DNA from: Pegea sp. RAD2-039 | Taxonomy: Eukaryota > Chordata > Thaliacea > Salpida > Salpidae | Direction of reading: 5' to 3' | Length of the DNA: 64,000 bases | Assembly (NCBI GenBank): GCA_034620365.1 | Contig: JAQGEQ010000072.1 | Span: 1 to 64,000, forward strand | Shown: in pieces, positions 1-64,000 of the stretch | Numbering within the stretch: the stretch's first letter is position 1 | Layout: every line of letters begins with the position of its first letter | The notes under the pieces: generated by a model | Database searches by the model: none | What the model saw: the letters and a program-made list of their open reading frames with translations, nothing else | What the model was told of the DNA's origin: nothing | Position numbers and translations under genes: made by a program

Positions 1-244
1 TAAGATATTTAAAATTTCAATTAAATAAAGTTTGATTTTACAAATAGCTGATTTGTTTAACTATTTCTAGGCATTGCATTTAAAAAATGAACTTTTAGTT
101 TCTACAAAATTAAAAATGAACTATCTAACGTTGCTTTGGTTTCTTTTCTATGACAAAAAACTTTGAAAAGTTTCTACAAATAATAAAAACAAAACTATTT
201 CAGCTATTTCAGCTAAACTATAAGTAATTTTTCGTAAAATACAG

Positions 245-3200
245 GGTACTTGGAAGTGATGAGATGCAAAGAAGGAGAATCATTCAGTCCTGAATATGAA
301 TGTTGTGTTGATTCTTGGAGAGTTCCAGGATGTGGGTGTGGATGTGATAATGGAAATATTTGTGAATCACCTTACGGTAACTGAGTTTATTTTTGTTAAG
401 AAATATTTCAAAATAATATTTGCTTTGAAAACCGTCAATTAGCAAAATCAGTTTAATTATTTTGTTGAATTATTTGAAGATGATGAATGTGTTGGATGCA
501 ATGGTGAACCAATTGACAAAGAACCATTTGACGAACCATCAGACTGTTGTACTTACTATCAATGTTGTAATGGTAAGTTGAAACAAGCAAATTAAATTGT
601 TGTTTAAATTTGTTACAAATAAGATTTCACAAAATGTTGTTATCATAAAAGACAAAAGTTGATGACAATTTTCAACTTTTAAGGAAAATTGTTGGAATTT
701 AAATGTCCAAATGGTCAAGCTTTTGATCCTGACTGTGGACACTGTGTACCTGACTACTTAGTACCAGGATGTGGATGCAATGGAGGATGCCATGCACCAC
801 CAGGTGAGCTTTTGTTCGAGTTTTCAAGATCAAAACAAGTTTTGATTGACTTATCGGATAGTTTTTCGAAAACGTTTTTTCGATTTCAATCAAAAAAGAT
901 AAAATAATTGAATCTTTGTAATTTCAGCTGATTAGATTTTAACCTTTTTGCTTTTCTATTAAGATGAATGCCACGATTCTAATGGAAAACCTTTGAGTAC
1001 TGGACCATTTGAGAAGCCAGGCGATTGTACCCATTTCTATCAATGTGGGGCAGGTTTGTTTGAACATTACAAAGTTAAATATAATGAATGAGAAAATTCA
1101 ATTAAATTTAGGAATTCTTTACACAAAGTCTTGCGCTCAAGGAACAGCTTTTAATCCAAAATTGGGAGTTTGTGATTGGCCATACAACGTACCTGGATGC
1201 TATGACCCAACACACTGTCGATCAAGTAATTACAATTAGTTCTATGATTCAGATATCTTATCAAACTGTTCAGCTTTCAAAAAGCTCGTTGTCGATTAGA
1301 ACTCGATACTTTTGTTTAGCTAATTAAACTTAAAGTTAATTTGAATTTTATCATTTAAATGTTTAATTCTTCAGTGTAAAAAGAGTTTTTTTAAAAGTAG
1401 TTCTTTGTTTCATTTTGTCTTAATGTTCTTTTTGAAAACTTGATAGGTGTATTTATCAGTTAGAAGAACTATCTAACTATTAACACTTCTAACATTAGCT
1501 ATCTACAATAGACTACTAAACAATTGATTGTATAAATGTCTGAATAACTTGCTTGTTGTTTTCTAGATCCAAAATGTGTAGAATCAGATGGCCGACCAAA
1601 AAGCACAGATCCATTTGAAGAACTTGGACAGTTTTTCCAATGTGGTGCTGGTGGGTTGAAAATGTTTTGAAGAAACTTTCATTGTATTTTAACAAACGAT
1701 TTCTATATTTTCAGGAGTTTTAAGCTCAGTTCCTAAATGTGGAGGAAATACTTGTGGTATGTTTCGTATAATTGATTATTTCTTAATTTCACTTGATAAT
1801 TTCTACAATTTTCAGACGGCCCATGCTGTGATAGATATGGTCAACCAATAAGTACAAAACCATTCCAAATACAAGGAGATTGTAATTGCTTCTATCAATG
1901 TTCATGTGGTTAGTAAAGCTTCTTTGATGTTTAAAAAAATGTTAAAAAGAATTCTATATAAAAGTAAATTTTCAAAAAGTATGAAATGATTAAACAGGAT
2001 GTATCAACAGGACATTTGAGAACAGAATGTTGCCCTGATGGCTTAACATTTAACCCTGAGACTGGTACATGTGACTTTGAATGGACTGTTCCAGGTTGTG
2101 GCTGTGGACCAATTGGTAAGTAGAAAGAAATGAGATTGTTTTATCAGATTTTAAACTGATTCCTTTATTAGATATCTGTCATGGATCTAACGGAGAACCA
2201 CTTTGTGGTGATCCATTCCCACTTGAGGACAATTGCACTCATTATCAGCAATGTATACAAGGTTACGTTTTGTTCACTAAATTTTTAGTGAAATGAAAAT
2301 TCTAGTAATAACTTATTGATATTTTGATTTTTAGGAGAATTAGTCATCAGAGAATGCAATCCTGACTTTGCTTTCAGCCCAGAACAAGGTCAATGTGTAC
2401 CAATGTGGGAAGTTCCTGGATGTTATCCTACCTGTGGAGGACATTGTGGATGCTACGGTTAATTACTTTTATTGTTTATTCTTTGTAATAATTGAATATT
2501 TCAAATTGAAATTACTTATTTCAGTTTTTAAGAAATATAATTTGATTACAAATTGTTGAAATTTTCAGATCCAGAATGTGTTGATGATTGTGGAAGACCT
2601 CTCAGCAACATCACTTTCCCTATTCCTGGAGATTGCAATGATTATCTTCAATGCTCATGCGGTGAGACATTTACCGAAAACATTTAAATTTATTTCTAGG
2701 AAATAATGAAATCATAATTTCTTTTGTTTTTGAAATATTAGTATTAAAATCATTTTGTTGTTTCCTCAGGTAAACTTCAACGAATGTCTTGTCAACCTGA
2801 TCATTCATATAATCCTGATACACATCAATGTGATCATTCTTATAACGTCTGTGGATGTTGCATTCCGACATGTGGTATAAATTCTTTTTACTTTTAAATA
2901 ACTTTTGTTTAATATCATCAAAATACACTTTTTAGCTGTTTTATTTACAAATTATCTTAATTATGACTAACTAAAATAAACCAATTGTGCATTTGAAACA
3001 GACCCTTGTCACACTGAATGTGGAAAACCAATTTCAACTGGCCCATTTCCTAAACCTGACAGCTGCTCGTATTATATCTGTACTTGTGGTAAATAATCTT
3101 TCTGTGACTAAATAAAGTTTTTTAAAAGTACAAAAATATTGATTTTCTAAAATGTCCAGGTGAATTGATTGAAAAAGAATGTCCAAAAGGTTATGCTTTC

Positions 3201-5751
3201 AATCCTGATACTCTGGTGTGTGTTCCTGCTCATTACGTTGAAGGATGTTATGATGACAGTTGTGATATACCATGTTATGGTTAGTTATTTTACTACCTGA
3301 ATTGAAGCGAACAAAATTATCAATTTTTACATTAGATCCAGAATGTCTTGATGACTGCGGTAATCCTATTCCATCTGGAAGATATACAATCAAAGGAAAT
3401 TGTAGCTTTTACATTGAATGTTGTGGAGGTAAATGAGATACATAAGCTTAAAATTTAAACGATTTTATAGAAAGTAATTATATTTATTTGTGAAATTTAC
3501 TGAAACATTATTTTTGCTTTGAAGGATATAAGAAAGTTGTGGAATGTGGAGATGGCTTAGCTTACAATCCAATTACAGCTTTATGTGATTTTGACTACAA
3601 TGTTGATGGTTGTTGTACACCAAGCTGTCCAGGACATTATGGTAAACATAGATTGAGTAACTACAAAAGTAGTTCAAATCAAATAAATTTGTTTTAAAGA
3701 TCCTTGCTGTGTCGATGAATGTGGTAGACCAATTAGTGGAGATCCACAAGCAATTCCTGGTGACTGTAAACATTTCAAAACATGCTGTGGAGGTTAATTG
3801 AAGCTCAAAGTTAATTTTGTTTTCAAAAATACTTATTTGCAGGAAAACTTATCATAAGTGAATGTGATGATGGTCTTGCATTCAATCCTGAAACAGGACA
3901 TTGTGATCATGCTTATAATGTCCCTGGTTGTTATGAATGTCCCCCACATTACGGTAAAATATTAATAAACTTTAATCGGAAATCTTCATCTTTTCAATCT
4001 TTTGCTAAATTCATGATGTGACTTTGTAGATCCTTGTTGTGTTGATGACTGTGGAAGACCAATCAGTAGAGGACCACAAGGAACTGGAGATTGCAAACAC
4101 TATACAATTTGCTGTGCTGGTAAACTAATAAATAATTCTATCATACAACTGAATATCTAAATCAATTTTTTGTTGACTTCTAGGAAAACTGATTACAGAG
4201 TCATGTCCTGAAGGACAAGCTTTTAATCCTGAAATTGGTCTTTGTGATGATCCATTTAATGTTCCTGGGTGTTATGTCACACCAAACCCTGGTTGCCGTC
4301 AGTAAACCTTTTAAAAAACTTAATATTTTCTTCAAAACCTTCAAACAAATAATTTACTTTTTAATTGTTCAGATATTGATTGTCAAGATGATTGTGGGCG
4401 ACCAATCAATTCAGGTCCTTTCCCTATTCCAAACAACTGCACGCATTTCTACCAATGTGCTTGTGGTGAGTAGGTTTTTGCACTAATACATTGATTTGCA
4501 ACTCCTGTATAAGATGAACATTGAGACACTTTGACAAATTAACATTTCTATTAATCAGGTGATTTGGTGGCTTTTCCTTGTCCAAACGGTCAAGCTTTTA
4601 ATCCTGATACAAATGAATGTCAATGTGCTTTTGAAGTTTGTGGTTGTGAATATGTTGGCAAAGAATGTAACCGTCAACCAGGTAAGCTCGAATTAACAGT
4701 TAACCGTTTAAAGTTTCAAAAACAATTTTAAATAAGTTAAATAATATTTAAAAAGATGTTGACTGTTATTTAAACAATTAAGCTGCTTTTTAACTTACAA
4801 TTAATTTCAGCTACAATTACAATCCTACAATTAGATATTCAAATATTCTTATACTTGTTGCATTCAAGTCAATTACAATAATATAAATATATACTAAATA
4901 AAACATTTATTTCAAGTACTTTATCAAAGCTGTTGTAACAATAAAAGTTAGTTACAAGGAGCTAAAATGTAGTAATAATCGTTGATATTTTTCCTGTTAA
5001 ACAATTACTTATTTCTTTACGTTTACTTTTCAGATGGACCATGCGTAGACAGAAATGGAAAACCAATAAGTACTGAACCATTTGAGAAACGAGGCGATTG
5101 TGAACATTTCTATCAATGTGGAGCAGGTATGCTTCATTTCTTCTTTCAATACTTTTGCCTGTAAATTTGATAATTTTATTGTATCAGGTATTTTGTATAC
5201 CATGTCATGTCCATCTGGTCTTGTGTTCAACCCAGTTTTGAAAAGTTGTGATTGGCCCTATAACGTTCCCGGATGTTGTACAAACACTCGTGCTGTTTAC
5301 TTCTTTGGTTAGTTGAAATAGTTTGATTACTTTGACAACGATCATTTATAACGACTTTATGTTGTAGATACAATGTGTGTTGATTCTACTGGTAGACCAA
5401 AGAGTACTGACCCAGTAAAAGTACCAAACAAATGTGATTCATTCCAACAGTGTGCTGCAGGTTAGTTGTTGTTTATCAAACTTTATAAAATTGCTTCTAG
5501 TTGTTGAAAGGGATGAATATTTAGTTTATCAATAATTTTAATTTCATACAGAACATTATTTAGTTGATTTTAATTTTCGAATTTAATGTTTTTTAACTGA
5601 TTTTTAAGTGAGATAAAAATATTCAAAGTTCAACCATTAAGTGAAAACTTTCAAAATTTCAGGAACTTTGTTTACACGAACTTGTCCTGAGGGAACATTA
5701 TTTGATTCTGATAAAGGATTTTGTGATTGGGAAGAAAATGTTGTTTGTTAA
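245..5751 (+). CDS. Multidomain CBM14 chitin-binding protein, left copy (5' end outside window)
   Basis: This is the 3' part of a secreted protein of tandem CBM14/peritrophin-A modules, identical in layout to the complete copy at 34755-45054. Exons: 245-376, 480-572, 684-803, 964-1053, 1112-1225, 1567-1650, 1715-1756, 1816-1908, 2011-2115, 2172-2261, 2335-2457, 2569-2661, 2770-2874, 3002-3088, 3160-3279, 3336-3428, 3525-3641, 3700-3792, 3843-3953, 4030-4119, 4184-4297, 4373-4465, 4559-4681, 5034-5126, 5188-5307, 5368-5460, 5663-5751. All junctions are GT-AG and phase 1. They encode the second half of module 8 and modules 9-21. Typical modules have six Cys with spacing C-x18-C-x5-C-x9-C-x12-C-x8-C and motifs such as [15 protein letters not shown] and [10 protein letters not shown]. 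Bases 1-244 are the intron after module 8's first half. At least two residues differ from the right copy (Thr/Pro in module 16, Ser/Arg in module 15). Confidence 0.9.
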
Positions 5752-5822
5752 CTGATTTTGCAATTTCTTACAAACTATTTCTAATCATTGATGACAAATA
5801 TTTTTCTTATAAATTGATTTCA

Positions 5823-5828
5823 AATAAA
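5823..5828 (+). other. Poly(A) signal of the left chitin-binding gene
   Basis: An AATAAA hexamer lies 72 bases past the stop codon. The same hexamer sits at the mirrored place behind the right-hand copy. Confidence 0.6.
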
Positions 5829-5976
5829 ATTAATTCTTGCATCTAAACTGAAAGTGTGTTTTATGTTAGACAGATTATCAAAAAGATTTGTTATCAGAAA
5901 GATTATAAAGAATTAAAGATTATTAAAAGAAATTTCTGATTTATTTTCAATTCTTTTGAAGTTAGATCAGATTGCA

Positions 5977-6037
5977 AATTCCGCAGCCTTGAGAAATATG
6001 TGTCTTGTACCTTCTTCATGATAAGCAAGACTAAATA
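5977..6037 (+). repeat. 61-bp direct repeat, outer copy, left arm
   Basis: The segment beginning AATTCCGCAGCCTTGAG and ending near TTCATGATAAGCAAG occurs again at 9228-9288 with only about two mismatches. The pair brackets 3.2 kb that includes the 13-bp minisatellite. Mirror copies are present in the right arm. No coding potential or known terminal repeat is recognised. Confidence 0.85.
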
Positions 6038-6148
6038 CCGGCAATAAAATTTTCCGATATCAGATCATTGAAGAACTCTTCATCTTTCAAGACATAAATC
6101 ACCAACAGATTTAATTGTTCAGAATTTGTTCAAGTTTATTATATTAGG

Positions 6149-6344
6149 TGACGTCATTAATCAGTTTGAAGTTCAACGGTTAGTGATGTAGAACGATTGA
6201 TCACATGATCTGCTTAGTAGCATTTATAGAAATAATCAGATGATGATAAGACGAGTGAAGAAAGATTTGATGATTTGAAAGTTGAAACAGATTCCACGTT
6301 AGAAGCTTCTTCATCTCGTCTTGATTATGACGTAAGTGACGTCA
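6149..6344. promoter_or_regulatory. Cluster of CRE-like palindromes TGACGTCA, left arm
   Basis: Perfect TGACGTCA palindromes lie at 6149-6156 and 6337-6344. Variant TGACGTAA sites are at 6328-6335 and 7038-7045. TGACGTCA is the consensus for CREB/ATF-type bZIP dimers. In DNA this AT-rich, two perfect 8-mers within 200 bp are unlikely by chance. Both perfect sites are intact in the right arm. No adjacent gene start is recognised, so whether they act as an enhancer is inference. Confidence 0.4.
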
Positions 6345-7440
6345 TCACCATCGACATCTTTAAAGCTCGAAACAAACTCTCAAATATTTTAAAACAAAAA
6401 TTTAATCAAAAAGGTTTGTTGTTGAAAAGATTATAGAAAAAGTAATTTAGTGCTGATTACTGAAAGTTATTTGTAAATTTTATCAAATAACTTTTGAGTT
6501 GAGTAGTTGTGATGAATTTAAATAATAAAATAGAAGATTACAAATTCAGAAGTTGAAAGAAGCTTTTGACGAAGTTAGTTTGTTGTCAGCTTTTCTTGTA
6601 ATCTAAAGTGATGTTGTTCAGTTTTTTGTGTTTAATTGTTAATATGATAAAAGAAATAAATAAATTTGTAAAAATCTTAAATAGATTTTGTGTGAGATTC
6701 AGTAAAATCTGATTTAATCTCTTAATTTCAGTTAACTCAATTTGAAACTCTTAATATTGTTGAAGAATCACAAAACTGATTTCTATCATTTCACAAGAAA
6801 ATAGTTCAGTTGTTGGCAGCGAGATGATTATTTTGCTTGTTGTCATCATCTCAATTATTTATCCACATTTCATTTTAGTGAAAATGATTTTAGTAGAATC
6901 AGGTTTATACTTTTAGATCATGAACACTTGTATCAAGTGATGATGTCAGTAGCTTTAGTTGTTTGTAAATACAAGTTCATCAAATTGTAGTTTAACAGAT
7001 CAAAAGATCTTGATACAGAACTTGGAGTATTTGCCGCTGACGTAAATATGTTTTTGTTCTATTTATACCTTCCCAATATCGTATAGACTTTTATCATTTG
7101 GTAATAGGAATTGTGAGAGATAGCGATTATCGTTAGTATATTTATCGCTGTTTCAGCCACCTTGTTAATTTCAATAAAGCTTTATGTAGTCATCATCAGT
7201 ACGATTTATTCCAATTTATTTCTTGGCTGAATTGTTGATAGTTGGTTTGGTGTTATTGGAACTTAGTGAAGTTAAAACTTAGAAACGATGAAGATACTTT
7301 CTATTTGCTAGACTTTGATTTGAAGAAGATTTGATAGGAATTTATATTAGCTTTTTTACTGAGACAATGGCTGAAAGACAACTTTTACCAAATTACAGGG
7401 AAGAGTGTGGGAAGAGTTTTTGTGGAAAATTATCACATGC
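6345..7440. other. Gene-free stretch between chitin-binding gene and minisatellite (left)
   Basis: AT-rich DNA with no supported gene. It has a mirror copy in the right arm with scattered substitutions. An ATG frame at 7367-7462 runs straight into the minisatellite and looks fortuitous. Confidence 0.6.
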
Positions 7441-9220
7441 CCCACGTGAATATCCCAGGTAACTGTCCCACGTAAATATCCCAGGTAACTGTCCCAGATC
7501 ATTGTCCCAGGTCACTGTCCAAGGTCACTATCCCAGTTAACTATTCCAGGTCACTAACCAAGGTTGTCCCCAGGTAATTGTCCCAGGTGATTATCCCAGG
7601 TCACTGTCCCAGGTCATTGTCCCTGGTCACTATCTCAGGTAATTCCCAAAGTCACTATCTCTGGTCACTTTCCAAGGTAACTGTCCCAGGTCACTGTCCC
7701 AGGTAATTCCCAAAGTCACTATCTCTGGTCACTTTCCAAGGTAACTGTCCCAGGTCACTGTCCCAGATCATTGTCCCAGGTCACTGTCCCAGGTAATTCC
7801 CAAAGTCACTATCTCTGGTCACTTTCCAAGGTCACTGTCCCAGATCATTGTCCCTGGTAACTGCCCCAGGTCACTGTCCCTGGTAACTGCCCAATGTCAC
7901 TATCCCTGGTCACTTTCCAAGGTAACTGTCCCAGGTCACTGCCCCAGGTCACTGTCCCTGGTAACTGCACAAGGTCACTATCCCTGGTCACTTTCCAAGG
8001 TCACTGTCCCAGGTCACTGTCCCAGATCACTGTCCCAGGTCACTGTCCCAGGTCACTGTCCCAGGTCACTGTCCCAGGTCACTGTCCCAGGTCACTGTCC
8101 CAGGTCACTGTCCCAGGTTACTGTCTCAGGTAATTCCCAAAGTCACTATCTCTGGTCACTTTCCAAGGTCACTGTCCCAGATCATTGTCCCTGGTAACTG
8201 CCCCAGGTCACTGTCCCTGGTAACTGCCCAATGTCACTATCCCTGGTCACTTTCCAAGGTAACTGTCCCAGGTCACTGCCCCAGGTCACTGTCCCTGGTA
8301 ACTGCACAAGGTCACTATCCCTGGTCACTTTCCAAGGTCACTGTCCCAGGTCACTGTCCCAGATCACTGTCCCAGGTCACTGTCCCAGGTCACTGTCCCA
8401 GGTCACTGTCCCAGGTCACTGTCCCAGGTTACTGTCCCAGGTAATTCCCAAAGTCACTATCTCTGGTCACTTTCCAAGGTCACTGTCCCAGGTCACTGTC
8501 CCAGATCATTGTCCCTGGTAACTGCCCAAAGTCACTATCCCTGGTCACTTTCCAAGGTAACTGTCCCAGATCATTGTCCCAGGTCACTGTCCCAGGTAAT
8601 TCCCAAAGTCACTATCTCTGGTCACTTTCCAAGGTCACTGTCCCAGGTCACTGTCCCAGATTATTGTCCCTGGTAACTGCCCAAATTCACTATCCCTGGT
8701 CACTTTCCAAGGTCACTGTCCCAGGTAACTGTCCCAGGTAACTGTCCCAGGTCACTGTCCCAGGTGATTATCCCAGGTAATTCCCAAAGTCACTATCTCT
8801 GGTCACTTTCCAAGGTAAATGTCCCAGGTCACTGTCCCAGGTCACTGTCCCTGGTAACTGCACAAGGTCACTATCCCTGGTCACTTTCCAAGGTCACTGT
8901 CCCAGGTCACTGTCCCAGATCACTGTCCCAGGTCACTGTCCCAGGTCACTGTCCCAGGTCACTGTCCCAGATCATTGTCCCTGGTAACTGCCCAAAGTCA
9001 CTATCCCTGGTCACTTTCCAAGGTAACTGTCCCAGGTAACTGTCCCAGGTCACTGTCCCAGGTCACTATCCCAGGTAATTCCCAAAGTCACTATCTCTGG
9101 TCACTTTCCAAGGTAACTGTCCCAGGTCACTGTCCCAGATCATTGTCCCTGGTAACTGCCCAAAGTCACTATCCCTGGTCAGATCCAAGGTAAGTGTCCC
9201 AGGTAACTGTCCCAGATCAC
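7441..9220 (+). repeat. Minisatellite of about 13-bp unit, left copy
   Basis: Tandem units of the type CAGGTCACTGTCC (13 bp), with variants carrying GGTAACTGTCC and GATCATTGTCC. They are interspersed with a recurrent longer block (CCCAAAGTCACTATCTCTGG and its variants), giving higher-order repeats of one to two hundred bases. The array is about 1.78 kb, against about 1.38 kb in the right arm. Because 13 is not a multiple of three, open frames with a 13-residue period arise in it; these are a by-product of the repeat, not protein evidence. Confidence 0.95.
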
Positions 9221-9227
9221 TGAGGTC

Positions 9228-9288
9228 AATTCCGCAGCCTTGAGAAATATGTGTCTTGTACCTTCTTCATGATAGGCAAGATTAAATA
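9228..9288 (+). repeat. 61-bp direct repeat, inner copy, left arm
   Basis: Second copy of the sequence at 5977-6037, placed directly at the inner end of the 13-bp minisatellite. It has the same orientation as the first copy. Confidence 0.85.
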
Positions 9289-9981
9289 GTTCCATCAACA
9301 CAAATATAATTTAAGTGGTTACTAAAACAACTGAAAAATAGATCAAGCAATCTTTTGTTTATAAAAATTTGGTATCAGAATCATTAATAGTTTAGATGCT
9401 AATTAAATACTTTATTATTTTAATCGTGATTTTCGAAAATGATTTGTTTAGTTTTTTTGTAATGACTCTTAGAAATATTGTTGAAAAATTGACATGTAAA
9501 AAGGACTTTTCAGGAATCGTTTTCTGTTTTACGTTTATTGGTTGGTTTGTTTGTTACATAAACTTATTTGACGATTAAAGTGACATAATTTTTACAAACT
9601 GTTAAAACCGACAGCAGATATCAGATGTTGATTACGAATCAACATTTTCTGTTTTATCTTGTGTAAGCAACATTATTAGAAGATGAAACTTCAGTAATCA
9701 TCATATGCACGGTTTGTTTATAACCAATCTACAGAAGTATTGTAAAGTTGGCTTAAATCAAAAGTAATATATCCAGATGCATCTAAAAGTTCTCAATTTA
9801 CATCTAGCGTGGACAAACGATTTCTTTTTTATCAACTTTAATTATTAATAACTAAAAAATACTCAAAAAGATGTTCTACATTTGATTTATATCTTAACTT
9901 TATCATGTTTAAAAGCATAACAAGTTTCTCAACTGAATTCTTAACATAGAATCTAGTAAAGAAGGTGATGAGTTCTAAAAT
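9289..9981. other. Non-coding stretch between the two minisatellites (left)
   Basis: About 0.7 kb of AT-rich DNA, mirrored at 30925-31617. A 60-codon frame (9396-9578) is unchanged in both arms, but it shows no recognisable domain and the whole stretch is equally conserved. I do not call it a gene. Confidence 0.6.
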
Positions 9982-12316
9982 TCTGATTCAACATGCGACT
10001 GCTGAGTTAAAACAATTCGAGTCTGATTCAACATGCAACTGCTGAGTTAAAACAACTCGAGTCTGATTCAACATGCAACTGTGGAGTTAAAAGAACTCGA
10101 GTCTGATTCCACATGCAACTGCCGAGTTAAAACAACTCGAGTCTGATTCAACATGCAACTGCTCAGTTAAAACAACTCGAGTCTGATTCAACATGCAACT
10201 GCTGAGTTAAAACAATTCGAGTCTGATTCAACATGCAACTGCCGAGTTAAAACAACTCGAGTCTGATTCAACATGCAACTGCTGAGTTAAAACAACTCGA
10301 GTCTGATTCAACATGCAACTGCTGAGTTAAAACAACTCGAGTCTGATTCAACATGCAACTGTTGAGTTATAACAACTCGAGTCTGATTCAACATGCAACT
10401 GGTGAGTTATAACAACTCGAGTCTGATTCAACATGCAACTGTTGAGTTAAAACAACTCGACTCTGATTCAACATGCAACTGCTGAGTTAAAACAACTCGA
10501 GTCTGATTCCACATGCAACTGCTGAGTTAAAACAACTCGAGTCTGATTCAACATGCAACTGCTGAGTTAAAACAACTCGAGTCTGATTCAACATGCAACT
10601 GCTGAGTTAAAACAACTCGAGTCTGATTCCACATGCAACTGCTGAGTTATAACTACTAGAGTCTGATTCAACATGCGACTGCTGAGTTATAACAACTCGA
10701 GTCTGATTCAACATGCAACTGTTGAGTTATAACAATTCGAGTCTGATTCAACATGCAACTGTTGAGTTATAACAATTCGAGTCTGATTCAACATGCGACT
10801 GCTGAGTTAAAACAATTCGAGTCTGATTCAACATGCGACTGCTGAGTTAAAACAACTCGAGTCTGATTCAACATGCAACTGCTGAGTTAAAACAACTCGA
10901 GTCTAATTCAACATGCAACTGCCGAGTTAAAACAACTCGAGTCTGATTTAACATGCAACTGCTGAGTTAAAACAACTCGAGTCTGATTTAACATGCAACT
11001 GCTGAGTTAAAACAACTCGAGTCTGATTCAACATGCAACTGTTGAGTTATAACAATTCGAGTCTGATTCAACATGCAACTGCTGAGTTAAAACAACTCGA
11101 GTCTGATTCAACATGCAACTGTTGAGTTATAACAATTCGAGTCTGATTCAACATGCGACTGCTGAGTTAAAACAATTCGAGTCTGATTCAACATGCGACT
11201 GCTGAGTTATAACAACTCGAGTCTGATTCAACATGCGACTGCCGAGTTATAACAACTCGAGTCTGATTCAACATGCAACTGTTGAGTTATAACAACTCGA
11301 GTCTGATTCAACATGCAACTGTTGAGTTATAACAACTCGAGTCTGATTCAACATGCAACTGTTGAGTTAAAACAACTCGACTCTGATTCAACATGCAACT
11401 GCTGAGTTAAAACAACTCGAGTCTGATTCCACATGCAACTGCTGAGTTAAAACAACTCGAGTCTGATTCAACATGCAACTGCTGAGTTAAAACAACTCGA
11501 GTCTGATTCAACATGCAACTGCTGAGTTAAAACAACTCGAGTCTGATTCCACATGCAACTGCTGAGTTATAACTACTAGAGTCTGATTCAACATGCGACT
11601 GCTGAGTTATAACAACTCGAGTCTGATTCAACATGCAACTGTTGAGTTATAACAATTCGAGTCTGATTCAACATGCAACTGTTGAGTTATAACAATTCGA
11701 GTCTGATTCAACATGCGACTGCTGAGTTAAAACAATTCGAGTCTGATTCAACATGCGACTGCTGAGTTAAAACAACTCGAGTCTGATTCAACATGCAACT
11801 GCTGAGTTAAAACAACTCGAGTCTAATTCAACATGCAACTGCCGAGTTAAAACAACTCGAGTCTGATTTAACATGCAACTGCTGAGTTAAAACAACTCGA
11901 GTCTGATTTAACATGCAACTGCTGAGTTAAAACAACTCGAGTCTGATTCAACATGCAACTGTTGAGTTATAACAATTCGAGTCTGATTCAACATGCAACT
12001 GCTGAGTTAAAACAACTCGAGTCTGATTCAACATGCAACTGCTGAGCTATAACAACTCGAGTCTGATTCAACATGCAACTGCTGAGTTAAAACAACTCGA
12101 GTCTAATTCAACATGCAACTGCCGAGTTATAACAACTCGAGTCTGATTCAACATGCAACTGTTGAGTTAAAACAACTCGAGTCTGATTCAACATGCAACT
12201 GTTGAGTTATAACAATTCGAGTCTGATTCAACATGCAACTGCTGAGTTATAACAACTCGAGTCTGATTCCACATGCAACTGCTGAGTTATAACAACTCGA
12301 GTCTGATTCAACATGC
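9982..12316 (+). repeat. 40-bp minisatellite, left copy, at the inner edge of the inverted repeat
   Basis: About 58 tandem copies of a 40-bp unit containing GTCTGATTCAACATGCAACT followed by GCTGAGTTAAAACAACTCGA. A higher-order duplication is visible: private variants at 10461, 10651 and 10901 recur at 11381, 11571 and 11821, exactly 920 bp (23 units) apart. Downstream of 12316 the sequence changes at once to unique DNA before Maelstrom, so the array marks the edge of the inverted repeat. Confidence 0.97.
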
Positions 12317-12852
12317 TAAATCATAATCGCTAACTGACAAAAGTTGAATTGAAAGTAAGTGACTCATTAAATACAGAATTATAAAAAATCAGACTTTGTT
12401 CTTTACTTCTTATTTTGTCTCGATTATTTTACTCGATGGCATTTATATGGATGAATTATGAAGAGGAAGAAGTTGAATCATTAAGGAACTCTCTATTTCT
12501 TTTTAATGAAATAAACAATTTGATAACTTCTAAAAAGTGTTTTGAAAGAAAACAAAAATTGAAGATCTGTTAAACTTTCGAGGTAGTATCAGGTAACTTC
12601 TGGAAATATATGAAATAATAACAAGTTTTTTTTTCGCTTTATTTATTGAATTTATCTGGATATGACTTTCAATCAATTCGAGAGCAAACAAAATCTGTTC
12701 GAATGATAGAGAAGGTGGACAAATTATTTTAAACTCCAAATATATAATTTCAACAAAATTACATCTTTCTCGAATTGCAGATTATTATGAAAGAGCCGGA
12801 AATTCTTTCAAATCTGTAAATCCAAATCTTTTTAAAATGATTTTATAAATAT
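12317..12852. other. Gap between minisatellite and Maelstrom 3' end
   Basis: About 0.5 kb of AT-rich DNA with no recognisable gene. It should contain the 3' untranslated region of Maelstrom on the minus strand. Confidence 0.5.
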
Positions 12853-15800
12853 TTACAAACCGTTCACGTAAGGTCGTCGTGGTTCATCAGTACCATCCTA
12901 TAAAAAGAAATCAAACAATTTGATAATATTCCAACTGAAATTTCATAACAACTTTTTACAACATAAAAATTAAGAAAATTACCGAAGCTTTGAATGAAGA
13001 TTCGGCGAAAGGTTCTGCAGAGAAGTATTAAAACGATTAAAACTTGTCAAAATTACAAATTATTTAAAACAAATGACATAAATGCAATTAATTTAAAAGT
13101 TATTTAAATTTGTTGCAAAGCAAATATCTTACTTTTTGAAAAAGAAAACACCGAAGTGGAAACCTGCTGAGAAATTTTAACAAAATTATTTCAAGTTAGT
13201 TATTTGGTTAGAATAATCATTTACAGAAATTTGATAAAAAATCTTTTAAAAAAGTAGAATTTGAAAAACCTCATCATCAAAACCATTCATTTCTACCGCT
13301 GATGACTTATTCCAACTTTTAGGGATTCTTGTATTTTCCACGGTAGAACTGAAGCCCTAAAAATATAGATTTTATATCTTTAACTTCACATTCGTATTTT
13401 CGTTCTTTAATTCTTTTTATTTTGATCAAAGGAACTTAACCAAATGAAACAGTAAAGAGACACCTTCTCGGATTCGATGTTTAACAAAACGGCGATTAGT
13501 AGGCACTTTAATCTCACATTTATCTCTGTTTACAACTTCTGGTGTCTTAGCTCAATACTAAGAGTTGATTTATAAAATCAATTTCTACTTTTTGATGATT
13601 GGTGTTCTTGTATTTGCTTAGTGATGAATTTTATCGAGTTGTTGGTGTTTTCAAACAAAATTAAACCATTTGCAGAACTTAAAGGTTATCTAGCATTGAA
13701 ATTAAGTTTCAACTATTTATGATTATAAATTGACAAAGTTTAGTGTCTTGTTTTCATTTGTACAGATGTTTGTTGAAAAGTGAAAATAAGCTTTAAAGTG
13801 AAAAAAGTTTATTCTAATGCAAAATAAACAACAAAATCTGTATTAAAAGTAAACAATCAAAGTATATAATTACCGAAGAAAAACCATTTGAAACCATGAA
13901 ACACTGTGGTAGAGGAACTGGAAGGTGCTTACCAGTTACAAGTTCAACACCAAATTCATAACATAACTCAGATGCGATGGAGAAGCTGTTAGTAAAATGA
14001 TAAAAACTGAAAGTGAATAGTAATTAACTAACCAGCATCGTTTCGCGACCAACAACGAACAGTAATTGCATCCAAGTTGTTCGTGGTAAGAACATCTAGA
14101 AATATTTTACTTTATCAAAAGTTTTGTAGAAATAAAAAATTGATTGACTTGGTGTTCATGCCACTATCATGATAAGTAGTTTCCAGATTGCTTTGTATGA
14201 TAAATGCTGAAGGTCGTTGCTTGCTACAAATCTCATACAAATCAGCAACTGTTTCTTCCAAACTAAAGACTCGAACCATATTTGCTTCTTCTATAAACAA
14301 ATTTCTTTTGTAAATAAGGAAATGACAATTAAGAATTATTATTTGAAGAATTAAAAGAGCTTACCAGCACATTTGGCTAACCAGTTAACACAAAACTTGG
14401 TTTTTCGTAGTTCTGAAGACTGTAAAAACAGAAATGAACAATTCTGATCAATATTTCATGACTAACCTTGGTTAAAACAAACAAATTTGAAGCATCAGTT
14501 TTGTAGCCAATAAAATCGAGTAGATTTTTCCAAGCTTGTTTATTTGAAGATGTTTCTTCATGAAACTCATCAGAAAAAATCTTGTGAGTTTTTTCTCTCC
14601 ATAATTTTGCTTCACCCAGCAAACCAAGTTTCATTTTTTCTATAATTTCAATAACTCATCATAAAAATGAAAATTTTACAACTAGTAATAGTGACCAGTT
14701 TCAATAAAACAGTGCAGCTGATCAATGATGCCTTCTTGTAGAGAGAACTTTAAACAAGCCATTTCACAGGGGTGGTAACCCTCACGGGGTAACTCGTACA
14801 AGCACTGGAACGAGATGACATAGAAGACCTGGTTTTTCACTCCTTTCAAAAAAACCGTCCAATAAATAAATTATAATTAACCAATCAGTTACCAGCAACA
14901 GAATCCCAAAACTGTTCAAAAAACTTCTTTTGTGATTCGATATTTCTTTCTGCTGCAACTAATGGATCAACATGACTCTGGAAAAGTTTTGAAATTAAAT
15001 CAACAAAAAGATTTCGATTTAGTTTCAAACCCCGATTACTTCTCCAGTACAATCTAGTTTAATGTCTGCATTTCTACAACTTTCTCTCCAACATTTCGCT
15101 TTTTCCTCATACTTTTGTTTCATAGCATCATCCAGCTTCTAGTATATAATTACAATAATATTTCAGGTTAGAGCTCAGATTTCCAATTACAAGGAATAAG
15201 ATCTTATTTGAAATAACTTCATGATTTATTATTTAGATTTAACTGAATTTTAACTACAACTCGATATAGAAGCTAATTTTAAAACCTAACATAAAATACA
15301 ATTTGAAAAATTTATTCTACTTATATACTTATATATCTATGTATTTAAAGCTTATGATTGAAATTTAAAATACTTAATAGACTTGAAACATTTTTGTTAT
15401 TATAGTTCATCACTACAGCCAATTTGTACTTCTTAGACTAAAGTCACAAAAAAGGTTATATTACAAACAAGTCTTGTGTTTGGTTGTTGAGGGTGAATTA
15501 CTACAATATTTAGTTCTGTTTCAGAACGATTTTTTTTAAATAGAAATCTAAAATCGCTGACTTGGTGAAATCTTAGTTGGAAGCATTTTTTGGTTCAAAA
15601 TATTTGAGAAATATCAAGTTTAACTTTAAAAAACCAATTTAACAACATAAGTATAAAATTAAACAGGCTTTTTACTGTCTCTACTTACCTCCCAATGGCT
15701 TTTAGCATAAGAAAGAGCATCTGCTTTAGAATGAACAGTAAAGTGTTTAGCTTTCAGCTCTTCATATTTCTCATCTAAGAAGAAGCTAAAAGCATTTCTA

Positions 15801-15868
15801 GCTGTTTTTTTCTTTTTCTTTGAGCTACTAACAAGTTGGCTCATATAAACAGGTGCATTAACTTCCAT
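12853..15868 (-). CDS. MAEL: Maelstrom (HMG box plus MAEL domain), piRNA pathway
   Basis: Maelstrom acts in germline piRNA-guided transposon silencing. Thirteen exons (high to low): 15689-15868, 15040-15138, 14893-14977, 14696-14842, 14467-14639, 14365-14419, 14149-14290, 14033-14095, 13874-13985, 13270-13356, 13133-13163, 12983-13014, 12853-12897. They total 1251 nt (416 aa), in the normal family range, and keep one frame. Exon 1 begins with the first Met and encodes a lysine run and an HMG box (ARNAFSFFLDEKYEELK) that continues into exon 2 (YEEKAKCWRE). The MAEL domain (RNase H-like fold) covers about residues 122-330, with HPCEMACLKFSLQEG around Glu148 and CSYHEQLGCNYC at 295-306. These fit the family's conserved Glu-Cys-His-Cys set. 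The tail ends in DEPRRPYVNGL. The donors of exons 4 and 7 (GTCACT, GTCAAT) are weak but needed for frame. The gene lies in the spacer between the inverted arms. Confidence 0.9.
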
Positions 15869-17159
15869 TGTTCTTTTAAGTAATCCTTAATATCTATTTT
15901 ACAAAACTTTGAGTATTAGATATCTAAAGTTGTAAAATAAGTTTTTGATAATTAAAACAGATGAGAAAACACAATAATTAAATTTGCTAACAAGCAATTT
16001 TCAACAAATACTTTTATATATGAAACCCAACAAAAACTCCAAATCCATAAATAAGGAAAACAGATTTTGTGGTTTAGAGCTGTCAAATGAATTAAAGCTA
16101 ATAAAACAAAAAAATTTGATTATTAAAAATTATAAAATAGAAATATTATGTATAAAAATAAAATTTGATGAAAACAAGCTTAAAAGATATTCAAGGAAAA
16201 ACTTAAACTTGAATTATTAAACAAAAACCCAACTTGAAATTTTCTAAATGCTAAGTCTCAAATAAGTTACAAAAACTAGAAACAAATATTTAAAATTATT
16301 TAAGTAAAGAAAATTAAATATCAAAGTTATTAAAGGTTATTGAAAGTTATAAAAGCAAAATACAGTTTTCACGACAACTTTAAGTAAGAAAAGTAAGAAG
16401 TTGTGGAAGTAATCAGCAAATACATTCTTACAATGTCAAATGGGCTGCATACAAAAATATTTAATAAACATAAAGTTTAAAATATTCAGGTTCTTAATTT
16501 GAACTTTTTGAATATATTGAATACGAAGCATTTTGGCAGGGAACAAAATTCTGATAACTTTAATTTGTTTAACATTAACAAAGGTTGGTAACTAACATCT
16601 ACACCCAAATTAGTCATGTCAACACATTAACATAATTCATATTACTTTTGAACAGCAAACAATAGATAATCGCAAAAAAATTTGATTAACTTTACATACA
16701 AATGTTAAAACATAGCGCCAAGTAAACCGATGCATATGAAATTTTGCAAAAAACAAACCAGTGATAAAAATTCAGTAGAAAACACTGAAGATAGCGAAGT
16801 ACGAATAGGTAAGCCTGCAGTACATTATAATTATTGTAAACTCCTAAAAATAGATTTCACCGTAGCGGTAAAAATACACTAAACTATATTAATTTGTGGT
16901 TTATACATATTAACTTAATGCTGTAAAAATTTTTGGAAAAGTCAAGCTAAATGAATCAACATCTTGTAAATTTATTTTGAAAATTTATACTAAAGATTAA
17001 AAATATAATCACAAAACCGTCATTAAGACTACATGAGACATAACTCAAAAACAAAACATATATTAAAAATTATAGTATTCTTTATTTTATTTTTGTCTAA
17101 ACAAAAGTCAGTTAATGTTAGATTATAGATTGAGTATTTATTGATGGTTATAAAAGTTT
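15869..17159. other. AT-rich gap upstream of Maelstrom
   Basis: No supported gene. Low-complexity A/T-rich frames occur (for example 15984-16220, plus) but lack any recognisable domain. The Maelstrom promoter should lie near 15870-16100; no clear TATA element was picked out. Confidence 0.5.
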
Positions 17160-18650
17160 GTCGGCAGCGAGCTTGAGTTGTCTGGATTGCAGCCGTAAGT
17201 TAGTAGATTCCAAAGAAGATTAATTTGATTTAGATTTAAAAGTTTGGCATCGTCGGCAAAAAACATTACTTTTCCAGAACCAATTAGTAATGTAGAACTG
17301 TCTGTTGTATCATTGACATAAATATTAAAAAGAGGAGGGCCAATAATGGGAACACCACTGAAAACTTCAAGAAAACTTGAATTATGATTTGTTGTTGCCT
17401 ATCATTATGAAATTACTCAATCTAAGAGTGGGTTAATTTTCTGACAGTTTTTATTAATATTGGATGTGAAACTGAGTCAAAGACTTTGCAAATATCTGTA
17501 TAGATGATATTGTTTGCTGAGGAATATAGCCACTAGTGAAAACAAGACAACAGCTGACCACTTGTGGATCTTTGAAGAAGGAGTCCAAGTTGATATTTAG
17601 AGAGCAAACTATTGTTTAGAAGAATTTTCTGTCAAATGATCAACTCAAAGACTCGGCAGAAGCTACTAATAAGAGAAATTGGTCGATAATTTAGTGGCTT
17701 TTATGTCTCCTTTCTTATGAGCTGGAATAATGATACAGGGTAGTGAAAATGTCAAAACCAGTGATAACAAAATCATCTATAACATTAAATTTCTTCTATT
17801 TAGGAATAATGTTTTTATAGATGTAGCCTTTTCTGAAAACCTCCTGAAAGCTTTGGGTAAAAAAGTTTAGCCTTTTTAAAGTTACTGAAGCACACATTTT
17901 TATTTTCATCAATAAGGGGTATAAATTTGATTTAATAAATTTATGTAACGAACCACTCTCATAACTTTTACCTTCCATATATTCGTATCACTCATTAACT
18001 TTTAGTTCATATTCCTCACATTTAAGCTTGTAGTTTGCTTTGTATGAGTTTTCCAATTCAAATTTGTTGTATGAGAGATGTTTTTCATTTAACTAGCATT
18101 TAGTGAAAGTCGGAATTTAATAAGATTTAGAGGAGAGAGATTTTAGCGGGACAAATATTTAAAATTAATATTCAGAACTTGTATGAAATTACCATATAAT
18201 GACTATAAGGGTAGCTTTTTATTTATCATGTACTTCCAGTTAAAGGAGGATAGATAGTTGTTGATCTTTTTTTAACTCAGTTTTATGGAAGTTAGGATAT
18301 AGCCATGGGTTATACTGAACTATTTATAGATGGATTATACTGAAATATAAAAGAAATAATAAAATATTCGCAGGTGGAAAAGAAAGAAAAATCAGGTGAT
18401 TAGAATAGCAGTTAATTAGGTTCTAGAATGTTAAAAAGATGAACCAAAGATTTAAGATGTGACCTTTTAAATGAGTGGGTGCAGACATATTGAGTTAGAG
18501 AATTAGTAGCTGTAAAATTGAGAAAGGTATCATATGGACAAGATCATCTGAACATAGAAGAAAAGTCCAATCTATGTTAGGAAGATTAGAATATACTACT
18601 TGCGTAGAATGGATTATTACTAGGAATTGTATAACTAATAACTTTGTAGA
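17160..18650 (-). mobile_element. Decayed LINE (non-LTR retrotransposon) with endonuclease and reverse transcriptase remnants
   Basis: Minus-strand translations, in several frames, give the order of motifs of an apurinic-endonuclease-type LINE (CR1/Jockey-like). Remnants of the endonuclease end are NLPNIDW (about 18570-18610) and NSLTQYV (about 18480-18520). A linker ending near HKFIKSNL and LNFFTQSFQEVF lies at 17830-17960. Reverse transcriptase motifs follow: IIPAHKKGD (17703-17735), NYRPISLISS (17665-17695), IIYTDICKVFDSVSHP (about 17475-17525), FSGVPIIGPPLFNIYVND (about 17310-17365) and the catalytic FADD (17249-17260). Several frameshifts and stops lie between motifs, and the usual GVPQGS is GVPIIG, so it is inactive and old. 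I see no clear 3' end or target-site duplication, so both limits are approximate. Confidence 0.8.
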
Positions 18651-20146
18651 TATCAGATAATATTAATCTATTTTGAGACGTTATTGCATTTAGTATTGCA
18701 CCATTGTATATAAACTTCAGAAATTTCTAAGAAGCTTCATACAAACTTAGACTTGCACGCTCGGAAACTGGGTTTAACTTTGCTATTAAATCTTGTGAAA
18801 TGGCTTCTGTTTCTTGTACGCTAACTGATCGGAACATGTTTTTTATGTGCACAGGGTAATCTGAAGTTAATCTTTTATTACAAGCTTGGTGATAGGCAAG
18901 AATATTATACTAATTAGTTTACTATTCAAAATAAATTCGAACCATTAATTCGTTTTTGGATTTTCTGAAACAAATTTTTGTTTCTATTTAGTTAGAAAAA
19001 TGGATTTTAAAATAAACTAAAGTAGTATCAATTATTGTAATTTAAGAACTTTATATTGTTACCGAATTTATCTTAAAAACTGAAAGCTATTGTCAGAAGA
19101 TGATTATAATTTATAGAAATTTAGTTAAACATTAAGTTTAAAAAATTTATGTGTACTGTAGGAATTTAATTACTAACTAGAAAAGAAAACATATCTAAAA
19201 GACAAAAAGTAAACTAAAAGCTACATAAAAAAGTTGTTTAATAAATGATTAAATATAACAATTTATTTGAATAGCACTTTCATAAAAATATTATTTTTAA
19301 TACTATGAAATTAAAAAGATATTTATGGTAACATTTATAGGCATTTACTAATGATGTTATCAGATAACTCAATTATAGTGATGTTTTTACTATTAGCCAT
19401 TTTTGTCTAAAAATATCTAACTTATTATTTATGTAAGTTTGAAAATCTTCAGATTTTTGTTGTTATAATTTAATTTCTTTAGTTATAAAAAAGAAGGTTT
19501 CATTTTGTAAAACATATATCAATAAATACCTCAAAGTTTTTTATTTTATAATTAATAAAGATATATTTGATAAAGTTCTTATATTTTTATTATTTTATAT
19601 TTATATAGTAAAATATTTTTCTTGATTACTTGCTTTTTACATTTTAATTTTTTTATTTAAAAGATTTTTTATGATTCTTTGCAATGGTTGTAAATGTTTT
19701 AATAAAATATTTTTTCAAAGATTATTTAACCAACTTTATTTTTTTTATAAAATATTTGAAATTTAATTTTTATGTCTATGGAATTGTTTATAAACTTCTA
19801 TAAGATCTAATTAAATTTATACTTTAATTGATATTTAACTTTTTAAATTATACTTTAGTGGTTTTTATATTTTTTTATTCTTGTTTATAAATTATATTAG
19901 TTTTTATACACATATTTTATAACATTATTTGAATTTCAAATAATTTATCTTGAGAAATTTAGATAATGTTTGTTTTATGTTCTTATAAACAAATTTACAA
20001 TTTTATATATTGATTTGTAAATTTGTATACTTTCCCTGTATTTATATTTAGTGTTTTTAGTGATTATAACTTATTTTAGTTTAATAATCAACTATATCAC
20101 ATTTTGGTTTATTTTTCAGAATTTTAATTTTTAGTTTGAATTAATT
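18651..20146. other. Very AT-rich gap upstream of RNASEH2B
   Basis: About 1.5 kb. A piece around 18720-18890 (minus) can be read as an open frame and may be more of the LINE 5' part. The rest is A/T-rich with no gene recognised. The RNASEH2B promoter should lie at the right end. Confidence 0.5.
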
Positions 20147-21157
20147 ATGAATGATCCAATTTCAACCCAACACCTAAAAGTTTGTATTTTACCATCTCAT
20201 AATGGAAATGGTAATAACCTTAATCACACCAAATTTATAACTTTGCCAAGTTGTAAGACTTGGAAACCAGCTAAGCTTATGATTGAAAATATAGAGAATA
20301 AAAGTTTTTTATATGAAGTTAATAAGTATGAAAATCATTATTCTTCATGGTTTATTGGGGATCAACTAGTAAAGTCAGATGGTACTTTGTATATAGCCAC
20401 CAAGTTAGATCCTTTATTTGTAATAATTGGTTACTTTCAGCAAGTTCAAAGTAATCAGTATCATATTTTGGATCAAGTTATTCAAACTGATTATTATGAT
20501 GATCTCATCAATTCGTTATCAAATATTAATCAACTTGAAAAGATTTGTGATGTTAGTGAAATTGGAAGTTTAACTTCTTACAAGTAAGATGAACATTTTA
20601 TGACATGAAATTTTTGATTTTATAATGAAAGTTCATCTAACATATAACATTTATCTTTTACTTTATGAATTTAAATGTTTAATTTTAGCTTTTTAATTTG
20701 TTAAATCTACTTGTCCATCTAATGTTTTATTTTGGTTTTTAGGTTTAATGAAACTAAAACTCTTCAATGGTTAATAGCTAAAGTCAAAAGGATTGAAGAA
20801 GCTCTTGAAAAGTCAGATACAATTTATTTGCCACCAATAACTGGTAAAGATACAATAAAAAGTGTATCTGAAGACAAAAAAGTATATTCTTGGAAACTCA
20901 TTAGTAATTATTTAAATGAATATTTGGAAGAAAAGTTAGGAGAAGCTTTGGATATAAATTTAAAAAGAAAACTAAATAATTCAGATTTGTTTGTAAATTC
21001 CAAAAAAGCAAAGATTTTAGTGAATGAAGATTATAGTGAAAATATGATATCTGGAGACCAAAAAAGCTCAAGATCTTTAACTAGAACTGAAAAAGCTTTA
21101 AAAAAGATTGACAAAAGTGGAATGAAAAAAATATCTTCATTTTTCAAGAAGAAATAA
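20147..21157 (+). CDS. RNASEH2B: Ribonuclease H2 subunit B
   Basis: Non-catalytic subunit of the RNase H2 heterotrimer, which removes ribonucleotides from genomic DNA and degrades RNA:DNA hybrids in the nucleus. Two exons, 20147-20583 and 20743-21157, joined inside a Lys codon (LTSYK-FNETKTLQWL), give 283 aa against about 312 in human. The N-terminal half has the family motif SWFIGDQLVKSDGTLYIAT followed by KLDPLF; the second exon opens with the conserved FNETKTLQWLIAKV helix. The last residues, GMKKISSFF followed by lysines, match a degenerate PIP box (hydrophobic residue, then two aromatics), which in human RNASEH2B binds PCNA. The start is the first in-frame ATG, preceded by AT-rich sequence. 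The stop is 146 bp before DCTN6 on the same strand. Confidence 0.92.
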
Positions 21158-21303
21158 CTTTATTGTTTTCATATTTTAATTTGTTGGTTACTTTTGACCA
21201 AATTTTGTTTCATGTTTTTGCTTTTTAATAATGAGTAATACTAAAAAGTTGTTTTACAGGTTTATATTTGTAAAATTTTTTGAAATTCTTATGCTATAGA
21301 AAG

Positions 21304-24300
21304 ATGGCACATTTGAATAAAGCTAGTGAAAAGTAAGTTGTTTTTATTCAAGTTATGTAAAATTTTATAATAAGTTTGTAGTTTATATACCTTCTTATAT
21401 TTATTAAATTATCTGTTAAATTTAATAGTTGAATCTCCAATTATAAGACTTTGTTATTTTTCATCTTATATAAGTTTTCATAATCATCAAAATTTATATT
21501 TTTTGTAATTTAAAATTGTTATATTTATTTTAGTGAAAGACTTCAAGTTTCTGAAGATACTTCAGTTTGTGAATCAGCAAAAATAATTGGTGATGTCACT
21601 ATTGGTTCAAGGACTGTAGTGCATCCAAAAGCTGAAATTATTGCTGAAGATGGACCTATTGTAATTGGAGAAGGAAATTTAGTTGAAGAAAAAGCTCGAA
21701 TAATAAACAAGTAAGATCATTTTCATCTATTTATCTTTCATTTCTTTCTGCATACTTTAAACCCCTTAAATATGTCCTTGAACTCCAATATGTTTTTGAA
21801 CCTTCTCTAAATCCTCTTAAGTTTGTAAGAGGTAACAAGTTCTGGGCACTCTAAACAAGCCTTATAAATCTTAATTGGTATTCTAAATCACCCAAACAAG
21901 TTCTGGGGCACTCTAAACAAGCTTTATCAATCTTAAATGGTATTCTAAATCACCCAAACAAGTTCTGGGCACTCTAAGCAAGCTTTATGAATCTTAATTG
22001 GTATTCTAAATCACCCAAACAAGTTCTGGGGCACTCTAAGCAAGCTTTATAAATCTTAATTGGTATTCTAAATCACCCAAACAAGTTCTGGGCACTCTAA
22101 GCAAGCTTTATAAATCTTAAATGGTATTCTAAATCACTCAAACAAGTTCTGGGGCACTCTAAGCAAGCTTTATAAATCTTAATTGGTATTCTAAATCACC
22201 CAAACAAGTTCTGGGCACTCTAAGCAAGCTTTATAAATCTTAATTGGTATTCTAAATCACCCAAACAAGTTCTGGGCACTCTAAGCAAGCTTTATAAATC
22301 TTAAATGGTATTCTAAATCACCCAAACAAGTTCTGGGGCACTCTAAACAAGCTTTATGAATCTTAATTGGTATTCTAAATCACCCAAACAAGTTCTGGGG
22401 TACTCTAAACAAGCTGTATGAATCTTAAATGGTATTCTAAATCATCCAAACAAGTTCTGGGGCACTCTAAGCAAGCTTTATAAATCTTAATTGGTATTCT
22501 AAATCACCCAAACAAGTTCTGGGCACTCTAAGCAAGCTTTATAAATCTTAAATGGTATTCTAAATCACCCAAACAAGTTCTGGGCACTCTAAACAAGCTT
22601 TATAAATCTTAAATGGTATTCTAAATCACCCAAACAAGTTCTGGGGCACTCTAAGCAAGCTTTATAAATCTTAATTGGTATTCTAAATCACCCAAACAAG
22701 TTCTGGGGCACTCTAAACAAGCTTTATAAATCTTAATTGGTATTCTAAATCACCCAAACAAGTTCTGGGGCACTCTAAGCAAGCTTTATAAATCTTAATT
22801 GGTATTCTAAATCACCCAAACAAGTTCTGGGCACTCTAAACAAGCTTTATGAATCTTAATTGGTATTCTAAATCATCCAAACAAGTTCTGGGGCACTCTA
22901 AGCAAGCTTTATAAATCTTAATTGGTATTCTAAATCACCCAAACAAGTTCTGGGCACTCTAAGCAAGCTTTATAAATCTTAAATGGTATTCTAAATCACC
23001 CAAACAAGTTCTGGGGCACTCTAAACAAGCTTTATGAATCTTAATTGGTATTCTAAATCACCCAAACAAGTTCTGGGGTACTCTAAACAAGCTGTATGAA
23101 TCTTAAATGGTATTCTAAATCACCCAAACAAGTTCTGGGCACTCTAAACAAGCTTTATAAATCTTAAATGGTATTCTAAATCACCCAAACAAGTTCTGGG
23201 CACTCTAAGCAAGCTTTATAAATCTTAAATGGTATTCTAAATCACTCAAACAAGTTCTGGGCACTCTAAACAAGCTTTATCAATCTTAAATGGTATTCTA
23301 AATCATCCAAACAAGTTCTGGGGCACTCTAAGCAAGCTTTATAAATCTTAATTGGTATTCTAAATCACCCAAACAAGTTCTGGGCACTCTAAGCAAGCTT
23401 TATAAATCTTAAATGGTATTCTAAATCACCCAAACAAGTTCTGGGGCACTCTAAACAAGCTTTATGAATCTTAATTGGTATTCTAAATCACCCAAACAAG
23501 TTCTGGGGCACTCTAAACAAGCTTTATCAATCTTAAATGGTATTCTAAATCATCCAAACAAGTTCTGGGCACTCTAAGCAAGCTTTATAAATCTTAATTG
23601 GTATTCTAAATCACTCAAACAAGTTCTGGGGCACTCTAAACAAGCTTTATAAATCTTTATTGGTATTCTAAATCACCCAAACAAGTTCTGGGCACTCTAA
23701 GCAAGCTTTATAAATCTTAAATGGTATTCTAAATCACCCAAACAAGTTCTGGGGCACTCTAAACAAGCTGTTCTGGGGTAATGAATCTTAAATGGTATTC
23801 TAAATCACCCAAACAAGTTCTGGGCACTCTAAACAAGCTTTATAAATCTTAAATGGTATTCTAAATCACCCAAACAAGTTCTGGGCACTCTAAGCAAGCT
23901 TTATCAATCTTAAATGGTATTCTAAATCATCCAAACAAGTTCTGGGGCACTCTAAGCAAGCTTTATAAATCTTAATTGGTATTCTAAATCACCCAAACAA
24001 GTTCTGGGCACTCTAAGCAAGCTTTATAAATCTTAAATGGTATTCTAAATCACCCAAACAAGTTCTGGGGCACTCTAAACAAGCTTTATGAATCTTAATT
24101 GGTATTCTAAATCACCCAAACAAGTTCTGGGGCACTCTAAACAAGCTTTATCAATCTTAAATGGTATTCTAAATCATCCAAACAAGTTCTGGGCACTCTA
24201 AGCAAGCTTTATAAATCTTAATTGGTATTCTAAATCACTCAAACAAGTTCTGGGGCACTCTAAACAAGCTTTATAAATCTTTATTGGTATTCTAAATCAC

Positions 24301-27300
24301 CCAAACAAGTTCTGGGCACTCTAAGCAAGCTGTATGAATCTTAAATGGTATTCTAAATCACCCAAACAAGTTCTGGGGCACTCTAAGCAAGCTTTATAAA
24401 TCTTAATTGGTATTCTAAATCACTCAAACAAGTTCTGGGCACTCTAAACAAGCTTTATCAATCTTAAATGGTATTCTAAATCACCCAAACAAGTTCTGGG
24501 GTACTCTAAACAAGCTTTATAAATCTTAAATGGTATTCTAAATCACTCAAACAAGTTCTGGGGTACTCTAAACAAGCTTTATAAATCTTAATTGGTATTC
24601 TAAATCACCCAAACAAGTTCTGGGCACTCTAAGCAAGCTTTATAAATCTTAAATGGTATTCTAAATCACTCAAACAAGTTCTGGGGCACTCTAAACAAGC
24701 TTTATAAATCTTAATTGGTATTCTAAATCACTCAAACAAGTTCTGGGGTACTCTAAACAAGCTTTATAAATCTTAATTGGTATTCTAAATCACTCAAACA
24801 AGTTCTGGGGCACTCTAAGCAAGCTTTATAAATCTTAATTGGTATTCTAAATCACCCAAACAAGTTCTGGGGCACTCTAAACAAGCTTTATCAATCTTAA
24901 ATGGTATTCTAAATCATCCAAACAAGTTCTGGGGCACTCTAAGCAAGCTTTATGAATCTTAAATGGAATTCTAAATCACCCAAACAAGTTCTGGGCACTC
25001 TAAGCAAGCTTTATGAATCTTAAATGGTATTCTAAATCACTCAAACAAGTTCTGGGGCACTCTAAACAAGCTTTATAAATCTTAATTGGTATTCTAAATC
25101 ACCCAAACAAGTTCTGGGCACTCTAAGCAAGCTTTATGAATCTTAAATGGTATTCTAAATCACCCAAACAAGTTCTGGGCACTCTAAACAAGCTGTATGA
25201 ATCTTAAATGGTATTCTAAATCACTCAAACAAGTTCTGGGGCACTCTAAACAAGCTTTATAAATCTTAATTGGTATTCTAAATCACTCAAACAAGTTCTG
25301 GGGCACTCTAAACAAGCTTTATAAATCTTAATTGGTATTCTAAATCACCCAAACAAGTTCTGGGCACTCTAAACAAGCTTTATAAATCTTAAATGGTATT
25401 CTAAATCACCCAAACAAGTTCTGGGGCACTCTAAACAAGCTTTATAAATCTTAATTGGTATTCTAAATCACCCAAACAAGTTCTGGGCACTCTAAACAAG
25501 CTTTATAAATCTTAAATGGTATTCTAAATCACCCAAACAAGTTCTGGGGCACTCTAAACAAGCTTTATCAATCTTAAATGGTATTCTAAATCATCCAAAC
25601 AAGTTCTGGGGCACTCTAAGCAAGCTTTATAAATCTTAATTGGTATTCTAAATCACTCAAACAAGTTCTGGGGCACTCTAAGCAAGCTTTATAAATCTTA
25701 AATGGTATTCTAAATCACCCAAACAAGTTCTGGGGCACTCTAAGCAAGCTTTATAAATCTTAATTGGTATTCTAAATCACTCAAACAAGTTCTGGGGCAC
25801 TCTAAACAAGCTTTATCAATCTTAAATGGTATTCTAAATCACCCAAACAAGTTCTGGGGCACTCTAAGCAAGCTTTATAAATCTTAATTGGTATTCTAAA
25901 TCACCCAAACAAGTTCTGGGCACTCTAAACAAGCTTTATCAATCTTAAATGGTATTCTAAATCACCCAAACAAGTTCTGGGGCACTCTAAGCAAGCTTTA
26001 TAAATCTTAATTGGTATTCTAAATCACCCAAACAAGTTCTGGGGCACTCTAAGCAAGCTGTATGAATCTTAAATGGCATTCTAAATCACCCAAACAAGTT
26101 CTGGGCACTCTAAACAAGCTTTATCAATCTTAAATGGTATTCTAAATCACCCAAACAAGTTCTGGGCACTCTAAGCAAGCTTTATGAATCTTAATTGGTA
26201 TTCTAAATCACCCAAACAAGTTCTGGGGCACTCTAAGCAAGCTTTATAAATCTTAATTGGTATTCTAAATCACCCAAACAAGTTCTGGGGCACTCTAAGC
26301 AAGCTTTATAAATCTTAAATGGTATTCTAAATCACCCAAACAAGTTCTGGGGCACTCTAAGCAAGCTTTATGAATCTTAAATGGTATTCTAAATCACTCA
26401 AACAAGTTCTGGGGCACTCTAAACAAGCTTTATGAATCTTAATTAGTATTCTAAATCACCCAAACAAGTTCTGGGCACTCTAAGCAAGCTTTATGAATCT
26501 TAAATGGTATTCTAAATCACCCAAACAAGTTCTGGGCACTCTAAGCAAGCTTTATAAATCTTAATTGGTATTCTAAATCACCCAAACAAGTTCTGGGGCA
26601 CTCTAAGCAAGCTTTATGAATCTTAAATGGTATTCTAAATCACCCAAACAAGTTCTGGGCACTCTAAGCAAGCTTTATGAATCGTAATTAGTATTCTAAA
26701 TCACTCAAACAAGTTCTGGGGCACTCTAAGCAAGCTTTATAAATCTTAATTGGTATTCTAAATCACTCAAACAAGTTCTGGGCACTCTAAACAAGCTTTA
26801 TAAATCTTAATTGGTATTCTAAATCATCCAAACAAGTTCTGGGGCACTCTAAGCAAGCTTTATAAATCTTAAATGGTATTCTAAATCACCCAAACAAGTT
26901 CTGGGCACTCTAAGCAAGCTTTATAAATCTTAAATGGTATTCTAAATCACCCAAACAAGTTCTGGGCACTCTAAGCAAGCTTTATAAATCTTAAATGGTA
27001 TTCTAAATCACCCAAACAAGTTCTGGGGCACTCTAAACAAGCTTTATCAATCTTAAATGGTATTCTAAATCATCCAAACAAGTTCTGGGCACTCTAAACA
27101 AGCTTTATAAATCTTAATTGGTATTCTAAATCACTCAAACAAGTTCTGGGCACTCTAAACAAGCTTTATAAATCTTAATTGGTATTCTAAATCACCCAAA
27201 CAAGTTCTGGGGCACTCTAAACAAGCTGTATGAATCTTAAATGGTATTCTAAATCACCCAAACAAGTTCTGGGCACTCTAAGCAAGCTTTATAAATCTTA

Positions 27301-29117
27301 AATGGTATTCTAAATCACCCAAACAAGTTCTGGGGCACTCTAAACAAGCTTTATCAATCTTAAATGGTATTCTAAATCATCCAAACAAGTTCTGGGCACT
27401 CTAAGCAAGCTTTATAAATCTTAATTGGTATTCTAAATCACTCAAACAAGTTCTGGGGCACTCTAAACAAGCTTTATAAATCTTAATTGGTATTCTAAAT
27501 CACCCAAACAAGTTCTGGGGCACTCTAAGCAAGCTTTATCAATCTTAATTGGTATTCTAAATCACCCAAACAAGTTCTGGGGCACTCTAAGCAAGCTTTA
27601 TGAATCTTAAATGGTATTCTAAATCACCCAAACAAGTTCTGGGCACTCTAAACAAGCTTTATAAATCTTAAATGGTATTCTAAATCACTCAAACAAGTTC
27701 TGGGGCACTCTAAACAAGCTTTATAAATCTTAAATGGTATTCTAAATCACCCAAACAAGTTCTGGGGCACTCTAAACAAGCTTTATGAATCTTAATTAGT
27801 ATTCTAAATCACTCAAACAAGTTCTGGGGCACTCTAAGCAAGCTGTATGAATCTTAAATGGTATTCTAAATCACCCAAACAAGTTCTGGGGCATTCTAAG
27901 CAAGCTGTATGAATCTTAAATGGTATTCTAAATCACTCAAACAAGTTCTGGGGCACTCTAAGCAAGCTTTATGAATCTTAAATGGTATTCTAAATCACTC
28001 AAACAAGTTCTGGGCACTCTAAACAAGCTTTATCAATCTTAATTGGTATTCTAAATCACTCAAACAAGTTCTGGGCACTCTAAGCAAGCTTTATAAATCT
28101 TAATTGGTATTCTAAATCACTCAAACAAGTTCTGGGGTACTCTAAACAAGCTTTATAAATCTTAATTGGTATTCTAAATCATCCAAACAAGTTCTGGGGC
28201 ACTCTAAGCAAGCTTTTTTAAGCTTGTATCTCCTTGACATGCTGTTACTTGATCTATTAAAAACTTGTTGACTTCAAGACTTATAAGTCATTTAATTCAA
28301 ATAAATTAACCTCTTATAACATTTGATTGGCATTTTAACCATTCTTTTTAACATTTAACTATTTTATGAGTTCTCTACTGGGATCTCATTTACCCTAAGT
28401 CTTCATTCTACTCTAAAACGTTTTGCTCTATCAAATATGGTTCTAGTTTTCTATAAGTGCTTTAATCTTTCCAAATATTCGATTGCATTCTGTAAATATC
28501 AAATAACAATCAGCTTATTTGTTTTAAATTACATTTATGGATCAATTGTTTAATTTGAGATTAATTGGAGCTAGATGAGTTTTTTAAACTTTCAAATTGT
28601 TGTTTATAGAAACCCTCCTGGTGTTTCTGGAAAATCTGCGCTTGTTATCGGTAACTTCAATGTGTTTGAGATCGGTTCAGGTTCTTAAACTTTCTCCACC
28701 ATGCTTCATCTGCTAATGTTTTCTTGTTTTCTTAGAGTTTAGAGGAAAAAGTATCGGAAATAATAATGTCATTGAAGTTAAAGGTAATTTAATTCGTCTA
28801 CAATTCCATATCAATTCACTTTCTATTGAATAGCCAAAGTTGGACCAACAACAGTTCTAACCAACGGTTGCATTATTGGAACCTCTTGTAACATAACAAC
28901 AAAAGAAACTTTAGAAGATAAGACAGTTATATATGGAGGAAATTGCACTAGAAGAAAAATGGCAGAAAACCCTTCTGTGAGTAATGAGAGAACCTTCTTT
29001 GACTGATAATGTTGATTATGAAATTATATTTTATAGAATCAACAACAACAATTAGATTTTCTCAAGAAAATCTTACCCAACTACCATCATCTCGTAAAAC
29101 CTCGTCCAAACCACTAG
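21304..29117 (+). CDS. DCTN6: Dynactin subunit 6 (p27), with a minisatellite-filled intron
   Basis: A left-handed beta-helix subunit of the pointed-end complex of dynactin, the dynein adaptor. Six exons: 21304-21332, 21534-21710, 28610-28680, 28736-28783, 28834-28976, 29037-29117, totalling 549 nt (182 aa; human 190). Exon 2 reads as hexapeptide repeats very close to the vertebrate protein ([32 protein letters not shown]). Later exons give [20 protein letters not shown] and [11 protein letters not shown]. The conserved end is [14 protein letters not shown]. Exon phases all fit; the donor of exon 3 (GTTCTT) is unusual but no better one keeps the frame. Intron 2 is about 6.9 kb against 50-200 bp for the others, because of a 6.4-kb tandem array. 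It is transcribed in the same direction as RNASEH2B just upstream. Confidence 0.93.
21834..28216 (+). repeat. 61/62-bp minisatellite inside DCTN6 intron 2
   Basis: Roughly 104 tandem copies of a 61- or 62-bp unit (the core has GGG or GGGG in AAGTTCTGGG). Variation is confined to a few sites: AAACAAG/AAGCAAG, TTTATAAATC/TTTATCAATC/TTTATGAATC/TGTATGAATC, TTAATTGG/TTAAATGG, and CACCCAA/CACTCAA/CATCCAA. Neighbouring copies share blocks of variants, which points to unequal exchange or gene conversion. One unit at about 23760-23790 is rearranged. The array fills almost the whole intron. It has no spacers, so it is not a CRISPR-like array. Confidence 0.97.
28217..28609 (+). other. Remaining 3' part of DCTN6 intron 2
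   Basis: About 0.4 kb of ordinary AT-rich intron between the array and exon 3, ending in a standard acceptor (TTGTTTATAG). Confidence 0.7.
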
Positions 29118-29257
29118 CTCATTTTACTTTATTTCATTTGAATTCATATTTTCGCATGAAATTGTATTTCAGAATTTTATGTTTTTACTTTCTGTATCTT
29201 TATAAAAGTTAAACGAAAATTTGATTATTTAATTAATGGAAGAAATAAGTTGAAGCT

Positions 29258-30924
29258 GTTTTAACTCAACAGTCGCATATTGAATCAGACTCGAATTGTT
29301 ATAACTCAGCAGTTGCATGTTGAATCAGACTCGAGTTGTTATAACTCAACAGTTGCATGTTGAATCAGACTCGAATTGTTATAACTCAACAGTTGCATGT
29401 TGAATCAGACTCGAGTTGTTTTAACTCAACAGTTGCATGTTGAATCAGACTCGAGTTGTTATAACTCAGCAGTTGCATGTTGAATCAGACTCGAGTTGTT
29501 ATAACTCAACAGTTGCATGTTGAATCAGACTCGAGTTGTTATAACTCAACAGTTGCATGTTGAATCAGACTCGAGTTGTTATAGCTCAGCAGTTGCATGT
29601 TGAATCAGACTCGAGTTGTTTTAACTCAGCAGTTGCATGTTGAATCAGACTCGAGTTGTTTTAACTCAGCAGTTGCATGTTGAATCAGACTCGAATTGTT
29701 TTAACTCAGCAGTTGCATGTGGAATCAGACTCGAGTTGTTTTAACTCAACAGTTGCATGTTGAATCAGACTCGAATTGTTTTAACTCAGCAGTTGCATGT
29801 TGAATCAGACTCGAGTTGTTTTAACTCCACAGTTGCATGTGGAATCAGACTCGAGTTGTTTTAACTCAACAGTTGCATGTTGAATCAGACTCGAGTTGTT
29901 TTAACTCAGCAGTTGCATGTTGAATCAGACTCGAGTTGTTATAACTCAGCAGTTGCATGTTGAATCAGACTCGAGTTGTTTTAACTCAGCAGTTGCATGT
30001 TGAATCAGACTCGAGTTGTTTTAACTCAGCAGTTGCATGTTGAATCAGACTCGAGTTGTTTTAACTCAGCAGTTGCATGTTGAATCAGACTCGAGTTGTT
30101 TTAACTCAGCAGTTGCATGTTGAATTCGAGTTGTTTTAACTCAGCAGTTGCATGTTGAATCAGACTCGAATTGTTTTAACTCAGCAGTTGCATGTGGAAT
30201 CAGACTCGAGTTGTTTTAACTCAACAGTTGCATGTTGAATCAGACTCGAATTGTTTTAACTCAGCAGTTGCATGTTGAATCAGACTCGAGTTGTTTTAAC
30301 TCCACAGTTGCATGTGGAATCAGACTCGAGTTGTTTTAACTCAACAGTTGCATGTTGAATCAGACTCGAGTTGTTTTAACTCAGCAGTTGCATGTTGAAT
30401 CAGACTCGAGTTGTTATAACTCAGCAGTTGCATGTTGAATCAGACTCGAGTTGTTTTAACTCAGCAGTTGCATGTTGAATCAGACTCGAGTTGTTTTAAC
30501 TCAGCAGTTGCATGTTGAATCAGACTCGAGTTGTTTTAACTCAGCAGTTGCATGTGGAATCAGACTCGAGTTATTTTAACTCAACAGTTGCATGTTGAAT
30601 CAGACTCGAATTGTTTTAACTCAGCAGTTGCATGTTGAATCAGACTCGAGTTGTTTTAACTCAGCAGTTGCATGTTGAATCAGACTCGAGTTGTTTTAAC
30701 TCAGCAGTTGCATGTTGAATCAGACTCGAGTTGTTTTAACTCAGCAGTTGCATGTTGAATCAGACTCGAGTTGTTTTAACTCGGCAGTTGCATGTTGAAT
30801 CAGACTCGAATTGTTTTAACTCAGCAGTTGCATGTTGAATCAGACTCGAGTTGTTTTAACTCGGCAGTTGCATGTTGAATCAGACTCGAATTGTTTTAAC
30901 TCAGCAGTCGCATGTTGAATCAGA
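29258..30924 (-). repeat. 40-bp minisatellite, right copy
   Basis: Reverse complement of the 9982-12316 family, about 42 units. It starts 140 bp after the DCTN6 stop, with no sequence shared by the left arm before it, so it marks the other inner edge of the inverted repeat. A duplication of about 475 bp (12 units less 5 bases) shows as repeated private variants at 29826 and 30301. This higher-order pattern differs from the 920-bp one on the left, so the two arrays have turned over independently. A shortened unit lies at about 30120-30135. Confidence 0.97.
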
Positions 30925-31617
30925 ATTTTAGAACTCATCACCTTCTTTACTAGATTCTATGTTTAGAATTCAGTTGAGAAACTTGTTATGCTTTTAAACA
31001 TGATAAAGTTAAGATATAAATCAAATGTAGAACATCTTTTTGAGTATTTTGTAGTTATTAATAATTAAAGTTGATAAAAAAGAAATCGTTTGTCCACGCT
31101 AGATGTAAATTGAGAACTTTTAGATGCATCTGGATATATTACTTTTGATTTAAGCCAACTTTACAATACTTCTGTAGATTGGTTATAAACAAACCGTGCA
31201 TATGATGATTACTGAAGTTTCATCTTCTAATAATGTTGCTTACACAAGATAAAACAGAAAATGTTGATTCGTAATCAACATCTGATATCTGCTGTCGGTT
31301 TTAACAGTTTGTAAAAATTATGTCACTTTAATCGTCAAATAAGTTTATGTAACAAACAAACCAACCAATAAACGTAAAACAGAAAACGATTCCTGAAAAG
31401 TCCTTTTTACATGTCAATTTTTCAACAATATTTCTAAGAGTCATTACAAAAAAACTAAACAAATCATTTTCGAAAATCACGATTAAAATAATAAAGTATT
31501 TAATTAGCATCTAAACTATTAATGATTCTGATACCAAATTTTTATAAACAAAAGATTGCTTGATCTATTTTTCAGTTGTTTTAGTAACCACTTAAATTAT
31601 ATTTGTGTTGATGGAAC
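30925..31617. other. Non-coding stretch between the two minisatellites (right)
   Basis: Mirror of 9289-9981, with the same 60-codon frame on the minus strand (31328-31510). No gene is supported. Confidence 0.6.
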
Positions 31618-31678
31618 TATTTAATCTTGCCTATCATGAAGAAGGTACAAGACACATATTTCTCAAGGCTGCGGAATT
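31618..31678 (-). repeat. 61-bp direct repeat, inner copy, right arm
   Basis: Mirror of 9228-9288, lying at the inner end of the 13-bp minisatellite. Confidence 0.85.
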
Positions 31679-31684
31679 GACCTC

Positions 31685-33065
31685 AGTGACCTGGGACAGT
31701 TACCTGGGACACTTACCTTGGATCTGACCAGGGATAGTGACTTTGGGCAGTTACCAGGGACAATGATCTGGGACAGTGACCTGGGACAGTTACCTTGGAA
31801 AGTGACCAGAGATAGTGACTTTGGGAATTACCTGGGATAGTGACCTGGGACAGTGACCTGGGACAGTTACCTGGGACAGTTACCTTGGAAAGTGACCAGG
31901 GATAGTGACTTTGGGCAGTTACCAGGGACAATGATCTGGGACAGTGACCTGGGACAGTGACCTGGGACAGTGACCTGGGACAGTGATCTGGGACAGTGAC
32001 CTGGGACAGTGACCTTGGAAAGTGACCAGGGATAGTGACCTTGTGCAGTTACCAGGGACAGTGACCTGGGACAGTGACCTGGGACATTTACCTTGGAAAG
32101 TGACCAGAGATAGTGACTTTGGGAATTACCTGGGATAATCACCTGGGACAGTGACCTGGGACAGTTACCTGGGACAGTGACCTGGGACAGTTACCTGGGA
32201 CAGTGACCTTGGAAAGTGACCAGGGATAGTGAATTTGGGCAGTTACCAGGGACAATAATCTGGGACAGTGACCTGGGACAGTGACCTTGGAAAGTGACCA
32301 GAGATAGTGACTTTGGGAATTACCTGGGACAGTGACCTGGGACAATGATCTGGGACAGTTACCTTGGAAAGTGACCAGGGATAGTGACTTTGGGCAGTTA
32401 CCAGGGACAATGATCTGGGACAGTGACCTGGGACAGTGACCTGGGACAGTGACCTTGGAAAGTGACCAGAGATAGTGACTTTGGGAATTACCTGGGATAG
32501 TAACCTGGGACAGTGACCTGGGACAGTGACCTGGGACAGTGACCTGGGACAGTGACCTGGGACAGTGATCTGGGACAGTGACCTGGGACAGTGACCTTGG
32601 AAAGTGACCAGGGATAGTGACCTTGTGCAGTTACCAGGGACAGTGACCTGGGACAGTTACCTTGGAAAGTGACCAGGGATAGTGACATTGGGCAGTTACC
32701 AGGGACAGTGACCTGGGGCAGTTACCAGGGACAATGATCTGGGACAGTGACCTTGGAAAGTGACCAGAGATAGTGACTTTGGGAATTACCTGGGACAGTG
32801 ACCTGGGACAGTGACCTGGGACAGTTACCTTGGAAAGTGACCAGAGATAGTGACTTTGGGAATTACCTGAGATAGTGACCAGGGACAATGACCTGGGACA
32901 GTGACCTGGGATAATCACCTGGGACAATTACCTGGGGACAACCTTGGTTAGTGACCTGGGATAGTTAACTGGGATAGTGACCTTGGACAGTGACCTGGGA
33001 CAATGATCTGGGACAGTTACCTGGGATATTTACGTGGGACAGTTACCTGGGATATTCACGTAGGG
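31685..33065 (-). repeat. Minisatellite of about 13-bp unit, right copy
   Basis: Reverse complement of the family at 7441-9220 (units such as GGACAGTGACCTG). It is about 0.4 kb shorter than the left copy. The flanks match the left arm on both sides, so the length change lies within the array. Confidence 0.95.
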
Positions 33066-34161
33066 CATGTGATAATTTTCCACAAAAACTCTTCCCACAC
33101 TCTTCCCTGTAATTTGGTAAAAGTTGTCTTCCAGCCATTGTCTCAGTAAAAAAGCTAATATAAATTCCTATCAAATCTTCTTCAAATCAAAGTATAGCAA
33201 ATAGAAAGTATCTTCATCGTTTCTAAGTTTTAACTTCACTAATTTCCAATAACACCAAACCAACTGTCAACAATTCAGCCAAGAAATAAATTGGAATAAA
33301 TCGTACTGATGATGACTACATAAAGCTTTATTGAAATTAACAAGGTGGCTGAAACAGCGATAAATATACTAACGATAATCGCTATCTCTCACAATTCCTA
33401 TTACCAAATGATAAAAGTCTATACGATATTGGGAAGGTATAAATAGAACAAAAACATATTTACGTCAGCAGCAAATACTCCAAGTTCTGTATCAAGATCT
33501 TTTGATCTGTTAAACTACAATTTGATGAACTTGTATTTACAAACAACTAAAGCTACTGACATCATCACTTGATACAAGTGTTCATGATCTAAAAGTATAA
33601 ACCTGATTCTACTAAAATCATTTTCACTAAAATGAAATGTGGATAAATAATTGAGATGATGACAACAAGCAAAATAATCATCTCGCTGCCAACAACTGAA
33701 CTATTTTCTTGTGAAATGATAGAAATCAGTTTTGTGATTCTTCAACAATATTAAGAGTTTCAAATTGAGTTAACTGAAATTAAGAGATTAAATCAGATTT
33801 TACTGAATCTCACACAAAATCTATTTAAGATTTTTACAAATTTATTTATTTCTTTTATCATATTAACAATTAAACACAAAAAACTGAACAACATCACTTT
33901 AGATTACAAGAAAAGCTGACAACAAACTAACTTCGTCAAAAGCTTCTTTCAACTTCTGAATTTGTAATCTTCTATTTTAATATTTAAATTCATCACAACT
34001 ACTCAACTCAAAAGTTATTTGATAAAATTTACAAATAACTTTCAGTAATCAACACTAAATTACCTTTTTCTATAATCTTTTCAACAACAAACCTTTTTGA
34101 TTAAATTTTTGTTTTAAAATATTTGAGAGTTTGTTTCGAGCTTTAAAGATGTCGATGGTGA
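33066..34161. other. Gene-free stretch, right arm
   Basis: Mirror of 6345-7440 with scattered base differences. No gene recognised. Confidence 0.6.
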
Positions 34162-34357
34162 TGACGTCACTTACGTCATAATAAAGACGAGATGAAGAAG
34201 CTTCTAACATGGAATCTGTTTCAACTTTCAAATCATCAAATCATTCTTCACTCGTCTTATCATCATCTGATTATTTCTATAAATGCTACTAAGCAGATCA
34301 TGTGATCAATCGTTCTACATCACTAACCGTTGAACTTCAAACTGATTAATGACGTCA
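34162..34357. promoter_or_regulatory. CRE-like palindrome pair, right arm
   Basis: TGACGTCA at 34162-34169 and 34350-34357, both preserved from the left arm while nearby bases have changed (for example G to T just beside the first site). Function not shown. Confidence 0.4.
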
Positions 34358-34468
34358 CCTAATATAATAAACTTGAACAAATTCTGAACAATTAAATCTG
34401 TTGGTGATTTATGTCTTGAAAGATGAAGAGTTCTTCAATGATCTGATATCGGAAAATTTTATTGCCGG

Positions 34469-34529
34469 TATTTAGTCTTGCTTATCATGAAGAAGGTACA
34501 AGACACATATTTCTCAAGGCTGCGGAATT
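34469..34529 (-). repeat. 61-bp direct repeat, outer copy, right arm
   Basis: Mirror of 5977-6037. Confidence 0.85.
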
Positions 34530-34677
34530 TGCAATCTGATCTAACTTCAAAAGAATTGAAAATAAATCAGAAATTTCTTTTAATAATCTTTAATTCTTTA
34601 TAATCTTTCTGATAACAAATCTTTTTGATAATCTGTCTAACATAAAACACACTTTCAGTTTAGATGCAAGAATTAAT

Positions 34678-34683
34678 TTTATT
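34678..34683 (-). other. Poly(A) signal of the complete chitin-binding gene
   Basis: AATAAA on the minus strand, 72 bases past the stop codon. Confidence 0.6.
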
Positions 34684-34754
34684 TGAAATCAATTTATAAG
34701 AAAAATATTTGTCATCAATGATTAGAAATAGTTTGTAAGAAATTGCAAAATCAG

Positions 34755-37700
34755 TTAACAAACAACATTTTCTTCCCAATCACAAAATCCTTTATCAGAA
34801 TCAAATAATGTTCCCTCAGGACAAGTTCGTGTAAACAAAGTTCCTGAAATTTTGAAAGTTTTCACTTAATGGTTGAACTTTGAATATTTTTATCTCACTT
34901 AAAAATCAGTTAAAAAACATTAAATTCGAAAATTAAAATCAACTAAATAATGTTCTGTATGAAATTAAAATTATTGATAAACTAAATATTCATCCCTTTC
35001 AACAACTAGAAGCAATTTTATAAAGTTTGATAAACAACAACTAACCTGCAGCACACTGTTGGAATGAATCACATTTGTTTGGTACTTTTACTGGGTCAGT
35101 ACTCTTTGGTCTACCAGTAGAATCAACACACATTGTATCTACAACATAAAGTCGTTATAAATGATCGTTGTCAAAGTAATCAAACTATTTCAACTAACCA
35201 AAGAAGTAAACAGCACGAGTGTTTGTACAACATCCGGGAACGTTATAGGGCCAATCACAACTTTTCAAAACTGGGTTGAACACAAGACCAGATGGACATG
35301 ACATGGTATACAAAATACCTGATACAATAAAATTATCAAATTTACAGGCAAAAGTATTGAAAGAAGAAATGAAGCATACCTGCTCCACATTGATAGAAAT
35401 GTTCACAATCGCCTCGTTTCTCAAATGGTTCAGTACTTATTGGTTTTCCATTTCTGTCTACGCATGGTCCATCTGAAAAGTAAACGTAAAGAAATAAGTA
35501 ATTGTTTAACAGGAAAAATATCAACGATTATTACTACATTTTAGCTCCTTGTAACTAACTTTTATTGTTACAACAGCTTTGATAAAGTACTTGAAATAAA
35601 TGTTTTATTTAGTATATATTTATATTATTGTAATTGACTTGAATGCAACAAGTATAAGAATATTTGAATATCTAATTGTAGGATTGTAATTGTAGCTGAA
35701 ATTAATTGTAAGTTAAAAAGCAGCTTAATTGTTTAAATAACAGTCAACATCTTTTTAAATATTATTTAACTTATTTAAAATTGTTTTTGAAACTTTAAAC
35801 GGTTAACTGTTAATTCGAGCTTACCTGGTTGACGGTTACATTCTTTGCCAACATATTCACAACCACAAACTTCAAAAGCACATTGACATTCATTTGTATC
35901 AGGATTAAAAGCTTGACCGTTTGGACAAGGAAAAGCCACCAAATCACCTGATTAATAGAAATGTTAATTTGTCAAAGTGTCTCAATGTTCATCTTATACA
36001 GGAGTTGCAAATCAATGTATTAGTGCAAAAACCTACTCACCACAAGCACATTGGTAGAAATGCGTGCAGTTGTTTGGAATAGGGAAAGGACCTGAATTGA
36101 TTGGTCGCCCACAATCATCTTGACAATCAATATCTGAACAATTAAAAAGTAAATTATTTGTTTGAAGGTTTTGAAGAAAATATTAAGTTTTTTAAAAGGT
36201 TTACTGACGGCAACCAGGGTTTGGTGTGACATAACACCCAGGAACATTAAATGGATCATCACAAAGACCAATTTCAGGATTAAAAGCTTGTCCTTCAGGA
36301 CATGACTCTGTAATCAGTTTTCCTAGAAGTCAACAAAAAATTGATTTAGATATTCAGTTGTATGATAGAATTATTTATTAGTTTACCAGCACAGCAAATT
36401 GTATAGTGTTTGCAATCTCCAGTTCCTTGTGGTCCTCTACTGATTGGTCTTCCACAGTCATCAACACAACAAGGATCTACAAAGTCACATCATGAATTTA
36501 GCAAAAGATTGAAAAGATGAAGATTTCCGATTAAAGTTTATTAATATTTTACCGTAATGTGGGGGACATTCATAACAACCAGGGACATTATAAGCATGAT
36601 CACAATGTCCTGTTTCAGGATTGAATGCAAGACCATCATCACATTCACTTATGATAAGTTTTCCTGCAAATAAGTATTTTTGAAAACAAAATTAACTTTG
36701 AGCTTCAATTAACCTCCACAGCATGTTTTGAAATGTTTACAGTCACCAGGAATTGCTTGTGGATCTCCACTAATTGGTCTACCACATTCATCGACACAGC
36801 AAGGATCTTTAAAACAAATTTATTTGGTTATGAAATACTTTTGTAGTTACTCAATCTATGTTTACCATAATGTCCTGGACAGCTTGGTGTACAACAACCA
36901 TCAACATTGTAGTCAAAATCACATAAAGCTGTAATTGGATTGTAAGCTAAGCCATCTCCACATTCCACAACTTTCTTATATCCTTCAAAGCAAAAATAAT
37001 GTTTTAGTAAATTTCACAAATAAATACAATTAATTTTGATAAAATCGTTTAAATTTTAAGCTTATGTATATCATGTTACCTCCACAACATTCAATGTAAA
37101 AGCTACAATTTCCTTTGATTGGATATCTTCCAGATGGAATAGGATTACCGCAGTCATCAAGACATTCTGGATCTAATGTAAAAATTGATAATTTTGTTCG
37201 CTTCAATTCAGGTAGTAAAATAACTAACCATAACATGGTATATCACAACGGTCATCATAACATCCTTCAACGTAATGAGCAGGAACACACACCAGAGTAT
37301 CAGGATTGAAAGCATAACCTTTTGGACATTCTTTTTCAATCAATTCACCTGGACATTTTAGAAAATCAATATTTTTGTACTTTTAAAAAACTTTATTGAG
37401 TCACAGAAAGATTATTTACCACAAGTACAGATATAATACGAGCAGCTGTCAGGTTTAGGAAATGGGCCAGTTGAAATTGGTTTTCCACATTCAGTGTGAC
37501 AAGGGTCTGTTTCAAATGCACAATTGGTTTATTTTAGTTAGTCATAATTAAGATAATTTGTAAATAAAACAGCTAAAAAGTGTATTTTGATGACATTAAA
37601 CAAAGGTTATTTAAAAGTAAAAAGAATTTATACCACATGTCGGAATGCAACATCCACAGACGTTATAAGAATGATCACATTGATGTGTATCAGGATTATA

Positions 37701-40700
37701 TGAATGATCAGGTTGACAAGACATTCGTTGAAGTTTACCTGAGGAAACAATTTCGATTTTAATACTAATATTTCAAAAACAAAAGAAGTTATGATTTCAT
37801 TATTTCCTAGAAATAAATTTAAATGTTTTCGGTAAATGTCTCACCGCATGAGCATTGAAGATAATCATTGCAATCTCCAGGAATAGGGAAAGTGATGTTG
37901 CTGAGAGGTCTTCCACAATCATCAACACATTCTGGATCTGAAAATTTCAACAATTTGTAATCAAATTATATTTCTTAAAAACTGAAATGGGTAATTTCAA
38001 TTTGAAATATTCAATTATTACAAAGAATAAACAATAAAAGTAATTAACCGTAGCATCCACAATGTCCTCCACAGGTAGGATAACATCCAGGAACTTCCCA
38101 CATTGGTACACATTGACCTTGTTCTGGGCTGAAAGCAAAGTCAGGATTGCATTCTCTGATGACTAATTCTCCTAAAAATCAAAATATCAATAAGTTATTA
38201 CTAGAATTTTCATTTCACTAAAAATTTAGTGAACAAAACGTAACCTTGTATACATTGCTGATAATGAGTGCAATTGTCCTCAAGTGGGAATGGATCACCA
38301 CAAAGTGGTTCTCCGTTAGATCCATGACAGATATCTAATAAAGGAATCAGTTTAAAATCTGATAAAACAATCTCATTTCTTTCTACTTACCAATTGGTCC
38401 ACAGCCACAACCTGGAACAGTCCATTCAAAGTCACATGTACCAGTCTCAGGGTTAAATGTTAAGCCATCAGGGCAACATTCTGTTCTCAAATGTCCTGTT
38501 GATACATCCTGTTTAATCATTTCATACTTTTTGAAAATTTACTTTTATATAGAATTCTTTTTAACATTTTTTTAAACATCAAAGAAGCTTTACTAACCAC
38601 ATGAACATTGATAGAAGCAATTACAATCTCCTTGTATTTGGAATGGTTTTGTACTTATTGGTTGACCATATCTATCACAGCATGGGCCGTCTGAAAATTG
38701 TAGAAATTATCAAGTGAAATTAAGAAATAATCAATTATACGAAACATACCACAAGTATTTCCTCCACATTTAGGAACTGAGCTTAAAACTCCTGAAAATA
38801 TTGAAATTGTTTGTTAAAATTCAATGAAAGTTTCTTCAAAACATTTTCAACCCACCAGCACCACATTGGAAAAACTGTCCAAGTTCTTCAAATGGATCTG
38901 TGCTTTTTGGTCGGCCATCTGATTCTACACATTTTGGATCTAGAAAACAACAAGCAAGTTATTCAGACATTTATACAATCAATTGTTTAGTAGTCTATTG
39001 TAGATAGCTAATGTTAGAAGTGTTAATAATTAGATAGTTCTTCTAACTGATCAATACACCTATCAAGTTTTCAAAAAGAACATTAAGACAAAATGAAACA
39101 AAGAACTACTTTTAAAAAAACTCTTTTTACACTGAAGAATTAAACATTTAAATGATAAAATTCAAATTAACTTTAAGTTTAATTAGCTAAACAAAAGTAT
39201 CGAGTTCTAATCGACAACGAGCTTTTTGAAAGCTGAACAGTTTGATAAGATATCTGAATCATAGAACTAATTGTAATTACTTGATCGACAGTGTGTTGGG
39301 TCATAGCATCCAGGTACGTTGTATGGCCAATCACAAACTCCCAATTTTGGATTAAAAGCTGTTCCTTGAGCGCAAGACTTTGTGTAAAGAATTCCTAAAT
39401 TTAATTGAATTTTCTCATTCATAATCTTTAACTTTGTAATGTTCAAACAAACCTGCCCCACATTGATAGAAATGGGTACAATCGCCTGGCTTCTCAAATG
39501 GTCCAGTACTCAAAGGTTTTCCATTAGAATCGTGGCATTCATCTTAATAGAAAAGCAAAAAGGTTAAAATCTAATCAGCTGAAAATACAAAGATTCAATT
39601 ATTTTATCTTTTTTGATTGAAATCGAAATAACGTTTTCGAAAAATTATCCGAAAAGTCAAACAAAACTTGTTTTGATCTTGAAAACTCGCACAAAAGCTC
39701 ACCTGGTGGTGCATGGCATCCTCCATTGCATCCACATCCTGGTACTAAGTAGTCAGGTACACAGTGTCCACAGTCAGGATCAAAAGCTTGACCATTTGGA
39801 CATTTAAATTCCAACAATTTTCCTTAAAAGTTGAAAATTGTCATCAACTTTTGTCTTTTATGATAACAACATTTTGTGAAATCTTATTTGTAACAAATTT
39901 AAACAACAATTTAATTTGCTTGTTTCAACTTACCATTACAACATTGATAGTAAGTACAACAGTCTGATGGTTCGTCAAATGGTTCTTTGTCAATTGGTTC
40001 ACCATTGCATCCAACACATTCATCATCTTCAAATAATTCAACAAAATAATTAAACTGATTTTGCTAATTGACGGTTTTCAAAGCAAATATTATTTTGAAA
40101 TATTTCTTAACAAAAATAAACTCAGTTACCGTAAGGTGATTCACAAATATTTCCATTATCACATCCACACCCACATCCTGGAACTCTCCAAGAATCAACA
40201 CAACATTCATATTCAGGACTGAATGATTCTCCTTCTTTGCATCTCATCACTTCCAAGTACCCTGTATTTTACGAAAAATTACTTATAGTTTAGCTGAAAT
40301 AGTTTTGTTTTAATTATTTGTAGAAACTTTTCAAAGTTTTTTGTCATAGCAAAGAAACCAAAGCAACGTTAGATAGTTCATTTTTAATTTTGTAGAAACT
40401 AAAAGTTCATTTTTTAAATGCAATGCTTAGAAATAGTTAAACAAATCAGCTATTTGTAAAATCAAACTTTATTTAATTGAAGTTTTAAATATCTTACAAT
40501 TCATAAAAAGCTTTTACTGAATAGAAATCTGATTTTTAAAAGTAGTTATCTGACCATTAACACATTGGTAGTACAAGTTGCAATCTCCAGGCTTTTCAAA
40601 AGGTCCTTCACAAGTTGGGTTTCCATAGCAGTCTACACATTCTGGATCTTGTATAACAACAGTTTAGATTTGAATTTTCACTTTATAAAATCATCTCAAT

Positions 40701-43700
40701 CATCTAACTAACCATAGTGTGGGTCTTCAACATCACATCCACAATCTGGTACATTATTAGGGCAATCACACAAACCAGTGTTTGGATTAAATACAGTTCC
40801 ATCAGGACAGCAAATCTCTTGAACATTTCCTGTGAAACATTTTATTTTGATAAATCAATTTCTCAATAAGAAATTTGTCTTCATTATGTTTACAGCAGCT
40901 TATCTTATGCATCTTTAATAAGATTTGAAAATTGATTTTTATTAGAACTTATGTGATAAAAAGTAAATTAGCGTGAAACTGAAACCTACCTGAATTGCAT
41001 CTTTGGTAGTGAGTACAATTTCCGCTAATTGCAAAAGGTCCAGTTGTTTTTGGAATACCATTGGCGAGAGTACAAGGTCCTTTAAATAATATTCAAATTT
41101 TTATCGAGTAAATACAAACTTTCTTATATTATTTATAAGAATCAGTCCCATATCTCAACATGAAGATTCTTTTAATCAATAAACTTATTTCACACCATGA
41201 TGGTTTTCACCACATCCGGGAACATTGTAAGGCCAATCACAATGTCCAATAGCTGGATTGAAAGCATATCCAGGAGGACATTCAGAAGTTTTCAAGATTC
41301 CTGGTGAAATCAAGATATAAAATCTAATAAATAAATGGCTTACAACTAATTGTAATTACCAGCAGTGCATTGGTAGAAATGACTACAATCTCCGGGCTTC
41401 TCAAATGGACCAGTACTGATTGGTCGTCCATTAGCATCATGACATTGATCTAAAGTTATTTAATATGGAGTCAAAATTGTTTTTCATTATTGAAGTACAA
41501 AGAAAGTTTATATATTTTTCCGATAAGATCTTCAAAACCCAGAAGAGCTAATCACCTCTGCATCCAGGATCTTGACCTCCGCAACCAGGGACATTGTAGG
41601 GCCAGTCACAAATTCCTATGAGAGGGTTGAAAGCAGTTCCAGGTGCACAAGGCATTGTATATAAGATTCCTTAAACAATATTAGAAATAGCTTTCAGTTA
41701 CTATTTTGTTTAATCAAAAATCTTCTCAACTTAAAACTTTACTGAATTCTGCAATTGAGTTTATTCGTATATAAAATTCTGATGACTCGTTTCAGCATAA
41801 GTTAATTTTTTATGGAAAATATTTTGTAAATTATTTGAAAGTTTAAACTTCCACTTAATTGTTTGATAAACCCACCTGCCGCACATTGGTAGAAGTTATT
41901 GCAATCTCCGGGTTTCTCAAATGGATCACCACTAATAGGATAACCATTTTGTCCCAAACAACGATCTTCAAGTTACAAAAGATTATGTGTCAATAGAAGC
42001 TACAAAGTTCGTAATTCTAAATATTTTTTATAATTAGATCATCTCTATTAGAAGTATATAGATTCATAAGATTAGTACAAGTACTTTTTCAACACAATTT
42101 TGTTAAATAAATATCTTTTCCTCATTAAAAAATACTTTTAATTCATATAAATAAAAATTATAAAACATCACTAGTAATCAAATTTATAAAAACCTGATTA
42201 ATATTATAAATAATTACTTATTGTTTATATATATATTTAATTATTTAACAAATTGTACAAAATCAAATATTATTACTCCATCATTTATAGATTATTTATT
42301 TTTCAAATAATTCAAAAGTTATAATCAAAAATAATAATATTAAAAGTTTTTAATTTCTTCTAATTTTAGTTTTTAAATAACATTTTTGATAAAACATAAA
42401 ACAATAAAATGAAAATATTTGATCTACTTTTGACCATTCATTTGATGAAGCTAGATATAATTAAATAAATTTGAAACACTAACTGTTGGTTTTTGATTTT
42501 GAGTAACAATTTCCACATCCAGGAACATTGTAAGGCCAGTCACAGACTCCAAGAGCTGGATTGAAAGCAGTTCCAGGTGCACAAGGCATTGTGTATAGGA
42601 TTCCTGAAACATTTTATCGTTAAACTTTTTCTATTTAAACAGTCATGAAAAGTATTCATTTTATTTTTTATTTAGGAAATATAATGAACGAAAAGTATAT
42701 TAAAAAGGAGAACATACCTGCTCCACATTGATAGAAATGGGTGCAGTCTCCAGGCTTCTCAAAAGGTGCTGTACTCAAAGGTCTTCCATAATGATCATGA
42801 CATACATCTGTAAAGATTAATTTATAAATTGAATATTTTCAATAAATTGAAGTTATCTTAATTCACAATCAGCATTTAAAGCTAAAAAGTAAAATTATCT
42901 TCTAAAGTTAAGATTATTTTTGAAACAAACTGATATGTCATAATGATAAAATCAATTTTCTTTTAACTATCATCTAGCTAATCTTACCTCTTTCTACACC
43001 AGTACAATTATCTCCTGCACCACAACCTACAACATTTTCTGGGCAATCACAGGCAGCAGTTTCAGGATTAAAAACTAAATCATCAGGACATTCACCAATC
43101 ACAAGTTCTCCTATAAAAACAGAACAACAAGTTATAATTTCTATTTAAGTGAATTGATCACAAATAAACTGACCTCCTGTACATTGCTTATAATGTTTGC
43201 AATCACCAGGAATTGCTTCTGGACATGAACTAATTGGTCTTCCGTTTGAGTCTTGACACTCTCTATCTGTTTATTCAGGTGTAAAGATAAATGATTAACA
43301 TCACGTAGATAAATAGTGTTTATGTAAATACAGAATAAAATAATTTATTATTATTTTAAAAAACAACCAGAGATATTTCAATCATTATAGTAAGCTACCA
43401 ATTTAATTTTTGTGTTTTTAAACAAAGACCATTTTGTATTTCAAGTAGTATTATATAAAACAAGTATATAGTTTTCACAAATTTAATTTAGAATTTAAAA
43501 AAGTAAAGTTTTAATTTTTTAATTTCTATTTTATAATCGAAGTTTGCATTTACCATGAGAGCATCCACAATCTCCTCCACATCCAGGAACATTATAGGGC
43601 CAGTCACAGACTCCTAAAGCTGGATTGAAAGCTGTTCCAGTAGGACATGACATTGTGTATAAAGTACCTTGAAAATATTATTTATTTTTAGTTGTAAATT

Positions 43701-45054
43701 TGGAAAAGAATTTGTCAACGTACCACAACCACATTGATAGAAATGTTCGCAGTCTCCAGGTTTCTCAAATGGTGGTCCACTGATTGGGTTTCCATTGTGG
43801 TCAGAGCATTGGTGATCTGAAACCAAATCTTGTTTAAACTCAATTACAAAATTAATCAAGCTTCATTTTACAGTTTGAAATCAATTTAATAAAGTTGAAT
43901 ATTATTAAATATTAAAACCACTGATATCAATCATTCTCATAAAAGATTATTTAAGATTTACCACATGGAGGTTTGTTTCCACCGTGACCACCTCCACTGC
44001 TTCCTCCACTGCTTCCTCCGCTGCTTCCTCCACCACATCCAGGGACATTGTAAGGCCAGTCACAGACTCCAAGAGCTGGATTGAAAGCAGTTCCAGGTGC
44101 ACAAGGCATTGTGTACAAGATTCCTGAAACAATTTTTATTTCAGTATCACACAATAAATTTCAAATTGCTAATTTTCGACAAAAGCTTTGAAGAAAGTAG
44201 TTTTAAAATTAAAAAAAAAATAGTTGTGATTACATAGAAATAAATTTAATTTAAACTTTATAAAACCAGCTTTTAAGAAATTAATTACTTTAAATATTTT
44301 TTTGTCACAATTCAAAATATTTCTAAAACGATTCTAATTAAGTTAATAATTTTTATTTCTACCTGCACCACATTGGTAAAAATTGAAACAATCTCCTGGT
44401 TTTTCGAATGGTCCTGTACTTATAGGCTCACCGTGTGATCCTCTACATGAAGGAACTGCAATTTTTAAAACAAATTATATAAATAAAATTCAAATAGATG
44501 AAATATAATTTGTAAATTATTAAATATATATTTGAAAACTTTACCTGATCTAGTCGATCGTTTCACTTCTTGTTCCTCTTTCTAAAAGTATAAAATGTTT
44601 TATCATTAGTTTATGAACACTTTTTTCAATTAATCAAAAGTATTATTAGAAATAAGCTTTTGTTGTTTTTAGATTTTTATTTTTAGGAATAATTCTGAAT
44701 CAGTTTTATCTTAAGTTGTAAAAAACTCACTTCTACTAATCACGATAAAATAATAAAGTAATATTAGTAGCTTGAAATAATTTAACTTTTTTATAGTAGA
44801 TCATAAAAATATTGAACGATTATTATGATTGCACTAACAGAACAAGTATTTTTAACCTAACTATTTATAAAAGGTAGAACTTTTAGGCATAAAGTCTTAA
44901 GTAGCTTAAGATAAACTAAAATAAGTTTTATCTATCTACAAGATAAACATCAGGTTAGTTAAAACTTTTAAAATCTTACCTCAATAATAAAAGATTGAAC
45001 AACGAAAATGTTGATCAGCAGAAGAGCAAAAAACACTCTTTTGTTGGATATCAT
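34755..45054 (-). CDS. Secreted protein of 21 CBM14 (peritrophin-A) chitin-binding modules, complete copy
   Basis: A secreted matrix protein expected to bind chitin outside the cell (gut lining, eggshell or cuticle). I infer 44 exons and about 1472 aa. Exon 1 (44980-45054) encodes a signal peptide ([20 protein letters not shown]). Exon 2 (44545-44581) adds a basic KR site. Exons 3-18: 44363-44455, 43962-44123, 43724-43816, 43554-43667, 43174-43266, 42988-43110, 42718-42807, 42484-42603, 41876-41965, 41556-41669, 41360-41449, 41196-41300, 40990-41079, 40713-40829, 40555-40647, 40130-40261. Later exons mirror those of 480-5751. Each module is two exons, cut after the third Cys (FYQCGAG / ILYTMPC), and all introns but the first are phase 1. 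Module 1 carries a Gly-Ser linker. Module 11 is reduced and has lost cysteines. Modules 9 and 12-18 have extra Cys, including CC pairs. The exact in vivo role is unknown. Confidence 0.9.
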
Positions 45055-45125
45055 TTTTAAATCTTACCAGAACACTATCAAGTAATTCTAATACGATTAG
45101 TGAAGATAGTGATACTGGTATGGTG

Positions 45126-45133
45126 TATATATA
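45126..45133 (-). promoter_or_regulatory. Likely TATA box of the chitin-binding gene
   Basis: TATATATA on the minus strand, 72 bases before the start codon, leaving room for a transcription start about 30 bases downstream and a short leader. Position and sequence fit a core promoter; there is no direct proof. Confidence 0.5.
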
Positions 45134-48100
45134 GTTTTTAGTGAAGCCACAAACAAATTTCCAAGAATTTTTAATCACATAAAAAACCTATATCCGATTA
45201 AATGACAATTGTAAATACAAATACAATTATATTAGCCATAAATTATATTATTTGAATAATTATTTAACTTTCATGCAATTGTTTAAGAACTATAAATCTT
45301 TCTATTTTAGCTTCACTTTATTATAGTTTTTATCAATAATTTTATTAAATGATTTATTTTTTATTCGTCTAAAATTTATCTTGTGTCAATAACCAACCAA
45401 TCATAATATGAAATAAGTTCAAATATGTTCTGTTACATAATTAAATCGTTGAATCAATTTCGACCGATTTTAATTTGAACATTTTCTAGTTTACTTCAAA
45501 TGATTTATTTACTTTTTAAATGTTTACATTGTAGTTTGATTAAGTGCAAATAATAATCAATGTAAATGCAAAATAAGAGTAAGTAAGTTTAGTTGTATAA
45601 ATCATTTTATTTAAACTTTAATATTATTAAATTGTCACCAACTTGTTATTGGCTGATTCAATAAATTATGCAAAGTTCTTGCTAACAACTTCTAATTTAT
45701 GAGTTGATTATTTATATGAAGTAAAAATATTCAATTTTAATTAATATTAGGTTAACGAAGGTTATTCATTTGAAAAAACGATTTATGAGTTTACTGGAAA
45801 TGTACTAACATTATGAATAAGAGATTGGTTTCAACTGATACTGATATATCGAACAGAAACATTGATTTTAAACATATTTTAAAAGTAATTTGAAGGTGTG
45901 TATATCACTAAAAACTTAACTGTTAATACCAAATTTGCGAAATGAAATTCATTAAAGTTGCTGTATTCAAAACTTCATTATTTAATGTTCCTATCAAACT
46001 ATTGTTATCTAAATTTATTACTTTTGATTGAAAATATTAAATTCTGATGAGTTTCACTTTGAGAAAACTGACAAAAAACCAGCGCTTATAACTAGAAAAT
46101 TTGTTAATATTCATTTTAACTAAAAAAACAGGATTAAAAGACATCAGATCACCCAGAAATAAGTGCTTCTGGATTATTAAAAAAATTTGGAAGTTAAAGT
46201 CAGTTTTCATGATTTGGAGTTTAAGTAAACAAAATTTGTGTCCAATATTTGTTCAACTTAATTTGAAATGTTTTACAAGTTGCATTTAGCAAAACAAACA
46301 ATATTTTTGCACGTGGTTAAGTAAATATCAGAATACTTCGCTCTTCGTAAAACAAATTAAGTTATTTACTTAAAAGTGAAATCAAATTTGAACTAATTTT
46401 TTTTACTATTTCAAAAGATGTTAAAAACTATTTTTGAAAATTAGTAGTTTAGCCAAAATTACCAATATATTAAAATCTTTCTCATTTGTTTAAATTAATT
46501 AAACTTTTTTGCTTCTATCTTTTTGAGGTTGGATGTTTATTGTATATGTTTTAACTAATTTCCAAAAATTTGAATTAATACAAATCACTTCTAAATTCTT
46601 TACAACATTTAATTGTAAGATTTTATTCAAGTTGTAATTCGTCGAGTTTAAATTTATGTAAATGTTTATCTATAAATTCATTTGTAAACATTAAAAATTT
46701 TTATTAAAAAGTATTTTAAACATATAAACAAAAACTTTGGTTTGTAATATCATCAATGGTGGTTAAAACTCAACTTATAGAACCAAATATTAAAAAATTT
46801 GTTGCAGGCGATTTATCATTTTGACTTCCAAATCTCCTCAACATAAATTAAATGAAATTTTACAGAAAATATATGTAATGGTGATTAAGAGTGATTATAG
46901 ATTATCTTGTAAAGTATCTCACATAATTGTAATTTAGATTTTATAAAATTTAATTAAATGTTTTCTATTCTAGTTTATCTGTTAGCTCCATCTTCTTTGT
47001 CACAAAAACTTCTTTAAGTTGACTACATCTAAAGTTGATTGCTTCATATTCTTATTAGCAACAGTTTTTTCTAAAATAGTTTTTTAATGAAATATTCTTG
47101 TAACTAAAAACAATATTATCGAATAATATTTTAAAAATTTGTTTAAGCTGCTCAAATAAAATTGTTAAACTAAATATTAAATTAATATACTTTTGAAAGT
47201 TTAATTTTACTCGATTATAAAATTTGTAAAATATTATACAAAAAAAATTATATATTTCATATACAATTTATTATTTTTATACTTTTATTTTGGTTATTCA
47301 TTTATTTCAATAAATACGAAGGAGGTTGCCTGAAGAGAGAACCTCTCGCTAACACAAATTCTCACAAATGAAAATACAGGATTTGTTTGTCGTCCAGAAA
47401 CTCTTGGATAACTTTTTATTCAAATCAGTTACTTCCTTGATTTCAAATAAACAATTATTTGAAGATTGAATTTATTCTCTCAAAAGTTACATGAAGAATG
47501 ATAAAGTAAATCTTATCGATAAAAAATACATCGACATTCGTATCTTAACAATTGAAAGTCGAATTGATTTATTTGAAATTAATAAATTTCTAGGAAGCTT
47601 CAATCAGTTACAATTTTCAAACCAGATGAATCTGTCATAACAGAAAAGTATCTTTATATTATTATATTCAAGTTGTATAAAAAGATTTTTTTTTTAATTA
47701 TAAACATCAAATTTCATCAAAATCTATCTTTATATTTCAAATTAAGTTAGAAAATTAAGATTCAGATAATTTCTTCATCTTCTTCACTTATTTTGTACTT
47801 TTTCACTCAAAATTTATTTTTATTAATATATTTACATTATTCCTATGTCTTATATGTTAATTATGTTATGCTGTGGTTTTTATGACTTGTCATTGTCTTT
47901 CTGCAATCATATTATTTTGTGTCCACTATAAGAGTTCTAAAAGTAAATTTCTGCAGCCATTCGTTGAACAAAATCAATTTGAAGCTTTCATAGATTTAGT
48001 GACTAGATACTAATATAACGAAGAACTTGCTGCGTCAAAACTAAATTTTTGCTTCTGCTAAAAAAAAGCAAAATAATTATGTACTTGATAGAATTTGAAG

Positions 48101-48927
48101 TTATAATGATTAACTGTAACATATAGACTTATTTGGCTATGAGTTAAGATACAATTAATAAAATCAAGTTTGAATATTTACAAAGCAATTTTTTGAAAAA
48201 TACAACTGACAGAAAATGAAAAAAATTAACAAGTTAAAGTACAGAGAGAAGGGCCAACTAAAAAGTATAAAGAAATATTTATTAGTTTTAAATTTGTTGC
48301 TTGTCACACTGAAGATGCTTTTCTATAAAGAGTATCTAGTTACCAAACAAATTTTCAATTTTTGTCGGTCGACTTCTTTCTAAACCTTAACTACGAAAGG
48401 GTTAGTTGACCCTAATGTTCTATTTTGGTGTTTTTTGATCTTGGCATTGTAGCATGTTTTAATTAAATAGTATTTCTGATTTCTAATTTACATCATCTAA
48501 TTGACATCCAACATACTTTTAGTTTAACCCACATATCACTCATCAAAACTTCATGTGATGGAAAAGTAAATTTTGTGACTAGAATGGAAATGCTGATGTT
48601 ATTAGCAACAAATCTAAGTTAGTGAAGAGTATATAAGAGAAGAAGACACTTCTATTTAGCGGTTGATGTTTTACAGAAGATTAAATACGAAAATAAAATT
48701 TGCCATCAACAATTACAACTTCATCAGAAAAAAATGAATTTCAGCTTAAAGATACTTTTATTGATATCATATGAGACTTACAAACTCTCAAAACATTCAG
48801 ATGAATAAAACAAATTGAACTTTACAAATTGAAGTAAATAACAAATATTCTTACCATCGTGTGAATGAATTCAACTTTTTAAAGTATAAAAACCATTAAT
48901 TAAAAAAGAGTTTTAAGAAAGTTGAAA
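45134..48927. other. AT-rich stretch without recognised genes
   Basis: About 3.8 kb. Only short frames without domains are seen (for example 46101-46289, plus). Upstream control elements of the chitin-binding gene may lie at the left end. Confidence 0.5.
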
Positions 48928-48993
48928 CTAGTTTGTTGAAATGTAATAACTCAACAGAAATCAGTGATATTTTTCGAAGACATTTTCTCTCAA
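48928..48993 (+). repeat. 66-bp direct repeat, copy 1
   Basis: Begins CTAGTTTGTTGAAATG and ends TTTTCTCTCAA. It recurs at 51831-51896 with about two mismatches. Possibly part of an old dispersed element; no family recognised. Confidence 0.85.
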
Positions 48994-51830
48994 TATGAAG
49001 ACATACTGAAAAAAAGTTCTTTCAATTTGCATTTTGAATTGATTTATCACAAACTCACCAACCAAAAGTGTTAATATCTAAACAGTTTCAATCTTTATTC
49101 CTTGATTTCTTCTCGGTGTGTCTTTTACTTCCTTTCATCATCTGTTTGATTTCAAATATCGAAGTAATGATGTCACCGTACTTGTTGAAACATCGAAACC
49201 TTTTCCACCAAACATTTTTATATTTCTACATAAAAAAAATAACCTTTTACCCAAAAATTGTTTCAAAACAAACTTTTATCGGTTTTTAATAAACGAGAAC
49301 GTACAAAGCTGATCTTTAAAAACTTCTCATCTGCGGAGTCAGATCTTTCAAGATCTTCAGATCGAACAGCAGAAGCAATCTCTTCAATCGTTTGATTAAT
49401 TCAAAAAGAATTTTTTACTTTTTTAATAAACTTTAATCTTTCCAAGATCACGTTTATTAACATCAGAACAGATTCAGTTTGAAATTAATCTTTTAATGAT
49501 ATCCTCTGCACAAAGACATTCGAGTTTGTAACAATTGAAACGCACGAATTTTTCGGCTCTTCAAAAGCTTTCTGAAAATGTAATAAAGATAAATTTGGGG
49601 ACAAAAAGAAGATTAAAGCTGAGAAAATGTGTGAAAGATCACTACAAGGACTTCTACAGATTTGAATGAAGTTGCTGGATGCTGTGGATTATCTCAAATA
49701 TCATCTGAAATTATTGATCCAAAGATGTTGGAACAGAGACAAGATTTAATCAATAATAATAAAGATCGACTTCTTTGCCTTTAATCGTAGATTGGATGCA
49801 GAAGAATCCATGGCAACGACAGACGTCATCTGAGATTAGCAAAAGATCATCTTTACCGGAGTTCTTTTCTCTATCTAGAAAAAAAATGTAAAAAAAGAAT
49901 CTGAAGATGTGAGATGTTTGAAGAAGTTTTAGAATTGAAGTGATGGAGATGAAGACTCACTTGGCATCAAGGACCTACTTCATAGACTCAACTTCCTATT
50001 TTCATCTTTAAATCATTTTTTATCAGCGAGTAACTTTTCTATTTTTATCAGAAAACTGAAATTCAAGAACTTTTGTTAATTTCAGTAAATGTTGGAACTT
50101 CAATATTCTTTGAGTCATTTCAAAGACTTATTAAGAAGAGAAGCAAATATCCTAATCCTCATCAAATCAGCTTTTACAGAAGCCTTAAGATCAAGTATCA
50201 TGATAATTCAACTTTTGAAATTTTTCTAATTTGTGTTCGGTTAAGATAAACCCTTTTTTTCGTTGCGCAGATATTAAGTTAGATTACTAGGAGTGAAAAC
50301 AGCTTGTAACTCAGTGTACCTTGTTTAATCTTTTTGAATAATTTATCTTTAAACATTAATATAAACAACCGCAAGGTGTCGCTGTTAATCTATAAAATTG
50401 TTTATAAATATCAGGTGAGTTGTAATTAAGTAAATATCAATTAAATAAGTTTTCTTTCCTCATTATATTTCGAAAAAACTTCCAGAGATTTTTACATAAT
50501 TTTGTAAAAAGGTATTTTCTAATCAGTTACTTGCCTCCAATAAAAGTTCTTTTTTTCTGGAGTCGAATTTGTTTGGCGAAAAAGAATTCAAAAATTGAGG
50601 TTTTGGTCAATTAATATTTTGGTTCAGAGCTTTTGAAAAGTTCTGAAAAATTCGTCTTCAGAATGAAAATAAGAACTTTTGAAATAGATGAGAGACTACT
50701 AAGTCAGAATTAAATCAATTTCGGTAAGTTTGTAGATCTTTAAAAAGTTTTGAGGACACTTAAAGAACGAGGAGGCTGAAGATAGAGATATAAAACCATT
50801 TTAAGATGCTGAGACATCTTCAGATCTTAGAGAATGTCTCAGAAGATTTGTTGAAAAGTCTAAATAGCTGAATTGATGTTTCTACTTTAACTGAAATCTT
50901 TTCATCCAATTCTTTTACTTCGTCTCATCTACTTCAAAAGTATTAAGAGAAGTTGACATGATTCTCGTTCTCAATTCATCAGCTCCTTGAGATTTAAACA
51001 TCTAAAAACTTCCAATGACATTCAACTAAAAAATATTTGAAAAAGAAATTATTGACTTCTTTTACATCTTAGTAATATAAAATATATTTCGAGAAACACA
51101 AATTACTCGACCACACAAAAGCCACGACAAGAATCACTAATCTTGTGTGCCAGGTCTCGACCCACGTTGCCACTGTCCAAGGTCACTGGACCGTTTCACA
51201 ACAAGTAAGTAAAAGCTGGCGGCTAAAAATTGATATAAAAGGCGGGAACGATGTTTAGATCAACTGTAGGATAAAGATAAGGAAACCAAGCTGACCATGT
51301 GCTATCATATAATGTGTCATAGAACCGTGTCAAAAAAAGTAATTGGTAATCATATACCATTTGCAATTACTGTCTAAAAAAGTATTTCAAACAGAAGTTG
51401 GAAATATTGATGTGAAAATGACCCCTTATGTATAAGTATCATGTTACCTTTCACACAAATTAGTAAAAAGCTAAAAAAATACAGCAAGTAAACCTCTAGA
51501 AGTATTACTTTGTATAAAAAATCCGAACTTTTCGACCATAATGTGAAAGGAAAGAATAAATTTGTAACTTTACAGTTGAATGACTATCTAACCTGATACA
51601 GTAGTATTTGTGTTTCATCAAAGAGGAAAACAGAATTAGATATAAGAATAGATGAAGAATTTTTAAACTGATAATTTACTTAAAAGATGAAAATATTCCT
51701 GAATATTCCAACAAGGAAAGAATTTGATACAAATAAACATGAGGTAAGTTGATTTGAGTTTCAGTAACCTTTGTTAACAAGTCAATAAAGAGAAAGTTAG
51801 AGGCACTCAAGTAGATACGTAAGCAGCAAA
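48994..51830. other. Gene-poor stretch with slightly GC-richer relics
   Basis: Segments around 49320-50220 and 50640-50960 look less A/T-biased than their surroundings and have short broken frames, as expected of decayed coding DNA. No protein family could be named. A 17-base match to the 13-bp minisatellite unit lies at 51171-51187. Confidence 0.4.
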
Positions 51831-51896
51831 CTAGTTTGTTCAAATGTAATGACTCAACAGAAATCAGTGATATTTTTCGAAGACATTTTCTCTCAA
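51831..51896 (+). repeat. 66-bp direct repeat, copy 2
   Basis: Same orientation as copy 1 at 48928, 2.9 kb away. The match ends sharply on both sides. Confidence 0.85.
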
Positions 51897-54800
51897 GTTG
51901 TATTAAATTGCAGAAGATTCAATCATATTCAATTTACAATTTAGAAGTGAATCGGCAACATTTGTAGTTGAAAGTTAGTTGAGTATTTAGATATTAAGTC
52001 AAAAGAAATGTTTAAAGTTCTTTGGATTGATGCAGACGACTTCTCGAACAGAATATCTTAACTTGATACCTAAAGAAGTTTTTACTTTTTGATTTAAGAA
52101 ATGTTTTCTACAATATTGGAAATATGGTGGTGGAATTAATGATACTGCATCTTGACATTAATGTTGTTAGATTTCAAGTTAGATGACGAAACATCTCAAT
52201 ATACTTGCTGTTAGCGCCTTTTTACCAAAGAAAAACAGCCACATGAGCTACAAACGAACAAAATTGCGCTTTTTTTTATAGTTATTGCTCGAGGCATTCC
52301 TGTATATAAACTGTAGCCACTGCTGGCACTTAAGAAGTAGCAACGAAAGACAAGAAGAGAGACTGCCAGCAGAATTACATCTATTTCCTATTCCAGTGTA
52401 AATAATTTCTATTTGAATAAAGAAATAGAAAATGTTTACACTTGATTGGGAAGTAAGTGACATTATCTATTCAATTAAGACTACATCATTGTGTTTGGAT
52501 GATGCCATTCACTTCAAATCAACCATCAAACCAATAAAATAAAACCAGCAACCACCAACTTTGGACCAGTTCCATTTATTGAGCGTCTTTTTGTCGTTGT
52601 TTTTTACTTTTTTTGTATAAATAGTTGAAAATAAGAACTTTCAAATTATTTTGCAATTAAATGTTTAATGTTTTTGTAAATGACAAGTTACTGGTCAAGT
52701 GGACCCAATTCTGACTTATATTCTCCAAATTTATTACTACCTTTCTTTTTGCTTATCTTTCAGATAGTTAGCGATACGCGATATTAGCTGAAGTTCTTAT
52801 TTCGCAATTTTGAATAAAAATCTGCCAAAGAATCACTTGATTTTATATTTTTCGAATTTTTTAGTTGTAAGTCTTGAAAATTTCTCTTTAAATTTAAAGC
52901 TAGTTGAAATTTCTCTTTAAATTTAAGATTTTTTCTATTTTCAAATTATTTGTAGCAAGGCTAGTATAAAGTCTACTTTTCACTTCGATTAACTTTATTG
53001 CTTATCGTAACTTTCTAATTACACCTTGCGCTGACAACAAAACTTTTTAACACCAATAAAAATTCCTTAAAACTCACATTTAGATGAAATTGAATTAGAA
53101 AAGTTCCTCGAGATTCCTAAATTATGATCTCCTTATATACCGATTGAAAGATGGCAAACTCGTTTTCCACTGTAGGTGACAACAACTTTGATCTTTGTAA
53201 CGATCTTGATATAAGGATGTTCGATTTGATGATTATGACAACACGAATAAAGAACTGAAATCAAAATTTGCTAAATATTAAAAAAGTTTCAAAAGATTTT
53301 TGCAATTTCCTAATTTTCAGTGAAATATATTTCTTTAAAGAATTTATTTACAACCAAATCTTTGTTGATATTATCAGAATTTATTCATCAAATTGTAGTT
53401 TTAAAAGATGATCAAAAAATAAATTTGTGATATTAAAAAATATTTTATAAGATTTAAAAAATTTACAAATTATTTCAAACAACTAAATTATAAAAGAAAT
53501 TTCAAAACTTTCAAAATCTTAAATAAAATGAATTTTTTTAACATCAAAATTACCAATTATGATTGAGATAGTTCAATTCGAAATTGTTGTTTATATATAA
53601 ACAAAATATGAGTTTACACCTGGAAAAATATTGAAAAAGATATAAATAGAGCAATTTTTAAACAACTATCAAAACATTCGAGAAAAAAATTCAATTGAAA
53701 AATTATTTTTAAACTTTTATTACTTTCAAGATGAAAGTTTATTTGATATTTTGCTAATTTTAAAATTACAAATTTATTTATTGATTCAAAAGTTTCAATC
53801 AAATTAAATTTATATTTAAGAAAATATTTCTAGATTATATTTTAATAAAATGATTTGTAATTATTGAAAAAGTATTTTTTCTACAATAATTTCAAATGTC
53901 TGTAAGAAGCTCAACACTTGCAGACCAGCGCCAAAACCAAATGTAACTTTCAAACAAACTACTTTCGTAGCTTTTCTACAACTTTTCTTATTATATTCTT
54001 TCAATTTAGAGATAAAATTATAAAAATTATTCAATATTTTTTATTTTAAACACCAAAAACACTACGCTTGGTGGCTGTAAATGTTGGAAAAGTTCAAGTT
54101 CAGATGATGGATAGGATATAGGAATTCGTAAACGAACAAGTTGACATCTAGTGAGAAACTTTTTTAAGATTTCAAACAAAAGAAGTTACAAATAGTTTGT
54201 TCTTTCTTAAAATAGATTTTAAAAATGAAAAATTTTTGAAAGAGTAATCGAATGAAGAATTATGGAAATTTCTAATTTGATTTAATCAAAAACGGAAAAA
54301 TAATTTGTAACTTTTTTATTTGATTGAAATATTTGTTGAAAAATTTAATAAAAATTTAAGATAATCAGAAATGATGAAGAAAACATAAAATATTAGTTTT
54401 TAAAAATGAATTTTTATTAACGAATCATCTTAAAAATTTGATAAAAATTCGAAATCTTCAATTATTTTCTATCTTAAGTTTTAAAGCGCAAATTTGTATT
54501 TCATTAAAACATATTTAATCAAATAACACTTTGTGAGGAGTTCCCTAAATTGTTTAAAACGAATCATATTTATCAGTTGATCTCTACATGAGTTTATCAA
54601 TTCAATAAAACCATTTTGAATATTTTGAAATACAAAAGAATTTCTTTTATTTATTTTTATCATTTTACTCAAATAAAACGGAAACACTAAATGAGACTTT
54701 AAATTGTCGCTCTAATTATACATCAATTAGCATTTTTTTCGAGAGAAAACGTTTGAAAGAAAAATTTTCAATTAATTTCGCTGTTTGAATAAACTGAGGG

Positions 54801-57779
54801 CTAAAAAATGTGATGATAAAATGAGCGCAAGGACTTTTAACATCGATCAGATGCTCATCGCGATTATTTAGAAGATGTTGAATGAAAGAAGAATGAGAAG
54901 AAGAGAAAAATATAGATTTGAAGTCTGCAGAAATTCTACTAAAAAATTTTTGTCGAAATTTGTTATCTAAGATATCAAAGTTTGAAATAAAATGTCTGAA
55001 ACTTTCATACCTACAGAAGCTTGATTCAATTCAATGAATATTCACAAGAAGTCTAAAAGATCTACAAAATATAAATGCGATTAGAAATTTATCATATCAA
55101 TAATAAACCTACAAATTTGTTGAAGTTCTTCAATCAGATGATATTCTTGGTAATTTCAAAATCTACACAGATCAGATCAAATTATCCACAAGAACTGAGG
55201 TACATCTTCATATCTCTAAATGCGTTTCAACATTTCATGGATACAACAAAAGTTTCAATATAAAATATAACAATGAGATGTTCTCTAACTCACATTCAAG
55301 TTTTAAGATCAAAAGCAGATCCATTCATAAACTTCTTCAAATAATTGCAAACTATAACAACTCCAGCTTATCAAGTGAAAATTAGAAATGATTTTTCAGG
55401 AAGATAGAGTTTGGACACTTTATATACAGATTATAAAATCTAAACATTTATGATATAAATGGTTTCTCATATTTTAAGATAGCATAGTTAAAATATGTCT
55501 AAAGGCTTAATTAAGTAAATGCTAATTAGTTTTATATTTACAAAATTTATAAACATTAGTTTTTTTAAGAAACAAAATTTAAAAGAAATAAATAAATTAT
55601 ATAGTTTCGTTTATAAAACAGATTATTCTAATTAACTTAAAATGAATTTTATAAATCAACTGCTAAAAATAACGCAAAATTTAAAGAAAATAATTGTATG
55701 TTAGCCTTTAAAATGAAAATATCTAATATATTTCAAACGTATTTCAATGTTCCAAACTATTTTAAAAAGCTTTAAAAGTTAGTCAATACCTAAAAAGTTT
55801 TACAATTTAGTGAAAAGCTAAAAAAGTTTATTAAAAAAATTAATGCTAGAATTTAAACCCAAAAATATTTTTTCCAGATTAGAAATTTTGATAAAAATTA
55901 GACTTTGATTGAAAATGATTAAAAAATAATAAATAAAAAAGAAAATTTATTTTTTAGTTTATAGAAAATATTTTAAAAGTTTGTTTTACCAAATGATATA
56001 CAAAAATGGTTGAATAGTTTTTTGGTTAGAGACTTTTGCTGAGACAAGAAAAAGTACAAAAATATCATTTTTATTTAATCAAAGTATTTTGAATTTAGAA
56101 GAAACTAGTAAAAAAACGTTTTAAAAAACTTTGTTTTAACCAAATATTAAAACTATTTTTTGATTAGGAGTAATGATAACTTTCTTCCAACTTTATAGAA
56201 CTCTCCTCTTAGAGTAATGTTAAAGAGTTGAGATAAAAGTGATGATAATGAAGAAGCAGTTTTTCTTATAATACTACGAAAAGTATCTTGCTTTGCATTC
56301 GTTAAATTTAATCTAATTACAGAATAATTTTTATTGACTAGGCTAGAAGATGACTTAAAAAAATTAATTTGTAAATTATTTTCATAAATATTATCTAGTC
56401 TTAAACTTTTCAATGTTTAATGTAGTAATCATTCATTTATATTTTTTCAGATAAGCCCTTTTTTGCACACTTAAAAATGGTTTTTACAGACTGCATGAGA
56501 GTAGTCCCACAAACATTTCATTCGTGTAAGACTTTTGAAAGAGCCTCTATAGATTACTTTCATGCTTGTATCTCTTCAACTGGAATTTTTTTAGAAAAAT
56601 TTATTCATTTCATCTTAAGTTAAACGAAATTATTCATACTAAAAGCTTTTTATCAATAATAAATCTGTTTGTGGGTTAAAAGTTAATTATTTGATCAACA
56701 AAATTAGAATATCTTTATTTCCAAGCTTTCATTTCTTTTATTATGCTAATCACCTACTATGGTTTCCTCAAACAATTTTCACAGCTTATTAAGATTAAGA
56801 ACTGAATTTTTTCTTCATATTCTCAACTTTTGTAAAACGTGGCTGAATTTTGTTGAAATTCAGCGACAGCCTCACTCAAAAGTCTAGACATTTTTTCAAA
56901 AGTACATCGGTTTCCTTAAATGTTACACAAAAAAAATGTCCATTTCTTGCGCACTTATGGACTTTTCAACCTTTTTAAATTATAATGTTCATTCGGATTT
57001 TATTGTTTTATGATGAAAATCAACCTTTAAATAAATAAACATTTGGTTTTAGACTCATCAATTATTTTGAAAAGTACTCTTGTTCGTTCATTTAATTTCT
57101 ACAAATATTTTCGTTTTCTTTTTGTTTAAATTTGAAAATATTATGTTTCCAAGTTTCAAAGCTAACTTTATTTTTGAAGAAAGTTCTGTCTTTTCTAAAA
57201 GTTGTTGTTTGTTTTCTTTAATTTGATTTTAAATAACATCTTCAGTTACATGACAAGAGATTATCCAGTTAGAAAATACAACTCAGCTGATAAATATTTT
57301 GGTGATTTTTTTATCAATTTAAATGATTCATTGAAGCATAAAAAGTTCAAATTTTTGGTGAATGATAAAAAAACTCAGGAAATTCTGATTTTTAACAAAA
57401 TAAAAAATAAATTGAAAAGTAGAATTTGAAGTTATTTGAAATTATTAAAACTTCAATTTATTTGTTTTTGAATTTTTTCAGCGAATCGAGTTTTTCTTCA
57501 TTTTTCAAATCACGCCTTCATTTTTTATACCTTTTTCTTTTTCATAACAAATGTTCAAATTTTGACAACGAGATAGCCTTTTTCGAGGTTCTTCGTAATC
57601 TGACATAAAACCATGAACTTTTGAACAACTTGTTCATTACTTTTTACTTTCACTTGTTTAAAGTTGATTTTTCTTCTATCTGATTCTTTAAAAAAGTCGG
57701 AATTCGTCGAACTTTTCAAGTAAACTTGTCTCAACTTAAACAAACTTTCTTTTTGCAGTGATTGAATTTAATTTTGACG
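51897..57779. other. AT-rich stretch without supported genes
   Basis: About 5.9 kb. A TATATAA at 52303-52309 is followed by a very short possible first exon (52432-52452, MFTLDWE then GTAAGT), but no following exon could be found. Several short frames (for example 55075-55263, 57202-57429) lack domains. A 3' splice-like TTTTTGCAG ends at 57758, just before the kinase start. Confidence 0.4.
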
Positions 57780-58998
57780 ATGGTATTCACCAACATTGAA
57801 CAAATCTTGTTTTATGATGAACATCTTACTGACTCCGACGAAGGATCTGAATATGATGGGGATCTTTTGATAGATTCAGAAGATTTAGAAGTCGATACAT
57901 TGACTATTGATCAGCTCGTGAAGCCAACTCCAAAGCTTATTCCTGATCATTACAAGAAGCAGAACATCCTGTTTCACAACCCGCTGTTGAGAAATAAGTT
58001 TGAACCTGATCTTGAATTTACTCTCAGCTCAGAGAACTACATCCAATGTAATTTTCTTCTTCTACTTTCTTAAACATTTCTAACTAAACCAATTTGAGCA
58101 GGTAGCCGTTTGGATAATGCTAAGAAGGTATTAATTCAGCTTATCCGACTTGGAAACGATAAGAACATCGTTAATGACCGGAGCGTCGCGATCCCCAATC
58201 AATTGGTCATCCACTACTTGGCTTCAAAGATCTCCAGTCGTAAGTTGATTTTTTAAAGTTTTTAAGATTATTTAAGTGTTTAATCTCAGATGTTCTTGGA
58301 ATTGATGAAGCGTGGCTTTTTACCAACAACAATCTCTTGGTTCATAAACCTGCTTCTGGTTTTCGTGACTTACAACAGCTGACTATTCCTGGAATTGCTA
58401 TCAAGGAAGAGATAGCCAAGCCGATAATCAAAAAGGTGAATTGATTGTGAGTCATCGAACTTCAAATGATCTTCATCTTTTTTTAGGTCATCTATTGTCT
58501 GAATAAACTTCATGTGGAAAAGATCTCGCATCGAAATATTGGTATGAAATCTGTTCTTGTTGAACCCAATACACTTGACGTCAAGTTGATTGGATTCGAG
58601 AATGCTATAAGTACAGAAAAAGTAAGTCTTCAAAATGCTGAGATGTTAGTTAACTGAAAGATCTTTCGCAGCGTTATAGCAGCAAGAAGGAGGTAGTTGG
58701 AGATGAAGATCTCTATCCTCCAGAGGTATTTCGAAGAAGACGTTTTAACTTCGAGAACGTTGATGCTTGGCAAGTTGGTTTGCTTCTCTTCCAGTTGGTT
58801 CAAGGATCAAAGCCGTTTGATATGGATGGAAGATTGAAAGACGTCATCATGTTCAATCCAAGGATCAATCTGAGCGAGGCGTTGGAAGATTTGCTTCTCA
58901 ACTTGTTGCATCCGATGCCGGATGTTCGATATAAGTTGAAATACGTTCTTCGCCATCGTTGGTTTAAAACTTTGAAACCAATGCAATCTAAGAATTGA
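57780..58998 (+). CDS. PIM-like protein kinase fold, probable pseudokinase
   Basis: Five exons, 57780-58047, 58102-58239, 58290-58435, 58487-58621 and 58672-58998, give 337 aa. The first 89 residues are acidic and of unknown role. From about residue 90 the order follows the PIM kinase domain: FRDLQQLT and EEIAKPIIKKV match the D and E helices, then the catalytic loop, then YPPEVF (APE position), DAWQVG (DxWxxG) and the C-lobe Arg in MPDVRY. Key catalytic residues are changed: the VAIK Lys appears as Gln102 (VLIQ), HRD is HRN (199-201), the loop Lys and Asn are Gly203 and Ser206, DFG is GFE (220-222), and the glycine loop is not visible. It is therefore probably non-catalytic and may act as a scaffold or regulator. 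The frame is intact and the DNA looks less AT-rich than its flanks, so it is likely expressed. A splice acceptor at 57758 suggests an untranslated or missed 5' exon. Confidence 0.82.
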
Positions 58999-59002
58999 AA
59001 CG

Positions 59003-59008
59003 AATAAA
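59003..59008 (+). other. Poly(A) signal of the pseudokinase gene
   Basis: AATAAA five bases after the stop codon, so the 3' untranslated region would be very short. Confidence 0.5.
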
Positions 59009-62000
59009 ATTTCAATCTCAACAATAACGATTCAGTTGTACTTTTTATCAAAATTCTGCTTTTGATCTTATAAATGATCCTAATAGAGTCAGACTTTTGC
59101 AAAAGCAAAAACAGTTCATCAAAAAATTCTATTTTCGAATTAAAGTTGCAAAATATATTAAGATCGAGTTTCTTAAACAAGTATTATGAGTTAGTCTGGA
59201 ATAGTTCTAAAAGTCGTTTGTGTTTCAATTCCATCAAAATATATTTGAACAAAGAAATAGATAAAGCTGTAAAGTTTTTACTTTAAAAGTAAAATTCGTA
59301 AGATCCAAAAATGTTCTGGTAAATTGCTGATAAAAAACTCTGATAAAAACAATAAGTCTGTCAAGCACATGATTTCTGTGAACAAGACTTGATTGCCTGA
59401 GGGTTTCATCAGTTTATAGAACTCAGTTGAAAACTCATCACAACTTTTAGGCTATCAACATTTAATATTTGCAAATGAATATAGAAGTTTGTGAAAAAAT
59501 AACTTTACAAATAAAAAGATTGATGAAAAACAAAGAAATTAATTTATATAAAATTACATTTGATTAAAAAACTTATTTCTATTTCTTTAAAATAAATTTA
59601 TTTTCTGAATCAAATCTGATAACAATTTGTTGAAGAAAATGTTAAATGGACAGTCAGCAAAAAAAAAACTTTTATTACAAATAATCCAAACCAATTACTG
59701 CGAATAATATCCGCAATAATCATTTGTTCAACAAATTTTCTTTCACTTTTCTTTAAATATCAGTAGATTTTTAGCACCTGGAATAAGTTTAATAGCATCA
59801 ATAAATTTGCCATCTACACAAATACGTCTGGTGAATGGTACAAAATATCAACTTGGCAAAACAATTCTGCAGAAAAATCAGTTTAAATTTGAAATGAGAA
59901 GTGAATAAGAATTCATTACTTTTAATTGCATTTTAAAAAGTGATTTTTTTATCACGAAAATAATGAAGTTTTTCAACTGAAAAAATATTCTGAATTTCAA
60001 GTTTTGTAACTTATAATTGATTAACTTCAAGTTTTGAGCTTTTTGGTCGTTCAAATGTTCTTAGATGTCATTATTATACAGATATTTGTTGTAATCAAAA
60101 CATTTTTCGGTCTGTTAGTTTACTGAATGAAAATGTTTTCAAACTTTTTGATGTCAACCACAAAAAACTATTGAGATAAACAAACAACATGTTTTTTGTA
60201 TAAAGAATAAAAGTAATTAACTTTTTTGAAACTTTTTTAAGACTTGTTTTTATAAAAAATATATTTTTCTAAAAAGAAAACGAAATATTCAAAAACTTTG
60301 TTGTTTTTTTGTTTCTTTTTATCTCAAATAGCTAATGACCCAATAACTCAAAGATCCAACTCTAATCAACTAACATTTGTAAATCCAAAACCTTTTAAGG
60401 TATAAAAGAAGTTTGTAAAAAGTATTATCAGTTTATTTTCATATAAAATAGTAGAAACACTAATAATGATAATTTTTAAACAAAGAATTTTTATAAACTA
60501 AAACTGGATTAAAAACTGATAAATTTGATTTATTAAATTTTATATCAAATATTTTTCTAAAATTTTAATTACATTTTTAACATTGTCTTATCAAGATGAA
60601 TTAAAATCATTTTTATATTTTATCTATAAACTCAAATGAAGCTACATCTGTAAAGTTATGTAAGATTAACAAGATAAAAGTTTATCTGAAAAATTTTTTA
60701 AAGATTTAAATCAATTTTCAAATAGAAGTTTCTAGAATCGCTGAAAGTCAACGAATTTTCTCGAAACAAACCTGAAATACCACATTTCTAAAATCTTGAA
60801 TCAATTTTTGATTGAAAAGAAATTCTTTTATCTTGATTGATTACAATTATAAACTAGAATATTTAAAATTTAATTTTCTTAATTGAAAAAATTCCTTAAA
60901 AAAATTCTTTTGATTAAAATGTTTATAATTTTTTTAAGTTGAATTTAAAAATTTCAGAATTCAAATTTTTTGAATATTCAGATAATATTTTTAATTATTC
61001 AAAACTTAAAATTTATAAGTATATCTGATTAAGAACTTTTTACATCTCGAGTAACTAGTTTCAATTCAAATATTCAAATTAATGACAATGACATGAAAAT
61101 GTTTTCTGTAACATAAAATTATTTTTGAAATCAGTGAAATTTTTAAACAAATAATAAACAACTGCAATTAATAGAACTAAAAAGAGAAGGTTTTTTAAAT
61201 CTGCGTTTCAAATAATATAAACATTTTCATTTCTTATTCCCTGATATTTTTTGTGGTAGAAGTTTTGTATATAATTTTTATTTAAAATACAAATAGAAAA
61301 TTCATTTCAGATTTTTTTGATTGTAAAAAAAATTTTTATTCAAATTCAAACTTTGCTTAAATTGATTCTTAAACAAATATTTTTTTTTGTTTCTTATTTG
61401 CGTTTTATTAATTTTTGTGTCAGCTTCGTAACTAGATGATGATGACAGCTTCCTTCCTGTAAGGGAATTACATTTGACTATTTTCATTTCTAATCTTTCT
61501 AATCTAACTTTTTTACATCTAATTTTTGGTAACTAGGCAGTGAACTGGAACGATGACATCAATGAATTTACAGATATTTTTTGCTTTCGTAAGATGGTAG
61601 TATAAAGCACAGTACTTCTCCAACTAAATCTTTAATGATTAGAAGTCAATCAGTTTTAATAAATATTTCTTTATTAATTCTTCTTGAATCATTTCATGAA
61701 ATTGCCAATTAACTCTCCATACTTTATTCTTTTATCAGAAAAACTGCTAAAGCCAAAGAGCGCTTGCCAAACCCAAGTTGTCCGTCGCCAATGAAGTAGT
61801 GACGACACCAGGAGAAATATTTTATTATTTTACTAAAGTATTGGACCTAATTGAGACATATTAATTAATTGCTCATACGTTTACAAATACTTTGAAAGAT
61901 TTCAGACTAGGTTGAAACACTACTTCGACGACTTTACGTCAAGAAGCTGATAAAACTTTGTGCGTCATCTATTACGAACTGAAAGGCAAAACAATCATTA

Positions 62001-63210
62001 GAAGATTTGCTTCGTCAATCCAAGCTTGTTACCGTCAAATTCTTATCAGATTTTTATCAAATTTTAAAACCTTTAATTTCAAGCAATTTTTCACTATGTG
62101 GTCCATACAAAGTTCTGAAATTCACTTAAACATTGTTTTCAATGTAAGTAGCAATTTTAATTCAATTTTTCAACCATTCACTCTTTTTCTAACTAAATGG
62201 TTCTTATTTCGTCGAATTTTTTCACAAAGGCCTCCAGCTATTCACTTTCCTTGGCAATTGTTCCGTGAAACGATGAATGAGTGGAAATGATATATTTCTC
62301 GTTATATGATCTGTTCAAGCAATTAGTTTAATAATTTTAATCAAAAATTCATTCTAAAGTCATTTGAGTCGAAATATTATAAAGATTTCAAAGCAAGTTC
62401 TTCTTGATTAGATGTTTAATGTAAAATTAAATTGCTATTGTTTACACCAAATATAAGAGAAAATGTGATGTAGCAACAAATCCATCAAAACATATTCTCA
62501 ACAGCCTTTTCAACACGACGAACAAGTAGTACGACTTGAAGAACCAATTCAATCTACTCTCTTGTTTATTTTGTATTTGGTTCGAACGTTTGAATCATAA
62601 ACTGAATATTATTTCATTTGTCATGTAACATCATTTCGACTTAGTTTTCAGCGCCATTATAAAAAAGTTGAAGGATTTTGGAAAATCTACTCAAATGGTT
62701 TCTTTATTAAGTTGCAAAGTCAATGAAGAACTTGACTGAAAGTCAAAATAAACATTCATGATTTTGAGGATCGATTTTTCTAATTCCTTGAAACACATTT
62801 TGTTATCTTAATTTTTAACAGATAAACAGAAGAATATGAGATTTAAAATCATTCTTAATTGATTTCTGTCAAAATTCTTCTAATATAAAATTCAAGATAA
62901 CCATCAACAAAATCATTTGAACAACTTCTGCTTGTAAGTACTTATTAAGCAAGATTAAATTTGAGCTATGGTTATGATATTCTTCATTTACTAATTAAAC
63001 GTTTTAGCTTTCATTACTTTATGAATGGTGTTTAGCTTTTAGTTAAAGTAACTCAAAACCTTGTTAAAAACAAAGTTAGAAAATAAAATGTTGGTTTTAG
63101 ATCCTTCGAAATGATTAACTAATTTTTAATTTTTTTGTTTTAAAGTTTTTATTTATTAGAAAATTTATCGTCTTTTGAATCAACGTATCAGACATCAGAT
63201 CATTTATAAG
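59009..63210. other. AT-rich stretch without supported genes
   Basis: About 4.2 kb. Around 61730-62300 the sequence looks less A/T-biased and holds a 110-codon frame (61958-62290, plus) rich in Phe and Ser with no domain recognised. This may be decayed coding DNA. Confidence 0.4.
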
Positions 63211-64000
63211 ATGGATCAAGTAAGTCTATTGTGATTTATTTTCAAAATTGCAATAAACTTCAGTATTTTCAAAAGAATTTCTATTTGGTGATTTCAATCT
63301 AAAAAGTTGATTTGAAAAATCAGATATCAGAATATTTATTTACAGTTTTAAGTTTTACTTGAAAAATTTGAACTGTATTTTTTGTTTAACGCAACTTTAA
63401 AATGAATTTTTTTTTTTCAATTTTTCAGATAGATTTCAAACTCCACTGGCAGATCTCTTCTTTCTTAGAACAAAATCTAGATGATCTTAACATGAAGCTG
63501 GAAAGCAGCTTGGATGAGAAATTGGAAGAAATGATGTCTTCAGATCCTTTTCAAAATCACGAATCCAATTTAAATAATGATTTTATTGAGAGATTTGAGG
63601 TGGAGGTAGAACTCGACCGAAATCAAGTTGGAAAAACCGATGATTTTGCAAACGACTTTGGTGAGTATAGAGAAGAAGAAGAGGAAGAAAAAGAAGAGGA
63701 AGAAGAAGAAAGACCTTTTCAGTGTGATGCTTGTAATTTAAGTTATCTCAGTAGAAAAGCTTTATTAGCTCATCAAAAAAAGCATACTGGTTATCTTCGT
63801 TTCTCGTGCAAGAAATGTCCCAAACTCTTTTATGAGTATGCTGATCTTCGTGTTCATTTAAAATCTCATGATCAAACCCCGTTTAAGTGCCCAAAATGTC
63901 CTGAAGGATATTTCACTATAAAAGAGTTGAAGGAACATATGCAGGGTCATGACGATTTGAACAAATTTCAATGTAAGATTTGTGGTGTTGATTCAATGCT
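63211..64000 (+). CDS. C2H2 zinc-finger protein (3' end outside window)
   Basis: A probable nuclear DNA-binding protein. A tiny first exon (63211-63219, Met-Asp-Gln) ends at GTAAGT; exon 2 starts at 63429 after TTTTTCAG and stays open to the window end. Residues 4-80 are acidic and helical in character. An almost pure Glu run occupies 85-97. Classical fingers C-x2-C-x12-H-x3-H follow at residues 102-122, 130-150 and 157-177, and a fourth starts with CKIC at 185. The linkers are of mixed length, not all TGEKP-like. The first exon is only three codons, so the start is the least certain part; a downstream Met in exon 2 is an alternative. No orthologue is named. Confidence 0.85.

Follow-up and report, generated by a model that had tools for sequence, protein, structure and literature searches.

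A probable recent inverted segmental duplication in a cluster of chitin-binding genes on contig C123

Described systems and the C123 locus

Clustered, near-identical gene blocks are known from the Sp185/333 cluster of the purple sea urchin, where tandem simple repeats bound the segmental duplications and have been proposed to promote duplication and conversion (PMC3091723). The locus described here, which lies in the first 64 kb (the whole stretch of DNA that we analysed, hereafter the window) of the gap-free, 210,768-bp contig C123, resembles that cluster in its near-identical gene blocks. The sea urchin blocks, as far as that account describes them, are tandem, ~4.5 kb long and bounded by microsatellites (PMC3091723), whereas the blocks here are larger and inverted, belong to another gene family, and have minisatellites only along their inner side. 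A second likeness is to the amphioxus VCBP cluster, which also holds genes with chitin-binding domains in a region described as having abundant inverted repeats, which differ between haplotypes, and much variation in copy number; unlike VCBPs, which carry immunoglobulin V domains (PMC2632668), the five arm ORFs that were searched here contained none. The human Y palindrome P6 shares the plan of inverted arms, an unduplicated spacer and arm-to-arm gene conversion, and its minimum conversion tracts are reported, by inference, to average 2,068 bp with a maximum of 9,023 bp (PMC3723533), sizes to which a 2.6-kb run at our locus is comparable. However, P6 arms are given as >99.9% alike and >100 kb long (PMC3723533), compared with 99.35% by substitutions over 7.4 kb here. 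Inverted duplications have further been described as arising from double-strand breaks (PMC10622511).

The sequence-only reading of the window had also drawn an analogy to bdelloid rotifers, which found no support. Flot et al. 2013 reportedly described palindromes in the first Adineta vaga draft. The bdelloid telomere motif is TGTGGG; (TGTGGG)4 had no exact match in this genome, and (TTAGGG)4 was found at the ends of four contigs (C108, C125, C139, and C342), an indirect test that speaks against a bdelloid host. Those first-draft palindromes do resemble our locus in that a single contig carried collinear blocks in inverted orientation, and their assembly is open to the same doubt (PMC7953838, PMC7749112); for the later A. 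vaga assembly (L1) a single palindrome is reported, and for A. ricciae none (PMC7749112).

In our reading, with a probability of roughly 0.68, the inverted segmental duplication is real and recent and belongs to a cluster of chitin-binding (peritrophin-A type) genes that is undergoing local amplification. The assembly contains five near-identical copies of the repeated unit in both orientations, of which A–D lie on C123 and E on C147. As the chitin-binding exon block thus occurs several times in what seems to be an animal genome, here as near-alike facing copies, a fairly ordinary recent gene-family duplication, not an exotic palindrome, is most likely. No account of this locus was found among the matches listed in literature on inverted or segmental duplication, minisatellites, and chitin-binding families. 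If real, the duplication would be a clear case of a gene family that grows through inverted copies whose inner edges carry minisatellites.

Arms, spacer, and gene content

Self-BLAST of the window paired 1–8925 with 40496–31684 on the minus strand at 96.95% identity over 8931 columns, including a 13-bp minisatellite array, and beyond this match 40-bp arrays extend the pairing to 12316 and 29257. With arrays masked, identity was 99.17% between 1–7452 and 40496–33053 (7455 columns) and 99.74% between 9223–9981 and 31683–30925 (a 759-bp piece with 2 differences), while MAFFT alignment of arm A with arm B gave 48 substitutions over 7441 aligned sites (0.65%) and five gaps of 1–9 bp each. This similarity is far beyond chance, and it bears out the earlier claim of two opposite arms that match over genes, introns, and intergenic DNA: aligned with the reverse complement of 29257–40496, 1–12316 is an inverted copy with arrays of different length. 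Long, high-identity arms in opposite orientation therefore enclose unduplicated DNA, the arrangement of an inverted segmental duplication with a spacer.

Arm A (1..12316, plus strand) consists of the gene unit (1–7452), a 13-bp minisatellite (7453..9222; 1,770 bp), the 759-bp piece (9223–9981), and, at its inner edge, a 40-bp minisatellite of 58.4 units (9982..12316). The mirroring part of arm B (29257..40496, minus strand) carries the corresponding 13-bp array at 31684..33052 (1,369 bp) and, again at the inner edge, the 40-bp array at 29257..30924 (41.8 units). The arms as first delimited hold as an inverted pair but not in their extent: comparison with copy C showed that the unit in B runs past 40496, with interruptions, to 50064. 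This outer continuation (40497..50064, minus strand) is common to copy C and partly to D and E; A lacks it, as C123 itself begins with the first base of the window and arm A is truncated there.

The spacer (12317..29256; 16,940 bp) is not duplicated; each of two probes taken from it had a single match in the assembly. A 62-bp minisatellite of 103.5 units (21834..28216) takes up 6,383 bp, so that only about 10.6 kb of the spacer lies outside the array, and one spacer exon (20135..20584, plus strand) matched the Ydr279_N domain (RNase H2 subunit B) with 36.1 bits against a cut-off of 25.2.

Ten ORFs, nine from arm A or the spacer and one further out, were searched against Pfam. CBM_14 (chitin-binding Peritrophin-A) exons span 683..5748 on the plus strand of arm A, where five ORFs scored above the Pfam cut-off and a genome search gave six matches (1111–5748); genome-search matches also place minus-strand CBM_14 exons in arm B and in the stretch that continues it outward (34758..44127). 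These exons scarcely differ between copies of the unit, and the exon constraint is gauged from few changes. Extra gene copies for a chitin-binding protein would be a likely consequence of the duplication. As a test for an arthropod host, Chitin_bind_4 had no match in this genome or in any of 14 control genomes, a result of little discriminating power.

Minisatellites and probable gene conversion

The inner edges of arms A and B both coincide with ends of minisatellite arrays (2/2), and all four copies whose inner side is present have a 13-bp array next to it, directly adjoining (0 bp) in A and B and separated by 24 bp in E and by about 430 bp in C. The array coverage of C123 is 10.6%. Where the B/C unit ends on its outer side (50064), no array was seen; thus, arrays mark inner edges only. 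The 40-bp arrays of A and B differ in the order of variant units, in their end point within the unit, and in their internal duplications, and as they are far more divergent than their flanks, fast array turnover is needed. Mechanistically, breaks or replication slips in minisatellite arrays may start the copying of a block, which repair would place inverted at a nearby site (break-induced or template-switch copying), and the arms would then exchange sequence by gene conversion, leaving the 2.6-kb stretch free of differences. A broader version of this scheme, possible but doubtful, is an ongoing, two-orientation amplification of chitin-binding gene blocks at several loci (C123/C147, C189, perhaps C100) that uses minisatellites, chiefly those of the dispersed 13-bp family, as its working breakpoints and in which conversion between inverted arms maintains the likeness of the copies.

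The difference-free stretch between A and B covers 2,583 sites (3680..6262, plus strand), a length reached in 0 of 20,000 permutations. Across these columns, copy C is separated from A, and likewise from B, by 27 differences, and copy E by 35. For the other pairs, the same test gave uncorrected values of 0.34 (A–C), 0.39 (B–C), 0.33 (C–E), 0.034 (A–E), 0.023 (B–E), and 0.020 (C–D). Identical tracts between the arms therefore exceed what uniform divergence would produce, as expected of a palindrome maintained by conversion. Judged from the sequence, the run is probably a gene-conversion tract, and it could also be an artefact of polishing or consensus calling. Where the sequence-only reading had offered recent duplication or ongoing gene conversion, the 0.65% divergence speaks for the former and this run makes gene conversion probable as well.

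The copy family and rival explanations

The pair in the window is part of a larger set. Further copies lie at C123:183799–200408, at C123:201231–210768, and at the end of C147, 98–99.5% alike, and the same repeat is found at either end of C123 and at the right-hand ends of C147 and C189. The two-arm inverted duplication first proposed is real in sequence, but it belongs to a copy family that occurs in both orientations and includes both contig ends; before a palindrome found in a single window is likened to bdelloid or Y-chromosome cases, the ends of its contig and the other members of its repeat family should be taken into account.

Best placed among the alternatives, though unlikely, is an assembly mis-join, in which one true copy stands beside the spacer and a second (the other haplotype's allele or a paralogue) was attached via the minisatellite, after which the contig ended. 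Arm A is indeed terminal, the join would fall at its 2.3-kb array, the repeat at the ends of C123, C147, and C189 points to a tangled graph there, and 0.65% is within the size of ordinary heterozygosity. However, the spacer is bordered on each side by the 759-bp piece and 40-bp array, for which A and B gave the only matches (in a search that skips simple repeats), and a third probe, from the outer flank of B, had one full-length match, which argues that the assembly holds no second haplotype of this flank. The joining of two haplotypes, already raised from the sequence, thus keeps some probability but is weakened by three probes with one full-length match each, although single matches for all three are also expected from a purged assembly.

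Very unlikely is the reading of the unit as a large mobile element inserted twice in opposite orientation. Dispersed relatives of the stretch 7026–7411 do occur on several other contigs (~69–77% alike, with one 76-bp piece at 91%), and C123:83000–83866 contains a 0.6–0.9 kb piece of the inner end of the unit; yet the inner extent is unequal, as the 759-bp piece and 40-bp array are common to A and B and absent from C and E, and the 10 ORFs searched against Pfam, a search that was not exhaustive, included no transposase. Least credible of all is a fold-back artefact at the level of reads or amplification, in which a strand is read back on itself, as would suit the inverted geometry at both contig ends: the spacer should then have been mirrored first and is unmirrored, and between the arms there are 48 substitutions over 7441 sites as well as differences in both arrays, with unlike internal duplications in the 40-bp arrays, so that B was not simply read twice, and the earlier argument from an unduplicated spacer and unequal arrays (58.4 vs 41.8 units) against a simple fold-back is upheld. 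A scaffolding error across a gap was rejected, as C123 consists entirely of A, C, G, and T and its arms and spacer therefore contain no scaffolding gap.

For the inverted segmental duplication that we favor, the other copies supply a comparison. Informative sites group A with B (27 vs 5 and 2) and D with E (12 vs 5 and 2), so that a plain fold-back of C does not account for D, which forms a second inverted pair with C; D and E may be one and the same copy. C and D are the closest pair overall (0.51% divergence, with 0.62% for D–E), a closeness that leans towards a fold-back of C. A and D each lie at an end of C123, a position in which assembly errors are common. Contig C197 was considered as a continuation of arm A and dropped, being 93–96% alike in pieces with a different arrangement. 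More distant relatives of the unit are found on C189 (about 92%) and C258 (82%).

Inverted arms and further copies of the unit

BLAST self-comparison recovered arm A (window 1-12316) and arm B (29257-40496) as copies in inverted orientation, which bears out the inverted duplication proposed in the sequence-only reading. Outside the arrays, the aligned arms differ by 48 substitutions over 7441 sites and by five gaps of 1-9 bp each, and the 759-bp piece between the 13-bp and 40-bp arrays differs at 2 sites; BLAST identity, which takes in the 13-bp array, is lower (96.95%). Within the 105.7-Mb assembly of 387 contigs, the window is G000:C123:1-64000, and this contig (C123; 210,768 bp) begins within arm A.

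Searched against the whole genome, window 1-3000 has 99% copies at C123:37508-40496, C123:188219-191209, and C147:125574-128564 (a second contig), a 99% copy of query part 1-2638 at C123:208140-210768, 91% copies at two sites on contig C189, an 82% copy on contig C258, and many short matches. When C123 was compared with itself, four copies of the repeated unit were found: A, B (29257-50064), C (183799-200408, or from 183520 if a fragment is counted), and D (201231-210768, truncated by the contig end), while a fifth copy, E, forms the end of C147. C and D, ~3.2 kb apart, are likewise an inverted pair (99.48% over 9,004 columns). On C189, a 20.37-kb unit is present twice in direct orientation within 98859-128858, with its second copy truncated by the contig end; the two are 99.93% alike over their 9,630 shared bp, reflecting either a tandem duplication or an assembly that circled a repeat. 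A detached 0.6-0.9 kb fragment of the unit's inner end (~97-98% identical) was also seen at C123:83000-83866.

Genomic duplication or assembly artefact

Copies A and D are both terminal in C123, as might be expected if the arms had arisen in assembly rather than in the genome. However, C123 contains only A, C, G, and T and is free of gaps, the spacer (12317-29256) is not mirrored, the arrays of A and B differ (these last two points having been raised against a fold-back from the sequence alone), and more copies exist with other flanks; for these reasons, the inverted duplication is most likely real. Probes 14000-14600, 12400-15400, and 50200-53200 each had one full-length match in the assembly (the last also four short matches of 68-83 bp), and thus no second haplotype was seen, although a purged assembly would look alike.

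Overall, the arms are probably the product of a recent segmental duplication, in inverted orientation, inside a growing cluster of chitin-binding genes; this is a known kind of feature, to which the Sp185/333 and VCBP clusters come closest. The earlier comparison with bdelloid palindromes found no support: (TGTGGG)4 has no exact match in the genome, which speaks against a bdelloid host. TTAGGG at the ends of four contigs (C108, C125, C139, and C342), together with the spliced CBM_14 genes and an RNase H2B-like exon, is consistent with an animal. Palindromes of the first Adineta vaga draft are mostly unmatched in later Adineta assemblies, with one palindrome in lineage L1 and none reported for A. 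ricciae (PMC7749112), and Jaron et al. put the number at 19 for A. vaga and 0 for three other bdelloids, cautioning that palindromes may be mis-assembly (PMC7953838).

Relations among copies and possible gene conversion

Over the unit, substitutions were 0.65% for A-B, 1.14% for B-C, 1.19% for A-C, 1.22% for C-E, 1.32% for A-E, and 1.33% for B-E, and 27 sites group A+B against C+E (the alternative groupings have 5 and 2). Over the stretch common to B, C, D, and E, values were 0.51% (C-D), 0.62% (D-E), 0.82% (C-E), 0.93% (B-C), 1.00% (B-D), and 1.40% (B-E); here, 12 sites group D+E against B+C (5 and 2 for the others), yet C and D are the least diverged pair, owing to 23 sites private to E. The directions in which D and E run would allow the right-hand ends of C123 and (reversed) C147 to overlap by 6.2 kb with 99.35% identity, and the two contigs may join at this point. 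D and E could represent a single copy, a pair of alleles, or two separate copies.

The longest substitution-free A/B run (window 3680-6262; 2,583 sites) was equalled in 0 of 20,000 permutations. Compared with C and E, each of the two arms shows 27 and 35 differences, respectively, in these columns, and therefore the region is not slow-changing. Uncorrected values of this permutation test for other pairs were 0.34 (A-C), 0.39 (B-C), 0.33 (C-E), 0.034 (A-E), 0.023 (B-E), and 0.020 (C-D; run of 1,689 bp). A single conversion tract between the arms would produce the identical run; a consensus artefact would explain it too.

Gene content, edges, and minisatellites

Five ORFs of arm A score above the Pfam cut-off for CBM_14 (chitin-binding, peritrophin-A type). 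In 489 sites from five CBM_14 stretches, three of which fall within the identical run, A and B show 0 differences, and A differs from C and from E at 2 sites each. Relative to the C189 copy (overall divergence 6.05%), pN was 0.016 (6 changes) and pS 0.048 (5 changes), small numbers that would fit constrained, working exons. Stretch 4168-4272 has an identical in-frame TGA near its start in the five copies compared, which we take as the end of an intron. Genome-wide, at least 119 CBM_14 matches were listed at E ≤ 0.001 (150 of 260 candidates scored), and among those listed, C123, C147, C189, C258, and contig C100 account for 108 of the 119. On C100, many matches with identical scores occur on both strands at ~180-380 kb, suggesting that CBM_14 genes there form a further set, with copies in direct and inverted orientation.

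In the spacer, ORF 20135-20584 exceeds the Pfam cut-off for Ydr279_N (RNase H2 subunit B), and two ORFs fall slightly under theirs: 21514-21711 (Hexapep, 26.7 against 27 bits), resembling dynactin subunit 6, and 15662-15886 (HMG_box_2, 20.6 against 22.4). Minus-strand ORF 17141-17398 has no Pfam match; on visual inspection it looks like a decayed reverse transcriptase. Adjoining the RNase H2B-like exons is a minisatellite of 62-bp units (21834-28216; 6,383 bp, 103.5 units). Outside the spacer, window 58654-58995 holds a protein kinase exon (Pkinase, 38.6 bits), which resembles STK11/LKB1.

Both arms stop at the end of their own 40-bp array, at different positions within the 40-bp unit. Array A has an internal block of ~17 units duplicated, and array B a shorter, dissimilar internal duplication; unit types number 24 in A and 16 in B, with 10 common. 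The 13-bp array on the unit's inner side lies 0 bp away in A and B, 24 bp in E, and ~430 bp in C. A probe holding the 13-bp array start (window 6500-7700; 40 of 106 candidates scored) had at least 151 matches in the genome, and among the matches listed, the 13-bp part reaches at least 15 contigs besides C123 and C147. Arrays of at least 150 bp make up 10.6% of C123, and none lies at the unit's outer edge in B and C. Two smaller inverted pairs were also observed: one on C189 (114097-116062 and 116348-118315; arms of ~1.97 kb, 98.4%, 285 bp apart) sits within the 20.37-kb tandem unit, and one on C123 beyond the window (152083-153917 and 164287-166121; 1,835 columns, 98.5%) has its second arm stopping 5 bp short of a 4.3-kb array with 19-bp units.
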